Virus record (IMG/VR): IMGVR_UViG_3300045256_000082 | Location: 1 to 38,542 of that record | Length of the DNA stretch: 38,542 bases | Reading direction: 5' to 3' (one strand) | Source of the DNA: a virus | In this document: piece by piece, positions 1 through 38,542 of the stretch | How the letters are laid out: each line of letters starts with the position of its first letter | Position numbering within the stretch: the stretch's first letter is position 1 | Position numbers and translations under genes: made by a program | The notes under the pieces: model-generated | Database searches by the model: none | What the model was told of the DNA's origin: nothing | The model's input: the letters and a program-made list of their open reading frames with translations, nothing else

Positions 1-18
1 GCGTAACGCGCAATTTGT

Positions 19-193
19 TGTAGGTTTTGTAGGTTACGCCGATTTAAAAACTCCCATTTTACGGGCTTTTCGCGCGTCCTACAAAACCTACAACGGCCTT
101 CGCAAGGCCGGATTGCAGAAACCAGAACAAACGCGAACGAAACAGACAACCTCTTATTCCTACATCACAATTGCCGCTGTAGGTTTTGTAGGA
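19..193. promoter_or_regulatory. Left-end cluster of four TGTAGG operator-like elements
   Basis: Four copies of the TGTAGG element lie in non-coding DNA: 19-34 (plus), 77-92 (minus), 150-164 (minus, TGTAGGAATAAGAGG form) and 178-193 (plus). Three carry two half-sites nine bases apart. The first is flanked by GCGTAAC (1-7) and GTTACGC (32-38). No TTGAC-type -35 stands at the usual distance, so these are more likely protein-binding sites than complete promoters. Leftward genes outside the window could be the targets. The remaining bases of 1-434 hold two hairpins and no gene that I can support. Confidence 0.55.
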
Positions 194-313
194 CGAGGCG
201 AACAAACAGTGGATTTGCGCGTTATCTTGTGCGTTTCAACTTGAGGCTCGGAACCAAATCACGTTAGATGTTCGGCGGGCGGGAATGCTTCCCCTCTAAT
301 GTCCCCCTTGCCC

Positions 314-348
314 CGAGAGCCCGGTTCATCTGCATGGCCGGGCTCTCG
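314..348. terminator. Bidirectional hairpin, possible terminator
   Basis: An 11-bp perfect stem (CGAGAGCCCGG with CCGGGCTCTCG) closes a 13-base loop. Neither side has a proper T-run, so intrinsic termination is uncertain. It lies beyond the end of the leftward gene block and may act as a backup stop or as a transcript-end stabiliser. Confidence 0.4.
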
Positions 349-374
349 TCATTTGTGAGGACGCAGAAAAGATA

Positions 375-403
375 GAGCCCGGGGGTTGGGGACCCCCGGG
401 CTC
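375..403 (-). terminator. Strong hairpin terminator ending the leftward operon
   Basis: A perfect 12-bp GC-rich stem (GAGCCCGGGGGT with ACCCCCGGGCTC) closes a 5-base loop. On the minus strand it is followed by TATCTTTTCT, a T-rich tail. It lies 32 bases past the stop of the last leftward gene, as expected for the intrinsic terminator of that operon. Confidence 0.75.
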
Positions 404-434
404 GTCACCTTCAGAGACAGGGTTGCCCCGCGCC

Positions 435-782
435 TTATTGCGCGCCCATCTCCGATGGTCCGAGAATGGCCGTCACCAAAACCTGATCGTCGGCCATGCC
501 GCGCGTGTTGGGGCACTCCTTACGGGCGTCTTCCGCCGTGAGCCCAATTGCGCCGCACTTGATGCAACGACCGACTAGGGGCTTGCCCTTTTGATTGGTC
601 CGCTCAATCGCGTGACACGTCTTCTGCATTTCCAGTTTCCTCTTGTGGCGGGATCGTTTCTGTATCGCGCAGAGGTGTTCACGACACGCCGCGCGCCGGA
701 GCTTGTTGAACGCTAGAATGTCCTCTCGATGCCGGCGGTAGTAGCGCCTCTGTCGGGCGCGCTTCGCGGCGCTTCCCCTCAC
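435..782 (-). CDS. Small basic zinc-ribbon protein, function unknown
   Basis: A 115-residue protein starting at GTG, whose GTGA overlaps the stop of the upstream glycosyltransferase, so translation is probably coupled. The first 55 residues are very rich in Arg and Lys (RRYYRRHRED), resembling the basic N-termini of small phage DNA-binding proteins. A CxxC with a later Cys (RCIKCG, then KECP) in the second half may bind zinc. No HNH catalytic set is visible, so I do not call it a nuclease. It is the last gene before the leftward terminator. A nucleic-acid-binding role is an inference. Confidence 0.65.
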   Translation of the reverse strand: MRGSAAKRARQRRYYRRHREDILAFNKLRRAACREHLCAIQKRSRHKRKLEMQKTCHAIERTNQKGKPLVGRCIKCGAIGLTAEDARKECPNTRGMADDQVLVTAILGPSEMGAQ

Positions 783-1687
783 GGCCCGCCCATCTCACTG
801 GCCGCGGCCAAGCGGAACGCTTCCGCAGCGGCGACGTTCGCCTCGCGCCCGTTCGCAACCCGGAACGCGACCTGTGCAGCCGACAGCCCTTTGCGGGCGA
901 GGTAGCCTTTTCCGTTTTCCATTTCGACGAAGCGCCGGCGGTTCTCGACGACGTACGCCGGATGATGAAAGAGATGGATGACGCCAGTGGCGAAGCGGCC
1001 CGTCTTCCGCCTCACGCCGTAGCGCAGCATGCGGAGACAAAGGTCATTATCCTCCCATCCCCACCCGATATATGAGCTATCAAAACCGTCTATGGCCGTA
1101 AGGTCGAGCTTCCACATGGCGAGGTTGCACGCCATGAACTTTTTCCAATCCTGTCGCGAGCCGCGGCGCAACGGGCCAAGTGGAAGTGTGATCAGCGGCG
1201 CAAGTCTGTTCACCTGACCCGTGAGGCGCGCCGCGATCCAGCGCAGCATGCCCCAATCCTCCGGCGGCACGCACTTGTCGCTCAGCACAAGGTCGGTCAA
1301 CTTCTCTCTGAGCATGACTCTGTTGCCCTGCACAAAATAGCCGTGCTCGGCGAGGCGGCGATGCGCCGCGACGAACCCTTCGCGCGGGATACAATCGCCG
1401 TCCAAAAAGATGAGATACTGTCCGCTCGAAGCGATCACAGCCTTGTTGCGGATCGCGGCGACGCGGAACCCGTTATGCTCTTGCCACACGTGATCGACGT
1501 TCAGACCCTTGCGCCTGAAATCGTCGACCACTGCGCGGGTGCGCGCGTCAGTTCCGTCTTCAGCGACAATGACTTCGAAGTTTCTGTCGGTTTGGTAGGT
1601 CAGACCATACAGCACAGCGCGAAGCGCCTCTGGCCAATTGTAGGTCGAAACAATTACCGAAATTCTCCCGTTGAACCTTGTGCCCAT
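779..1687 (-). CDS. Family 2 glycosyltransferase (GT-A fold)
   Basis: A protein of about 302 residues that should transfer a sugar from a nucleotide-sugar donor. The GT-A N-terminus ISVIVSTYNWPEAL, the acidic pair EDGTD and the metal-binding FLDGDCIPRE are clear. The C-terminal stretch GFDSSYIGWGWEDNDLCLR is typical of galactosyltransferase-type GT2 enzymes. I start at the ATG at 1687 because GAGGGG lies five bases upstream; a GTG at 1711 is an alternative. The acceptor is not visible in the sequence: host surface glycan, a virion protein or modified DNA are all possible. No DNA hydroxymethylation gene is seen nearby, which makes DNA the least supported. Confidence 0.9.
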   Translation of the reverse strand: MGTRFNGRISVIVSTYNWPEALRAVLYGLTYQTDRNFEVIVAEDGTDARTRAVVDDFRRKGLNVDHVWQEHNGFRVAAIRNKAVIASSGQYLIFLDGDCIPREGFVAAHRRLAEHGYFVQGNRVMLREKLTDLVLSDKCVPPEDWGMLRWIAARLTGQVNRLAPLITLPLGPLRRGSRQDWKKFMACNLAMWKLDLTAIDGFDSSYIGWGWEDNDLCLRMLRYGVRRKTGRFATGVIHLFHHPAYVVENRRRFVEMENGKGYLARKGLSAAQVAFRVANGREANVAAAEAFRLAAASEMGGP

Positions 1688-1726
1688 TTTTTGCCCCTCA
1701 AACTTGTCCACAGCAGTGACCTTTTC

Positions 1727-1744
1727 TTCCTACACCTGTAGGAA
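1727..1744. promoter_or_regulatory. Palindromic TGTAGGAA operator
   Basis: TTCCTACA-CC-TGTAGGAA is a perfect 8-bp inverted repeat with a two-base centre, in the gap between the divergent glycosyltransferase and the rightward 86-residue gene. It is the cleanest dyad form of the TGTAGG element found across the window and suggests a dimeric binding protein. A weak leftward TTGAAC lies just beside it. Confidence 0.6.
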
Positions 1745-1771
1745 CCCCCGTTCAACAATTCGTTAAAAGAT

Positions 1772-1801
1772 TTGACACCATTATCTCGTCGTGCGTACCT
1801 T
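1772..1801 (+). promoter_or_regulatory. Candidate rightward promoter for the 1842-2685 island
   Basis: TTGACA at 1772-1777 and TACCTT at 1796-1801 are separated by 18 bases, the same spacing as the other promoter candidates here. The AAGAC seen after other -10 boxes is absent. It stands 41 bases before the first rightward start codon. Confidence 0.5.
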
Positions 1802-1841
1802 GCAACCGCGCGTACCCAACAACCAGCGGGAGTAACAAGGT

Positions 1842-2102
1842 ATGGGAGCGAAGTATCAAGCGACCTACGCACTGGTGGGCTACGGCATGACAGTCGAGAT
1901 CAGGTTTCGCGACGGGCGCGTTGCGAAGTGCCCCGCGCGGTTCAAACAAGTTCTCGGCTGGCCCATGACGCGCGTCATCAACTACTGCAGGGGGCAAGGG
2001 CTCAGGCTTCGACATCTCGAAGGCGTGGCGCTTCATAAGCCGCAATTTCGCAAAGCGCGCGAGTACACACCGGGCCGCGCCATCCCGTCGTTCGCCGGCT
2101 AG
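1842..2102 (+). CDS. Hypothetical protein, 86 residues
   Basis: I do not recognise this family. The protein is small and basic, has one pair of Cys (KCPARF and NYCRG) and no membrane segment. GGGAG lies a short way upstream of its ATG and a promoter candidate 41 bases upstream. Together with the next two frames it forms a short rightward island inside an otherwise leftward block. The next gene begins 10 bases after its stop, behind an AGGAGGGG ribosome site, so the island looks like one small operon. Confidence 0.6.
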   Translation: MGAKYQATYALVGYGMTVEIRFRDGRVAKCPARFKQVLGWPMTRVINYCRGQGLRLRHLEGVALHKPQFRKAREYTPGRAIPSFAG

Positions 2103-2111
2103 GAGGGGAAC

Positions 2112-2246
2112 ATGAGCGCTCGAAGACTGACACCACACGCCCGGATCATGGAAGTAGACGGGCTGCGGCTGTCCGCGTACCCGATACAATGCGGCGGCTG
2201 CGGCGGGGATGCCGAAAGGCAAGTACGTGAACGGCGTTCCGTTTGA
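2112..2246 (+). CDS. Short ORF with the first half of a zinc ribbon; possibly 5' part of the next gene
   Basis: A 44-residue frame with a strong AGGAGGGG site. It contains CGGC, the first Cys pair of a zinc ribbon, but no partner Cys pair. The partner (CPGC) is in the next frame, which begins at 2209 inside this one, one base out of register. The two meet at a GGGG run (2205-2208). Read together with one G removed, they give a single protein with CGGC and CPGC roughly 35 residues apart around a GW, the usual layout of small phage zinc ribbons. Either the gene is frameshifted or it uses a frameshift. Confidence 0.5.
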   Translation: MSARRLTPHARIMEVDGLRLSAYPIQCGGCGGDAERQVRERRSV

Positions 2247-2685
2247 ATTCTACCGCACCTACTTCTGCCGCAAAGGTTGGGAGGTGCACGCCGCCGGCAC
2301 ATCACGCGACACGTGCCCCGGCTGTGTGAAGAAAGCCGACGAGCTGCGCCGGCAACGCGCTTTAAGACACCAAGCGCAGCAGCAGAGACCACACCCGAAT
2401 ATCATCGCCGCCGCGCAGCCCGACGCCCCACAGCCAGAGTTTTTCTCATATCGCGATGTCAAAGAGCTACAGGCGAAGTTCAGCAGACGCGACCCCGACA
2501 ACATACGCCGCGAGATCAGATTGGTTGAACAGAGATTAGCCCGCCTGCGTATCGAGATAATGCCGTTTGAAGACGTCCCCAAGCCAGCTCCCCCGCCGCC
2601 GATACGTTTAGAACCCCGGAAGCGCCCGCGTCCGCCGCTGCATTTCTGGCTAGAACGCCTTCGGGTCAAAGCAGTGAACGCGTGA
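2209..2685 (+). CDS. Zinc-ribbon-like protein, probably C-terminal part of a split gene
   Basis: This 158-residue frame starts at an ATG inside the previous ORF. The first 40 residues contain YFCRKGWEVHAAG and DTCPGC, which look like the second half of a zinc ribbon. A basic helix follows, then a helical stretch (residues 75-120) and a proline-rich basic tail (PKPAPPPPIRLEPRKRPRP). Its ATG has no clear separate ribosome site. The 3' end overlaps the end of the opposing zincin gene by 36 bases. The function is unknown; nucleic-acid binding is an inference. Confidence 0.6.
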   Translation: MPKGKYVNGVPFEFYRTYFCRKGWEVHAAGTSRDTCPGCVKKADELRRQRALRHQAQQQRPHPNIIAAAQPDAPQPEFFSYRDVKELQAKFSRRDPDNIRREIRLVEQRLARLRIEIMPFEDVPKPAPPPPIRLEPRKRPRPPLHFWLERLRVKAVNA

Positions 2686-3003
2686 GACCTGTTGGCCTAG
2701 CTTGACGAACGCGGCGGTGTGCTGTGTCTCGTGGTGGTCGATCCGAACTTCCTTCTCGTACAGGTGTACCATCTCATGCGCCATGACACGCATCAGCATG
2801 TCGGTCGACCCCACGGTGTATTCCGAGATTGCGATGATGTGCTGACCGTCGATGCAGTCATACCAACCGAACAGCGTCCGGCTCTTGATCACGCGCCACG
2901 CGATGTCCTCTGACTCCGGCAGGTTCCAGCGATGGAAGGGCGGCGTCGTGCGAAGATAATCGTACGCCGCCGCAAGCGTTTCGCACGTCAGGGGCAGGCT
3001 CAT
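2650..3003 (-). CDS. SprT-like zinc metalloprotease (zincin)
   Basis: A 117-residue protein with the zincin motif HEMVH at residues 76-80 and a third likely zinc ligand at His95 (ETQHTAAF), as in SprT/Spartan-like proteins. Those enzymes cleave proteins on DNA, but the substrate here is unknown. I chose the ATG at 3003 because its ATGA overlaps the stop of the DNA polymerase, so the two are translationally coupled. It is shorter than cellular SprT and has no C-terminal zinc ribbon. Its last 36 bases overlap a gene on the other strand. Confidence 0.8.
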   Translation of the reverse strand: MSLPLTCETLAAAYDYLRTTPPFHRWNLPESEDIAWRVIKSRTLFGWYDCIDGQHIIAISEYTVGSTDMLMRVMAHEMVHLYEKEVRIDHHETQHTAAFVKLGQQVSRVHCFDPKAF

Positions 3004-5063
3004 GCTTTCTTGTACCTTTCGCCGTCCCACGCACTGGCCGCGATCGGCAACCCTTCCGCCCACGCCGGCAGCTCGCACACGATCGCCTCGAATTCTTCGA
3101 GCGACCCGTGCGACACCGCGGGCTCCGCAACAGCTTCGTCGTGCACCGTGAGAATGATCGGGTAGCCGCGGCGCTCTAGGCGCTTCATCGCTTCGCGCAG
3201 AATGTCGCTTGCGATCCCCTGGTCGGCGTTCTCAGTCGTGAGACCGCCGTACGCGTAGCACGGCCCCCATTTGCGCGTGTAGCTGTCCTGTCCCTGATAC
3301 TCGACAACATCGCGCGGCTCGCTCGTGATCTCGATCTTGCCGGCGCGTTCCAACTCGACGGCACGCTCCCAAAGGATCGAGCGCGGGCGACCAAGATGGT
3401 CGCGTATCCATGCGAATTGAGCGATGCGCGGGTACGGGTAACAGATCGACCGGCCCGAAGGCAGCCGCATCCACAGGAAGCTGCCGGCGGTGCGCCACGC
3501 GAGCACACCGGACTTCACGATCTTGCCCGGATGCTGCACGGCGTACAGTTGCGCGTCCTCAATGTCGCGCCACATGTCCGTCACGCGGGGATGGGCTTGC
3601 CGCCACTTCCGCTTCCATTCGTCGGCGGTCTTTGCGTCGAGCTTGATCTTGTACGCGGCGGCCATTGACTGCAGAGCGGACACGCCGCCCTCATAGCCAA
3701 GCGCCAGCTCTTGCACCTTGCCGCCTTGCCGCTGGTCTTTGGTGACTTGCTCAACCGGAATTCCGAACGAGCGCGCCCACGCCAGGATGTATAGGTCGGG
3801 ACCGGTGCCGGCGTCATAGTCGCGGAACGCCTGCAGCTTCCAGTCCTCACCCGCCATCCACGCAAGGATTCGGCCTTCAATGTTCGCGAAGTCGGCCGCC
3901 ATGATGCGGCGACCCTTGGCCGCCGTGATCATGCCGCGCAGACAATCGCCGACGACTGACAGCGGCTCGCCATATTGGCGGACGACTTCGATGTCGCCGG
4001 TCGCAACGGCCTCGATCGCTTCGTCGATCTCGCCTTCCTTCAGCTGCGGGCGCTTGATGTTCTGAGGCTGGAAGCGACGGCCCGCCCAACGACCGGTAGA
4101 CGCGGCGTGGAATTGCAGCAGCCCACGAGCGCGGTTGTCGTGCGAGCGGCCAAGCAGCAGCGCCTCAATCTTCTTCACGCTTGCCTTGGCGGCTTCGCGC
4201 CGGAGCTCAAGCGCGCGGCGCACGTGATCGGGAAGATCCAAGCCAAGCAGCTCGTCGATCGCCTGCTTGTCTAATCCGTCCGTCTGCCAACCCCGCAAGC
4301 GCAACCATTCAGCCAGGCGCACGACATTGGAGCACTTCTCGACGTGCCCGCCCGTGACTTCTCGCATCTCTTCGTCGAGCAGATCGGCGGCTTGGTCGAC
4401 GATCTGCAACGCGGCGAGGCACAGCGCCGTGTCGACATAGACGCCGCGGTCGTTGATGATCTGGTCGAGCCACCACGTTTGTTGTTCGGACGGCGACAGC
4501 GGCAGCAGCCGCTCGTGCAGCTTGCGCTCAACCTCGACGTCGTTCTTGCAGTAGGCATAGAGGCGCTGTTTGCGGGCGTCGTCGTCGAACCAATAAATGC
4601 CGTCCGGGTTCTCACCTTTACGCGGCCGGCGCGGCTTCGCCATTTGCATCATGAGCGCGCGCCCGCCCATGTCCTTCCCGATCTCGACACCGGCGACCGC
4701 TGCCGCATTGCTCAATGCGGCAGGCAACGACATGGCCAGAGCGCACGCCATCGTGCAACGCCATTGCGTGAGCTTCGGGATTGGCCACCCGTAACGCGGG
4801 CCAAGGATGCCGCGCCACATGACCCGCTCGAAAGCGGCGTTGTGCGCGATGATCTGCCAGCCTTCACGAACCGCGGACTGAACGGCGAGAGGCGCTTCTG
4901 CACGACCCGCCGGAATCCATAGCCCGATTGGCTCGTCGTCGACGGCGTACGCCGCGCACCAAACATCGGTCGTCGGATCGGCGGCGTAGCGATACACGCC
5001 GGACTTGGGAAGATCGACGGTCGAGCGCGATTCAAGATCGATGTGTAACGTGTGTACCGACAT
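3000..5063 (-). CDS. Family A DNA polymerase with 3'-5' proofreading exonuclease
   Basis: The 687-residue replicative polymerase. Exonuclease motifs: D9/E11 (LHIDLES), N75-F78 (AHNAAFE) and Y171-D175 (YCKND). Polymerase motif A is D391 (AADFANIEGR), motif B is R445-K449 up to LGYEGG, and motif C is H641-D642-E643 (TVHDEAVAE). The 5'-3' exonuclease domain of bacterial Pol I is absent, as usual in phage. The start ATG sits directly behind a TGTAGGAA element that also supplies the stop codon of the upstream gene. It should work with the primase-helicase at 14357 and the ssDNA-binding protein at 8255. Confidence 0.97.
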   Translation of the reverse strand: MSVHTLHIDLESRSTVDLPKSGVYRYAADPTTDVWCAAYAVDDEPIGLWIPAGRAEAPLAVQSAVREGWQIIAHNAAFERVMWRGILGPRYGWPIPKLTQWRCTMACALAMSLPAALSNAAAVAGVEIGKDMGGRALMMQMAKPRRPRKGENPDGIYWFDDDARKQRLYAYCKNDVEVERKLHERLLPLSPSEQQTWWLDQIINDRGVYVDTALCLAALQIVDQAADLLDEEMREVTGGHVEKCSNVVRLAEWLRLRGWQTDGLDKQAIDELLGLDLPDHVRRALELRREAAKASVKKIEALLLGRSHDNRARGLLQFHAASTGRWAGRRFQPQNIKRPQLKEGEIDEAIEAVATGDIEVVRQYGEPLSVVGDCLRGMITAAKGRRIMAADFANIEGRILAWMAGEDWKLQAFRDYDAGTGPDLYILAWARSFGIPVEQVTKDQRQGGKVQELALGYEGGVSALQSMAAAYKIKLDAKTADEWKRKWRQAHPRVTDMWRDIEDAQLYAVQHPGKIVKSGVLAWRTAGSFLWMRLPSGRSICYPYPRIAQFAWIRDHLGRPRSILWERAVELERAGKIEITSEPRDVVEYQGQDSYTRKWGPCYAYGGLTTENADQGIASDILREAMKRLERRGYPIILTVHDEAVAEPAVSHGSLEEFEAIVCELPAWAEGLPIAASAWDGERYKKA

Positions 5064-5071
5064 TTCCTACA
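5064..5071 (-). promoter_or_regulatory. TGTAGGAA element overlapping the polymerase start
   Basis: On the minus strand TGTAGGAA is directly followed by the polymerase ATG. It contains the TAG stop of the upstream gene, and its AGGA can serve as ribosome site. A protein bound here, on DNA or mRNA, could control polymerase synthesis; that part is inference. Confidence 0.45.
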
Positions 5072-5450
5072 CAGCGGTCAAAATAAAAGACAAAGCCGCG
5101 TCGAAAGAGTCGAGAACAGCATGGCTGTGATACCTCAACCATGGGCTGACGGAAGCCCCTTTCTTCGCCACCACGACAACCAACTTTCCAGCGTTGAAAG
5201 CGAGAAGCACTTCCATACTGGTGCCAACGCTTGGCTTGTCATAATTGACGAGAATCACGTCACTGTTCGCGATATCAATTTTGTCGAATTCAACAATCTC
5301 ATCCACGCACTGATCCTCGCGCCCGCGATAATCGCGCCGCATCGGGTCCAGTGTTTTCCCTGACCACTTCGCCTTTACTAGCTCGCGCCAATCTTTGCAC
5401 TCGTCATCAGTGCACCCATTGATTGGCCCGCAAAGGTAGATGGTTTTCAT
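5067..5450 (-). CDS. Nucleoside 2-deoxyribosyltransferase-like protein
   Basis: A 127-residue protein. The N-terminal IYLCGPI, the DIANSDVILVNYDKPS stretch and GTSME, where Glu80 would be the catalytic nucleophile, match the nucleoside 2-deoxyribosyltransferase superfamily. These enzymes swap or remove the base of deoxynucleosides. The start at 5450 has a good AGGAGA ribosome site. It lies between the DpdA-like gene and the polymerase, and a second member of the same fold is at 6950-7321. The substrate is unknown; base exchange, nucleoside hydrolysis or salvage are possible. Confidence 0.8.
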   Translation of the reverse strand: MKTIYLCGPINGCTDDECKDWRELVKAKWSGKTLDPMRRDYRGREDQCVDEIVEFDKIDIANSDVILVNYDKPSVGTSMEVLLAFNAGKLVVVVAKKGASVSPWLRYHSHAVLDSFDAALSFILTAV

Positions 5451-5464
5451 CTTTCTCTCCTGTT

Positions 5465-6181
5465 TTAGGCAAGCATGCACATCATCGTGATGCGCGCTGT
5501 CCACTCCGCAGCTTCGCGCCAATCATTCTGGTTTCGACCGTTTCGCCGGGCGGCGAAGGACCAAGCCATGCTGTCGGCGCTATGAAGAAGATTGATTACG
5601 GTGGCGCTGGTTAGGGCTGTTATCTTGACGCCAAACCCATGCAGCAACAGGTCTGGCCGTTTGCTCTTGATCGCAACCAGAATGCTTTCGATAGTCCCTA
5701 CGTTCGCGTTCCGCTTACAAACAGAACCGACACCCACATACATCCCAGGCTTAAGCCGATCCTCGTATTGATCGATATGATCGAGATAGTCGACCACCTC
5801 GTAGCCCTGCAGAACCAGCATGATGTAGGTGCGCGGCACGAGCGGCAGCAAGGCGTCATACCGCTCGATCGTTCGGCGCTGATGTTCTCGAACGGACAAA
5901 CCCGTCTTCGCTACGATCCACGGCTCGCACATCCAATCCTGTGAAACAGCCGCGACTAAACCGGAGCCCGGGTATGACCACCGATTGATCTCAGCCGCGT
6001 ACTCACCCACGCCATGGCGATACTTCCCGTGCGTGGCGATTTCCGTGAACGCGCCAGAGTCCATGATCCATTCGCGTGCTTGGATGGGCTTCTTTCGGTC
6101 CCGCAGCCGGTTTACCGATATGAAAGCTCTGTCAAAGTGCCCTGCATCGGATGGCTGATGCAGCCCGGTGTAGAACAGCAT
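5465..6181 (-). CDS. dpdA: DpdA-like DNA-guanine transglycosylase (7-deazaguanine DNA modification)
   Basis: A 238-residue protein resembling phage DpdA, a relative of tRNA-guanine transglycosylase that replaces guanine in DNA with a 7-deazaguanine base. Features seen: MDSGAF at 40-45, QDW at 81-83, QGYEVVDYL at 125-133, VGVGSVCKR at 149-157, HGFGVK at 181-186 and SADSMAW at 201-207. In DpdA phages this modification blocks host restriction enzymes. No preQ0-synthesis genes (FolE, QueD, QueE, QueC) are in the window, so the precursor would come from the host or from genes outside. It follows the diphosphohydrolase gene by 8 bases. The ribosome site is weak. Confidence 0.85.
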   Translation of the reverse strand: MLFYTGLHQPSDAGHFDRAFISVNRLRDRKKPIQAREWIMDSGAFTEIATHGKYRHGVGEYAAEINRWSYPGSGLVAAVSQDWMCEPWIVAKTGLSVREHQRRTIERYDALLPLVPRTYIMLVLQGYEVVDYLDHIDQYEDRLKPGMYVGVGSVCKRNANVGTIESILVAIKSKRPDLLLHGFGVKITALTSATVINLLHSADSMAWSFAARRNGRNQNDWREAAEWTARITMMCMLA

Positions 6182-6189
6182 GCGGCCGA

Positions 6190-6780
6190 CTATCTGGCCC
6201 CTCGCGGCTTCGACAAGCTCAGATCGCGTTCAAGTTCTTCCTGCAGCAGCGCGAGCGCGCGCCATGCGAGCTGCGCCGAATGCCGGTTGCCGTCCTGGTC
6301 GAAGCCGCCGCGTTCGGTCAGGTGACGCGCGATGCAGTCGGCGTGATCCATCGACTTGCCGCGCGCCCAATGCAGCGGTTGGCCGGGGTTGTGCTTCTCA
6401 TTCCCGCGATGGCTGATGTTGGAAACTGAAGCGAGCGCGTCGGGGAAATAGTCAAGCAGGCCGGAACACATCGGCATGAGCTTGCGCAAGTCGCTGTCGG
6501 TGTCGAGCAAACGCTTTGGCGGGACTTCTTCGCCGCCGTAGCTATGCGCCAACTCGGGCGCCTTCCCGGCTTGGCGTTCGGCTTCGCGTTGCTCATCAAA
6601 ACGGTCGATTGTCTTCTGTGAAGGCATGTGATTGGTCCACCAAGTGAGTTCGGAGCGGTCGATTTCGACCAGCGTTCCGGGCGGCATGATCGAGCCGTCC
6701 GGGTACATTCCGGCCATCGCGCAGATCAGTTCGTATTGGCGTTCGCGGGTCACGCGGTGTTGCCCTTGTTGTGGTTCCAT
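6190..6780 (-). CDS. dATP/dGTP diphosphohydrolase-like protein (DUF5664 type)
   Basis: About 196 residues. The C-terminal half (KHNPGQPLHWARGKSMDHAD, then RHLTERGGFDQDGNRHSAQ and AWRALALLQEELE) is the helical, His/Asp/Glu-rich domain annotated as dATP/dGTP diphosphohydrolase N-terminal domain in phages. It would alter the purine dNTP pool during replication. The ATG at 6780 has GAGGA upstream; a GTG at 6753, overlapping the previous stop as GTGA, is an equally possible start. It lies directly before the DpdA-like gene, consistent with a nucleotide and DNA-modification cluster. The exact nucleotide handled cannot be told from sequence. Confidence 0.8.
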   Translation of the reverse strand: MEPQQGQHRVTRERQYELICAMAGMYPDGSIMPPGTLVEIDRSELTWWTNHMPSQKTIDRFDEQREAERQAGKAPELAHSYGGEEVPPKRLLDTDSDLRKLMPMCSGLLDYFPDALASVSNISHRGNEKHNPGQPLHWARGKSMDHADCIARHLTERGGFDQDGNRHSAQLAWRALALLQEELERDLSLSKPRGAR

Positions 6781-6947
6781 CGCAGCGCTTCCTCTGCAGC
6801 TCGCCGCAAGTCCGCCATGCGCCCGCGCAGCGCTTTCCGTTGGCGCCACCCTTCGAGCGTCGAGAGATCACACGCGGCGATCTGCGCGTGCGTATCGATG
6901 ATCTCTTTGAACAGCGGCGGGATACGCTGCGGGGCGTTGGTGAACAT
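6750..6947 (-). CDS. Small helical hypothetical protein
   Basis: A 65-residue protein, mostly helical and charged (WRQRKALRGRMADLRRAAEEAL), with no recognised family. Its ATG lies two bases after the stop of the deoxyribosyltransferase-fold gene, and its end overlaps the start of the diphosphohydrolase-like gene, so it sits in one tightly packed operon. A helper or oligomerisation role is possible but nothing in the sequence shows it. Confidence 0.6.
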   Translation of the reverse strand: MFTNAPQRIPPLFKEIIDTHAQIAACDLSTLEGWRQRKALRGRMADLRRAAEEALRWNHNKGNTA

Positions 6948-6949
6948 GA

Positions 6950-7321
6950 TCAGCCCGGATAATCGAGGCCGCGGATCGGGACGACAGTCAGGCACAGCGC
7001 GTCAGCGGTGGCCTTCTCGGCGATTGCGCCTTTGCTGTTCTCCCAACCGGGCAGCAGCGCGATCCCTTCGGCTTCCGCACAAATCCACGCCAAGTCCATG
7101 CCAAGCGCTTCGCGCAGACTGAACCCGTAATTGGAGGCGGCGACACTCTCGTCACCGGTCGGGTTGTTCTTCGAGATGTCGGTGCCGTGTCGCTCGTTGT
7201 CCTTCTCGGCGGGGTTGAACACCACGTGTCCATCTTCGCGCAGTATCTTCGCGGCGGCGTGGAACGCCGGGAAGTTGAACTCAGGAATCCCCCTCATGGG
7301 GCCGGCAAGGTAGACCTTCAT
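6950..7321 (-). CDS. DUF4406-type deoxyribosyltransferase-fold protein
   Basis: A 123-residue protein with the typical start MKVYLAGPMRG, then FNFPAFHAAA, GHVVFNPAEKD and, near the C-terminus, GAIAEKATA, where Glu102 is in the position of the deoxyribosyltransferase nucleophile. DUF4406 proteins are common in phages and have no settled function. It is a distant relative of the 5067-5450 protein; the pair flank the diphosphohydrolase and DpdA-like genes. The start ATG lies just after the stop of the GcrA-like gene, with GGAGA upstream. Confidence 0.85.
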   Translation of the reverse strand: MKVYLAGPMRGIPEFNFPAFHAAAKILREDGHVVFNPAEKDNERHGTDISKNNPTGDESVAASNYGFSLREALGMDLAWICAEAEGIALLPGWENSKGAIAEKATADALCLTVVPIRGLDYPG

Positions 7322-7322
7322 G

Positions 7323-7664
7323 TCATTCTCCGTTCTGGTCGAGTTCGCCGACCAATCTGATAAGGTGTTCGGTTGGCTCGCGGCGTGCCATCGACTCGAT
7401 GGAAAAGCGCACGTTGCTACGCACGTAGCCGCGTCCATCGGTGTGGCGTGCCCTGCCTATGAGGGTGATGCTGCGGTCGGTGCCGTAGATCATCGCCTCA
7501 AGAGCCCGTAGGCTCTTGCTGCTCTTGCCGCGGTGGTAGCGGGCTTTGCACTCAGGGCAGTACGGTTCGCCCTGTGCAGCCGGCGCGCCGCAGAAGAAGT
7601 GCGGCGGCCCCGCGGTCAGCGGGCCGCGGCACTCGCGCGGCCCCAACTCCAAGATTGTGAACAT
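7323..7664 (-). CDS. GcrA-like sigma-interacting domain protein lacking the DNA-binding half
   Basis: A 113-residue protein. Residues 10-45 (RECRG, HFFCGAP, GEPYCPECKARY; Cys12, 25, 36, 39) match the C-terminal domain of alphaproteobacterial GcrA, usually CRWPIGDP-FCG-PYC-AY. In GcrA this domain contacts domain 2 of sigma70. The N-terminal helix-turn-helix of cellular GcrA is missing; a different basic domain follows instead. It may therefore bind host RNA polymerase without GcrA's own DNA sites; this role is inference. The ATG overlaps the previous stop as TGATG. The four Cys might also form a plain zinc site. It is the best marker of host class here. Confidence 0.75.
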   Translation of the reverse strand: MFTILELGPRECRGPLTAGPPHFFCGAPAAQGEPYCPECKARYHRGKSSKSLRALEAMIYGTDRSITLIGRARHTDGRGYVRSNVRFSIESMARREPTEHLIRLVGELDQNGE

Positions 7665-8035
7665 CACGCCCCGACGGAGTTCTCAAGTCGGGTAACCGCG
7701 CTCTGCAAATCCTGCAGCGCATAGCCGAGATACTGCACCGTCGTCATGATGGCGCCGATCTGGCCGTTGACCGGAGGCGGCGGGACCGGGGCGTCTTTCT
7801 CTTGCAGCGTGTTCACCTCGCCGACGAGCAGATCGGTCACATTCGAAACACGTGCGCGATACTGGCGAACCATTTCGGTCGCGGCGCCAAGCGCGCGATC
7901 GATATCGGCCAAGTGGGAATGTGACTTCGCCGCCGGCGCGACGGTGCGGCTCGCCTTGTCGTAGGCGTACGTCTCAGCTTCCGCATCCACTGCCGCCTGC
8001 GCGCCGGCGGCGGCTCCGTTAACTCGTCCGTACAT
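7664..8035 (-). CDS. Hypothetical helical protein
   Basis: A 123-residue protein with no family that I recognise. Residues 35-80 and 90-120 look like long helices separated by a proline stretch (APVPPPPVNG), suggesting two coiled-coil segments. Both ends overlap the neighbouring genes as TGATG, so it is part of the continuous leftward operon. The role is unknown. Confidence 0.65.
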   Translation of the reverse strand: MYGRVNGAAAGAQAAVDAEAETYAYDKASRTVAPAAKSHSHLADIDRALGAATEMVRQYRARVSNVTDLLVGEVNTLQEKDAPVPPPPVNGQIGAIMTTVQYLGYALQDLQSAVTRLENSVGA

Positions 8036-8250
8036 CACGATCTCTCCGCTCGCGCCAACAGATCAATCACGACCGGTCGCCAGTTGGCGAAGCGCCGGAG
8101 CGAGACGCGTTTCCATCCTTTGCGGGGATGCAGATAGTGGACGTAGCCGACGGACAGCTTGACGCTGACCGCCGACGACGGAATGAAGTGGTTCCAGACA
8201 GAAGCGAACGCGTCGAACTGAGTGCTGAACCGGAACCACGGGGCGAGCAT
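8035..8250 (-). CDS. Hypothetical protein, 71 residues
   Basis: A small basic protein rich in Trp, Phe and Tyr (APWFRFSTQFDAFASVWNHF, VGYVHYLHPRKGW). It belongs to no family that I can name. The ATG at 8250 is preceded by GGAAG at good spacing, right after the ssDNA-binding gene. The stop overlaps the next start as TGATG. Given its position, a replication accessory role is possible but unproven. Confidence 0.6.
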   Translation of the reverse strand: MLAPWFRFSTQFDAFASVWNHFIPSSAVSVKLSVGYVHYLHPRKGWKRVSLRRFANWRPVVIDLLARAERS

Positions 8251-8254
8251 GGGC

Positions 8255-8875
8255 TTACTTCCACATGTCATCGGCTGAGATCGGCGCGCCGCCGCCGGAC
8301 GCAGGTGCGCCGACGTCGACAGCGTCAAAGCCGCTGTTGGTTTCCATGCGACCGCCGACGATCACTTCGTCGTGGTCGAGCAGCTGCACGCGCTGCAGTC
8401 CGAGGGAAATCCCTCGACCTTCGTTGTCGAAAGCGTACGGGCGCACGGTCACCACAGCCCATCGACCCGAATAGATGTCGGATGGATCACCGGTGAAGCG
8501 CTGCGCGTCCGGGCCAAAGATGAAGGGCGGATAATCGGCGCCGGTGCTGGTGCGCGCGAACCACGGGAACGCTTCGGCGTACTCCGTGAGCTTGGCGTCG
8601 TCGACGCTCTTGATCAGCGGATTGCGAAGGTTCTTCTTCTGCCAATCCTGCCCGAACCGGGCGACCGCGACGTCCACCATCATCTTCTTGAGCACGTCGA
8701 GATTCGCGGCGGCCGGGATCAGGACCGTCGTGCTGTGCTTCTTCGGCGCGTCGGGGCTGCGGTTCTTCTTGAACGCTTTCGCCGTCAGCAGCGAGTCCGG
8801 CCATACGAGTCGGCCCTTCGGCAGATGAATCTCGTCGGTCTTCTCGTTGTACCAAGCGGTCAACAGTTTGCTCAT
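8255..8875 (-). CDS. Enc34/DUF2815-type single-stranded DNA-binding protein
   Basis: A 206-residue protein matching the DUF2815 (Enc34) ssDNA-binding family: the N-terminal VWPDSLLTAKAF, the DNPLIKSVDD-type centre and the DIYSGRWAVVTVRPYAFDN strand region are typical. It should coat single strands during replication and recombination. The C-terminus is flexible and Gly/Ala-rich and ends with acidic and aromatic residues (DDMWK), like other SSB tails. Residues 182-188 (GFDAVDV) match a peptide also present in the Cas4-like nuclease and the primase-helicase. The start ATG follows a TAGGAAATAGAGGAT element. Confidence 0.88.
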   Translation of the reverse strand: MSKLLTAWYNEKTDEIHLPKGRLVWPDSLLTAKAFKKNRSPDAPKKHSTTVLIPAAANLDVLKKMMVDVAVARFGQDWQKKNLRNPLIKSVDDAKLTEYAEAFPWFARTSTGADYPPFIFGPDAQRFTGDPSDIYSGRWAVVTVRPYAFDNEGRGISLGLQRVQLLDHDEVIVGGRMETNSGFDAVDVGAPASGGGAPISADDMWK

Positions 8876-8876
8876 A

Positions 8877-8891
8877 TCCTCTATTTCCTAC
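8877..8891 (-). promoter_or_regulatory. TGTAGG-type element at the ssDNA-binding protein start
   Basis: On the minus strand GTAGGAAATAGAGGA ends two bases before the ATG. The same string, with the leading T, lies in the scaffold and small-array control regions. GAGGA works as ribosome site, so element and start site coincide. No -35 box is at the distance seen at the promoter copies. Confidence 0.45.
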
Positions 8892-8952
8892 TTTCTAGAC
8901 GTGCTTGATCCCAGCGAAGCACAACGCCGTCGTCCCCTTCGTGTTTTTGTTA

Positions 8953-9024
8953 GACCGGGGGCGGGGTTCGAACCCGCACATGCGCCTTATCACTGCGCTG
9001 CTCTACCTGTTGAGCTACCCCGGT
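8953..9024 (-). tRNA. tRNA-Ile (anticodon GAT)
   Basis: A full cloverleaf on the minus strand: acceptor stem ACCGGGG/CCCCGGT (7 bp), D stem GCTC/GAGC with a GG-containing loop, anticodon loop GTGATAA with GAT at 34-36, and T arm GCGGG-TTCGAAC-CCCGC. The anticodon stem has four pairs and an A-G mismatch next to the loop, and position 32 is G. CCA is not encoded. It reads ATC codons, which are frequent in these genes, so a supply role is unlikely to be the only reason; resistance to host anticodon cleavage is another possibility. Confidence 0.85.
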
Positions 9025-9052
9025 TGTTAGCGCGCGTTGGCCACGCCGCGCG

Positions 9053-9289
9053 CTAGCTGACGATCGTCTTCAGCTTGTCGACGACTTCGCCGGCCCTGAT
9101 CGCTTCGGCCTTCGCGATCTCGGCGTCGGTCTTCAGCTGTGCGGCTGCCACGAGCTTCGCTTCAGCAGCGTCAAGCTTGCTCTCGATCAGCGCCTCAAGC
9201 TTGCCGATCATCCAATGGAAGTCGGCGACAATTTCCTCGACGCTGTTGTGTCGCTTGAAGAACGCAACAGCACGCGACAGCATACTCAT
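9053..9289 (-). CDS. Small coiled-coil protein
   Basis: A 78-residue protein whose C-terminal two thirds (from KLEALIESKLDAAEAKL on) is a charged Ala-rich helix, very likely a coiled coil. The family is unknown. The start has AGGAAG and is preceded by a TGTAGGAAAAAGAGG element. It lies between the tRNA and a 146-residue gene of unknown function. Confidence 0.65.
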   Translation of the reverse strand: MSMLSRAVAFFKRHNSVEEIVADFHWMIGKLEALIESKLDAAEAKLVAAAQLKTDAEIAKAEAIRAGEVVDKLKTIVS

Positions 9290-9296
9290 GTCATCT

Positions 9297-9312
9297 TCCT
9301 CTTTTTCCTACA
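9297..9312 (-). promoter_or_regulatory. TGTAGG-type element at the coiled-coil gene start
   Basis: On the minus strand TGTAGGAAAAAGAGGA lies eight bases before the ATG of the 78-residue gene. GAGGA provides the ribosome site. It is the third case where this element and a start site coincide. No convincing -35 box is present. Confidence 0.4.
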
Positions 9313-9335
9313 CTGCAGGCGTGCGAAGGCCGGGC

Positions 9336-9776
9336 TTAGGCGCGCAACGCCTTCAGCACCGCGTCGCGCTCGGCTTGGCTGGTGTTGGACGCCAACGTGG
9401 CAATCGTGTCCTTCTTGACTTCGAACTTCGTCTCGGTGCGGACGACGTCGTAGTAGTTGCCGTAGCCGGCCTGAATGTCGAACTTCTTGCTGCCGTACGG
9501 GAACCTGCGGTTCAGCGCGTCGCGCAGCGCGATCATGTCGTCGGTCTTGATGTTCACGCTGACCGCAGACGACCCGTTGTAGAGATGAAAGCTCGTGTTG
9601 TCCGAACCGGCGGACAGCTCGATATAACCGCCCTTGTTGCTGTTGACGGGCGCCGGGCTGATCGCAACGCTCTCATATCCGGTAGACACTTTCGGGGTAC
9701 ACATCGTCTTCGCTCCGTGTTGTGCCGCAACCTTCATGCTGCGGCGGTTGTAGAACGCGTTAAGCGTGGTGATCAC
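9336..9776 (-). CDS. Hypothetical protein, 146 residues
   Basis: A protein of unknown family with a beta-rich middle (GGYIELSAGSD, SFHLYNGSSAVSVNIK) and a helical C-terminus (SQAERDAVLKALRA). The start is uncertain. GTG at 9776 overlaps a TGA as GTGA and keeps coding-like codons, while ATG at 9704 has a better ribosome site (GGAG, eight bases away) and would give 122 residues. It lies in the leftward replication block. Confidence 0.6.
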   Translation of the reverse strand: MITTLNAFYNRRSMKVAAQHGAKTMCTPKVSTGYESVAISPAPVNSNKGGYIELSAGSDNTSFHLYNGSSAVSVNIKTDDMIALRDALNRRFPYGSKKFDIQAGYGNYYDVVRTETKFEVKKDTIATLASNTSQAERDAVLKALRA

Positions 9777-9791
9777 CAGCTCGTCATGGAC

Positions 9792-9848
9792 TCACATCCA
9801 ATCGACTGGGATCGCGTACACGTCTTGATTAAGAACGTGCGTTGTCAT
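9792..9848 (-). CDS. Possible 18-residue peptide
   Basis: The frame MTTHVLNQDVYAIPVDWM begins with an ATGA overlap on the stop of the upstream membrane-protein gene, the same arrangement used by most real gene pairs here. It fills the otherwise empty gap before the 146-residue gene. There is no ribosome site of its own, so it would depend on coupling. It could be chance. Confidence 0.3.
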   Translation of the reverse strand: MTTHVLNQDVYAIPVDWM

Positions 9849-10027
9849 CGGCGCCACGCCTTACCCGCTACGGCGAACACGCCGAAGATGACCAGGATCA
9901 ACCAGATGACTAAGGCGATCCCGCCCATGATCATCGGCAGGAACACAAGCCATGCCGGCAGCGCGGGCAAGACCGTGTACCATGCAACAAGTAGGGCGAT
10001 CTGCGTGACGAAGGGGATGAACTGCAT
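9845..10027 (-). CDS. Small integral membrane protein
   Basis: A 60-residue protein with two hydrophobic segments (about 4-30 and 33-55) separated by a short polar turn, and a basic C-terminal end (GKAWRR). The start overlaps the stop of the Cas4-like nuclease as TAATG. Small two-helix proteins can be holins, but this one is embedded in the replication operon with no endolysin beside it, so I leave the role open. Confidence 0.65.
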   Translation of the reverse strand: MQFIPFVTQIALLVAWYTVLPALPAWLVFLPMIMGGIALVIWLILVIFGVFAVAGKAWRR

Positions 10028-11259
10028 TAGCGTTCCTCTATCTCAACGGCCTCGAAGCCGCTCGCTTGGTTGACGTCAGCCGCCGGCCGCTTGTCGTCGA
10101 TCGGCGCCAGCACCACGCCGCCCATCGGCTTGACCGCAAGCTCATCCATCGCGGCCTTGCGCTCTTTGGGCGGGATCATCTTTTCGATCTTCGCCGGCGA
10201 CAGCAGCTCCGGCTCAGTGAATATCTCTTTGGGGTCGAGCCCGTGTTCCATCGTCAGGACGCCGGCGGCTTCCTTGGCGTTTCGCCAGCGGCGATGTGCT
10301 TTCTTCTCGACGAGCTTGAAGCCGGGCGGCACACGGCCGCGCAGCGCTTCAGCATGCGCGAAGGCTTCCACCGCCTTAACCCACGTCGCGATGAGCGGGG
10401 CAGCCTTCAGCTTGGCCGCGAGTTCTTCGGGGCTGTACTTCGCGGGATCGGCCATGCTGAATATCTCACTATCCTGCCAGGAGGCGCCGACGAGCTGGTA
10501 CACAGTGTCGGCCAAGGCTTTGCACGCCGGCGCGCGCCGGCAGAACTTGCACCACGAACCCGGGTTGAGCGTCGTATCGCCATCCGCGATCCGGTTGGCC
10601 GCGGCGCGCAGCGCCATCGCGTGCGCGAGCAGATCGTCGGACTCGAGCGTCCACCGTGAGGGACGGCTGCTCACGCGCGGCTGCACGACGATGACTTCAA
10701 TTTCGTCGACGCCGCGGTTGTGGTAGCGCGACGCGATGGCGAGCGCGTACGTCAACAGCTGCTCGTTCTCGGCGGCGTCGACCGTGATGCCGCGGCCATA
10801 TTTGAAGTCGATGACGACAACCTTCCGCGGAGCCGGGATGTAGGCAACGAAGTCGCCAAGGCCGCTCGTCACGCTGTCCGCGAATTCGGCGACGCTCAAG
10901 CGTTCCTCAACTTCGTACTCACACCCCGGCTCGGCGGCAATCCGGGCAACCTCGTCGAGATAGATTTGCACGCCGTCAATCATCTCTGCGTCGACGGCGA
11001 AATAGCGCATGCCGTCCGGCTCCGGCCCCATGGCGTAGATCGAGCGGAGCTTCACGTCGATGATGAAATGCTTGTAGACCTTCGGGTCGCGGTGCGGCCC
11101 GGTCAGGCAGTGTTCAGCAAAGAGATGCGCGGCGGTGCCTTCGTTGGCGAACGACGTCTCTTCACGCGGCAGACCTTCGTCCAGCGTGATCGAGCCGGGG
11201 CACTTCATCCATCGGTGTGCGTCCGATGGCTTGAGCCGCGCTTTTTTGACTTCGGTCAC
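10027..11259 (-). CDS. DUF2800 Cas4/AddB-like PD-(D/E)XK nuclease with Fe-S signature
   Basis: A 410-residue protein with a RecB-type nuclease core: E40-GTAAH45, GLGDF with Asp136, VVVIDFKYG with Asp151/Lys153, and Q167-xxx-Y171. Cys20, 237, 240 and 246 reproduce the one-plus-three Cys pattern of the 4Fe-4S nuclease domain in AddB and Cas4. Such enzymes trim DNA ends, probably in phage recombination. The start is GTG, overlapping the previous stop as GTGA. The last residues contain GFEAVEI (401-407), a peptide shared with the ssDNA-binding protein and the primase-helicase. Confidence 0.88.
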   Translation of the reverse strand: MTEVKKARLKPSDAHRWMKCPGSITLDEGLPREETSFANEGTAAHLFAEHCLTGPHRDPKVYKHFIIDVKLRSIYAMGPEPDGMRYFAVDAEMIDGVQIYLDEVARIAAEPGCEYEVEERLSVAEFADSVTSGLGDFVAYIPAPRKVVVIDFKYGRGITVDAAENEQLLTYALAIASRYHNRGVDEIEVIVVQPRVSSRPSRWTLESDDLLAHAMALRAAANRIADGDTTLNPGSWCKFCRRAPACKALADTVYQLVGASWQDSEIFSMADPAKYSPEELAAKLKAAPLIATWVKAVEAFAHAEALRGRVPPGFKLVEKKAHRRWRNAKEAAGVLTMEHGLDPKEIFTEPELLSPAKIEKMIPPKERKAAMDELAVKPMGGVVLAPIDDKRPAADVNQASGFEAVEIEER

Positions 11260-11441
11260 GACTTAGCCTCGTCCGGTTTCCGTTCCGTCACGCTGACGTC
11301 GAATTGGTTGAGGCCGCGGTTGACCATGGCGACGTGCGTCACTTTCGGCGACTTCCCCGGTGCGAATTGCGCGTCCAACCAGAATTGCAGCGCCTCAACC
11401 ATTGTCGCAGTATTCAGCTCCAGCTTGTTGCTACCGCGCAT
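11256..11441 (-). CDS. Hypothetical protein, 61 residues
   Basis: A small protein of unknown family that starts inside the end of the zinc-finger-like gene (11-base overlap) and ends in a GTGA overlap with the Cas4-like nuclease. The C-terminal half (VTHVAMVNRGLNQFDVSVTE) looks like two beta strands. Its tight coupling suggests that it is made together with the nuclease. Confidence 0.6.
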   Translation of the reverse strand: MRGSNKLELNTATMVEALQFWLDAQFAPGKSPKVTHVAMVNRGLNQFDVSVTERKPDEAKS

Positions 11442-11619
11442 CATCGTCCTCGTCCTGGTCGGCGCACACGCGCTCGACGCAATGGCAGTGCACGAGGTAC
11501 ATGCGCCCATGGGCTTCCGCCGTCTCGACTTTATCGTGCGACAAGATCACTTCGTCGCAGATCGGGCACTCGGCGTATTGATGTGGCTCGATATGCTGGT
11601 CGAGACTGACGTCGGCCAT
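11431..11619 (-). CDS. Small zinc-finger-like protein
   Basis: A 62-residue acidic protein with CPIC, then a His-rich middle and HCHC, a probable zinc site (Cys18, Cys21, then His/Cys about 25 residues on). The C-terminus is strongly acidic (ADQDEDDDAR). The family is not known to me. It lies in a run of short overlapping genes upstream of the nuclease. Confidence 0.6.
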   Translation of the reverse strand: MADVSLDQHIEPHQYAECPICDEVILSHDKVETAEAHGRMYLVHCHCVERVCADQDEDDDAR

Positions 11620-11625
11620 GTGGCG

Positions 11626-11877
11626 TTACTCCGAAGCGCTGCGACCTTCGACGGTCACGCACTCCGTCTCGATTGCGAATTGCTTGCCGGCCAGCTGGGC
11701 GCTCAGATATTCAGCAAGCTTCGCAAGCTCGTCCTGCAGCTCCGGCGACTTACGGAACGCCTCGCACGCGCGCGCTGTTGGGAACGTGTCCTTATACTGG
11801 AACGTCTCCACCGGATCGTCGTTCTGCACGCCGTTGCTGAACAGATAGAGCAACGCGACTAGAATTGTGAACTTCAC
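11626..11877 (-). CDS. Small protein with N-terminal signal or membrane segment
   Basis: An 83-residue protein starting at GTG behind GGAGG. The first 15 residues (MKFTILVALLYLFSN) are hydrophobic and look like a signal peptide or anchor. The rest is polar with two Cys (ACEAF and TECVTV) that could form a disulfide outside the cytoplasm. An exported role, such as superinfection exclusion, would fit but is only a guess. Its start lies inside a candidate overlapping frame (11792-12007). Confidence 0.6.
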   Translation of the reverse strand: MKFTILVALLYLFSNGVQNDDPVETFQYKDTFPTARACEAFRKSPELQDELAKLAEYLSAQLAGKQFAIETECVTVEGRSASE

Positions 11878-12007
11878 TGAACGCCTCCATTCTTGTCCAT
11901 CCGCGCCACGCGCGGCAGGACGTTGGGAATTCTCCGTTATGCTTCCAGGGGAAGCCGCCGGCGCAGCAGCCGCAGCATGCGGCGCCGGACCACGGGCAAA
12001 GCGTCAC
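11792..12007 (-). CDS. Candidate Cys-rich protein overlapping the signal-peptide gene
   Basis: This 71-residue frame starts at a GTG that overlaps the previous stop as GTGA, the usual junction here. It fills 126 bases that would otherwise be empty. It is Cys- and Trp-rich (CPWSGAACCGCCAGGFPW). Its last 86 bases overlap the 11626-11877 gene in another frame, which is unusual for this genome. It could be real, or GC-rich chance. Confidence 0.35.
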   Translation of the reverse strand: MTLCPWSGAACCGCCAGGFPWKHNGEFPTSCRAWRGWTRMEAFSEVHNSSRVALSVQQRRAERRSGGDVPV

Positions 12008-12276
12008 GGCAACAGCGCGAGCGCACCACCGTATGTCCCGCCGTTCAGCGCGGCGTTTTCGAGAGGGCGCGGAATGTCGAAGTAGACCAACACGCCATCG
12101 GCGCGCACGCCCTTTCCTTCCCAAGGGCCGCCATCCACGTGCGTGAACCCGTGCGCTTTCATGTAGCGTGCCACGAGGCAGTCTGACGCAGCGGTGTATT
12201 GGTAGAACGTTTCCGGGTCCTGCTGCCGCAGCCAATGCTTGAAATGCGGAATGTCGATCCTGTTTCTGTCGCTCAC
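12004..12276 (-). CDS. Hypothetical protein, 90 residues
   Basis: A protein of unknown family with many aromatic and His residues (PHFKHWLRQQDPETFYQYTA, AHGFTHVDGGPWEGKG). The start is GTG in a GTGA overlap with the preceding gene and the stop is in a GTGA overlap with the next frame. It belongs to the run of short genes read from the 13.2-kb promoter. Confidence 0.6.
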   Translation of the reverse strand: MSDRNRIDIPHFKHWLRQQDPETFYQYTAASDCLVARYMKAHGFTHVDGGPWEGKGVRADGVLVYFDIPRPLENAALNGGTYGGALALLP

Positions 12277-12491
12277 TGCACAACTCCTATATGCTCACCG
12301 ACATGTTCGTGCTCTTTCCGCCACGTCAACGCGTGCACGATGGCGTTGACACTTTCTCGATCTGAGCGGGCGCGAACCGCGGCGCTCGCGATCTCGTGGA
12401 CATCGATTGCATCTAAGGTCAGCCCGGGATGTCGGGCCGCCTGCATGATCGCGTCCGCCCAGAAGACGAATGATTTGTTACGCCGTGCCAT
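12273..12491 (-). CDS. Hypothetical protein, 72 residues
   Basis: A small helical protein (VFWADAIMQAARHPGLTLDA, then IASAAVRARSDRESVNAIVHAL) with several His near the C-terminus. No family is recognised. Its ATG lies 14 bases inside the end of the 182-residue gene, so translation is coupled. Confidence 0.6.
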   Translation of the reverse strand: MARRNKSFVFWADAIMQAARHPGLTLDAIDVHEIASAAVRARSDRESVNAIVHALTWRKEHEHVGEHIGVVQ

Positions 12492-13026
12492 CGATGTACG
12501 GCTGCAGCTCAGCCTTGAAGGCTGCGTATTGTGTTTCCTTCAGATCGGAGACCTTCGTGACGTTCCATTTCTGGAATAGTGGCGTGACCTTCGCGACACC
12601 CTGCTCAAGCGTCTGACCGCGCTTGGCGACAGCGGCGTTGTACGCGCGCACTGCAGCGCGCACGTCTTCGAGCGTGACAGGTGCTTCGGCTTTCGGAGGC
12701 TCGTCGCCGAGATCGGCGAGGAAATCGACAGAGCTGTCAAGCGTGCCGTCGACCGGCGCGTCTGCCTCCGGCACCGGATCGGTGGCCGCGACCTTGTTGG
12801 CCTTCGGCTTGGTCGTGCGTGTCTTGCGGACATCCTTCGTGGGCTCGCCGGTCAGCGGGCTTGTCTGCGCGTCGAGCTGCGGCGCCGTCGCCGGGGCGGG
12901 CGTCACAACCGGAGCGCTCTGCGGCGCCTGCCGCGGCTGCACTGCGCGGGCAATCAGCCCAAGCGCATTGAAGGCTTCCTCAACGAACCGCTGCGGAGTG
13001 TCGCCGCTGACTTCAAGCTTGATCAT
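12478..13026 (-). CDS. Hypothetical protein with Pro/Ala linker, 182 residues
   Basis: The first 30 residues form a short folded part (IKLEVSGDTPQRFVEEAFNA). A low-complexity Pro/Ala/Thr/Lys linker follows (about 30-110), then a helical C-terminal domain (LEDVRAAVRAYNAAVAKRG, VTPLFQKWNVTKVSDLKETQ). C-terminal domains of this shape occur at the end of various phage recombination and replication proteins, but I cannot name the family. It is the second gene behind the promoter at 13.23-13.26 kb. Confidence 0.65.
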   Translation of the reverse strand: MIKLEVSGDTPQRFVEEAFNALGLIARAVQPRQAPQSAPVVTPAPATAPQLDAQTSPLTGEPTKDVRKTRTTKPKANKVAATDPVPEADAPVDGTLDSSVDFLADLGDEPPKAEAPVTLEDVRAAVRAYNAAVAKRGQTLEQGVAKVTPLFQKWNVTKVSDLKETQYAAFKAELQPYIDGTA

Positions 13027-13033
13027 TCGATCC

Positions 13034-13198
13034 TCACCGTTTGGTTGCCCAATAGAGGGCGTAGGCAAGCGCCGCGATGGCGCCGACATAGACGCAGACC
13101 ACGAGGAACCAAACGAGTGCGAGAAACAGCAGAGCAGCGACGAGCGCGGCGAGAACGAGTGCCACACCGGCGATGACACTGAGGATTGTTTCGAGCAC
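13034..13198 (-). CDS. Small membrane protein, 54 residues
   Basis: A frame starting at GTG with AAGGG nicely spaced upstream. Almost the whole protein is hydrophobic (ILSVIAGVALVLAALVAALL onward), enough for two membrane helices, and it ends with ATKR. It is the first gene after the leftward promoter at 13.23-13.26 kb and stops seven bases before the next start. The role is unknown; a holin-like or host-membrane function is possible. Confidence 0.65.
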   Translation of the reverse strand: MLETILSVIAGVALVLAALVAALLFLALVWFLVVCVYVGAIAALAYALYWATKR

Positions 13199-13218
13199 CT
13201 TGGTCCCTTCCGTCTTGT

Positions 13219-13258
13219 TGTAGGTCTAAGCGTCCTACAGAACCTACACGCTTGTCAA
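13219..13258 (-). promoter_or_regulatory. Leftward promoter with TGTAGG operator
   Basis: On the minus strand TTGACA (13253-13258), an 18-base spacer and GACGCT (13229-13234) followed by TAGAC match the promoter form seen at several rightward operons. The spacer holds the direct repeat TGTAGGTTCTGTAGGA (13233-13248) and CCTACA follows (13219-13224), making a dyad around the -10. It should drive the leftward replication operon. Confidence 0.7.
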
Positions 13259-13292
13259 ATTTTTTTTTAGTTCGCTCGCCCCGCATGCTTAA

Positions 13293-13409
13293 TCACTGAA
13301 GGCCGATCACTTGCGCCAACTTGGCGAAAGACAGGACAAATAGGGCGATCGGCAGCAGCAGACATACAACGCCACACCCAACGATCAGACCGGTTTTCAC
13401 AGTATCCAT
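13293..13409 (-). CDS. Small single-pass membrane protein, 38 residues
   Basis: A frame with a single membrane segment (LIVGCGVVCLLLPIALFVLS) between a short polar N-terminus and an amphipathic C-terminus. The ATG lies 13 bases inside the end of the 94-residue gene upstream, so it is likely co-translated. No family is recognised. Confidence 0.5.
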   Translation of the reverse strand: MDTVKTGLIVGCGVVCLLLPIALFVLSFAKLAQVIGLQ

Positions 13410-13681
13410 GCCAGCATGATCCCTTCGAGGGTGTCGGGCTCGTGCACGACCTTGTGCGCCGCCTCTTTGATGTACGTGCTCGTGGCCGCTTCGGCTAAGC
13501 ACTCCAACTCATGCTTAGTTAGCGAATTGATCGGGCGCTTCACGTTGGTGCCGTTGTCCTTCAGCCACTTCACCATGGCTTGCGCGCACTTGGTGCGAGT
13601 CTCATCGCACCACATGTCGTCGCGACTCCACGGGCGCGGCGGTAGCGCGTCGTTTCTTCGGCGGCTTCGCTTCTTGGGCAT
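13397..13681 (-). CDS. Hypothetical protein, 94 residues, start inside the resolvase gene
   Basis: A basic N-terminus (PKKRSRRRND) and a helical remainder with two Cys, family unknown. The ATG at 13681 has an exact GGAGG eight bases upstream but lies 80 bases inside the resolvase gene. An ATG at 13615 would reduce the overlap to 14 bases but has a poorer ribosome site. The stop overlaps the start of the 38-residue membrane protein. Confidence 0.6.
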   Translation of the reverse strand: MPKKRSRRRNDALPPRPWSRDDMWCDETRTKCAQAMVKWLKDNGTNVKRPINSLTKHELECLAEAATSTYIKEAAHKVVHEPDTLEGIMLAWIL

Positions 13682-14135
13682 GCTGCGCGCCTCCGGCCTC
13701 GATCGTGTAGTACAGCAGTGCGATAGCATCCGCTTCGTTGTCGTCGTGAACCTCGAAGCCCATCATCGCAGCGGTGCGGATCATCGCCTCTTTGTTGGCG
13801 TTGCCCTTGCCAGTCCAATACTTCTTGATGGTTTGCACTGGCACGCCGAAGTAGGGCACGCCGTTGGCTTCGCACCACGCTTCGAGGGTGCCCATCAGCC
13901 CGCCATAGATGTGCGCTGCATCGGTGCCAAGATGGCGCCGCACCGCCTCAAAAGTCACGAGCGTGATCGGATTGGACTTGTGAAACTCGTCGAGAGACTT
14001 GCGAAACTTCAGATAACGCACACCGGCGCCTTCGTACTTCTTCGGCCTCAAGTCCCACGTGCCAGAGGCGACGGCACCCTTGGTTCCCCACGCAAACCCC
14101 GTGGCTGTCCCAAGGTCGAGAGACAGCGTTGTCAT
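13602..14135 (-). CDS. RuvC-like Holliday junction resolvase
   Basis: A 177-residue RNase H-fold nuclease. The catalytic acids are visible: Asp7 (LSLDLGTATGFAW), Glu63 (VTFEAVRRH) and the DDNEADA cluster at 131-137. Enzymes of this type cut four-way junctions and branched DNA before packaging. The C-terminal 25 residues are basic and probably disordered. It is the first gene behind a leftward promoter at 14.20-14.23 kb. Confidence 0.88.
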   Translation of the reverse strand: MTTLSLDLGTATGFAWGTKGAVASGTWDLRPKKYEGAGVRYLKFRKSLDEFHKSNPITLVTFEAVRRHLGTDAAHIYGGLMGTLEAWCEANGVPYFGVPVQTIKKYWTGKGNANKEAMIRTAAMMGFEVHDDNEADAIALLYYTIEAGGAQHAQEAKPPKKRRATAAPVESRRHVVR

Positions 14136-14198
14136 TCGCCCACCGTGTTGTTGACGTTGCCGCGGCTCTTTACGCGCGGTCCCCTCTATGTCGATCTA

Positions 14199-14243
14199 AG
14201 CCTATGGTTCCATTACACCCAGTGTCAAGTAGGTTTTGTAGGA
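14199..14243 (-). promoter_or_regulatory. Leftward promoter for the resolvase, with upstream operator
   Basis: On the minus strand TTGACA (14223-14228), 18 bases and TAGGCT (14199-14204) followed by TAGAT. Here the TGTAGG pair (14229-14243) directly abuts the upstream side of the -35 instead of lying in the spacer. The rest of the 14136-14356 gap holds a divergent promoter candidate and no gene that I can support. Confidence 0.65.
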
Positions 14244-14298
14244 CGCGCCGTCCGCACTCTTAAAATACGGATAACGGCGAAGCGCAAAATGCGCTTAT

Positions 14299-14328
14299 TT
14301 GACAAGCTTCTAGTTAATGTCGGAAAAT
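14299..14328 (+). promoter_or_regulatory. Rightward promoter for the primase-helicase
   Basis: TTGACA (14299-14304), 18 bases and GAAAAT (14323-14328), followed by TAGGTC. It stands 28 bases before the primase-helicase ATG. No TGTAGG repeat lies in its spacer; the nearest copy is at 14229-14243. Confidence 0.6.
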
Positions 14329-14356
14329 TAGGTCAATCATCCTTTCGAGGCGTTTA

Positions 14357-16285
14357 ATGACATCCGACGTCCAAAACGCGCGGCTTGATGCGGCGCTCTC
14401 ACTTGCGCGTAACGGCTTCAAAATCTTTCCTATCGAACCCAACAGCAAGGTGCCGGCAATCAAGAACTGGCAGACATTGGCCAACGATAACCCGGACTTA
14501 ATTAGTAAATGGTGGGTTGACGAATTCCCCGGCGCCAACATCGGGATCAGCACCGAAGGCTTGTGCGTTATCGACGTCGACCCACGCAACGGGGGGCAAG
14601 GATCGTGGGACGCGATCATGCTGGCGGAAGACGCACCCGATACGGCGACGCAGCAAACGCAGAGCGGCGGCGTTCACCACATCTACAAGCTACCAGATGG
14701 ATTAACCGTTCCTAACAGTCGCTCGAAGCTTGGCCCGGGCATCGATATCAAATCGGCCGGCGGCTACATCGTGGCGCCCGGCAGCGAGATCGACGGGCGG
14801 CCTTATCGATGGTTCAAAGGCTTCGAGGGCGACAAGCTCGCCATGGCGCCACAATGGCTGCTCGATCAGGCGCGAGCCCCGCGGCAGCGCACGAGCGCGA
14901 GCGGGCAGCGCGTCGCGGATGAAAGCACCGAAGCTGTGGCCATGGCCACCGACTATCTATGGAATCGCGCACCGCGCGCCGAGCAGGGCAATCGCGACAA
15001 CACGGCATTCGCCGTTGCCGCAAAGCTGTTCGATTATGGATTATCTGAAACGAGCGCATGGCAAATGTTGTGCGCGTGGAACGACGCGCGATGCGAGCCA
15101 CCGCTTGAGGATCACGACGTCGATCGCATCATTGAGAGCGCGCAGAAGAACCGGACGCGTGCAATCGGGGCGGCAAGCCCCAACGCGCCGGGCTTCGAAG
15201 CGGTCGAGATCAGGCCGCGGTCTGAAGTCCAAAATGCAAAATCAGCCCACAGTGTGACAGTGTGGGAGCACGCGCTCGCTGCCGCCGACAAGGCAATCAC
15301 GCACGCGGGCGACCCGCTCATTACGGGTGTGCTCGACAGGGGCACAATGAGCGTGTTGTACGGGGAATCGGGATCGGGCAAGACCTTCGTGGCGCTCGAC
15401 ATGGCGGCGCACATCAGCGGCGGCCAAGAGTGGAACGGGCGCAAGGCGCGACAGGGCGCGGTGCTCTATGTGGCGGCCGAAGGCGGGCGGGCGATCTACA
15501 AGCGCTTTGCCGCGATCAAGAAGAAAACGCCGGAGCTGCTGCAGCGGCTCTATGTGGTGCGCCTTGATGTTGATCTCGTGCACGATCGCAAGCACGTCAA
15601 CCTTCTGGTCGACGCCGCAAAACAGGTTGCCGCGCACGCCAGAGCTCCAGTTGAGCTGGTCGTAATAGACACGCTGTCTAGGGCGCTCGCTGGCGGCGAC
15701 GAGAACAGCCCCGTCGACATGGGGCACTTGGTCAAGTCGCTTGATGCAATCCGCAGCGCGACCGGCTCGCATGTGATGGTGATCCACCACAGCGGCAAGA
15801 ATGCCGCCCGGGGCGCCCGTGGGCACAGCCTGTTGCGCGCAGCGACCGACACGGAGATCGAGGTTAAGAAGAAGGTCATGCGCGCCACCAAGCAGCGCGA
15901 CCTTGATACCGACTTCGAGATGGCGTTCAAGCTGATACCGCTGCAGATCGGCGAGCGCGACGGGGACCGTATCACGAGCTGCACCGTCGAATGGCGAACC
16001 GTGACGGAGGCGGACGACGACCCGGCGCCGCTCTCGCCCGAACTCGTGCGCCTCAAAGGCGCGATACTGGCGGCACTGCCGCCCGGCGTCATGGAGTTTA
16101 CTTGGGCCGATCTGGTTAATAAACTGCCTGCGGAGTTCGTAGGCATCGGAAAAGCATCGGAAGCGCAGCGGAAAGCGTTCAAGCCCTGGAGGGACAAGCT
16201 CGTTTCCGGTGGTCACCTATCGGAAATGCCCGGAAAACGCTGGCTTGTGATAGCATCGGCAGCATCGGAAGACGATGAAAACTAG
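14357..16285 (+). CDS. Bifunctional primase-polymerase / RepA-like helicase
   Basis: A 642-residue replication protein. Residues 11-170 are a prim-pol domain (acidic pair in CVIDVDPRNGG at 70-80, GGVHHIY at 104-110, GIDIKSAGGYIVAPGS at 128-143). Residues about 190-265 form a helical primase C-terminal region. Residues 300-520 are a RecA-type ATPase with Walker A GESGSGKT (336-343), Walker B LVVIDTL (434-440) and HHSGK (477-481). It should make primers and unwind DNA for the family A polymerase. The linker carries GFEAVEI (279-285), shared with the nuclease and the ssDNA-binding protein. A helical C-terminal domain of about 90 residues follows the ATPase. Confidence 0.92.
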   Translation: MTSDVQNARLDAALSLARNGFKIFPIEPNSKVPAIKNWQTLANDNPDLISKWWVDEFPGANIGISTEGLCVIDVDPRNGGQGSWDAIMLAEDAPDTATQQTQSGGVHHIYKLPDGLTVPNSRSKLGPGIDIKSAGGYIVAPGSEIDGRPYRWFKGFEGDKLAMAPQWLLDQARAPRQRTSASGQRVADESTEAVAMATDYLWNRAPRAEQGNRDNTAFAVAAKLFDYGLSETSAWQMLCAWNDARCEPPLEDHDVDRIIESAQKNRTRAIGAASPNAPGFEAVEIRPRSEVQNAKSAHSVTVWEHALAAADKAITHAGDPLITGVLDRGTMSVLYGESGSGKTFVALDMAAHISGGQEWNGRKARQGAVLYVAAEGGRAIYKRFAAIKKKTPELLQRLYVVRLDVDLVHDRKHVNLLVDAAKQVAAHARAPVELVVIDTLSRALAGGDENSPVDMGHLVKSLDAIRSATGSHVMVIHHSGKNAARGARGHSLLRAATDTEIEVKKKVMRATKQRDLDTDFEMAFKLIPLQIGERDGDRITSCTVEWRTVTEADDDPAPLSPELVRLKGAILAALPPGVMEFTWADLVNKLPAEFVGIGKASEAQRKAFKPWRDKLVSGGHLSEMPGKRWLVIASAASEDDEN

Positions 16286-16305
16286 GGTGCGGCAACCCAT
16301 CGGAC

Positions 16306-16332
16306 ACCGGAGAGACCCTATAGGTCTCCGGT
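16306..16332 (+). other. Stem-loop downstream of the primase-helicase
   Basis: ACCGGAGAGACC pairs with GGTCTCCGGT around a CTATA loop, with a two-base bulge. No T-run follows. It lies in the 123-base gap before the winged-helix gene and may stabilise or process the mRNA. Confidence 0.4.
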
Positions 16333-16408
16333 CGTCCGGTGCCGGGTCGAGCGGAAGCGGAACCGTTTCGGTTTCTGAATTTGCAAAACTCGCCATCAGT
16401 TTTTAACC

Positions 16409-16876
16409 ATGCCCCGGCTCACCCCCCGCGCCTCCACATTCTTGGACGACGTACTGAAGTGGGCCGCGGGTGCGCCGCTGCGGCGGGAACACAGTCTCGA
16501 GACTCGGGCCAAGATGTCTCGCGCGCATATCCTCCGGCGACAGAGTGCCGCGCGGCGTGCGGAGTGGATAGCGGCAAAGAAGGCGTGGCGCCGTCGAATA
16601 GCCCCGCCGCTAGGTGAGCGTATGATTGACAAGATATGCGCGACCTGGCTGCAGAGTGGCCACGCCTGGCACACGTCGGGAGACGTCGTTAACCTCACGG
16701 GGTTGGATGGCCGCTTGGCGCGCAACACGCTTGCCGCGATGGTTCGCAACGGGTTTGCAGAGCGGCGCCGCATTCCGGGCTTCAAGCCCGCACGCTTCAC
16801 AAAGGAGCCGCGGTATCTGTACCGATTGACCGATCGAGGCCGTGCGCTAGGGGATCTGATTAGGCGCTTGAAATGA
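16409..16876 (+). CDS. Winged-helix protein with NUMOD3-like N-terminal motif
   Basis: A 155-residue basic protein. Residues 26-42 (RREHSLETRAKMSRAHI) resemble NUMOD3, a DNA-binding motif best known from homing endonucleases. Residues about 70-150 form a winged helix (SGDVVNLTGLDGRLARNTLA, NGFAERRRI, YLYRLTDRGRALGDLIRRL). No nuclease domain is visible. It is the only clear helix-turn-helix regulator candidate in the window apart from the TerS and phosphoesterase N-termini, so it might bind the TGTAGG sites; that is inference. The ribosome site is weak. It ends at a terminator. Confidence 0.7.
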   Translation: MPRLTPRASTFLDDVLKWAAGAPLRREHSLETRAKMSRAHILRRQSAARRAEWIAAKKAWRRRIAPPLGERMIDKICATWLQSGHAWHTSGDVVNLTGLDGRLARNTLAAMVRNGFAERRRIPGFKPARFTKEPRYLYRLTDRGRALGDLIRRLK

Positions 16877-16905
16877 AAAAGCCCCACGGGGTTGCCGTGG
16901 GGCTT
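16876..16905. terminator. Convergent intrinsic terminator
   Basis: An 11-bp stem AAGCCCCACGG/CCGTGGGGCTT (16879-16905) with a 5-base loop. On the minus strand it is followed by TTTTTC, a standard intrinsic terminator for the small-gene array. On the plus strand the tail is TTATCGGTCATTTT, weaker. It separates the primase operon from the convergent array. Confidence 0.85.
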
Positions 16906-16910
16906 ATCGG

Positions 16911-17099
16911 TCATTTTGGGGACACTGGTAAATGGCTTTGTTCGCCGCGGTCATTATCCCAAACTTGGATGTGAGCCGCGTCGTCTTCCATGCTGTTCGC
17001 AACATCGCAAGCCGCGCGGGCTAGTGCTTCCACCATGTGCGCCACGGTTTCCGGGGTGCTGGCTGAAACCTCAACATAGAGCGCATGTGTGATTGTCAT
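16911..17099 (-). CDS. Small array protein, 62 residues
   Basis: The last gene of the leftward small-gene array. The protein has a beta-alpha N-terminus (TITHALYVEVSASTPETVAH, then MVEALARAACDVANSM) and an acidic second half. No family is recognised. The start has GGAGGA within the shared leader repeat. A terminator follows six bases after the stop. Confidence 0.65.
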   Translation of the reverse strand: MTITHALYVEVSASTPETVAHMVEALARAACDVANSMEDDAAHIQVWDNDRGEQSHLPVSPK

Positions 17100-17102
17100 A
17101 GT

Positions 17103-17173
17103 TCCTCCGCTATCCCCGCAACGTGTGTCGCGGCTACTGCAGCGCCTTGCGGCGCTGCAGAGTGTCGCGTCAC
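17103..17173 (-). repeat. Start-associated leader repeat, unit 1
   Basis: The repeated leader of the small-gene array in mRNA sense: the stop TGA within TGACGCGACA, a 10-bp hairpin (17137-17160, CTGCAGCGCC-GCAA-GGCGCTGCAG), a second small stem CCGC/GCGG, then GCGGGGATAGCGGAGGA before the start codon. The loop is a GNRA tetraloop on the mRNA strand. Two stem pairs differ from the other units and remain paired. Confidence 0.85.
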
Positions 17174-17256
17174 TTAGGCCAGTAGAGCACTAGCAGGTAG
17201 ATGATAAACCCTACCGACAGGAAGTAGCCGCCAAGCGCTTTCGCTACATGAATCAT
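17170..17256 (-). CDS. 28-residue membrane peptide
   Basis: A frame of 28 residues: a short basic start (MIHVAKAL) and one hydrophobic segment (YFLSVGFIIYLLVLYW) ending PK. It begins seven bases after the stop of the 66-residue gene, without its own leader repeat, so translation is probably coupled. Its TGA stop is the first codon of leader unit 1, the same position used by the other array genes, which supports it as a real gene. A host-membrane-directed role would fit. Confidence 0.55.
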   Translation of the reverse strand: MIHVAKALGGYFLSVGFIIYLLVLYWPK

Positions 17257-17262
17257 GCGGCG

Positions 17263-17463
17263 TTAGCGCTTTGCGATCTGTTCGACATAGGCGCGGATGG
17301 CAGTCCCTAGCTGCTCGTCATTGTCCCCTGCGGCGATTCGCTGGTGGCCGAATGTGAACACTTTCGGGATATCCAACACGCTGATTTGCATGCCTTTGCA
17401 CGTAGCGTTGTAGGCACGGTCAATCCGCGTGTCAGCTGCCTTCTGTGCTTTCGTCTTTCTCAT
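17263..17463 (-). CDS. Small array protein, 66 residues
   Basis: A basic protein of unknown family: an Arg/Lys-rich N-terminus (RKTKAQKAADTRIDRAYNAT), a beta-like middle and a helical C-terminus (GTAIRAYVEQIAKR). The start has GGAGGA within leader unit 2. It is followed at once by the 28-residue membrane peptide. Confidence 0.65.
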   Translation of the reverse strand: MRKTKAQKAADTRIDRAYNATCKGMQISVLDIPKVFTFGHQRIAAGDNDEQLGTAIRAYVEQIAKR

Positions 17464-17469
17464 AGGCTA

Positions 17470-17537
17470 GTCCTCCGGTTCCCCGCGATGTGTCGCGGCT
17501 ACTGCAGCGGCCGGAGCCGCTGCAGAGTGTCGCGTCA
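17470..17537 (-). repeat. Start-associated leader repeat, unit 2
   Basis: Same organisation as unit 1. The hairpin at 17502-17525 has stem CTGCAGCGGC/GCCGCTGCAG and loop UCCG on the mRNA strand closed by C-G, a UNCG tetraloop. The second stem is longer here (CCGCGA/TCGCGG). The stop codon of the 95-residue gene is the first codon of the unit. Confidence 0.85.
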
Positions 17538-17822
17538 CTTGTGACCGATAGTCCGTCTCGGGAACGGGTGCTTGCTCTCTGGCGTGCGAACTTTCATTCG
17601 ATTGCCGCCACCATAGGAAAGCGACCACCCATCCGCCTCTAGCTTAGTCAGCAGCATGAGGCGGAATTGTCGGATATCGTCAACGATAGCGCCTTGCACC
17701 ACGTGTTCATTGATTTCCGTATCAAGTGTGGTCATCAATCGGCCCAGTCGAGAGCACACGGCGCGATCTGTGCTTGACAGTCCCGTATTCCAGGGCACGC
17801 AATAGCGCGTGGTCTTTGGCAT
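17535..17822 (-). CDS. Small array protein, 95 residues
   Basis: A protein of unknown family with a long helical middle (DDIRQFRLMLLTKLEADGW) and a basic C-terminus (NRMKVRTPESKHPFPRR). The ATG has GGAGGA six bases upstream in leader unit 3. The stop lies at the first codon of leader unit 2. Array position suggests an early, host-directed role; there is no direct evidence. Confidence 0.65.
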   Translation of the reverse strand: MPKTTRYCVPWNTGLSSTDRAVCSRLGRLMTTLDTEINEHVVQGAIVDDIRQFRLMLLTKLEADGWSLSYGGGNRMKVRTPESKHPFPRRTIGHK

Positions 17823-17826
17823 GGTA

Positions 17827-17895
17827 GTTCCTCCGTTATCCCCGCATTGGCGCGGCTACTGCAGCGGCTCGCGCCGCTGCAGTGTGTCGCGTCAA
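17827..17895 (-). repeat. Start-associated leader repeat, unit 3
   Basis: The hairpin at 17859-17882 has a perfect 10-bp stem with loop GCGA on the mRNA strand, a GNRA tetraloop. A second stem CCGC/GCGG has a six-base loop. GGGGATAACGGAGGA leads to the start codon. Nearly identical to unit 4. Confidence 0.85.
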
Positions 17896-18128
17896 TTGGA
17901 AGTGTCGCCGAGCTTTCGCGCGTCACTAACGAGCGTTAGCAAGGCGGGGCCGTCAAAGTCGTGGGTATCAAGCCGCTTGCCGGATTCGTCGTATGCTTCC
18001 AAGTCAACCAAATCGCCGTTGCTGGCGAATTCAGCGGACAGAGAATGCAAGTCGTCTGGCAAGCCGTGGCACGGCCACGATCGCTTGAACGCGTCGATTG
18101 CGTCACATCGCAACGTGTACCAAGTCAT
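17892..18128 (-). CDS. Small array protein, 78 residues
   Basis: An acidic protein of unknown family (LHSLSAEFASNGDLVDLEAY, DTHDFDGPALLTLVSDARKL) with two Cys near the N-terminus. The acidic character is common among phage proteins that mimic DNA or inhibit host enzymes, but this alone proves nothing. The start follows GGAGGA in leader unit 4. Confidence 0.65.
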   Translation of the reverse strand: MTWYTLRCDAIDAFKRSWPCHGLPDDLHSLSAEFASNGDLVDLEAYDESGKRLDTHDFDGPALLTLVSDARKLGDTSN

Positions 18129-18130
18129 CA

Positions 18131-18199
18131 GTCCTCCGTTATCCCCGCATTGGCGCGGCTACTGCAGCGGCTCGCTTGCCGCTGCAGTGTGTCGCGTCA
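18131..18199 (-). repeat. Start-associated leader repeat, unit 4
   Basis: The hairpin at 18162-18187 has the same 10-bp stem as unit 3 and a six-base loop AAGCGA on the mRNA strand. The second stem and GGGGATAACGGAGGA are conserved. The first codon is the TGA stop of the upstream 119-residue gene. Confidence 0.85.
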
Positions 18200-18556
18200 G
18201 TGCTCCGTCTCGCTTGGCGAGTCGTCATCACTTGGAGGAAATTGGCGCGCGTCGTCCAAAGCCTGTTGATAGGTTTCGAACGGGCCAATAGGCTCGCTAT
18301 TGGGCAAGCAGCCCGGAAAGCAAAACCAATAGAAGTAGCCGCCCTGTATGCTCTCCGCCTCAATCATGGCATCGAACATTTTCTCAAGCACTCCCCGATT
18401 CATGGATGCTAAGCGGTACTCGTGCTTTTTCATCCACTCACGAATCAAGTCCTCATCCCGTTCGGCTACTTCTCGCGCCGAGAGTTGAAAGACTTCGATA
18501 TCGGGCAACGCGTGCGGGTCGCTCGCGCGTTTAGGGTCGCTGTATTCTTGGCCCAT
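18197..18556 (-). CDS. Small array protein, 119 residues
   Basis: An acidic protein of unknown family: a charged helical N-terminal half (REVAERDEDLIREWMKKHEY), an aromatic stretch with two Cys (GGYFYWFCFPGC) and an acidic tail (FPPSDDDSPSETEH). I start at the ATG at 18556, which follows GGAGGA in leader unit 5; a longer frame upstream only reads through the repeat. It is the largest gene of the array. Confidence 0.65.
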   Translation of the reverse strand: MGQEYSDPKRASDPHALPDIEVFQLSAREVAERDEDLIREWMKKHEYRLASMNRGVLEKMFDAMIEAESIQGGYFYWFCFPGCLPNSEPIGPFETYQQALDDARQFPPSDDDSPSETEH

Positions 18557-18566
18557 AGTGTCGTAT

Positions 18567-18633
18567 CCTCCGGTTCCCCGCGATGTGTCGCGGCTACTGC
18601 AGCGGCCGGAGCCGCTGCAGGGTGTCGCGTCAC
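18567..18633 (-). repeat. Start-associated leader repeat, unit 5
   Basis: The hairpin at 18597-18620 has the 10-bp stem with UCCG loop (UNCG type) on the mRNA strand, like unit 2, and the longer second stem CCGCGA/TCGCGG. TGACGCGACA is present at its beginning, but no convincing gene ends there, suggesting that a module was lost in front of it. Confidence 0.8.
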
Positions 18634-18641
18634 TGAGGTGC

Positions 18642-18689
18642 GGATGGCGCGGCAAGGGACTTGTTCACAGCGGCCCCGCCGCGCCATCC
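18642..18689. repeat. 12-bp inverted repeat between array modules
   Basis: GGATGGCGCGGC and GCCGCGCCATCC are perfect 12-bp arms around a 24-base loop, between leader unit 5 and the 63-residue gene. No T-run follows on either strand. The position is where a small gene would be expected in the array. Confidence 0.5.
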
Positions 18690-18699
18690 CGAGACGCCT

Positions 18700-18891
18700 T
18701 TACGCGTCCCGCCAGCACTCAACTAAAATCGAGTGCTGAACCTCTGGAGACAGCTCAACCCATGGCCTATCGCCCACCGCGTCGAATGCGGGATCAACCG
18801 CACCCTCGACGCGACACGCTTCGCACTGCTCAAAGCCAGAGCAAGCGCAGAGCTTGGCGAGATCAGCACAATGGAAAGCTTTCTTTGGCAT
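18700..18891 (-). CDS. Small Cys-rich array protein, 63 residues
   Basis: The first gene of the array. Four Cys in the first half (HCADLAKLCACSG, QCEACRVEG) probably bind a metal. The second half is acidic (VELSPEVQHSILVECW). The ATG at 18891 follows GGAGGA in the divergent leader unit 6; longer upstream extensions read through the leader. The family is unknown. Confidence 0.65.
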   Translation of the reverse strand: MPKKAFHCADLAKLCACSGFEQCEACRVEGAVDPAFDAVGDRPWVELSPEVQHSILVECWRDA

Positions 18892-18900
18892 GGTGTTAGT

Positions 18901-18960
18901 TCCTCCGTTGTCCGCATTTCCGCGGCTAAAGCGGCGCGAGTTGTGCGCCGCTCTGTGTCG
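18901..18960 (-). repeat. Start-associated leader repeat, unit 6 (divergent)
   Basis: The most divergent unit: 8-bp stem AGCGGCGC/GCGCCGCT (18930-18952) with a seven-base loop, second stem CCGC/GCGG, then GGACAACGGAGGA. The CTGCAG part of the stem is lost, but pairing is kept by other bases. It is the first leader after the array promoter region. Confidence 0.75.
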
Positions 18961-19018
18961 TGGAAACGAACAGAGGGTTTCGATCCGATTCACAATGTCA
19001 AACAGCGGCAGTGGCGCG

Positions 19019-19073
19019 ACATTGCGCCCTGCTTGTAGGTCGTGTCAAGCAGATTTGTCCTCTATTTCCTACA
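19019..19073 (-). promoter_or_regulatory. Leftward promoter and operator region of the small-gene array
   Basis: On the minus strand TGTAGGAAATAGAGGA (19058-19073), TTGACA (19043-19048) overlapped at its end by CCTACAA (19033-19039), and a weak CAATGT 18 bases downstream (19019-19024). The order differs from the other promoters because the first repeat lies upstream of -35. The site is also just upstream of the divergent terminase gene, so one protein could control both. Confidence 0.55.
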
Positions 19074-19102
19074 ACGTTGTTTTGCTGCTACAATTGGGCG
19101 CC

Positions 19103-19588
19103 ATGAAACTCCCCGAGATCGCGCTAACAGATAGCGAGCGCGCCTTCGCGCTCGAATATGTGCAGACAAGCAGTGTGCCCGCCGCGGCTCTTAAGGCCGG
19201 CATAGGTGAAAAAGCGGCTTATGGGCTGCTACATCGGCCGCGCGTAGTCGCCGCAATCTTGGTCGAGACGCGGCGCCAATTGGCCTTGGCCGCGCCCATG
19301 GGACTGCGCGTCTTGAAGACGCTTGCCGAAACTGCCGCGGATGAGAAGGTAAAAAGGGATTGCGCCACGCGTATCCTGGACAGAGCGGGTATGGTGGCGC
19401 CACGTGCTACAGCGGCCGATGATCCGGGCCAAAAACAGCTGCACGAAATGACCATCGACGAATTGCACAAACTAGCCGCTCAACTCGAAAATGTGCTGGC
19501 GGAACGAGCTAAGCCTGTACCGTTTGCGCGTGTCGACCGGGCCGGAAGCGCCTATCCTATTGATCTATCGGATGAAATGCAGCCTTAG
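19103..19588 (+). CDS. terS: Terminase small subunit candidate
   Basis: A 161-residue protein. Residues 8-50 (ALTDSERAFALEYVQTSS, AALKAGIGEKAAYGLL) have the helix-turn-helix pattern of terminase small subunits, which bind phage DNA and load the large subunit. A helical middle (RVLKTLAETAADEKVKRDCA) and a C-terminal helical segment (DELHKLAAQLENVLAERA) follow. I start at the ATG at 19103; the frame upstream lies in the operator region. It is separated from the large subunit by about 5 kb of tail genes. Confidence 0.75.
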   Translation: MKLPEIALTDSERAFALEYVQTSSVPAAALKAGIGEKAAYGLLHRPRVVAAILVETRRQLALAAPMGLRVLKTLAETAADEKVKRDCATRILDRAGMVAPRATAADDPGQKQLHEMTIDELHKLAAQLENVLAERAKPVPFARVDRAGSAYPIDLSDEMQP

Positions 19589-19711
19589 TAAGGCGGGATA
19601 TCAGCATATCACCCACCCCCATACCCCCCGACCCCCGGGGGGAGGGTCGCCGGGCCGGAGTCCAAACGTCGCAACCCGCCGGCGCAAATTTTTCGTTTTT
19701 CAAAATCCTCT

Positions 19712-19725
19712 TGTAGGAAATAGAG
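19712..19725 (+). promoter_or_regulatory. TGTAGG-type element before the 83-residue gene
   Basis: TGTAGGAAATAGAG at 19712-19725 followed by TACGGAGG, in the 176-base gap after the small terminase. No TTGAC box stands at the usual distance. The gap also holds a short GC-rich inverted repeat (CGACCC/GGGTCG near 19630-19650) without a T-run. Confidence 0.4.
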
Positions 19726-19764
19726 TACGGAGGTACATACTGTGGTTAATGCAAGGAGGGCGGA

Positions 19765-20016
19765 ATGAGAGCGCACGCGTGGGCGGTCGTTGACGGCGGC
19801 GAAATCAACCTCCAATCGATCAGCGGAACGCCCCGCGGCGCGATGATGACGTGGCTTGTGGCCACGAAAGGGCACCCGATCGACACCTACGCGACCGATC
19901 CGGTCGTCCTTGCCGAGTTCGGCCGCTGGCGATCGACCGCCAAACTGCAGCGCGTGACCATCGTGTTGCAATCGTCTCTCGCGACCGACGATCCCGCCGC
20001 TACATGGGCCGGTTGA
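19765..20016 (+). CDS. Hypothetical protein, 83 residues
   Basis: A protein of unknown family with a strong AGGAGGG ribosome site. It starts HAWAVVDGGEINLQSISGTP and ends with a beta strand (LQRVTIVLQSSLA), giving a compact beta-alpha-beta look. It stands alone between the small terminase and the tail-fibre promoter. Confidence 0.6.
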   Translation: MRAHAWAVVDGGEINLQSISGTPRGAMMTWLVATKGHPIDTYATDPVVLAEFGRWRSTAKLQRVTIVLQSSLATDDPAATWAG

Positions 20017-20047
20017 GGCATAGCCCCGGCCCTTTATAGCTCGTCGC

Positions 20048-20089
20048 TTGACTAGTTTGTAGGTTTCGTAGGATACTAAGACCTACAAG
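20048..20089 (+). promoter_or_regulatory. Tail-fibre operon promoter with operator
   Basis: TTGACT (20048-20053), 18 bases and GATACT (20072-20077), followed by AAGAC. The spacer contains TGTAGGTTTCGTAGGA (20058-20073) and CCTACA follows at 20082-20087. It is one of the best examples of the shared promoter form. Confidence 0.7.
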
Positions 20090-20124
20090 CGGACGCCGTG
20101 TCACCGGGACGCGCGGTCGCACCC

Positions 20125-20301
20125 GGGAGGCTATCATGTAAAACGCGGCTCATCACTCCGCTAGGCGCGGCTCCGACGCCTGAGTCAAGCCCCGCACGCT
20201 GTCCCCCGTCCCCTCCGTGGCGTGCCAGAGGCAGACCAAACATCGGGCACCCTTTCCAGCCCTCCGGCGACAGGCTTGCACAGGCCGGCGCCGGGGTTTT
20301 T
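20125..20301 (+). promoter_or_regulatory. Leader with start-stop codon pair and attenuator-like hairpin
   Basis: The 5' leader of the fibre gene is about 235 bases. At 20125-20141 GGGAGG and a five-base spacer lead to ATG immediately followed by TAA. At 20264-20301 CCGGCG pairs with CGCCGG and is followed by GG and five T, an intrinsic-terminator shape just before the fibre start. Both could tune expression; neither is proven. Nothing else is seen in 20017-20320. Confidence 0.35.
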
Positions 20302-20320
20302 CGTTCTCAGGTATCGTTGA

Positions 20321-21613
20321 ATGCCGCAGCCCACCCCGTACGAGCCGGATTTTACGTTCTGGTCGATCGAAGCCGGTCAAAGTTGGTTCCCGGGGCACCA
20401 GCTCGACCATGAATTCGCGAACCTCGACATCACGCTCACTGAAATTCTCGACAATCTGGAGCTGATTCAGCGCGACGACGGCGAAGTCGCGAACAAGACC
20501 ATTGGCCGCGACCAGCTCAAAGACGATTTGTGGCTGACGATCCAAGCGCTGAGCGCGCAGAACGCGCAAGAGGTGCTTGACGCGATCGACGCGCTCTCTT
20601 TGCTCAAAGCCGATATCAACTCGCCAACGTTTACGGGCGACCCGAAGGCGCCGACACCCTCGCCGGGCGACAACGACACGTCGATCGCGACGTCGGCGTT
20701 CGTCACGGCCGCGGTCGTCGCCGGCATCGCGACTCGGCAGCCGCTCGACGCGGATTTGACCGCTCTCGCGGCCTTGGCCACGACCGGATTCGCGGCGCGG
20801 ACGGCAGCAGACACGTGGGCGCTGCGCTCGCTCACCGCGCCGGCGGCCGGTTTCACGATTACGAACCCCGCCGGCGTCGCCGGCAACCCGACTTTCGTTC
20901 TCGCGAATGATCTCGCCGCGCTCGAAGCGCTCGCGTCCAACGGTTTCGCAGAGCGTACCGGCGTCGACACTTGGCAGATCACCGGATTCACTGGCACCGG
21001 TTCCGTGGTGCGCGCTTCTGCCCCCACCCTTACCGGCACGACCGTTATCTCAATCAATACGGCGGTTACGCGCCTCGATTATCTGCAGCTCACGCCGACA
21101 GATTGGGGCTCTAACAAACCTTATCTCGCGTTCACGAAAGGGATGGCGCCCGAGACGTGGGAAATTGTGCTGTGGGACGGCACCGACAGCAACGGCATCG
21201 TCAACGTCATTACGGGCACCGGCAACCTTCAGAACAACGGCAATAACGTCTGGCACCTTGGCAATCTCGCGCAGCCGGCACAGCTCAATGTCGAAGATCA
21301 AACGCTCGCCGGCGGCGCTCGTGTCACTGAAAAAGATCTTGGCACGATCAGCTCCGGCACCGTGACGCCTGATCCCGGCGACCGGCCGCTACAGAAATAC
21401 ACGAACGGCGGCGCGCACACGCTCGCGCCCGGCTCCAACGTCGGCGCGTATCTGCTGACGATCGTCAACAACGGATCGGCCGGCGCCATCACGACGAGTG
21501 GATGGACGAAGGTCGCCGGCGACTCGTTCACCACCACTAACGGGCACAAATTCCGCTGTCATGCCAGCATCACCGGTGACGGCTCCGTGCTCATCGTGCA
21601 GGCGATGCAGTAA
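20321..21613 (+). CDS. Tail fibre protein with shared N-terminal attachment module
   Basis: A 430-residue fibre-type protein. The first 70 residues (PYEPDFTFWSIEAG, NLELIQRDDGEVAN) match the N-terminus of the second fibre at 22375, so they probably anchor both to the tail. Next come Ala/Thr-rich low-complexity repeats (FVTAAVVAGIATRQPLDADL, LAALATTGFAARTAADTWA and a later FAERTGVDTWQITGFTG). The C-terminal part is beta-rich (NNGSAGAITTSGWTKVAGDS). Repeats of the type ATTGFAARTAADTWA are typical of phage fibre shafts. The stop overlaps the next start as TAATG. Confidence 0.85.
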   Translation: MPQPTPYEPDFTFWSIEAGQSWFPGHQLDHEFANLDITLTEILDNLELIQRDDGEVANKTIGRDQLKDDLWLTIQALSAQNAQEVLDAIDALSLLKADINSPTFTGDPKAPTPSPGDNDTSIATSAFVTAAVVAGIATRQPLDADLTALAALATTGFAARTAADTWALRSLTAPAAGFTITNPAGVAGNPTFVLANDLAALEALASNGFAERTGVDTWQITGFTGTGSVVRASAPTLTGTTVISINTAVTRLDYLQLTPTDWGSNKPYLAFTKGMAPETWEIVLWDGTDSNGIVNVITGTGNLQNNGNNVWHLGNLAQPAQLNVEDQTLAGGARVTEKDLGTISSGTVTPDPGDRPLQKYTNGGAHTLAPGSNVGAYLLTIVNNGSAGAITTSGWTKVAGDSFTTTNGHKFRCHASITGDGSVLIVQAMQ

Positions 21614-22332
21614 TGGACCTCTGGCTGCCGCCTAAGCCGGCGATTATCATGCCGGCGCCCGTTGTCGAGGTGCCGCGCCGCGGCAATCTCTTCTTCGTGC
21701 CGCCTCCGTTCATCAGAAAGTCGGCGGTGACATTCTCGCTTTCGTTCCATGCGAGCGTGATCAACACCGGTAGCGGCACGACCAGCACCCTGACCCTCCC
21801 GGGCACGGTTCAGGGCGGCGATCTGATTGTCTTGTTCAACCGCGGCAACGGCACCGCTGTAACGCCGGGCGGGTACACAAACCTAGCCAACATCAACTCG
21901 ACATTTCGGTGCGAGGCGCATTACAAGATCGCGGTCGGGGGCGATGCGGGTGCGGTCGTTAACGGGATCAACGCATCCTCGGTGTGGCGATTTACGGCTA
22001 TCGTGATCAGGCCAACGGCGGCGATCGTCACGGCGACGCCGAGCACGGTTAATGCAGAAGCGACCGCGGGCGATCCCGCTTTACAAAACGTTGCCGCGGG
22101 CAGCGGCACCCCGCCGCTGGTGATCTTCGCGATGTATAGCTGTGCGGACGCGGTTATACCGTCCGGCACGTTCTCGCCGGCTGAAGACGCCAATATCGGC
22201 AACGGCGCGGGCCAGAATTTCGACGTCCGCTACAAAATATACAACACATCGCCTTCGAACACGTCAGTCGACCAAGCGGACGGTGGAGCCTTCAATCATC
22301 TGATCAGCTTCTACATCGCGTGCCAGCCATAA
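21613..22332 (+). CDS. Beta-rich tail or receptor-contact protein
   Basis: A 239-residue protein. After a proline-rich start (LWLPPKPAIIMPAPVVEVPR) comes a beta-sandwich-like domain (TLTLPGTVQGGDLIVLFNRG, WRFTAIVIRP, PPLVIFAMYSC). Such domains are common at the distal part of phage fibres. It is coupled to the first fibre by TAATG and ends just before the promoter of the second fibre, so a fibre-tip or chaperone role is likely. The precise family is not known to me. Confidence 0.65.
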   Translation: MDLWLPPKPAIIMPAPVVEVPRRGNLFFVPPPFIRKSAVTFSLSFHASVINTGSGTTSTLTLPGTVQGGDLIVLFNRGNGTAVTPGGYTNLANINSTFRCEAHYKIAVGGDAGAVVNGINASSVWRFTAIVIRPTAAIVTATPSTVNAEATAGDPALQNVAAGSGTPPLVIFAMYSCADAVIPSGTFSPAEDANIGNGAGQNFDVRYKIYNTSPSNTSVDQADGGAFNHLISFYIACQP

Positions 22333-22334
22333 GC

Positions 22335-22370
22335 TTGACTGCGTTGTAGGTTTTGTAGGAAGCTAAGACA
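22335..22370 (+). promoter_or_regulatory. Promoter very close to the second fibre start
   Basis: TTGACT (22335-22340), 18 bases and GAAGCT (22359-22364), followed by AAGACATACA. The spacer holds TGTAGGTTTTGTAGGA (22345-22360). The ATG is at 22375, ten bases after the -10, so transcripts from this promoter would have almost no leader. Confidence 0.65.
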
Positions 22371-22374
22371 TACA

Positions 22375-23598
22375 ATGGCACAACCGATCCCGTACGACCG
22401 GGAATTCTCGTTCACTAACTTCCAGACGGCGAACCCACTGGCAACCCTGCCGGCGGATCAGCTCGACGCTGAACTGAATTCCGTTAAGCAAACTCTCGAC
22501 ACCGTGCTCGCCAACCTGGAACTCATCCAGCGCGACGACGGCGCGATTGCGAACCTGTCCGTTGGCGCCGAGCAGCTCGCCGCAGAGGTTCAGGTCGGCA
22601 TCAGCACGCCGCGCGTTTGGGCGACCGCGACGCAATACAAGATTTCGCCGATCGACACGGTTTTCCAAGGAAGCGCCTTCTACAGGGCCAAGGCAGATCA
22701 CACGAGCGGCGTCTTCGCGACCGATCTCGCGGCCGGCAAGTGGGAATTGATCGTTAACCTCGCCAGCGTGCCGCTGGTTAACGCGTCACAGATCGCGGTT
22801 TCGCCAACCGGCGGGATCAGCGCCGTGACGGTGCAAGCCGCGCTCGCCGAAGTCGACGCCGAGAAGGCGCCGCTATCCCACACGCACGTAGCGACGCAGA
22901 TCAGCGACAGTACGGCGATCGGCCGCGCGCTGTTGACCGCTGCGGACGCTGCAGCTGCCGGCGCGCTACTGCCGGGCTTGCCGCCGGGCATCGTCTTTCC
23001 TTACGCCGGCACATCGGCACCGGCCGGTTATCTGCTATGCGGCGGCCAAGCGGTCAGCCGCGCGACGTTCGCGGCGCTGTTCCTGGTCATCGGTACGACG
23101 TACGGCTCCGGCGACGGCGCGACCACGTTCAACGTGCCCGATCTGCGCGGGCGCGTGGTCGCTGGCAAAGACGACATGGTGCAAGGGTCGGCGAACCGGC
23201 TCACGAACCAAGCCGGCGGACTCGACGGTGATATCTTGGCCGCGGTTGGCGGCAGTGAAGGCGCGACGATTACGCAGGCGCAATTGCCGAGCTGCACTTT
23301 TGCGAATTCCGGTATCTCGGTTGGCGAGACGCCGCACCGGCATTTCGAATTCAGCACCGACCAAAACGTCAATACCACTCTCACCAACGCCAATCGGCCA
23401 CAGGTGGCCGGGTTCTTCGGTGGTGATGGCGCGACCAATAACGCTGCCGGCACCGCTGATTGCACGATCGGCCTTTCGTCGGCGGCGACCGCTGGCGTCA
23501 CAATCACCGCGCAAGGCAGCGCAGCATCGGGAGGCTCAGGCGCCGCGCACAACAACGTGCAGCCGACAATCATCCTGAACTACATCATCAAGACCTAA
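22375..23598 (+). CDS. Second tail fibre, with phage collar domain
   Basis: A 407-residue protein. Residues 1-70 (PYDREFSFTNFQ, NLELIQRDDGAIAN) repeat the attachment module of the first fibre. A small domain with aromatic residues (ATQYKISPIDTVFQGSAFYR) follows, then a collar domain (GIVFPYAGTSAPAGYLLCGG, FNVPDLRGRVVAGKDD) and a C-terminal part ending in VQPTIILNYIIKT, as in collar-type tail proteins. It probably contacts the host surface. There is no normal ribosome site; see the adjacent promoter. Confidence 0.88.
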   Translation: MAQPIPYDREFSFTNFQTANPLATLPADQLDAELNSVKQTLDTVLANLELIQRDDGAIANLSVGAEQLAAEVQVGISTPRVWATATQYKISPIDTVFQGSAFYRAKADHTSGVFATDLAAGKWELIVNLASVPLVNASQIAVSPTGGISAVTVQAALAEVDAEKAPLSHTHVATQISDSTAIGRALLTAADAAAAGALLPGLPPGIVFPYAGTSAPAGYLLCGGQAVSRATFAALFLVIGTTYGSGDGATTFNVPDLRGRVVAGKDDMVQGSANRLTNQAGGLDGDILAAVGGSEGATITQAQLPSCTFANSGISVGETPHRHFEFSTDQNVNTTLTNANRPQVAGFFGGDGATNNAAGTADCTIGLSSAATAGVTITAQGSAASGGSGAAHNNVQPTIILNYIIKT

Positions 23599-23608
23599 CG
23601 GAGGGACC

Positions 23609-24628
23609 ATGGCGCTAAGCGATGCTGACTTGGTGCAGCTGGTTGAGCGGCATGGGAGCGTGCGCGCAGCGGCGAGAGCCGCAGGCATCGCGCGGTCGTC
23701 GATCCAAGAGCGGTACAGGAAGCTGTCCGCCCGCGGCGCTGTTAAGCTCCCTGAGCCTGAAATCGAGTACCCCAACCTTCCCGAGAGCGAGCTGCCAGTT
23801 GAGAAATTGATTGACCATGCGTGCCAGCAATTCACGGCTGCAAACAAGGCGCGCGAAGCGCGTCGGTGGATGGAAATCAAGATCAAAAAGAACGAGCCCA
23901 TCGGCGTCTGTTTCATGGGCGACCCCCATATCGACAACGCCGGAACGAACTGGCCGCTGCTGCGCGAGCACATCACAATCTTGGAGACTACTCCTGGTCT
24001 CTACGCGATTGGTGGAAATGATATCACAGATAATTGGGTCGGCCGACTCATGCGACTCTACGCCGACACGAAGATGTCGAAGAAACAGGCGTGGAAGATC
24101 GTCAAATGGCTGCTGAAGGACTCCGATGTTAAGTGGCTTGTTCACATTTTGGGGAATCATGATGCTTGGGGAGATGGCCCGTACATCTTCAAAGCGAATG
24201 CAGGCGTTGTACCGGTCGAAGATTGGTCAGCGCGCTTTCAACTAGTCTTCCCGAACGATACGCGCGTTCGAATCCACATGTCGCACGACTTCCCCGGCAC
24301 GTCGCAGTGGAACCATCTGCACGGCGCGCAGAAACAAGCGCAGTGGGGCGAGCAGGCGCACATCTACGCGTGCGCCCATAAGCACTGTTGGGCGGTGCAC
24401 GAGGAAGAACACGCTCACCGGGGCTACACGTACCATCTGATCCGGGCGCGTGGCTACAAGTTCATTGACAATTTCGCCGACGTGCACGGCTTCGGCTCAC
24501 AGAAGCGCGGCGCGAGCATCACGGCAATTATCGACCCGCACGGAGGCGGGCAAGAACCGGGCATTCGTTGCTTCCCCGATCTGGAGGAAGCCGCAGAATT
24601 CCTAACGTGGAAGCGCAGCAGAAAGTAA
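23609..24628 (+). CDS. HTH-fused calcineurin-like metallophosphoesterase
   Basis: A 339-residue protein. Residues 5-40 form a helix-turn-helix (LVERHGSVRAAARAAGIARS) similar to small-terminase and NinH-type motifs. The rest is a metallophosphoesterase: GDPHID (104-109), GGND (135-138), LGNHD (181-185), His226 in MSHD and AHKH (256-259). These bind two metals and cleave phosphoesters; DNA is a likely substrate given the HTH. The gene lies directly before the large terminase and overlaps it, so a packaging or end-processing role is possible. Confidence 0.85.
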   Translation: MALSDADLVQLVERHGSVRAAARAAGIARSSIQERYRKLSARGAVKLPEPEIEYPNLPESELPVEKLIDHACQQFTAANKAREARRWMEIKIKKNEPIGVCFMGDPHIDNAGTNWPLLREHITILETTPGLYAIGGNDITDNWVGRLMRLYADTKMSKKQAWKIVKWLLKDSDVKWLVHILGNHDAWGDGPYIFKANAGVVPVEDWSARFQLVFPNDTRVRIHMSHDFPGTSQWNHLHGAQKQAQWGEQAHIYACAHKHCWAVHEEEHAHRGYTYHLIRARGYKFIDNFADVHGFGSQKRGASITAIIDPHGGGQEPGIRCFPDLEEAAEFLTWKRSRK

Positions 24629-26247
24629 ACCCGCACGCTCTGCAGCTGAAGGCGGTTCAGCGGCTCATCGCGATCAAGGAAGCGCGAGAGCATATGCTGC
24701 CGTATCTGCAGCTGACGATGCCGGATGCGAATGACCCGGACGATGCGACCAAAAGCCGGTTCATTCTCACTCCGCAAGCGCGTCTGCTCGCCGAGATTTG
24801 GGAGAAATGCGTCAGTCGCAAGCTGAAGCGCGTCGCCGTCTCGATCGGCCCGCAATTTGGCAAGAGTCAAATCATCTCGCGCGTCGGGCCGGCTTGGACA
24901 GCCGGCAAAGACCCGTCGCAGCACATGATCTTGGGGAGTTACAACGATGACTTTGCCCACGAGTTCGGCACCGAAGTCCGCAACATCGCGACCAGCCCGG
25001 TATCTAAACAGGTCTTCCCGGCTCTGGAGTTCTCGAAGGGAGGCGCGGCGAAAAACCTGCTCATTACATCGCGTGGGGGCAAACTGGCCTTTGTGGGCGT
25101 CGGTGGTTCCGGCACTGGCAAACCTGCGGACGGCTTTGTTGTCGACGACCCATATCGTAACGCCGAAGATGCTAATTCAGAGAGCTATCGGGAACGTGTT
25201 TGGAATTGGTTCAATGGCGTTGTGTTCTCGCGATGCCACGACGATACCTTTATCTTTATCGTTCATACGCGATGGAACCTCGACGACCTAATCGGCCGGC
25301 TTTGCGATCCGAAGCACCCGGAGCGCAACGGCAAGTATAAGGGCCACGCTGAGCGTTGGACGTACATCAACCTGCCGGCGGTCGTCGACGATCCGGCGCT
25401 CGCCAAGGCGTTAGGGCTTACGCTCGAAACGCCGACCGACCCGCTCGTGATCGAGCAGTTTGGGCGCAAGCCCATGTCGTCGCTCTGGCCCGGGCGCAAG
25501 TCGCTGCCCCTTCTGGCCGAAGCCAAGGCACTCGACGCTTACACCTTTAACAGCCTCTACATGGGCTCGCCGGCGCCCGACGACGGCGACTATTTCAAAA
25601 AGGAATATCTCGTCGAGTACAATCGCGACGAGCTGCCGAAAGAGCTGCGCTACTATGGATCTTCTGACCATGCGGTCAGCACCAAGCAGCGCGCCGATTT
25701 TACGTGCATCGGGTGTGTCGGTATCGACGAGAACGAAGACATCTGGGTTCTTCCCGATCTCGTTTGGGAACGGATGGACACACTTCGGACCGTCGAAGAA
25801 CTGATCAACCAATTCAAGACCCACAAGCCAGGTCTTTGGTGGCTTGAAAACGAACTCATATCGAAGTCGTTCGGGCCGTTCCTCATCAAGCGCATGATCG
25901 AGGACAAGGTTTACACGACAACGCTCGACCCGATCACGCCGTCTAAGGACAAGCGCGTGCGCGCTCGCGCCATCCAAGGCCGGATGCAGATGCGCAAGGT
26001 GCGCTTTCCGCGCTTCGCTCCGTGGTGGCAGCGCGCCCGCGGGCAGTTGCTCATGTTCGACAACGGGCCGAACGACGACTTTGTGGATTTTCTCTCTAAC
26101 GTCGGTCAGGGGCTCTTGAAAGAACTCGGAGCTCCGAAAGCAGCACTGCCCGACGAGCTTCCCACCAACACGATCGGCGCGATCCTCCGTCGCGCCAAGT
26201 TCCGCGCAATGCAAGAGAAGCGCGTGAAAGCCACCGCAGGATGGTGA
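24607..26247 (+). CDS. terL: Terminase large subunit
   Basis: The motor and nuclease that cuts and packages the DNA, about 546 residues. Walker A is GPQFGKS (81-87), Walker B is FVVDD (177-181), and the coupling region is IVHTRW. The nuclease domain shows SSDHAVSTKQRADFT with Asp354 and LWWLENE with Glu414. The start is uncertain: GTG at 24607 overlaps the phosphoesterase end by 22 bases; TTG at 24568 or ATG at 24694 are alternatives. The portal starts two bases after its stop. Confidence 0.93.
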   Translation: MEAQQKVNPHALQLKAVQRLIAIKEAREHMLPYLQLTMPDANDPDDATKSRFILTPQARLLAEIWEKCVSRKLKRVAVSIGPQFGKSQIISRVGPAWTAGKDPSQHMILGSYNDDFAHEFGTEVRNIATSPVSKQVFPALEFSKGGAAKNLLITSRGGKLAFVGVGGSGTGKPADGFVVDDPYRNAEDANSESYRERVWNWFNGVVFSRCHDDTFIFIVHTRWNLDDLIGRLCDPKHPERNGKYKGHAERWTYINLPAVVDDPALAKALGLTLETPTDPLVIEQFGRKPMSSLWPGRKSLPLLAEAKALDAYTFNSLYMGSPAPDDGDYFKKEYLVEYNRDELPKELRYYGSSDHAVSTKQRADFTCIGCVGIDENEDIWVLPDLVWERMDTLRTVEELINQFKTHKPGLWWLENELISKSFGPFLIKRMIEDKVYTTTLDPITPSKDKRVRARAIQGRMQMRKVRFPRFAPWWQRARGQLLMFDNGPNDDFVDFLSNVGQGLLKELGAPKAALPDELPTNTIGAILRRAKFRAMQEKRVKATAGW

Positions 26248-26248
26248 T

Positions 26249-28411
26249 ATGGCTGAAGAAGTAGAAGTCTCTGCGCCCGCGCCGGCCGCAGCCCCGACAG
26301 CGGCGGCAGTGCCGCAGAATCCGGTTTTTGACGACCAGAACAATCGGCTGCCGGAGCCGGACGAGGCGCAAAAGGCGTTTATCAAGGGTTGGATGGGCCG
26401 CATCGCGGCGGGTAAGAGGCATTGGGAGACGACCTTCGCGCGCATGCGCAAGTGCATGGAAATCGCAAAGGCCGGCGCCGACTCGTCGTGGGCGAAGCTG
26501 AACGAGGAAGGCGGCAACTACGTTGTGCCGATCATCAACCGGCACATCAACCAGTCTGTCGCGCAGACCTACGCCAAGAACCCGAAGGCGTATTGCGAGC
26601 GTAAGCGGCGCCGCATGTACGCGGTTTGGGACGGCAAGCTGGCGTCGCTGTACGAAGCGATCGAGACGGTGCAAACGGCTATACAGGTTGGCATGCCGCC
26701 GGACCCGAACGCGATGGCGATCATCAACGATGTCGCGCAAGTCCAGGCATACAATAACATGATGGATGGTATGGCGGAAACGCTCGAAATCCTTCATGAC
26801 TATTTCATCAACGAGCAGTCCGCCGGCTACAAGCAGCAGTTCAAGGCCGCCGTCCGGCGAGCGCGCGTGAACGGCATCGCGTACGTCGATCTACAGTTCC
26901 AACGCCTTTTGGAGCCGCGGCCGGACGTGACGGCAGAAATCCGGGACATGACTGCGCAGGTCGCGACTGTTGAGGCGCGGCTGCGGCAGATGGCGCGCGG
27001 CGAGATCGAGGAAGACGAGGCGAAGTTTGAGGAACTGCGCCTGGCTCTCGCCGAGCTGCAGAAGGATGAATACAAGATCGTCCGCGAAGGGCCGGTCTAT
27101 GCGTTCCCGAAGTCGACGCAGGTCATCCTCGACCCGGAAGTGAAACACATCAAGACGCTGGCGGGCGCCGACTGGTGGGCTCTCGAATTCGAAATGACGC
27201 CCGACAGGATCGAGGCGACTTATAAGATCAACATCAATGGCCGTTATCAGCAGTACAAGCCAGACGGCGGCCAAAAGACGTATTGGAGTGACTACAAAAA
27301 GAAGGAATGCAGCGACGCACCGGCTCGCGTTTATCGCGTGCAGCAGAAATCGACTGGGCTTGAATTCACGATCTGCGAAGGTTGCGATTACTACCTGAAA
27401 AAGCCGCAGTGCCCGGACGTGAGGATTGAGCGGTTCTTCACGCTGTTTCCGATCGTGTTCAACGAGGTGGAAGACGAGAACGGCGACAGCATTCCGCCGT
27501 CCGATGTCTGGAACGCGCGCCATAGCCAGCAAGAATATAACCGGTCGCGGCAGGGCTTGCGCGAGCATCGTCATATGAACCGGCCCGGGTACTACTCGCC
27601 GGCGCAATCATTGCAGGAAACCGATAAGCAGAAGCTTCAGAATCGCGCACTTGGCGACATCGTGGAAGTAGGTGCCCTGACGCAAGGCGAGAAGCTTGTC
27701 GATAAGCTCGCGCCGATCCCGACCGTGCCGCTCGACCCGAACCTGTACGAAGTGGAGTCGCTGTATAACGACATGCTGCGGACGGTCGGATCGCAACAGG
27801 CGAACATGGGCTCGACTGCCGGCGACACCGCGACCGAAAGCAGCATCGCGGAGAACAGCCGGCAGGTTGGCGAAGCGTCCAACGTCGACGATCTCGACGA
27901 TGTGCTCGCCGAGCTGGCGCACGCAACCGGGCAGCTCATGCTCACGGAGCTGAGCAAAGACACCGTGATCGAGATTGTCGGTCCCGGCGCCGTGTGGCCC
28001 GACACGCCGATGACGCGGGAGGAAGCCGCGAAGGACTTGGCGCTGTCGATCAAGGCCGGCTCGTCTGGCCGCCCGAACAAGCCCGCCGAGCTGGCGAACA
28101 TGGAACGCGCCATGCCGTTCGTGACGCAGCTCCCGAATGTGAACCCAACGCCGTTCGCTGAGAAGTTTTGCGGGCTGCTTGACGTCGACGTGAAAGGCGC
28201 GGTGGTCGAAGGCATGCCGTCCATTCAGGCGATCAATGCCATGATGGCCAAGGCGCAGCAGCTTTCGGCGCAGAACGCCAGCAAAAACCCCGCTGAGCAG
28301 GGCGGAAAGGGCGGCGACAACGCGCCGAAGCCTGCCGCGAACGAGCCCGGCGCACAGCCTGCGTACCCGGCGCCGCAGGGCGCCCCGGGCGCTGGCATGG
28401 GTCTTGCTTGA
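26249..28411 (+). CDS. Portal protein
   Basis: A 720-residue protein placed between large terminase and scaffold, where the portal is expected. The length is that of P22-type and related podovirus portals. The N-terminal region contains an Ala/Pro-rich tail and WAKLNEEGGNYVVPIINRHI. A long central helix (MTAQVATVEARLRQMARGEI) and the HSQQEYNRSRQGLREHRHMN stretch suit a portal stem and wing. The C-terminal 50 residues are Pro/Ala/Gly-rich. The stop codon lies within the -35 box of the next promoter. Confidence 0.85.
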   Translation: MAEEVEVSAPAPAAAPTAAAVPQNPVFDDQNNRLPEPDEAQKAFIKGWMGRIAAGKRHWETTFARMRKCMEIAKAGADSSWAKLNEEGGNYVVPIINRHINQSVAQTYAKNPKAYCERKRRRMYAVWDGKLASLYEAIETVQTAIQVGMPPDPNAMAIINDVAQVQAYNNMMDGMAETLEILHDYFINEQSAGYKQQFKAAVRRARVNGIAYVDLQFQRLLEPRPDVTAEIRDMTAQVATVEARLRQMARGEIEEDEAKFEELRLALAELQKDEYKIVREGPVYAFPKSTQVILDPEVKHIKTLAGADWWALEFEMTPDRIEATYKININGRYQQYKPDGGQKTYWSDYKKKECSDAPARVYRVQQKSTGLEFTICEGCDYYLKKPQCPDVRIERFFTLFPIVFNEVEDENGDSIPPSDVWNARHSQQEYNRSRQGLREHRHMNRPGYYSPAQSLQETDKQKLQNRALGDIVEVGALTQGEKLVDKLAPIPTVPLDPNLYEVESLYNDMLRTVGSQQANMGSTAGDTATESSIAENSRQVGEASNVDDLDDVLAELAHATGQLMLTELSKDTVIEIVGPGAVWPDTPMTREEAAKDLALSIKAGSSGRPNKPAELANMERAMPFVTQLPNVNPTPFAEKFCGLLDVDVKGAVVEGMPSIQAINAMMAKAQQLSAQNASKNPAEQGGKGGDNAPKPAANEPGAQPAYPAPQGAPGAGMGLA

Positions 28412-28449
28412 CAGGAATGTAGGAAATAGAGGATACTAAGACCTACACA
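28408..28449 (+). promoter_or_regulatory. Head operon promoter with operator
   Basis: TTGACA (28408-28413), 18 bases and GATACT (28432-28437), followed by AAGAC. The spacer has TGTAGGAAATAGAGGA (28418-28433) and CCTACA follows at 28442-28447. The TGA of the -35 is also the portal stop codon. It should drive scaffold and coat protein. Confidence 0.75.
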
Positions 28450-28460
28450 ATCTACGGTCA

Positions 28461-28488
28461 CGCCAAGCGCCCTACGGGACGTTTGGCG
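28461..28488 (+). other. Stem-loop in the scaffold leader
   Basis: CGCCAA...TTGGCG with an inner CG-CCC/GGG-CG helix in the 5' leader of the scaffold gene. No T-run follows, so it is more likely a 5' stabiliser than a terminator. GGAGG for the scaffold start lies downstream. Confidence 0.45.
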
Positions 28489-28511
28489 AGGCCGCAAGAG
28501 CGGAGGCTGTA

Positions 28512-29555
28512 ATGCCCGACTCGCCATCGGACACCGACTCAGTCGAGCCGGTTGATACGTCAGTTTCTACCCCTGCGACTACGGCGACCGTCCCCGCCGC
28601 AACAGAGACGGAAGGCAGTAAAGCGGATTCGCCACCGCAGGCTGTATCGATGCTTGACACGGTTAACGCCGCGCTCAAGCCCAAAGAGGGATCGCCAACC
28701 TCGCAAGCCCCGGATCAGGCCGACGCCGAGCCCGATCCCGCCTCGGATGACACCGATGGCGAAGACACGAAAGACGAGCTGTCCGAGAAAGAGCTTGATG
28801 CTCTTTCTGATCGCGTAAAGCGACGGTTTGGAAGGCTGACGTCGACCATCAAAGGCAAAGATACCGAGATCGGTACGCTTCGCCCGAAGGCCGACAAGCT
28901 CGACCAGATCATGCGAGGCATAGCCGCCGCTGGGCTTGACGGTCAAGACGTGGATCAGATGATCCGCCTTGGCAGCATGCTCAAAAACGGCGACCCCGCA
29001 AAGGCGCTGGAGGCACTTCGTCCGGTCATGGCCGCTCTTGAGCGCGCCACCGGCTTCGAGCTGTCCCCCGAGCTGAAGGAACAGGTTCGTCTCGGATATC
29101 TGACCGAAGACCACGCAATCGCGTTGTCTAGGGCTCAGGCCGCAGCGACGCACGCGACCAATCGCGCCGCGGAAACGCAACGGCAATCCGAGCAGGCCGC
29201 GCAAGATCGCGCGCTTGAGACTTTGGTGTCGACGTCCATCGCTGCCGCTCAGAAGTGGGAGAAGGCCAAGGCCGGCAAAGACCCGGATTGGTCATTGAAG
29301 CAAGACGAGGTGGCGGAACAGGTTCAACTTGCGATCCAGGCGGAAGCTCTGAAACGCGGTTCGTTGTACTTCCCCGACGCACAGGAGATCGTGAAGCTCT
29401 CCGAAGAAGCGTTGAAGAAAGTCAACAAGCGCTATTCGAGATTCAAGCCGGCGAACAAGGAAATCCTGCCGCAGACTTCGGGCGCTTCGCCCCGTTCGAA
29501 AGTGGCCCCAAAGAACACGCTGGACATCATCAACAACGTCCTAGCTGGCCGATAA
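28512..29555 (+). CDS. Scaffolding protein
   Basis: A 347-residue protein directly before the coat gene. The first 95 residues are disordered and acidic (SPSDTDSVEPVDTS, DDTDGEDTKDELSEKELD). A long helical, coiled-coil-like centre follows (GRLTSTIKGKDTEIGTL, TNRAAETQRQSEQAAQD), and the C-terminus is basic (KKVNKRYSRFKPANK), the part that binds coat protein in other phages. It guides procapsid assembly and then leaves. Position and composition support the call; sequence family is not recognised. Confidence 0.8.
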   Translation: MPDSPSDTDSVEPVDTSVSTPATTATVPAATETEGSKADSPPQAVSMLDTVNAALKPKEGSPTSQAPDQADAEPDPASDDTDGEDTKDELSEKELDALSDRVKRRFGRLTSTIKGKDTEIGTLRPKADKLDQIMRGIAAAGLDGQDVDQMIRLGSMLKNGDPAKALEALRPVMAALERATGFELSPELKEQVRLGYLTEDHAIALSRAQAAATHATNRAAETQRQSEQAAQDRALETLVSTSIAAAQKWEKAKAGKDPDWSLKQDEVAEQVQLAIQAEALKRGSLYFPDAQEIVKLSEEALKKVNKRYSRFKPANKEILPQTSGASPRSKVAPKNTLDIINNVLAGR

Positions 29556-29588
29556 CTCGGACGGGACAGCCTACAGGCTATCCCCACA

Positions 29589-30632
29589 ATGCCTTTCTCA
29601 GTTGAGCAGATCGAGAACATCGCCAACGCGGCGATCGAGATGCACTTCCAGCGCGGGACTATCACGTCTCAGACATTGCAGGACAAGCCCCTGCTCGACG
29701 CGCTGATGGCGAAGACCAGGAACTTCCCGGGCGGCAAAGACAATATCACTGTCCGCGTGAAGGGCGTTTACACGACCCAAATCCAGGGCTTCGTGAACGA
29801 CGATCAGGTCACGTACGGCAACCCCAACAACATCAAGCGCGCCGTCTACCCGTGGAAGCTCATTCACGCGGGCATTCAGTTCACGAAGCACGAGCTTCTG
29901 CAGGACGGCATCCGCGTCACTGATACCACGACCGGCGCCTCGACTCCCGTCGCTTCCGACGCCGAGAAAATCCAGCTCGCCAACATCATGGACGACAAGC
30001 TGGAAGACATGGACGAAGGCACCAACCGGGGCATGAACACCATGTTCTGGAACGACGGCACTCAGGACCCGAATTTGGTCCCGGGCGTTCGTTCGTTCGT
30101 GGTCGACAACCCGACTGCCGGCCTCGTTGTCGGCGGCATCGATCAGAACGCGAACCCGTGGTGGAGGAACCGCGCGGTTCTCGGTATCTCGACCGCTGAC
30201 GCGAACGCACAGCTCGTCGTGCAGACCTTGCAGAAAGAGTATCGCCAGCTGAGGCGCTTCGGAGGCAAGCCGACTCTCTGGCTTGCGGGCTCTGACTTCA
30301 TGGATTGGTTCGAGCGCGAGCTGCGGGCCAAAGGCAACTATACGCTCGAAGGCTGGGCAAAGTCCGGCAAGATCGACGCGTCGGTCGCCGACATCGCCTT
30401 CAAGGGCAACTCCATCCAGTACGACCCGACGCTCGACGACCTTGGGCTTCAGAAGCGTCTGTTTGTGCTCGACCCGCGTCACATCTTCCCGATGGTGATC
30501 GAGGGCGAGAATATGCAGCAGCACAAGCCCGCGCGACCGGAAGACCGCTACGTCTTCTACCGCGCCGTCACGTGGGCCGGCGGACTGGTGTGCAATCAGC
30601 GCAACTGTAACGGCGTTTACGGCATCGCGTAA
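29589..30632 (+). CDS. Major capsid (coat) protein
   Basis: A 347-residue protein following the scaffold. The sequence has mixed alpha-beta composition expected of an HK97-fold coat: an N-terminal helix (VEQIENIANAAIEMHFQR), an extended region with a conserved-looking AVYPWKLIHAGIQFTKHEL, and a C-terminal beta part (RLFVLDPRHIFPMVIEGENM). It has no scaffold domain or protease. Family assignment rests on gene order and size. Confidence 0.85.
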   Translation: MPFSVEQIENIANAAIEMHFQRGTITSQTLQDKPLLDALMAKTRNFPGGKDNITVRVKGVYTTQIQGFVNDDQVTYGNPNNIKRAVYPWKLIHAGIQFTKHELLQDGIRVTDTTTGASTPVASDAEKIQLANIMDDKLEDMDEGTNRGMNTMFWNDGTQDPNLVPGVRSFVVDNPTAGLVVGGIDQNANPWWRNRAVLGISTADANAQLVVQTLQKEYRQLRRFGGKPTLWLAGSDFMDWFERELRAKGNYTLEGWAKSGKIDASVADIAFKGNSIQYDPTLDDLGLQKRLFVLDPRHIFPMVIEGENMQQHKPARPEDRYVFYRAVTWAGGLVCNQRNCNGVYGIA

Positions 30633-30659
30633 TCGGCCGGGCAGAAAGGAACACACACC

Positions 30660-31580
30660 ATGTCTCTTCGAATCTCTGAAACGGTCGTGTCGGCCCCGGT
30701 CGCATCTGGCGGCACGATCAACTTCGCCTACCCGACCGGCACCAACGCCGGCAGCTTCGCCGGCGGGCGCGGCCACCGGATGAACGCTCGCGGCCTGCAG
30801 GCGATCTTTGCCGTGCCCGATAGCGTCACGCTGTCGTTCGGCGCGGCGCAGATCACCGCGACCTACAACGGCACCACGCCCATCCCGGCGAACACCCTCG
30901 TGCAGTTGCACCTGGAGATTCCCGGCACCGATCGCTACCCGGCCGCCTCGGTTCAGACCGTTTCGCCGGTCGCGTCCCGCGTATCGTACGCGCAGACGCT
31001 CGAAGTGGACTTCGGCGCTGTCGCCGCGCTGTCGGCGACCGCTGTCGCAGCCGCACAGGCTGTACCCGCGCCGGGCAACTTGACCATTAACGGCGCATCC
31101 GCTGTTGGCGGCGTTGCGACTTTCGACGTTCCACGCACCTGTTCGGTCGTGTCGTCCAATGCCGGCGACACAACTCAGGTTGCGACATTCATCGGGCTTG
31201 ACGAGTTCAACGCGCCGTTGAGAGAGTCGCTGACCCTGAATGGCACCACGACTGTCAACGGCAAGAAGGCATTCAAGAGCGTGACGCAGGTTGCGATGTC
31301 GGCTCTTACCGCTGGCAACGTGAGCGCGGGCAATACCAAGGTCTTAGGTTTGCCGTTCTTCACGCCGCAGACCGCGCAAGTGCTTAAGGAAATCCAGGAC
31401 GGCGTGAACGCTACCGCCGGCACGCTCGTCGCGGCCGACACCGCGAAGCCGACTGCGACCACCGGCGACGTGCGCGGCACGTGGGCGCCAAACGGCACTC
31501 CGAACGGCACCATTCAGTTCCGACTGATCGTCGCCGCGTACGATCCGCTCGACAAGGGCAACACACAGTTCGCCGGCTAA
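30660..31580 (+). CDS. Beta-rich virion protein, head decoration or head fibre candidate
   Basis: A 306-residue Ala/Thr/Gly-rich protein directly after the coat gene, with a clear AAAGGA ribosome site. The N-terminal domain (SETVVSAPVASGGTINFAYP) and the two following beta regions (ITATYNGTTPIPANTLVQL, LTLNGTTTVNGKKAFKSV) suggest jelly-roll or Ig-like folds. Proteins in this position often decorate the capsid or form head fibres. The name is a guess from position. Confidence 0.7.
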   Translation: MSLRISETVVSAPVASGGTINFAYPTGTNAGSFAGGRGHRMNARGLQAIFAVPDSVTLSFGAAQITATYNGTTPIPANTLVQLHLEIPGTDRYPAASVQTVSPVASRVSYAQTLEVDFGAVAALSATAVAAAQAVPAPGNLTINGASAVGGVATFDVPRTCSVVSSNAGDTTQVATFIGLDEFNAPLRESLTLNGTTTVNGKKAFKSVTQVAMSALTAGNVSAGNTKVLGLPFFTPQTAQVLKEIQDGVNATAGTLVAADTAKPTATTGDVRGTWAPNGTPNGTIQFRLIVAAYDPLDKGNTQFAG

Positions 31581-31598
31581 TCACCGGCCGAAGAACGG

Positions 31599-31618
31599 CA
31601 GCGCCCCACGGGGCGCTG
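31599..31618 (+). other. Stem-loop after the decoration protein gene
   Basis: CAGCGCCC pairs with GGGCGCTG around a CACG loop; a second short hairpin GCCGG/CCGGC sits just upstream. No T-run follows, so it may reduce or stabilise rather than end transcription, separating abundant head mRNA from the connector genes. Confidence 0.45.
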
Positions 31619-31647
31619 TCGCATGCTGTAACCGAAAGGAGACCGAT

Positions 31648-31698
31648 ATGGCGAAGCGAGGCGGAAAGAAGACGGGGCGTCGCGGGGGTGGCTGTTAA
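31648..31698 (+). CDS. 16-residue basic Gly-rich peptide
   Basis: The frame MAKRGGKKTGRRGGGC has a strong AAAGGAG ribosome site at good spacing, and its TAA overlaps the next ATG as TAATG. Ten of its residues are Gly or Ala-sized and seven are Lys or Arg, so it should bind nucleic acid or an acidic surface. A site this good for so short a frame suggests that either the peptide or its translation (coupling to the next gene) matters. Confidence 0.55.
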   Translation: MAKRGGKKTGRRGGGC

Positions 31699-32135
31699 TG
31701 ATTGTCTATCAGGCAAAAATTCGACTGGCTGGGAACGTAGCCAACGAGGTGATCAAGTCGCCTCTTACGGCTTCCGAGATTCGCGTGCTGCAAGTCATTC
31801 ATGGCCTTGATGCCGTGGCTGACATTCAGCGCATCGGACAGGTCAATCGCTCCGATGCTGCGGAACGCAAGCGCCTCGCCGGCACCTATCGCCATGGCAA
31901 GGGCATAGTCGACAACGGCGAGAAGTTGATCAACGAAATCTTTGGTGTCGGTGGCGCGTTGCCGCAAGAGTACGTCGAGCCGGAGATCGAGGAAGTCGAC
32001 GACGAGATCGAAGTCGACATGACCGACGACGAGATCGTTCTTGACAGCGAACCCGAGATCAAGCGCACCGTTGTTTCGAAGCCTGTCGAGACGGTAACAC
32101 TTGAGAAGATCGACGCGGACGCGCTCGCGGGGTAA
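31698..32135 (+). CDS. Acidic connector-region protein
   Basis: A 145-residue protein. The first 90 residues look folded (LAGNVANEVIKSPLTASEIR, VADIQRIGQVNRSDAAERKR). The C-terminal 50 are strongly acidic (EIEEVDDEIEVDMTDDEIVL). Its start overlaps the stop of the 16-residue basic peptide. The two are opposite in charge, which may be more than chance. It lies between head and connector genes; the family is unknown. Confidence 0.65.
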   Translation: MIVYQAKIRLAGNVANEVIKSPLTASEIRVLQVIHGLDAVADIQRIGQVNRSDAAERKRLAGTYRHGKGIVDNGEKLINEIFGVGGALPQEYVEPEIEEVDDEIEVDMTDDEIVLDSEPEIKRTVVSKPVETVTLEKIDADALAG

Positions 32136-32140
32136 CGTGA

Positions 32141-32842
32141 ATGGCGCGCGGCACGCAACTGCTGCAGCTCGTCACGGACCTTCGTGCCGAGCTTGGCAGG
32201 TCTAGCAGCGTCGCCGTTGGTGTTGACGATCTCCCTTCGCTCAAGCAGACAATACGGCGCACGCAAGAAACGCTCTACGACGAATACGACTGGCCGCACT
32301 TGCGGACGGTGTTCGATCGTATCCCCATGCAAGCGGGGGAGCGTTTCTATGACTTCCCCGCCGAGCTGAATTTCGACAAGCTCGAAGACGTCGCGGTCTG
32401 GTACAGCGGGCAACCGTTTGAGATCGAGCGGCCGATCGGCTTCCGCGACTACGCCATCTATGACAGCGAGAACAACGCTCGCTGCGATCCCGTTTTGAAA
32501 TGGGACATTCGCTGGCGCGGGACCAAAGAGCAGATCGAAGTATGGCCGATCCCAGCCTCGACCAACCAAGTCGGGCTGCAATTCATCGGCATTCGCAAGC
32601 TGCGGCCGATGGTCGGCGACCAAGACGTCGCTGATCTCGACGATCAGCTCATCATCCTGTACGCCGCTGCCGAACTGCTCGCGCGCCAGAAGTCGGCCGA
32701 CGCGCCGATCAAAGCGGACTTGGCTAAAGCGCGCTTCCAGCGACTTAAGAGCAACGCCGGCCGCGGCAACAAAACATACAGCATGGTCGGCGAAGGCATG
32801 CCGCGGAAGAACCCGCGCGTTGTCGTGCGCGTCGGGAGATAA
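32141..32842 (+). CDS. Head-tail connector / tail accessory factor-like protein
   Basis: A 233-residue protein resembling short-tail phage connector proteins of the P22 gp4 type: helical N-terminus (TQLLQLVTDLRAELG, LKQTIRRTQETLYDEYDWPH), a beta domain (ERFYDFPAEL, IEVWPIPASTNQVGLQFIG) and a C-terminal helix (IILYAAAELLARQKSADAP). It should sit below the portal. The YDEYDWPHLR motif is typical of such proteins. Confidence 0.75.
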   Translation: MARGTQLLQLVTDLRAELGRSSSVAVGVDDLPSLKQTIRRTQETLYDEYDWPHLRTVFDRIPMQAGERFYDFPAELNFDKLEDVAVWYSGQPFEIERPIGFRDYAIYDSENNARCDPVLKWDIRWRGTKEQIEVWPIPASTNQVGLQFIGIRKLRPMVGDQDVADLDDQLIILYAAAELLARQKSADAPIKADLAKARFQRLKSNAGRGNKTYSMVGEGMPRKNPRVVVRVGR

Positions 32843-32844
32843 TC

Positions 32845-33234
32845 ATGGCGCGTTTGATTGAGCCGCCGAAAGACGACATCACGCCGCTGATACAAGCGAT
32901 GTTTGCCGGCACAACGGGACAGTACCCGTTAGGCAGGATCAACCGTCTGCAGAGCGAAGGCACGCGCCGCGACGCTGAGCGCGAGATGCGGCTGAACACA
33001 GAAGCGGCCGGAGTTCCGGCCCCGCAACCGGCGCCGCAGGCACCGCCGCCGGCGACGTTCGCGCAGCGCTTTGCGGGCGATGGCGCGATGCCGTCTGCGC
33101 CGGCGCAAGAAGCATGGACGGCGTTTCTTAATAACCCGGAAGCGCGCGAACAACTGTTTCAATCTAAGTTTGGCGAGATACTGCGGCGCTACGGCGTCGA
33201 CAAGTACGATCGGGTGACCCGGGGAATCTACTAA
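32845..33234 (+). CDS. Hypothetical tail-region protein, 129 residues
   Basis: A Pro/Ala-rich linker (PAPQPAPQAPPPATF) joins a basic N-terminal half to a helical C-terminus (EAWTAFLNNPEAREQLF). No family is recognised. It lies between the connector and the nozzle-like gene, with stop and start overlapping as TAATG, so it is probably a minor virion protein or assembly factor. Confidence 0.6.
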   Translation: MARLIEPPKDDITPLIQAMFAGTTGQYPLGRINRLQSEGTRRDAEREMRLNTEAAGVPAPQPAPQAPPPATFAQRFAGDGAMPSAPAQEAWTAFLNNPEAREQLFQSKFGEILRRYGVDKYDRVTRGIY

Positions 33235-35303
33235 TGGGCTCGATCACCATCGCGGATTTTAAATTCGGGATGGATCGACGCCGTACGCGAGCGTCGGGCG
33301 TTCCCGGAACGCTCTGGCTTGGCGAGAACGTGCACCTCTCGCGCGGCGGCGACATCGAACGTTCCAAGAAATTCGTTCCCACCTTCGTGCTGCCCGCGAA
33401 CACCTTCGGGCTCGCGACCGTGCGCGGGCAGCTGTTCGTGTTCGGCAGTCAAGCCCCGCCGCTCATGCCGAGCGGCGTCGGGTATCAGCAGCTCAGCGCG
33501 CCGGACGCAAGCCCGATGGTTCGCGTGCTCGACGCAAAGCCGCACGACGGCAAGCTCTACGTGATCGCGCAGTACGCGTCGGGCGCGATCTGTCATTTTT
33601 ACAATGGCTCGCGCGTGACCCAATGGGACACGATCGCGGACTCACAGACCGATTTCAATACGCTTGTTGCCGCGCTGACGGAGCTAGTCAACAACGACCC
33701 TGACGTCAATGCCATCGCGTCGCAAAGCGTGATGACGATCACAGCGCAAGTGCCGGGTGTTGACTTCACCATTGGCCAAGGCACCGTTAATAACGGCGTC
33801 TTTGCCGATCAGCAAATCACTCTATCCACTATCCAGCCGAACGTCCCGGCGACGGCGGAAGTTCGCGCGACGGGAACGGCTGCCATCATAGCGGGCTCGT
33901 TCGGCCCGGGCGCGAACCGCATTGATCAAGTGCTCGTCAATGGCGTGCCCCTCATGGCCGCGCCTGTCAACTGGCAGGTGTCGAACAGCTCGACCGCCGG
34001 CGCTGTGGTGACGCAGATCAACAATAAAACGGTCGACCACGGCTATAGCGCGAGCAACGTCGGGGCGACGATCACGATCACAGCGCCGCCGGGCACGGGC
34101 GCAGCGCAAAACGGCTTCCTCGTGACAACGCAGACCGCTGGCACCGTCCTCATGACGACGACCCCAATGGCGGGCGGCGTGACGCGTGTCGAACCAGTCG
34201 CCAAGATCGTCACCGCTTCGTTCATCGGCACCTTCGAGCCGGCAGACGCGTTTACGCTCACAATCAATGGCCGTTCTTACTCAATGACAGGCCGCGCCGC
34301 GGGCACGGGCACGAGCGTGTTCGTGCACAAACACCGTGTGTGGTCACCAGCAAATTCGCTTGAGCGTTATTCGAAGCTCGACGATCCGACCGATTGGACG
34401 GACGCCGGCGCGTCGAGTGGCGCTGGCTTTCTCAACATCGCGAGCGAGTCAGAAAGCAATGAGCGCTTGGTCGGCGCGGCAAGCTATGGGCAGTCACGGG
34501 CGGCGATCTTCGCGCGAGATGCGACCTATATCTATCTGACGAATACCGACGCTGAGCAGATCGCGATTGACCAAGTGATCCCGAACACGGGCGCGCTCTC
34601 TGGTCGCGCCATCATCCCGTACGGCAACATTGACGTCTACTACCTGGACAGCACCGGCATCCGTTCGCTGCGCGTCAATTCGCAGAGCGGACAAGCTTAT
34701 ACGACGGACATCGGCGGCACTATCGACCCGTTCATTCTCGAATACATGGGAACGCTCGCCGAAGCCGTGCCGGAGCGTGCCGTCGCCGTGCTTGGCCCGG
34801 AGTCGCGCTACATGTTGGCACTCGGCGAGCGCATATTCGTGCTGAGCGCGTTCCCGGGATACAAGGTGCAGGCTTGGAGCTACTACAGCCCCGGGTTCAC
34901 CGTGACCGACTTCGCGCGCACCAAGTCGAAGCTGTACGCACGAGCCGGCAACACGATCTATTTGTACGGCGGTGCGGACGGCAACACCTACCCAGACGCC
35001 GGCGAGAGCATCGCGACAGTCAAGCTGCCGTTCGTGCGCAATCGCGATCAGGCCGGCGTTGCCATGCTGACCGGGTTCGATATTTCGTGCACCGGCGAAT
35101 GGCTGGCGCACGCGTGCCCCGATCCCGACAACGAGGACGCGCGCATTTTGATCGGCCGGGTATCCGGCACGACGCACAAAGGACCACACATAGCCCTCCC
35201 GGGGCGGACGAGCCACGTCGCTTTCGACTTCGTTTGCGACAAGGCCGGGCCGGCGAGCATCAGCAGCATCACGCTTTACGACGATGCAGAGGAAGCACGT
35301 TGA
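33234..35303 (+). CDS. Tail nozzle / stabilisation-like protein
   Basis: A 689-residue protein, almost entirely beta. The N-terminus (DFKFGMDRRRTRASGVPGTL, GENVHLSRGGDIERSKKF) is typical of short-tail hub or nozzle proteins related to P22 gp10 and T7 gp12. Repeated blade-like strands (GQLFVFGSQ, GKLYVIAQYASG, SKLYARAGNTIYLYGG) suggest a propeller. It should form the tail tip channel. An unusual insertion of Thr/Gly-rich beta repeats lies at about 160-375. Confidence 0.75.
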   Translation: MGSITIADFKFGMDRRRTRASGVPGTLWLGENVHLSRGGDIERSKKFVPTFVLPANTFGLATVRGQLFVFGSQAPPLMPSGVGYQQLSAPDASPMVRVLDAKPHDGKLYVIAQYASGAICHFYNGSRVTQWDTIADSQTDFNTLVAALTELVNNDPDVNAIASQSVMTITAQVPGVDFTIGQGTVNNGVFADQQITLSTIQPNVPATAEVRATGTAAIIAGSFGPGANRIDQVLVNGVPLMAAPVNWQVSNSSTAGAVVTQINNKTVDHGYSASNVGATITITAPPGTGAAQNGFLVTTQTAGTVLMTTTPMAGGVTRVEPVAKIVTASFIGTFEPADAFTLTINGRSYSMTGRAAGTGTSVFVHKHRVWSPANSLERYSKLDDPTDWTDAGASSGAGFLNIASESESNERLVGAASYGQSRAAIFARDATYIYLTNTDAEQIAIDQVIPNTGALSGRAIIPYGNIDVYYLDSTGIRSLRVNSQSGQAYTTDIGGTIDPFILEYMGTLAEAVPERAVAVLGPESRYMLALGERIFVLSAFPGYKVQAWSYYSPGFTVTDFARTKSKLYARAGNTIYLYGGADGNTYPDAGESIATVKLPFVRNRDQAGVAMLTGFDISCTGEWLAHACPDPDNEDARILIGRVSGTTHKGPHIALPGRTSHVAFDFVCDKAGPASISSITLYDDAEEAR

Positions 35304-35334
35304 CCCATGCCCTCGACCCACGGTAAACTAAGAC
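35300..35334 (+). promoter_or_regulatory. Promoter before the internal virion genes
   Basis: TTGACC (35300-35305), 18 bases and TAAACT (35324-35329), followed by AAGAC. It matches the shared promoter form but has no TGTAGG repeat in the spacer, so it may escape the control that the others share. It lies 59 bases before the start of the 212-residue gene. Confidence 0.6.
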
Positions 35335-35392
35335 ATTCCGCTGTATCTACGGACGTCGCGGCCCCGGCCCTCTTGGCGGGAGCCCGTTAACT

Positions 35393-36031
35393 ATGTCCTG
35401 GCTGTCGGAAGCCCTCGGTAACGAAGATCGGAAGCGGCTCGCTGCGGAAGCGCAAGCGCAAGCCGATCGTATTCGTCAGCAGGAAGACGAGCGGCAAGCG
35501 AACATCAAGACCGGCCAAGCCAATATTGATGAAGCCTTCAAACAGTTCAATCCCGAGTTCTTCCAGAAGTTTCAGGACACGTACACCGGCGCGTTCACGC
35601 CGCAGATTCGCGAGCAGTACAATGTGGCGCTCGACAAACTGAAGGCGGTGCTTGCCGGTCGCGGCACGGCGCAGTCAACCATCGGCGCCAACGCCTTCGG
35701 CGGGCTGCTGCGGAAGCGCTCGGATGCTGAAGCGGAGATCGGTGGCCAAGCGGCCGACGCGGCGAATGATCTGCGCGGCAAGATCGACGCGGCCAAGGGG
35801 TCGCTGTACGCGCTCAATCTCGGCGCCGCCGATCCGGCGCTCGCGTCTGCACAGGCCGCCGGCCAAGCCGCATCATTCGCGGCGCCCCGTCAGTACGGCG
35901 CTCTCGGCGACATTTTCGGCGGGTTCATGAACACGTTCAACACCGCCAACAGGGCCGACGCCAATTCTCTGAACCCGCAACTGCCGTGGAACACGTTCGC
36001 GAGCGGTCGTGGCTCTGCGATCTTTGGATAA
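35393..36031 (+). CDS. Probable internal virion (ejection) protein, 212 residues
   Basis: An Ala-rich, largely helical protein (RKRLAAEAQAQADRIRQQED, IREQYNVALDKLKAVLAG) ending in SAIFG. Position after the tail nozzle gene and helical, low-Cys composition match ejection proteins of short-tailed phages, which enter the host with the DNA. It ends with the same IFG as the next gene. The family is not recognised. Confidence 0.65.
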   Translation: MSWLSEALGNEDRKRLAAEAQAQADRIRQQEDERQANIKTGQANIDEAFKQFNPEFFQKFQDTYTGAFTPQIREQYNVALDKLKAVLAGRGTAQSTIGANAFGGLLRKRSDAEAEIGGQAADAANDLRGKIDAAKGSLYALNLGAADPALASAQAAGQAASFAAPRQYGALGDIFGGFMNTFNTANRADANSLNPQLPWNTFASGRGSAIFG

Positions 36032-36037
36032 GGTGCA

Positions 36038-36760
36038 ATGGACCCGGCAACACTGGCAGTAGCGGCAGCGCTAAGCATCGGCGGCAAACTGTGGGGCGGC
36101 TCCGAAGCGAGCGGCCAAGCGAACGCCATCGCTCGCGCCCGCATGGCTGTCTTGGATGACTACATGAAGCGCACGAAGGCGCTTTATGACGAGTCGCGTG
36201 GCTACTTCGGCGATGCGCTCGGCGGCTTCGCGCCTGCGTCGCAGGCGGCGAAGCTTGGCGACGCACAGGCGGCGCGCGAAGCGACCGTTACCGGCAACAT
36301 GTCAGCGCCGACGACCGAAGGGATCAGCCTGCCAGATTCGACGCCCGATGTCGTCAATAAGACGATCGCCGGACGGCTGCTAAATCAGTTCAACCTCGCC
36401 ACCAATGCGGGCCGGGCGAAGGCCAGACTTGGCGGCTACGGCGATTGGACACAAGGTAACTCGCTCGATCTGACGGACAAGTCGCGGCGCGTAGGCACCG
36501 TGAACAACGCCGTGCAAGGCGAGACGAACATTCTGCCTTCGCTGCAGGACTTGGCGCAGATCAGAGCCGGCGCGCAGAACTCGCCATCGATCTGGCCGCA
36601 ACTGATGCAGGCGGCGGGCAGCTTGGCTGCCGGTTACGCCGGCAGTGGTGGAAGTATCTTTGGCGGAACAGCAGCACCAGGCGCGAGCTTCGCGACGACG
36701 CAAATGAGCCCGTCGACGTGGATTCCGGCGCCGGTCTACAAGCCGGGAATCTTCGGCTAA
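36038..36760 (+). CDS. Probable internal virion protein, 240 residues
   Basis: An Ala/Gly-rich protein with a helical N-terminus (LAVAAALSIGGKLWGG, ARMAVLDDYMKRTKAL) and a glycine-rich hydrophobic C-terminal part (AAGSLAAGYAGSGGSIFGG), which could cross or perturb a membrane. It ends in GIFG like its neighbour. The start follows AAGGT. The stop overlaps the next start as TAATG. Confidence 0.65.
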   Translation: MDPATLAVAAALSIGGKLWGGSEASGQANAIARARMAVLDDYMKRTKALYDESRGYFGDALGGFAPASQAAKLGDAQAAREATVTGNMSAPTTEGISLPDSTPDVVNKTIAGRLLNQFNLATNAGRAKARLGGYGDWTQGNSLDLTDKSRRVGTVNNAVQGETNILPSLQDLAQIRAGAQNSPSIWPQLMQAAGSLAAGYAGSGGSIFGGTAAPGASFATTQMSPSTWIPAPVYKPGIFG

Positions 36761-37242
36761 TGACACTTGAGGATATGCTGCGGAGCGTCGGCGGCGATGT
36801 GATGGCTGAACGCTATCGCAGCGGCGCGATGCAGCCCGTCACCGAATGGACGCAGCTCAGCGACAAGGCGGCCGACGCTGCGCTGTGGGAGCAACGCAAG
36901 AACGGCATGCTGAACTACATTCGGCAGGCTATCGGCTTGATCCCGGCGACCGGCGGCGCAGCTCTCACGCCGGCGGAGAAGAACGCGTACTTGGCGAGCG
37001 CGGCCGATCCCTTCGGGCTCGCAAGCGGCGCGCTCAATTACATCAGCCCCGGCACCGGCGACGCGATGCGAAAGACGTACGAAGACAAGCCACTGATGGC
37101 TGTCGCCGGCGGCATGGCGACCCCGATGCCGGGCGTGAACTATTTCCGCGGACTGACGAACGCACGGAACCTCATTAAGACATTGCCGATCGGCGGTGGC
37201 CTTGCCGCGCTGTTCGGTGGTGACGCGTATGGAGCACAGTAA
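36760..37242 (+). CDS. Probable internal virion protein, 160 residues
   Basis: It starts MTLEDMLRSVGGDVM, almost the same peptide as the next gene (MTLDEMLASYAQ, then GGDVM). The middle has hydrophobic helical stretches (MLNYIRQAIGLIPATGG) and the end is Gly-rich (IGGGLAALFGGDAYGAQ). I use the ATG at 36760, which overlaps the preceding stop. The role is inferred from position in the ejection-type cluster. Confidence 0.65.
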   Translation: MTLEDMLRSVGGDVMAERYRSGAMQPVTEWTQLSDKAADAALWEQRKNGMLNYIRQAIGLIPATGGAALTPAEKNAYLASAADPFGLASGALNYISPGTGDAMRKTYEDKPLMAVAGGMATPMPGVNYFRGLTNARNLIKTLPIGGGLAALFGGDAYGAQ

Positions 37243-38370
37243 ATGACTCTCGACGAAATGCTTGCCTCATACGCGCAGACGAACGGCATGCCCGGCGGCG
37301 ACGTTATGTCGGATGCTGATCCGATCGCGGGCGACCAGTTCGCGGAAGCGAAGAAGAAAGGATCGCAGCAGAAAGCTGGCCCGGCGCCCCAGCCGAAGGC
37401 GCCCGCTCTGGCGATTCCTGAGATCAAGATTTCTCCTTTGGCGACGCCGGAGGAAGCCGCCGAGCTGAACCGCTTGAACGAGCAGATCGCGCGCGGCCGC
37501 GCGGAAGTCGCGCGGATCACTGGCGTAGACAGCGACATTCAAGGCACGAATGCCAAGCGGATCGCGGCCGGGCCGATCAATGAATCGATCGCGAAGATGG
37601 AGGAACGCTTCAACGCGCTGAACGACACCATCAACCAGCGGCGCGTCGCGCAGCGCGAAGTGCAGGCGAAAGCAGAGTCGCCGTTCCGCAATGAGCACTC
37701 AGATATTTATCGCGAGCTGCCCCACGTCGGTTGGGGTGCATCTGTTGGCATGGGCGGCGTTACCGGTCTGCTCGCCGGCTTGGCCGGGAAGCGATTGCCC
37801 GGCGTGATGGCTGCGGGCGGCGCGATGGGAGCGCTCGACAGCTTGCTCGCCGCCACCTACCCGACTGTTTCCGACAGTTCGACCCTGCCGCCCGGCTCGC
37901 CGTATCAGACCGAAGCGGCGGGTTGGCTCTATGGTCGCGATCCGAAAGCGAACTACTGGCAGGATCGCGTGCTGCCTGAAGTAGCCATGGGCACCGGCTT
38001 AGGCTCCGTCAGCGCCGGCGTAGGAACGAAGTTTGGTCAAGCGCTACGAATGACCGGCCAAGGGATCGCGAACCTCTATCGCGGCGCGCGCAGCATGCTC
38101 CGCGGCGGCGAAGCGGCAGCGCCGAGCGTCATGGAAGAAATCCCGGCGATGCGTCAGGCCGACTCGCTTGAGATGCCGATGCCGGCGCGTGCGCCGGACG
38201 TCGCGCCGGCGGTGCCGGAGATGCCTGCAGCCGCCGCGGCTACGGAAGCGCCGGAGGCGGGCGCAGTCGCGCAGAAGCTTGAGGAAATGGCACCGAAGCC
38301 CGGCACCATGGCCAAGCCGCCGCGGAAAAGTGCACCGCGCGGCAAGAAAAAGAAAGACACCTATCATTAA
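37243..38370 (+). CDS. Probable internal virion protein with membrane-like segment, 375 residues
   Basis: It starts with the shared peptide MTLDEMLAS...GGDVM. A coiled-coil region (EEAAELNRLNEQIARGRAEV, AKMEERFNALNDTINQRR) and a Gly-rich hydrophobic stretch (VGMGGVTGLLAGLAGKRL) follow. A Pro/Ala/Glu-rich linker and a basic end (KPPRKSAPRGKKKKDTYH) close the protein. Such a layout suits an ejection protein that crosses the cell envelope with the DNA. The stop overlaps the next start as TAATG. Confidence 0.65.
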   Translation: MTLDEMLASYAQTNGMPGGDVMSDADPIAGDQFAEAKKKGSQQKAGPAPQPKAPALAIPEIKISPLATPEEAAELNRLNEQIARGRAEVARITGVDSDIQGTNAKRIAAGPINESIAKMEERFNALNDTINQRRVAQREVQAKAESPFRNEHSDIYRELPHVGWGASVGMGGVTGLLAGLAGKRLPGVMAAGGAMGALDSLLAATYPTVSDSSTLPPGSPYQTEAAGWLYGRDPKANYWQDRVLPEVAMGTGLGSVSAGVGTKFGQALRMTGQGIANLYRGARSMLRGGEAAAPSVMEEIPAMRQADSLEMPMPARAPDVAPAVPEMPAAAAATEAPEAGAVAQKLEEMAPKPGTMAKPPRKSAPRGKKKKDTYH

Positions 38371-38542
38371 TGCCGAAGCTCATTAACCCCTACGGGGGCG
38401 AAGACAACCCGATCGCTGCGGCGATCTCCGGTCTGGCTGACTCGATGTTCGGCGACGTCGCGAAGCGTGAGCTTGTGCGACAGAAGGCATTAGAGGCGCG
38501 ACGGGAGAACGAGAATGTTCCGCTGCTCGCCGATGCCCTAGA
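38370..38542 (+). CDS. Partial gene, cut by the window end
   Basis: The frame starts at an ATG overlapping the previous stop as TAATG and stays open to the last base, giving 57 residues. It begins MPKLINPYGGEDNPIAAA and continues with a charged helix (KRELVRQKALEARRENENV). Position suggests a further, perhaps large, internal virion protein. The true length cannot be seen. Confidence 0.65.
   Translation, partial: MPKLINPYGGEDNPIAAAISGLADSMFGDVAKRELVRQKALEARRENENVPLLADAL

Follow-up and report, generated by a model that had tools for sequence, protein, structure and literature searches.

The TGTAGG elements dispersed through this phage genome are, in the reading that we consider likely, operators of the phage's own immunity repressor, a CI-like XRE protein, in a temperate alphaproteobacterial phage. 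The window, by which we mean the whole stretch of 38,542 nucleotides analysed here (virus record IMGVR_UViG_3300045256_000082), is an incomplete phage genome that encodes a family A DNA polymerase, an exonuclease, an ssDNA-binding protein, a primase/helicase, the large terminase, the major head protein and tail genes, and its last open frame runs into the right end. No near match to positions 1-20000 was found in the phage DNA collection. The enrichment of the element, its geometry, its positional conservation and its phage specificity are properties of the sequence; what we infer is that an XRE protein binds the sites, that repression follows from this binding, that elongation is blocked at single sites, and that the window phage possesses an XRE gene.

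TGTAGG occurs 30 times in the window, counting both strands, compared with a mean of 5.68 and a maximum of 13 in 100 dinucleotide shuffles, and it is the most over-represented hexamer in non-coding DNA. Gene models were made with a gene-finding script of our own, under which 12% of the window is non-coding; the coding mask includes four genes added by hand, two of which, 18700-18905 and 19104-19588, are not open in the frame given. With this mask 24 of the 30 copies are non-coding, a density ratio of 28 (binomial p = 4e-17). This bears out an earlier statement, made from the letters alone in a preliminary description of this DNA, that the element lies almost always between genes, and it differs from the equal coding and non-coding density which that description had named as refuting its idea of a regulon. 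A scan with the 16-mer TGTAGGWWWTRKAGGA, allowing up to three mismatches, gave 16 matches where 0.98 were expected. All 14 places reported previously were recovered in this way, some of them displaced by 1-8 bp, and two weak additional matches lie at 1585 and 14309; other sites beyond the original list are a divergent pair at 1729-1742 and a partner site at 19034. The reported spacing of nine bases between half-sites is present as TGTAGG-N3-TGTAGG, a direct 9-bp period that occurs five times in the window, and the orientation of the element agrees with the direction of transcription at 10 of 13 window sites. A short asymmetric site that recurs many times in the window, mainly between genes, is distributed as expected of dispersed repressor sites. 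We think it unlikely that the element is a mobile repeat, since its copies have different flanks and are placed according to the starts of operons. A purely palindromic site was also set aside, as the direct repeats of the window do not look palindromic; the motif of one relative, G029, looks palindromic. The sites are distributed as follows.

19-34 (+), 77-92 (-), 149-164 (-) and 178-193 (+): cluster of four sites at the end of the early operon, beside the missing part of the genome.
1720-1742: divergent site pair at the start of the glycosyltransferase-like gene 779-1711 (-).
5056-5071 (-): site overlapping the first codon of the DNA polymerase gene 3000-5063, with TTGACC 10 bp upstream.
8877-8892 (-): site running into the Shine-Dalgarno sequence of the ssDNA-binding protein gene 8255-8875, found also at the orthologues in G014 and G019.
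9297-9312 (-): site running into the Shine-Dalgarno sequence of the small gene 9053-9289.
13219-13258 (-): promoter copy with TTGACA, TGTAGGTTCTGTAGGA, CTTAGA and an inverted CCTACA, facing the early operon 435-13198.
14228-14332 (+): sites in the space separating two divergent genes, resolvase-like 13602-14135 (-) and primase 14357-16285 (+).
19034-19073: inward-facing pair with a spacer of 28, between the minus-strand operon of small genes and the terminase-small-like gene (18854-19588 frame).
19712-19727 (+): single site upstream of the gene 19765-20016.
20048-20087 (+): promoter copy with an inward-facing pair, upstream of the tail fibre-like gene 20321-21613.
22335-22374 (+): promoter copy with the mirror CATACA, abutting the ATG (22375) of the tail gene 22375-23598.
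28408-28447 (+): promoter copy with an inward-facing pair, upstream of 28512-29555, the gene preceding the major head protein.

Four mirrored promoter copies had been noted before, and all are present, at 13258-13219 (-), 20048-20087, 22335-22374 and 28408-28447. Each reads TTGAC[AT]-N4-TGTAGG and later N18-C[CA]TACA, with a second half-site 9 bp on and a CT[AT]AGA stretch another 9 bp on, such that two sites face inward at a distance of 18 bp. At 18 bp past the -35 hexamer stands GATACT in the copies at 20048 and 28408, and GAAGCT or GACGCT in the other two. A fifth TTGAC-N5-TGT lies at 5081 (-); the ATG of the polymerase gene begins 8 bp after the first base of its TGTAGG, and this copy is therefore not an ordinary promoter of that ORF. 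Single sites coincide with ribosome-binding sites or start codons at 5071, 8892, 9312 and 1734 (-), and at 1734, 8892 and 9312 (-) the Shine-Dalgarno sequence of the next gene is continuous with the site.

Relatives of the major head protein occur at 7 loci in genomes of alphaproteobacteria, among them Mycoplana, Nitratireductor and Bosea, and also in numerous viral contigs, of which the best 80 were taken; the relatives are mostly metagenomic records, some of them incomplete. In G001 (49,248 bases), the closest whole relative examined, 19 of the window proteins have homologues, which keep their order but run in the opposite sense. Between the end of its polymerase gene and its last structural homologue are about 12 kb that the window lacks, and this stretch holds an integrase gene (30596-31672, Pfam Phage_integrase) and an XRE repressor-like gene (31805-32344), with a cluster of sites at 29523-29599, comparable to the one at the left end of the window, ahead of the integrase/XRE operon. 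The two genes are likewise adjacent in G002 and G003, and in Rhizobium phage RHph_N65, an isolate, a repressor gene annotated as cro-like (EVC08_015) stands next to an integrase gene. Neither an XRE gene nor an integrase gene was found in the 38.5-kb window; since this genome is incomplete, an XRE repressor gene may lie in the missing part.

A profile built from three seed XRE proteins matched in 22 of 32 records, including the three seed records. The structure predicted for the G001 protein from a 40-row alignment (mean pLDDT 80.8, pTM 0.55) has a confident helix-turn-helix part, whose helices fall within residues 53-125, followed at the C-terminus by a strand-strand-helix (141-174), and its N-terminus is poorly predicted. 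Its fold and profile matches are XRE regulators, its Pfam matches are HTH_31 and HTH_3, partly under the curated cut-off, and its PHROGs matches are phage transcriptional repressors and regulators, so that fold, profile, Pfam and PHROGs agree on an XRE-type helix-turn-helix protein. No mycobacteriophage repressor is among its best 50 PDB fold matches.

To find motifs, an expectation-maximisation program of our own was applied to the non-coding DNA of 28 records; when the whole genome had served as background, AT-rich artefacts came out, and those runs were replaced. The top motifs, given here with TGT first, include TGTAGGAAACTGAGA in G001, TGTCTGATTTGTCGG in G003, GTAGAGAACTGAGAG in G014, TTGTCGGGTTTGTCG in G019, TGTCTGGTTTAGAGA in G020, TGTTGAAACTTGAGA in G022, ATGTTGAATTTAACG in G029 and TGTCCAAAATGTAGA in G033, and the second motif of RHph_N65 is a dispersed TTGTAGGTC/TTGTATGTC; in other records local arrays and AT-rich or weak motifs came out on top. 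We continued with 12 records that show a clear TGT-type motif, one of them the window; this choice was made after seeing the result, and two of the 12, G024 and G030, are weak. Among the 20 XRE-carrying relatives in the search, 9 had weak, AT-rich or local-array top motifs and were left out afterwards. The method behind the motif counts had been trained on the very non-coding DNA in which sites were then counted; the upstream-fit, TTGAC-offset, Bosea and orthologous-start tests described below do not rest on motif count alone. Exact scans of viral contigs with two 16-mers from the window found 49 stretches for TGTAGGTTTTGTAGGA and 21 for TGTAGGAAATAGAGGA. A check of TGTAGG density in the 49 gave a single outlier, an AT-rich stretch, while the 21 contained no homologue of the window proteins or of the XRE family, and the promoter composite had no match in any other contig scanned.

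Across the 12 phages, TTGAC stands exactly 10 bp before TGT at 16 of 319 sites, compared with a mean of 0.85 per offset over 91 offsets. The peak draws on seven of the 12 phages despite their differing motifs, and 11 of the sites remain when the window is left aside. This fixed offset indicates that some sites are operators placed inside predicted promoters. Positions are also conserved: at orthologous gene starts in 10 relatives, a site was present in both phages in 28 cases, in the window only in 20, in the relative only in 18 and in neither in 109 (odds ratio 8.5, Fisher p = 1.5e-8, for gene pairs that are not independent). The orthologue of gene 28512, before the head protein, has a site in 9 of 10 relatives, and that of tail gene 22375 in 8 of 10; sites also occur in relatives at the same resolvase-like/primase gap or genes. 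Between same-strand genes of the 12 phages, orientation follows transcription in 132 of 204 cases (p = 1.6e-5), a biased and not a strict arrangement.

Over 11 relatives taken together, the region upstream of the XRE gene fits the phage's own motif better than expected from random assignment (p = 0.00065, with sites near the XRE gene held out of the motif). The own motif ranked first in 5 of the 11; G001, G003 and G024 failed, with the motifs of G001 and G003 at ranks 9 and 10 of 11. In the 5.9-Mb genome of Bosea lathyri, 5 of 7 matches to the prophage-derived pattern lie inside a prophage stretch of about 57 kb, whereas a reversed control pattern has 6 matches genome-wide and none in that stretch. 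Other tests gave weak or negative results. A Mantel test of helix-turn-helix identity against motif similarity yielded 0.25 (p = 0.063), and a hexamer swap test scored presence at 11 of 35 loci against 8.8 after swapping, which is not significant. Generic half-site enrichment in 21 records with the XRE family (RHph_N65 included) against 6 without gave p = 0.12, and dispersal of the best motif in 20 against 6 gave p = 0.036; G021, in which the XRE family was not found, has a TTGTAGGAAA-like motif among its first three. The proposed link between the sites and the XRE protein thus draws on apparent autoregulation, prophage confinement, promoter geometry and analogy, and not on proven covariation.

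We propose the following scheme. The repressor gene would lie beside an integrase gene, a few kb past the left end of the 38.5-kb fragment, and its product would recognise an asymmetric site of about 15 bp in which a TGT-type half-site is followed, at a distance of 9 bp, by a second half. At the main promoters, inward-facing pairs between the -35 box and the start point would block initiation, and single sites at the heads of other operons, on the ribosome-binding site or immediately ahead of it, may block elongation in the manner of stoperators. In a lysogen, early replication genes and late structural genes would be silenced together, with immunity to superinfection, and each related phage would have its own diverged version of the site. 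The preliminary description had called the element a phage-wide regulon, under a phage-encoded DNA-binding protein that switches early and late genes. Its regulon is supported by phage-specific promoter sites that return at the starts of conserved operons and that are restricted to the prophage in one lysogenic relative, and a phage-encoded protein acting on early and late operons alike is supported; the early-to-late switch is not, and we favour a regulon concerned mainly with lysogeny and immunity.

A different phage protein might bind the sites and switch early and late genes during lytic growth, which we consider unlikely. The regulator suggested previously was a winged-helix-like protein encoded directly after the primase:

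16409-16876 (+): gene for the winged-helix-like protein, following the primase gene.

The family of this protein is present in those phages whose motifs are clearest (G000, G001, G014, G019, G020 and G022, in the first round), which would suit such a role. After four profile rounds, 15 of 30 records had a member of the family, and wherever a primase was located the member came immediately behind it. We do not favour it as the regulator because it keeps this place also in 4 phages where the XRE family was not found, in some of them beside a local repeat array resembling a replication origin; moreover, no TGTAGG site lies at the 16409 gene itself. Its N-terminus has only a sub-threshold match, to NUMOD3. 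Position after the primase, together with local repeat arrays there, suggests a role in replication instead: an array lies between the primase gene and the 16409-family gene in G018, G021 and G025, and one follows the primase in G031 and RHph_N65. Local arrays directly behind the primase (G018, 37.84-38.03 kb; G021, 3.50-3.72 kb; G025, 44.30-44.50 kb; L299, 34.94-35.12 kb) and a palindrome in the same post-primase place in the window (GGAGAGACC-TATA-GGTCTCC near 16309-16330, within 16285-16409) are candidate replication origins, to which proteins of the 16409 family may bind. The better candidate for the regulator appears to be a CI-like XRE repressor, whose gene we expect beside that of the integrase in the part of the genome absent from this fragment. 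A Cro-like protein or an activator could also be the binder, and here it counts that Cro and CI normally share operators; in G003 and G005 a small conserved ORF that lies near the integrase-repressor region or diverges from it could encode a Cro-like protein.

Two further readings were weighed. That the phage exploits sites of a host regulator is improbable: a sigma-70-type -35 box does form part of the promoter arrangement, but in Bosea, the one host concerned, the prophage pattern is confined to the prophage, and phages of related hosts carry differing versions of the site. Less probable still is that some of the pattern serves translation, as an extended Shine-Dalgarno sequence in repeated copies, and does not bind a protein. 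Several single sites do continue into AGAGGA or AAGG right before a start codon, yet the same sequence also stands far from start codons and within promoter spacers, occurs on either strand and forms inward-facing pairs.

Operators of a phage's own repressor on this scale would be a departure from those of CI-type XRE repressors. Repressors of this type such as P22 C2 and 434 CI, which the helix-turn-helix part of the candidate matches by profile, act at few operators in one switch region, whereas here about two dozen sites extend through the early as well as the late operons. Repressor sites spread over a whole phage genome have been described for P1, for cluster A mycobacteriophages and for SPbeta. 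Cluster A phages of Mycobacterium (L5, TipsytheTRex) are reported to have more than 20 asymmetric 13-bp operator and stoperator sites genome-wide, some in promoters and most in short intergenic gaps, mostly oriented with transcription, with a similar yet distinct motif in every phage and a monomeric repressor composed of an N-terminal HTH and a Stoperator domain (PMC9283540, PMC6550527). The lysogen scheme proposed here, in which one repressor would act on promoter and operon-head sites, is the one shown for these phages (PMC9283540, PMC6550527). The window group differs in an orientation bias of only 65%, in its 9-bp repeats and in its inward-facing promoter pairs, and the candidate, with its short predicted strand-strand-helix C-terminus, is set apart from the cluster A repressor by the domains described for the latter. 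A parallel to the proposed scheme is found in the Bacillus phage SPbeta, with its SPBRE, a 15-bp element in the promoter regions of many prophage genes that was predicted from sequence long before the master repressor MrpR was found (PMC10516654). MrpR has a tyrosine-recombinase fold (PMC10516654), unlike the XRE protein proposed here.

Our literature search, which had most subscription journals outside its reach, found no stoperator-type system in alphaproteobacterial phages. A more far-reaching idea, which we advance tentatively and think rather less likely than not to hold, is that temperate alphaproteobacterial phages independently evolved a stoperator system with a compact XRE repressor and many immunity types. 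In such a system an asymmetric site with a 9-bp period would be read, inward pairs would block initiation, single sites at ribosome-binding sites would block elongation or ribosome loading, and the C-terminal strand-strand-helix would perhaps be a second DNA-reading or bridging part. If confirmed, this large environmental phage group would be an independent case of co-divergence of a repressor and its dispersed sites into immunity groups, and immunity groups and operon starts would be readable from sequence alone. The isolate RHph_N65 provides material for testing the proposal.

Several other features of these phages deserve mention. L300 (OP028995.1), recorded as a Microcystis phage, has the head protein and the repressor of this otherwise alphaproteobacterial group, and also CobS/CobT genes; its host assignment may deserve a check. 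The early operon of the window includes a tRNA-Ile(GAT) gene at 8953-9024 and a queuine tRNA-ribosyltransferase-like gene at 5465-6181 (-), and a small protein encoded at 7323-7664 (-) has a sub-threshold Pfam match (E = 3e-4) to GcrA, a family of cell-cycle regulators, in the C-terminal part of that family. Between the small minus-strand genes at 17105-18960, a cassette is repeated about six times that is composed of a CTGCAG...CTGCAG palindrome, a TAGCCGCG stretch and CGGGGATAACGGAGGA ahead of the next start codon, and it looks like a repeated unit of terminator and ribosome-binding site.

Follow-up and report, generated by a model that had tools for sequence, protein, structure and literature searches.

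A singleton DpdA-type transglycosylase gene in a virus record and the pairing of its clade with YhhQ-family transporter genes

Bacterial DpdA acts together with DpdB, and the DpdA of the bacterial dpd islands (structure 7ui4) has DpdB, DpdC and a restriction operon as partners. In phages, the pathway-type DpdAs of CAjan, 9g, the Rosebush group and RHEph05 are proteins of 300-385 aa co-encoded with FolE, QueD, QueE and QueC. DpdA phages that lack such supply genes form the biggest and least understood group: a survey published in 2019 (PMC6884629) counted 76 of them, the largest group it recognised, called the modification status of these singleton-DpdA phages hard to predict, considered that their DpdAs may have diverged functionally, and reported that the YhhQ transporter did not correlate with any DpdA group. 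A preliminary description of the DNA analysed here had taken the absence of synthesis genes as notable on the ground that DpdA phages often encode their own pathway; by that count, the absence is not unusual. Base analyses have been published for a few singleton phages. Salmonella phage 7-11 contains dADG at 0.02% of G and Pantoea phage MED16 reaches 0.13% of G; the DpdAs of SW9 and SEN1 are the nearest to that of MED16. In the DNA of Orion, whose host genus makes no preQ0, 7-deazaguanine was undetected; Orion belongs to Pegunavirus, the genus of Thora, whose DpdA lies in the clade described below, and it is the only phage of the mycobacterial branch of that clade with a base analysis in the literature that we found.

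The window, as we call the whole stretch of DNA analysed, is the linear virus record IMGVR_UViG_3300045256_000082, 38,542 bases long. Its dpdA gene occupies positions 5465..6181 on the minus strand and comprises 238 codons, with an ATG at 6181 and a TAA stop at 5467-5465. The preliminary description had placed a DpdA-like transglycosylase at exactly these coordinates, leaving the strand unmentioned, and the four motifs that it named are present: MDSGAF at residues 40-45, VGVGSV at 149-154, HGFGVK at 181-186 and SADSMAW at 201-207. The protein matched the DpdA family PF23859 with an E value of 6.5e-43 (147.2 bits, against a curated cut-off of 27), and PHROGs assigned it to phrog_1279 (E 1.3e-68). 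A sequence search of solved structures with this protein gave no useful match. The AlphaFold model, built from a 40-sequence alignment, reached a mean pLDDT of 95.1 and a pTM of 0.91, and its comparison with known structures (Foldseek, VIA-align) returned the archaeosine TGT 1iq8 (Z 19.5) and the dpd-island DpdA 7ui4, a DNA preQ0 insertase of solved structure (Z 19.0, 16% identity), with 222-225 residues aligned. All top structural matches were TGT or DpdA proteins with the TGT-type TIM barrel; the different TIM-barrel family that the preliminary description had named as a refutation was not seen. The assignment of the protein to DpdA by family and fold is therefore near certain. At 238 aa the enzyme is close to a bare barrel, E. 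coli TGT having 375 residues, 7ui4 413 and the DpdA of CAjan 306. Comparison with its relatives gave pN values of 0.22-0.26 and pS values of 0.70-0.81, with synonymous sites saturated, which indicates that the gene is under purifying selection.

The residues expected at a TGT-type active site are conserved. Asp41, in the DSG motif (codon 6059..6061, minus strand), is the expected general acid/base, equivalent to TGT Asp102, and is invariant in 40/40 and 80/80 relatives. Asp82, in QDWMCEP (5936..5938, minus strand), is the putative base-recognition residue, equivalent to TGT Asp156; it is likewise invariant in both sets and is also kept by every aligned pathway DpdA. Asp203, in SADSMAW (5573..5575, minus strand), is the expected nucleophile, equivalent to TGT Asp280, invariant in 80/80 close relatives and present throughout the DpdA clades with the exception of an apparently frameshifted Microcystis phage copy. 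That copy (phage Mwe-JY25, 4744-5514 of record L046) lacks the Asp203 region after HGFGxK. His181 (5639..5641, minus strand) falls in a histidine column common to all aligned DpdAs that cover it and is probably the conserved DpdA histidine numbered His196 in PMC6884629. Besides the two presumed catalytic aspartates, Asp82 and this histidine, all 80 close viral relatives keep Ser42, Gln81, Met84, Cys85, Glu86, Gln125, Gly126, Gly150, Gly152, Ser153, Cys155, Arg157, Phe183, Gly184, Lys186 and Ser204. Since the alignment with E. coli TGT is weak (Asp41 aligned with its DSGGF motif in a local profile match only, E 0.052), the equivalences were drawn from the order of the motifs, from conservation in the family and from the structural match; the roles of Asp41, Asp82, Gln125 and Asp203 are those of established TGT enzymology, which we take to carry over.

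The name of the PHROGs family, queuine tRNA-ribosyltransferase, would make tRNA the substrate, and the highest structural Z score does belong to an archaeal tRNA TGT. However, the protein matches the DNA family PF23859 and gave no match to the TGT family PF01702 at E <= 1, PF23859 being the sole family found in it; the histidine common to DpdAs is present in it, domains for tRNA binding are missing, and it belongs to a subclade without the Cys/His cluster of its relatives, so that modification of tRNA by the window enzyme appears extremely improbable.

A maximum-likelihood tree of 70 DpdA proteins, which is arbitrarily rooted and has several long branches, resolved separate and strongly supported groups. 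Orion was represented by Thora, of the same genus, and Rosebush by Glass, annotated as a Rosebushvirus of the rosebush species. The pathway-type group contained CAjan, 9g, MMDA13, RHEph05, Glass, Typha, Funsized, Dp-1 and phiSM; a second group held the gammaproteobacterial singletons 7-11, SEN1, BTP1 and K394 together with that of DMCA, a Caulobacter phage; and the third clade (support 100/100) united the window protein with alphaproteobacterial phages, mycobacteriophages such as Thora and Shandong1, and prophage-like loci of actinobacteria. Like the window protein, the gammaproteobacterial singletons (7-11, SEN1, BTP1 and MED16) are compact and have no synthesis genes, but they form a separate clade (100/100) with other pocket residues, and no PF02592 gene was found in 7-11, SEN1 or BTP1; thus the DpdAs of 7-11 and MED16, the phages with trace modification only, fall outside the window clade. 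The third clade is marked by the invariant residues QDxMCEP, QG, GxGSxCxR and HGFGxK, all of which the window protein carries, whereas pathway DpdAs mostly show LDxIGDP, H, a GxV-type motif and HGFGxT at the corresponding sites. The window DpdA shares the general fold family and the equivalents of Asp41, Asp82, His181 and Asp203 with the pathway type; it is nevertheless not of that type, belonging to another clade, with other pocket residues and with no co-encoded FolE, QueD, QueE or QueC. Its nearest described relatives, from Rhizobium phage RHph_TM3_3_3 and Sinorhizobium phage phiLM21, show 58% identity over 95-97% of its length, share its subclade and motifs and have no synthesis genes annotated beside dpdA; both are different phages from that of the window, with different neighbour genes. 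In RHph_TM3_3_3 (record L044) an attL site is annotated at 6156-6170, inside dpdA, which is odd, since integration there would cut the gene. The cluster B1 mycobacteriophages (Thora, with Orion in the same genus) are about 39-43% identical to the window protein as a group and share all signature residues. They retain a Cys/His cluster near the C terminus that resembles the zinc site of TGT and is found in most third-clade members outside the window subclade; the window subclade has RNxNDWREA in its place.

These residues also bear on a possible change of substrate in the clade, which might take up a different base or act on a different acceptor (tRNA, host DNA or a protein), in the way of the TGT-family Cap10 of type IV CBASS. 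The clade-specific invariant residues differ from those of pathway DpdAs, the stem branch is long and supported at 100/100, the functional divergence of singleton DpdAs had been raised in the 2019 survey (PMC6884629), and some enzymes with the TGT fold have roles unconnected with nucleic acids (PMC11996544). The substrate pocket, which differs from that of the enzymes proven to use preQ0, counts against the explanation preferred below. Against a shift, however, Asp41, Asp82 and Asp203 are retained, and the repeated pairing with a preQ0-transporter family in two gene orders, described below, points to a 7-deazaguanine; we consider a changed substrate distinctly improbable.

No source of the modified base was found in the window itself. 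The models for QueC (PF06508) and QueD (PF01242) gave no match in the window, nor in any of the 42 related viral records, and tblastn of the window with FolE, QueD, QueE, QueC, QueF, QueT, transporter and ParB-like queries taken from CAjan, 9g, Glass, RHEph05, Dp-1, Funsized and Typha returned nothing below E 0.045; as a control, the FolE, QueC and QueE queries found one another across the reference phages. In the Pfam scan of the main window genes we likewise saw no preQ0-synthesis family, and the preliminary statement that these genes are missing holds for the 38,542-base record. There is also no PF02592 (YhhQ family) gene in the window and no adjoining YhhQ/QPTR gene, nor any open reading frame of at least 80 aa with at least three hydrophobic segments, the sole gene with such segments being a holin-like one of 60 aa. 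As for the partners known from the dpd islands, the ParB-like phage queries (DpdB is ParB-like) had no tblastn match in the window and no such family appeared among the scanned genes; neither DpdC nor a restriction operon was seen in the window. Because it has neither synthesis genes nor a transporter, the window phage would need the preQ0 pool of its host, a source already proposed in the preliminary description and the best one remaining. The missing genes might instead lie on a part of the genome absent from the record, which is linear and carries no completeness estimate. Yet the packaging, capsid, tail and replication modules are all in the record, QueC and QueD occur in 0/42 related viral records, and pathway genes normally adjoin dpdA, as in CAjan, 9g, Glass and RHEph05; this explanation is very improbable.

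The genes that do adjoin dpdA in the window form a co-directed set with it. A gene with the PF18909 domain (dATP/dGTP diphosphohydrolase N-terminal; E 1.3e-9) at 6190..6849 on the minus strand lies directly upstream in the same operon, dpdA follows, a PF05014 nucleoside 2-deoxyribosyltransferase-like gene (E 3.1e-7) at 5067..5453 on the minus strand lies directly downstream, and a family A DNA polymerase occupies 3000-5063; a DUF4406 gene is located nearby at 6950-7438. This nucleotide-metabolism set (PF05014, PF18909, DUF4406) was considered as a group of dpdA partners and rejected, PF18909 and PF05014 being present in 0/42 other DpdA viral records. The single-sequence fold of the PF05014-like protein was too poor for use (pLDDT 43).

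The relatives outside the window's own subclade present a different neighbourhood. PF02592, the YhhQ/QPTR preQ0 transporter family, was the commonest Pfam family among 89 open reading frames around dpdA in 20 relatives, and in whole records it was found in 18/29 viral records outside the window subclade, compared with 1/18 DpdA-negative controls, the latter being relatives of the window terminase or polymerase without DpdA. At 23 loci, six of them prophage-like in bacterial genomes, yhhQ is followed by dpdA on the same strand with 0-45 bases between them and often with a GTGA-type overlap. Some of these loci are one prophage present in two collections, so the 23 are not independent events; together with a looser locus (L034, 704 bases apart) they fall into 13 DpdA clusters at 70% identity and appear to represent about a dozen lineages. 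The reverse order, dpdA directly followed by yhhQ, was seen in phiLM21, where the YhhQ-family gene overlaps the end of dpdA, and in 5/80 loci of the window subclade. A profile made from the phage YhhQ proteins found E. coli YhhQ (E 2.3e-14), for which experiments support a role in preQ0 transport (PMC5372724). That one partner occurs in both gene orders would be hard to explain otherwise than by a shared function, and because of this pairing it is likely that the third DpdA clade uses a 7-deazaguanine. The pairing, which the preliminary description had missed, is the best evidence that the clade handles such a base, and the presence of an importer beside dpdA in many relatives points to scavenging of the base, rather than its synthesis, in this branch of the family. 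Nevertheless, the subclade of the window itself shows the importer link less strongly, since in 75/80 close relatives no transporter lies within about 2.5 kb of dpdA. In the literature that we covered, which is incomplete, no description of a yhhQ pairing in singleton-DpdA phages was found; we therefore regard the pairing provisionally as new, and it contrasts with the lack of correlation stated in the published survey (PMC6884629). A YhhQ-family gene was also present at 1096-1857 of a 7.4 kb viral contig (L091) that carries a relative of the window polymerase and no DpdA family match. Relatives of DpdA occurred further in 73 plasmid records, mostly from Streptomyces and other actinobacteria, with some from Hyphomicrobiales and cyanobacteria; in the two plasmids examined (L205, L206) no YhhQ gene was found within 4 kb.

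The hosts seem to differ in their capacity to supply the base. Among 11 bacterial genomes that carry the third-clade type of DpdA, TGT was absent from nine and full-length QueC from eight, and most of these carriers lack both. PF06508 matches were obtained in 9/11 carriers, but only three were full length (E about 1e-74); the others were short and partial, with E values of 1e-3 to 1e-6, and were counted as not QueC. The TGT search was positive in 14/14 control genomes. As the carriers mostly lack TGT and full-length QueC, an importer makes sense in such hosts. Copies of the window subclade come from Rhizobium and Sinorhizobium phages and from Methylocapsa and Shinella plasmids, and the window phage probably infects an alphaproteobacterium of Hyphomicrobiales type. 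Caulobacter, the control alphaproteobacterium, has QueC, QueD and TGT, and preQ0 is probably made by the hosts in which the window subclade occurs; the window phage would then draw on that host pool.

Therefore, the window clade is best read as one of 7-deazaguanine salvage enzymes that take the base ready-made. For the window DpdA we propose, with moderate confidence, a TGT-type exchange in DNA of guanine for a salvaged or host-made 7-deazaguanine, leading to partial modification and to shielding from restriction. The exchange would proceed by double displacement, the attack of Asp203 on C1' of a target deoxyguanosine expelling guanine; the incoming free base, most likely preQ0 made by the host for queuosine, would be held in a pocket formed by Asp82, Cys85, Gln125 and Gly150-Gly152; and Asp41 would serve as acid/base during formation of the new glycosidic bond. 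Some sites would thereby be shielded from restriction. For the clade as a whole, an idea to which we give an even chance is that these DpdAs, the largest orphan clade in phages, belong to a two-gene salvage module composed of a YhhQ importer and the base-exchange enzyme, that the members without an importer live on preQ0-making hosts, and that phages such as Orion appear unmodified only for want of supply from host or medium. Besides the pocket residues, the unmodified DNA of Orion, the 75/80 relatives without a transporter and the failure to find a ParB/DpdB-like partner count against the explanation proposed for the window DpdA.

The same negative for Orion fits another account, in which the enzyme functions as a 7-deazaguanine transglycosylase and yet is, in this phage, a mobile passenger that rarely meets its substrate, virion DNA being essentially unmodified. 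The gene is sporadic: 18 records related to the window phage by structural or polymerase genes do not have it; no window neighbour recurs beside dpdA in other records (BLAST), and dpdA also occurs on plasmids. On the other hand, the strong purifying selection and the expected active site kept in 80/80 relatives argue for use, and a preQ0 pool is probably available in the hosts of the window subclade, so that we hold a mere passenger to be unlikely. The earlier statement that the phage DNA probably contains a 7-deazaguanine was nonetheless too strong, given the separate clade, the negative in Orion and the mere traces in 7-11 and MED16. Counts of hexamer palindromes were tried as a sign of protection and rejected, as the window has 0.88 of expectation while the proven modified CAjan and 9g have 0.75. 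In a structural relative without DpdA (L077) these palindromes stand at 0.37 of expectation, and in the DpdA-bearing L012 at 0.56.

The window gene itself is a good but unremarkable example of a DpdA group already known, and the novelty lies in the importer pattern of the clade. The pairing of importer and enzyme gives the singleton-DpdA group a testable function, and it would explain the puzzling negative for Orion. If the salvage reading is true, DNA modification in these phages hinges on the environment or on host supply, laboratory tests in preQ0-free medium would miss it, and, with the two-gene module, phages, prophages and plasmids could mark DNA in hosts unable to make preQ0.

Some further features of the window were observed. 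Near its left end, 779-1711 encodes a family 2 glycosyltransferase (PF00535, E 2.4e-18) that could target the host surface or modified DNA, and a tRNA-Ile (GAT) gene lies at 8953-9024, in the leftward region. Repeats of the GTAGGTTTTGTAGGA type occur at gene-block boundaries (20-41, 179-200, 14229-14250, 20046-20087, 22333-22374 and 28406-28447); they are partly inverted (75-97 versus 173-195) and resemble phage-specific promoters or operators. Five dispersed copies of an element of 60-70 bases (17106-17174, 17471-17539, 17828-17896, 18132-18199 and 18566-18634), in which GCAGCGGC...GCCGCTGC forms a strong inverted repeat, are located between short minus-strand open reading frames.

Follow-up and report, generated by a model that had tools for sequence, protein, structure and literature searches.

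The window analysed here, which comprises the whole stretch of 38,542 nucleotides of the viral record IMGVR_UViG_3300045256_000082, contains on its minus strand a short gene of the GcrA family encoding only the sigma-interacting domain (SID) of GcrA, followed by a basic tail (Table 1). The ATG start codon shares its A with the TGA stop codon of the upstream gene (TGATG, 7666-7662), and phage genes that are coupled in translation are arranged with stop/start overlaps of this type. As the start is coupled to the upstream stop, the N-terminal half of GcrA is absent from the protein rather than missed. Of the six frames, the gene frame is the only one with a positive mean codon score (+0.06); the scores of the others range from -0.17 to -0.92. 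GC3 amounts to 0.79, and codon usage fits the gene frame alone in the N-terminal domain and the tail alike. The open reading frame 7664-7323 is a genuine, intact gene. It sits in a leftward block along with replication and nucleotide metabolism genes. The 124 amino acid protein encoded upstream gave weak matches only, and no GcrA DNA-binding domain was found in it.

Table 1. Features of the SID-only gene and its direct neighbours in the window
Feature	Position	Strand	Remarks
SID-only GcrA-family gene	7323..7664	minus	113 aa from ATG 7664; 114 aa from in-frame GTG 7667
GcrA sigma-interacting domain	7530..7664	minus	about residues 1-45; aligned to C. crescentus GcrA 106-152
Basic C-terminal tail, 69 aa, residues 45-113	7326..7529	minus	pI 10.35
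Cys 1 of putative metal site, in C-R-G-P	7629..7631	minus	host GcrAs: C-[KRC]-W-P
Cys 2, 3, 4: CG-x8-YC-x2-C	7548..7592	minus	His at fourth position in host GcrAs read
Upstream gene, 124 aa	7664..8038	minus	stop overlaps SID start (TGATG)
Downstream gene, DUF4406 / nucleoside 2-deoxyribosyltransferase-like	6950..7321	minus	

Between positions 3000 and 11259 of the same strand, genes for a DNA polymerase, a Gp2.5-like ssDNA-binding protein and an exonuclease are present. Their relative order is the same as in Bordetella phage BPP-1 (bbp42, bbp40, bbp38), which suggests that the replication module is related to that of BPP-1. A DpdA-type queuine/7-deazaguanine DNA modification transglycosylase (PF23859, E 6.5e-43) is encoded at 5465-6181 on the minus strand and shows up to 58% identity with its homologues in Rhizobium and Sinorhizobium phages.

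The best Pfam family for the 113 amino acid protein was PF07750 (GcrA; E 2.5e-4), with a match to positions 101-143 of the 155 profile positions only. The score of 21.9 bits is below the curated whole-protein cut-off of 26.9 bits, as expected for a partial domain. When the single protein was compared with 11 host GcrAs by hhalign (probability 96.1, E 3.5e-9), only columns 92-146 of 165 were aligned, which are exclusively SID columns; with five SID-type proteins as the query, a probability of 98.4 (E 5.7e-15) was obtained. When genomes were scanned with a three-row alignment headed by the 113 amino acid protein, seven loci were returned, all from Thalassospira. The GcrA motif was present in each of these, and the five that were translated are full-length GcrAs. 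Out of 289 genomes from the class to which Thalassospira belongs, at least 132 were matched at E<=1e-4 by a SID profile built from five stretches, which is a lower bound as at most 18 candidates per genome were scored. The CxWP...CG...YCxxH motif of GcrA was found in all 30 loci returned by the SID profile, and in the loci printed in full the N-terminal helix-turn-helix was mostly present, too. The core pattern CG...YCxxC occurs once in the window and in none of 100 shuffles, a weak control as the pattern was derived from the same sequence. With the 113 amino acid protein alone as the query, no relatives were found in the collection of viral contigs.

GcrA is described to consist of a DNA-binding domain (residues 1-45), a linker (46-107) and the SID (108-173), which binds sigma2 (PMC7403470). 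Fold, spacing and the C..P..CG..G..YC pattern of the SID of Caulobacter crescentus GcrA (5YIX; 7YE1/7YE2) are common to the 113 amino acid protein, whereas the linker and the N-terminal DNA-binding domain, which recognises m6A-modified GANTC, are absent from it. Furthermore, no second match to PF07750 at E<=1 was found in the 38.5-kb record. The original prediction of a GcrA SID without its DNA-binding half is thus borne out by the confinement of the PF07750 and hhalign matches to the SID and by the lack of a second match in the record. As judged from the sequence, the first about 45 residues are the SID of GcrA, detached from its DNA-binding half.

An AlphaFold2 model was built from a 13-row alignment with host GcrAs among its rows. 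The block-mean pLDDT is 85-91 for residues 1-40 and decreases to about 50 in the tail. With VIA-align, residues 1-46 of the model were superimposed on GcrA residues 106-152 in 5yix_B (Z 5.5, rmsd 2.0, 45 aligned residues), the GcrA SID bound to sigma70 domain 2. Only three of 286 solved chains reached Z>=2 against the model, and all of them are GcrA SIDs (besides 5yix_B, 7ye2_G and 7ye1_G, with Z values of 4.7 and 4.4). A Foldseek search with the complete model yielded no match at E<=0.001, nor did GcrA appear in the 50 rows listed. As AlphaFold2 may have been trained on 5yix and the alignment contained host GcrAs, fold match and homology are not independent lines of evidence. Thus, the model lends support, albeit not as independent proof, to a SID fold of the N-terminal domain, and the proposed structural comparison with GcrA pointed to the SID and not to a simple zinc ribbon, with Z>=2 for GcrA chains only.

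The stand-alone SID is a real architecture but not one found only here, as at least three other phage lineages share it. SID-only proteins are encoded by Rhizobium phage RHph_N65 (EVC08_040, an annotated gene of 74 amino acids), by the Microcystis-labelled phages Mwe-JY07 and JY25 (75 amino acids, identical in both; WWT39834.1 in Mwe-JY07) and by the IMG/VR locus L040 (78 amino acids, TGATG start). PF07750 has one match each in the RHph_N65 and L040 records, confined to the SID, and the A2 alignment profile has one match in Mwe-JY07. The start of the Mwe-JY07/JY25 gene overlaps the upstream stop as well. In the proteins of RHph_N65, Mwe-JY07 and L040, which share 31-33% identity with the 113 amino acid protein, the start codon likewise lies right before the SID. 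A further locus, L021, resembles the SID-only genes and was left out of their count since its contig ends at its start. A viral pattern scan yielded 39 loci, eight with a GcrA SID by reading (L021, L028, L032, L034, L040, L045, L052 and L054) and 31 without. None of six DNA polymerase relatives had a SID. The count excludes H89 (MW202785), whose weak match (E 0.5) extends across two genes of opposite orientation. No paper on SID-only phage proteins was recognised in the literature as judged from titles and abstract openings.

In L040 (747-1588), the SID-only gene is directly followed by the gene of an MT-A70 adenine methylase (E 4.5e-28). The SID gene shows stop/start overlaps on both sides, including that of the methylase. 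GcrA depends on m6A, and in view of this the adjacency of a GcrA fragment and an N6-adenine methylase gene is suggestive.

Full-length phage GcrAs are common compared with the SID-only forms. The C. crescentus SID as query returned 30 phage records, 26 of them from Caulobacter phages. GcrA homologues have been described in phiCbK (gp222; PMC3556154), Atu_ph08 (gp5; PMC6630229) and Y17 (ORF4/5; PMC11836647), and RHph_X2_24 and Ssp-JY42 likewise carry phage-borne members of the family; several of these carriers have alphaproteobacterial hosts. Unlike the 113 amino acid protein, the GcrAs of phiCbK, RHph_X2_24 and Ssp-JY42, which were translated here, retain the N-terminal DNA-binding half, while those of Atu_ph08 and Y17 are compared as given in their published descriptions alone. 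Caulobacter phage GB2A (OR260089.1) encodes two separate GcrA-like proteins at 28952-29269 and 17998-18561 (L116, L114). Its gp060 is a GcrA consisting of the DNA-binding half only (PF07750 2-87, E 5.7e-8), whereas the C-terminus of gp048 weakly resembles a SID (E 0.043); phages RW, RLK and KcrB have a gp048 of the same sequence.

The most likely function of the 113 amino acid protein, put forward tentatively, is that the stand-alone SID docks on sigma2 and caps the place of GcrA on the host holoenzyme. The domain would fold round one metal ion and, like the SID of GcrA, dock on domain 2 of the host primary sigma factor. Once docked, it would occupy the place of GcrA on the holoenzyme without bringing the recognition of methylated DNA. 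As the outcome, host promoters that depend on GcrA/CcrM would be expressed less, and/or RNA polymerase would carry the phage tail. Crl of E. coli provides a conceptual parallel, as it is described as a sigma2-binding factor working without DNA contact (PMC6917491), although it is unrelated to the 113 amino acid protein and its target is sigmaS.

Alternatively, but with clearly less confidence, the protein could be an activating adaptor, nearer to GrgA/RbpA than to a competitor, whose SID docks on sigma2 while the basic tail contacts DNA or a phage protein and the holoenzyme is recruited to phage promoters. The properties of the tail fit this proposal in part: it is mildly basic (13 K+R versus 9 D+E; pI in Table 1) and coding-like (codon score +0.127), and it is modelled with moderate confidence as a helix and three strands (block-mean pLDDT 75-84 over its residues 21-50). 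However, neither the phage collection nor the PDB sequences contained a recognisable relative of the tail, in agreement with the predicted basic tail without a known family, and no recognised DNA-binding fold was found for it, the comparison of its model with solved chains being uninformative, as the matches to PAS-like or beta-sheet chains were weak (best Z 4.9) and 475/999 chains reached Z>=2. In addition, the SID-only relatives have short tails which cannot be aligned with the 69 amino acid tail, and sigma70-type promoters are not in excess. The weak -10 promoters to which host RNA polymerase had been suggested to be steered did not stand out from chance, with 3 promoter-like sites in positions 1-19000 versus 4.3 +/- 2.2 in shuffles.

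A further reading, judged rather unlikely, is that the domain descends from a SID but has lost sigma binding with the changes of Trp to Gly and His to Cys, and now serves as a small metal-binding module for another partner. The four cysteines claimed for the domain are present at positions 13, 26, 37 and 40 (P0001 numbering of the protein). The CxWP Trp and the fourth-position His of the putative metal site occur in 37/37 host GcrA loci (near-identical sequences from Thalassospira and a duplicated genome are part of this set); C. crescentus GcrA has CKWP and His, whereas the 113 amino acid protein has CRGP and Cys and the tail in addition. As read from the hhalign alignment, nine of the 14 SID positions invariant in the 11 host GcrAs are kept and five are altered (Trp96 to Gly, Pro101 to Ala, Phe106 to His, His123 to Cys, and Ala127 not kept), a divergence that also weighs against the sigma2 docking proposed above. 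The Trp position is also occupied by Ala in RHph_N65, Arg in L003 and Asp in L021; L040 has Phe together with Cys, and Mwe-JY07 retains both Trp and His. Arguing against a loss of binding, C, P, C-G, G, Y-C and the first Leu are kept, and the Trp is likewise lacking in several GcrAs of phages whose N-terminal half is complete (Tyr in L028/L034/L054, Phe in L045). Thus, due to the loss of the CxWP Trp and other host-invariant residues, sigma binding by this SID cannot be assumed, but we regard it as likely.

Decay of a once full-length phage GcrA to the short gene seen here is improbable. The A2 profile reaches linker-like columns when the sequence is read through the upstream stop, a weak signal as the profile contains the same sequence, and it is countered by the clean TGATG start, the intact codon signal in SID and tail, the complete, different gene upstream and the recurrence of the short form as an intact gene in further phages, among them the annotated genes of 74-75 amino acids. 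That the domain is an ordinary zinc ribbon without relationship to GcrA is highly improbable, since the weak Pfam matches to zinc-binding families (E 0.02-0.33) are outdone by GcrA in Pfam, hhalign and fold comparison alike and no ribbon chain reached Z>=2 among the 286.

The host of the window phage is likely alphaproteobacterial, because RHph_N65 comes second among the named relatives listed for the DNA polymerase as well as for the terminase, and Rhizobium/Sinorhizobium phages lead the matches for DpdA. GANTC is the site of CcrM. In the window, 71 GANTC sites are observed versus about 177 expected from dinucleotides; under a codon-aware null (synonymous-codon shuffle of 30 window ORFs), 55 are observed versus 68.7 expected (z -2.3), and GANTC is the sixth lowest of 16 palindromes. 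This depletion under the codon-aware null adds little support for the alphaproteobacterial host. GANTC depletion was rejected as evidence for the SID gene, as it is as strong in phages lacking a SID match as in 11 that have one (0.02-0.43; one-sided Mann-Whitney P = 0.36). Among the seven phages used for comparison, the values are 0.18 (RHph_TM3_3_3), 0.19 (phiLM21), 0.01 (Mae-Yong1326-1) and 0.12 (Pam1), and for the other three 0.55-0.86 (MW202898, BPP-1, PspYZU01), BPP-1 and PspYZU01 being taken as controls by host and without a SID search. GANTC is nearly absent from RHph_N65 (MN988536.1; 4 vs 243 expected), RHph_X2_24 (MW960031.1; 4 vs 190) and Mae-Yong1326-1 (OP028995.1; 1 vs 153), all expectations being derived from dinucleotides. 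GANTC depletion has been described for about half of 33 pelagiphages (PMC9516812). GcrA domains are also present in the cyanobacterial-host-labelled phages Mwe-JY07 (PP395639.1), Mwe-JY13 (PP438406.1), Pam5 (ON014757.1) and Ssp-JY42 (PP438432.1), in which GANTC is the most depleted of 16 palindromes (0.17-0.35 of expected), and alphaproteobacteria may be the real hosts of these phages.

Taken more widely, it is possible, though doubtful, that phages with relatives among those of alphaproteobacteria repeatedly took GcrA apart and that the free SIDs of the 113 amino acid protein, RHph_N65, Mwe-JY07/JY25 and L040 act as sigma70 caps which shut down or redirect the GcrA/CcrM programme of cell-cycle transcription, with GB2A having a separate DNA-binding-only GcrA and a SID-like protein. 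As RHph_N65, with Rhizobium phaseoli as its recorded host, encodes the SID in 74 residues, this proposal is directly testable. In the review PMC7403470, phage-encoded sigma regulators are described as repressors that act at sigma region 4, and factors directed at sigma2 as cellular activators. A GcrA SID standing on its own would be a sigma2-directed factor from a phage, namely a host cell-cycle regulator stripped of its DNA-reading half, and, if the cap reading is true, such proteins would form a new class of phage host takeover proteins that target sigma2.

Follow-up and report, generated by a model that had tools for sequence, protein, structure and literature searches.

Why do small genes that are mostly unrelated to each other stand behind one and the same leader, and at which level does this leader act? 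The question is raised by a virus record of IMG/VR, the whole of which (38,542 bases) constitutes our window. The record comes from a tailed phage that encodes DNA polymerase A (3000-5063), a Prim-Pol/helicase (14357-16285), the large terminase TerL (24568-26247) and a major head protein (29589-30632). A megablast search of the phage collection with 20 kb of the window retrieved no near record.

Small-gene array and its leaders

Six leader copies (U1-U6) precede six of the seven small leftward genes, the proteins of which are mostly unrelated, and all six were found at the places given in the initial annotation. The six short genes described there do carry a leader, but the array includes a seventh small ORF, of 28 aa, which has none of its own. 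The features are as follows:

16879..16905, minus strand: predicted strong intrinsic terminator, just after g1 at the end of the array
16911..17099, minus strand: g1, 62 aa, without family match
17103..17175, minus strand: leader U1, before g1; GCAA loop; 7-bp mini-hairpin; Shine-Dalgarno (SD) sequence; its TGA ends the 28-aa ORF
17170..17256, minus strand: hydrophobic ORF, 28 aa, between g2 and U1
17263..17463, minus strand: g2, 66 aa, without family match
17471..17540, minus strand: leader U2, before g2; UCCG loop; 6-bp mini-hairpin; its TGA is the g3 stop
17535..17822, minus strand: g3, 95 aa, without meaningful family match
17829..17897, minus strand: leader U3, before g3; GCGA loop; 5-bp mini-hairpin; its TGA is the g4 stop
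17892..18128, minus strand: g4, 78 aa, of a family common to Rhizobium phage RHph_X2_30 and ten IMG/VR contigs
18132..18202, minus strand: leader U4, before g4; AAGCGA loop; 5-bp mini-hairpin; its TGA is the g5 stop
18197..18556, minus strand: g5, 119 aa, weak match to phrog_24597 (unknown function, E 7.7e-4)
18566..18635, minus strand: leader U5, before g5; UCCG loop; 6-bp mini-hairpin; its TGA is not the g6 stop
18700..18891, minus strand: g6, 63 aa, first gene in the array
18901..18968, minus strand: leader U6, before g6; the first and divergent copy, lying in the predicted 5' UTR; lacks a TGA; inner and outer stems both show compensated changes
19020..19100, minus strand: putative promoter/operator region of the array, with TTGACA, GTAGGAAATAGAGGA and CCTACAA elements

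The seven small genes and their leaders are predicted to form one operon. No promoter-like site was detected on the minus strand within the array, which agrees with a single polycistronic transcript, as do the gene order and the final terminator. A promoter at 19020..19100 is weakly suggested, the stretch upstream of U6 holding elements common to other putative promoters of the window.

The leaders are the strongest short repeats in the window, where no tandem repeats were found. A count of perfect stems (10 bp or longer, loops of 3-6 bases) gave 9 entries in the window (some hairpins being counted at two loop sizes) as compared with a mean of 0.5 and a maximum of 3 in 30 dinucleotide shuffles, and single-strand folding assigned the leaders z-scores of -2.7 to -3.9. 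A covariance model built from the six leaders scored its own copies at 63.5-78.2 bits and the next minus-strand match at 14 bits; as the leaders match their own model by construction, it is the gap that is informative and not the score. Rfam contained no match to the leader even at E<=1, and only a tRNA exceeded the Rfam gathering score within the window.

The sequence blocks reported for the leaders proved less uniform than was first described. TGACGCGACA is present in five of the six, while U6 reads TCCACGACA, and the block GGGGATAACGGAGGA before the start codon is exact in U3 and U4, differs by one change in U1 and is replaced by GGGGAACCGGAGGA in U2 and U5 and by GCGGACAACGGAGGA in U6. From the stop-codon region through the SD, U2 and U5 are 99% alike, yet their downstream genes show no relation; U3 and U4 are likewise nearly identical. 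The near-identity within both pairs suggests that leaders were copied within their own genome.

The TGA within the leader coincides with the stop of the preceding gene in U1-U4, as had been noted for most copies. The rule fails for U5 and U6: g6 terminates at a TAA (18700-18702) approximately 70 nt upstream of U5, which nonetheless keeps its own TGA, and U6, which comes first among the leaders of the predicted transcript, reads UCC in place of UGA. The TGA kept unused in U5 and the UCC of U6 make the TGA look like a part of the RNA element that is used by the genes rather than a by-product of them. UGAC with a stable hairpin behind it and then a UAG in frame could also be read as a signal for stop-codon readthrough, and the frame that starts at the TGA does reach a TAG behind the hairpin in U1, U2 and U3. 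This reading is hardly credible and was rejected on the copies U4-U6: U4 breaks the frame by two bases, the TGA of U5 is the stop of no gene and U6 has none, while the structure is kept.

As for the array proteins, searches of Pfam, PHROGs and PADLOC gave nothing informative. The structure of g4 was modelled with confidence (mean pLDDT 88), and no significant fold match to the model was found in PDB or BFVD. The proposal that these genes are host-directed is therefore unsupported. Among named matches to array genes, the nearest lies in a Sinorhizobium phage. The GC content at the third codon position is 0.56-0.68 in the array genes versus 0.72-0.84 in the four core genes checked, which fits a recent acquisition of the former.

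Structure and pairing of the leader

Each leader consists, in this order, of an outer arm, ACAC, the inner 10-bp stem, AGC, a CGCG arm, the 3' strand of a mini-hairpin and the SD. When folded, it is predicted to form a lower stem of 7-8 pairs, an ACAC/AGC internal loop and an upper stem of 9-10 pairs, in competition with the mini-hairpin. In four of the five main copies the inner stem is a perfect one of 10-11 bp with a four-base loop, and in the fifth it comprises 11 bp and a six-base loop. The loops of U1-U5 are GCAA, UCCG, GCGA, AAGCGA and UCCG; four of them are stable GNRA or UNCG tetraloops, and the interchange of these two types on the same stem in four copies points to RNA. The 10-bp hairpin and the mini-stem of the initial annotation were recovered; three features had been missed, namely the tetraloops, the constancy of the internal loop and an alternative pairing of the CGCG arm.

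The changes in the stems are paired. In the inner stem and mini-stem 98.8% of cells are standard pairs, and four inner-stem pairs are changed on both sides; the inner stem of U6 has a different sequence with its pairing preserved. Shuffles reached the pairing values of these two stems in 0-4 of 500 trials, a comparison weakened by the kinship of the copies. The mini-hairpin, in which the CGCG arm pairs downstream, measures 7, 6, 5, 5, 6 and 5 bp in U1-U6, its length varying by paired steps around a loop that is always of four bases. In the outer stem, no arm finds a better partner than its own, and the observed assignment is among the best-scoring permutations (12 of 720, the minimum given near-identical arms). 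Random arms reached the outer-stem energy in 15% of trials for U1, 10% for U3, 54% for U4 and 1.3% for U6, so that U6 carries most of the weight of the outer stem.

The support from pairing derives from a single genome, whose six copies form few distinct groups, and on this basis we consider it very probable that the leader acts at the RNA level. The post-transcriptional control initially proposed is borne out to this extent by the paired stem changes, by the lack of an internal promoter-like site and by the terminator after the array. The alternative is an element that works as DNA, either a palindrome read by a DNA-binding protein or a recombination site at which genes are shuffled. The close likeness of U2 to U5 and of U3 to U4, as after recent copying, would suit it, and the ESAS repeats of cluster K mycobacteriophages were interpreted as DNA-binding sites (PMC3203893). 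Yet all copies point the same way and keep a constant register to the SD. Covariation would be expected of a palindromic DNA site too, but not stable tetraloops of RNA type, an invariant internal loop that is asymmetric or a mini-hairpin that changes its length by paired steps. We regard a DNA-level element as quite unlikely.

The ACAC/AGC internal loop is identical in all six leaders, even in U6, where both flanking helices are changed. A loop that stays invariant while both flanking helices change with compensation is a pattern typical of protein-bound RNA, and a phage or host protein reading ACAC/AGC could move the six genes up or down together. Phage hairpin operators upstream of start codons do exist, e.g., that of T4 gp43 (PMC3014915). 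However, no candidate RNA-binding protein was recognized among the window proteins scanned, and a second small structure separates the hairpin from the SD. A protein-binding site is possible, if doubtful.

The CGCG arm has an alternative partner upstream, namely the stop-codon region (GUGACGCG with CGCGACAC, UUGACGCG with CGCGCCAA and UUUCCACG with CGCGGAAA). The upstream and downstream pairings are mutually exclusive and lie approximately 0.4-2.4 kcal/mol apart in forced folds, as would be expected of a two-state switch gated by ribosomes: a ribosome at the upstream stop would cover the outer arm and free the CGCG arm to form the mini-hairpin, and initiation at the next gene would follow translation of the previous one. 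In four copies the stop codon does lie inside the outer arm, and U1, U2, U5 and U6 shift to the mini-hairpin when the 5' side is blocked in the fold calculation. On the other hand, U6 has no upstream gene and the TGA of U5 is not a used stop, exposure of the SD changes in no single direction between the states, and nearest-neighbour energies are too inaccurate to prove bistability. Such a switch seems rather unlikely.

Array slot in related phages and mobility of the genes

The initial annotation treated leader plus gene as a module and suggested a covariance-model search of related phages. Run on the TerL relatives and the g4 loci, such a search gave weak matches only (about 8-16 bits), with no convincing leader outside this record. 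Pattern searches of IMG/VR with GCTGCAGTAGCCGCG yielded 38 stretches, none with an inverted arm; a first gapped pattern gave no leader among the matches listed, and a second gave 11 stretches, none leader-like, as were none of the 4 stretches from GTDB genomes, it being understood that exact-pattern scans miss diverged leaders and that the searched collections may omit records very near the window. By blastn, the array matched phages in g4 only and plasmids not at all.

The TerL relatives have large terminases that are 56-65% identical to that of the window by alignment. We compared the array slot in three of them (L202, L208 and L218), the leader search having also taken in other relatives. 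In L202, a leftward array of small genes is flanked, as in the window, by a homologue of the ORF at 16409-16876 and by a TerS homologue. No homologues of g1-g6 were found in the loci of the TerL relatives, and the arrays of L202, L208 and L218 show another start-associated motif (TTGTCGA...AGAGAG), which lacks a hairpin and is repeated in L202. Thus, in the three relatives inspected the slot and the habit are kept, while the genes and the leader are not. Look-alikes of the 28-aa hydrophobic ORF can be recognized by eye at the same place in L208 and L218, though BLAST finds none.

In turn, relatives of g4 occur in ten contigs of IMG/VR and in an isolate, the Casjensviridae phage RHph_X2_30, to the gene of which g4 shows 63% protein identity and 80% DNA identity over 105 bp. 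The absence of g1-g6 from the TerL relatives and the spread of the g4 family over different phages agree with the gene turnover that had been anticipated, and the comparisons indicate that genes are exchanged between unrelated phages. None of the loci of the g4 relatives contains a convincing leader; g4 thus seems to have come to stand behind its leader within this lineage. With the leader not found outside this record and the g4 relatives lacking it, the idea that leader and gene travel as one module is not upheld. The g4 homologue of RHph_X2_30 is longer than g4; a truncation of g4 by insertion of the leader was considered and rejected, because the homologue in L285 also ends at 78 aa.

Possible roles and known parallels

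RNase III sites of phage T7 consist of a helix, an internal loop and a second helix, together about two turns. With a probability of roughly 0.45, we interpret the leader as a shared intercistronic element for processing or insulation, comparable to these sites. One polycistronic transcript would carry the RNA element at six gene starts, each with the 10-bp hairpin, the ACAC/AGC loop and a lower helix over the upstream stop-codon region, and with the alternative mini-hairpin before a strong SD. The long hairpin and internal loop would mark the cistron junction for processing or protection, by host RNase III or another RNase; the upstream message would keep a stable 3' hairpin and the downstream message would obtain a standard ribosome-binding site. 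Translation and decay of each tiny gene would not depend on the genes beside it, and an ORF newly acquired behind a leader copy would be expressed like the rest.

We rank processing or insulation first because of the position of the leader, its helix-loop-helix design and its clean unit boundaries, from the stop region to the SD. Co-regulation by a protein and the ribosome-gated switch come next, a DNA site being unlikely. Against processing, canonical RNase III substrates are longer than the stem here, which has approximately 17-18 pairs and an internal loop. Moreover, several predicted folds, that of U6 above all, engage part of the SD in pairing, and a regulatory role would fit this better than plain insulation.

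In T7, RNase III cuts the early precursor mRNA at five sites into mono- and dicistronic messages (PMC4858673). The likeness lies in a structured RNA between the cistrons of a polycistronic phage mRNA, which here is a predicted transcript. The leader, in contrast, is one near-identical element before six genes, a putative processing site with shorter stems in an unrelated phage.

Repeats at gene starts are known as SAS/ESAS from cluster K mycobacteriophages, where little support for RNA hairpins was found (PMC3203893), and similar SAS/ESAS occur in Microbacterium phages of cluster EF, those of cluster EG having 18-bp inverted repeats (PMC7302621). The initial annotation named SAS/ESAS as the closest analogue, which holds for position but not for sequence and repeat features. 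Both are phage-specific repeats at the ribosome-binding sites of several genes from different families; an inverted repeat often lies immediately upstream, and the repeated sequence may include the upstream stop codon. However, SAS is a 13-bp GGGATAGGAGCCC at the ribosome-binding site with up to two deviations, while the leaders read, as compared by eye, GGGGATAACGGAGGA, GGGGATAGCGGAGGA, GGGGAACCGGAGGA or GCGGACAACGGAGGA. ESAS is a 17-bp imperfect inverted repeat adjoining the SAS on its upstream side, with a spacer of mostly 4-13 bp, whereas the leader has a near-perfect 10-bp stem and a loop of 4-6 nt, so only relative position agrees. Departures from the ESAS consensus do not support RNA pairing (PMC3203893), but those among the leaders do. 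The leader further differs in its tetraloops in four copies, its invariant internal loop, its second pairing and the location of all copies in one predicted operon.

Two other repeat types are more distant. In L275 (IMG/VR contig 3300036987_000008), a distant phage with a TerL about 27% identical, the intergenic hairpin GGACAGCAGTTNNNNCTGCTGTCC is repeated nine times, with several copies just upstream of the SD and ATG of different genes; yet its sequence is unrelated, it has no conserved mini-hairpin or SD block, and some copies do not precede genes. Cluster O mycobacteriophages possess more than 30 copies of 17-bp dyad repeats, about a third of them inside genes (PMC4351075); these are likewise phage-specific, of dyad symmetry and in many cases intergenic, but they are not closely linked to translation starts. 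In the literature covered, which includes few subscription journals, no hairpin leader of this design was described beyond the SAS/ESAS group. Since the leader lacks the sequence and repeat features of SAS/ESAS and cleavage is what defines sites of the T7 type, we place it in neither group. Judged by sequence, the leader is new, and leaders of this sort have known parallels.

Arrays of tiny genes that change quickly occur in many phages, which raises the question of how a new ORF comes to be expressed properly at once. Here, a single putative RNA leader with an internal record of paired changes precedes unrelated genes in one predicted operon. As a compact example open to direct testing, it bears on the start-associated repeats known from several phage clusters, of which at least this one seems to act as RNA. 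We think it improbable that the leader is a portable bistable element fitting between any stop and start, through which the array genes would answer to the translation of a neighbour or to a phage factor reading ACAC/AGC. If true, such a two-state leader would bring new genes under control without regulation of their own.

Predicted Shine-Dalgarno pairing at the first leader

In U6, the divergent first copy of the RNA leader, the predicted fold leaves hardly any of the Shine-Dalgarno sequence unpaired. Within 18882-18976 (-), the modelled structure suggests possible base pairing between CCUCUGUU, which lies upstream of the leader, and the Shine-Dalgarno region AACGGAGG.

Repeats and other genes of the window

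We found a putative promoter/operator element, recognized from its sequence, which is repeated in the window at many likely transcription-unit starts. It is made of TTGAC, GTAGG-N4-GTAGG or GTAGGAAATAGAGGA, often with ACCTACAA after it.

20048, 22335, 28408 (+): putative promoter/operator element, sequence repeat
13258, 5081 (-): putative promoter/operator element, sequence repeat
8891, 9311, 19072, 1733, 163 (-): related copies, sequence repeat

Two consecutive tail-fibre genes have a repeated N-terminal region in common, and the same promoter-like repeat is located upstream of both.

20321-21613: tail-fibre gene
22375-23598: tail-fibre gene

A DpdA-like protein gene adjoins those for a dATP/dGTP diphosphohydrolase N-terminal domain and a nucleoside deoxyribosyltransferase; judging by these matches, the region possibly encodes 7-deazaguanine-type DNA modification.

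5067-6849 (-): DpdA-like protein gene (PF23859, E 6.5e-43) and neighbours
8953-9024 (-): tRNA-Ile (gat) gene
779-1711 (-): family 2 glycosyltransferase, close to the left end

Repeated elements in other phages

In three relatives, the start-associated motif TTGTCGA...AGAGAG is found at small-gene arrays occupying the slot of the leader array.

L202 2135-3030 (-): start-associated motif, small-gene array
L208 3285-3330 (-): start-associated motif, small-gene array
L218 3990-4035 (-): start-associated motif, small-gene array

In a distant phage, the 24-nt hairpin GGACAGCAGTTNNNNCTGCTGTCC is repeated nine times across locus L275 and the contig to which it belongs (IMG/VR 3300036987_000008), for the most part at 58502-66274, with several copies positioned directly 5' of the Shine-Dalgarno sequence and ATG of different genes. 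This hairpin is an independent example of a repeated intergenic hairpin.
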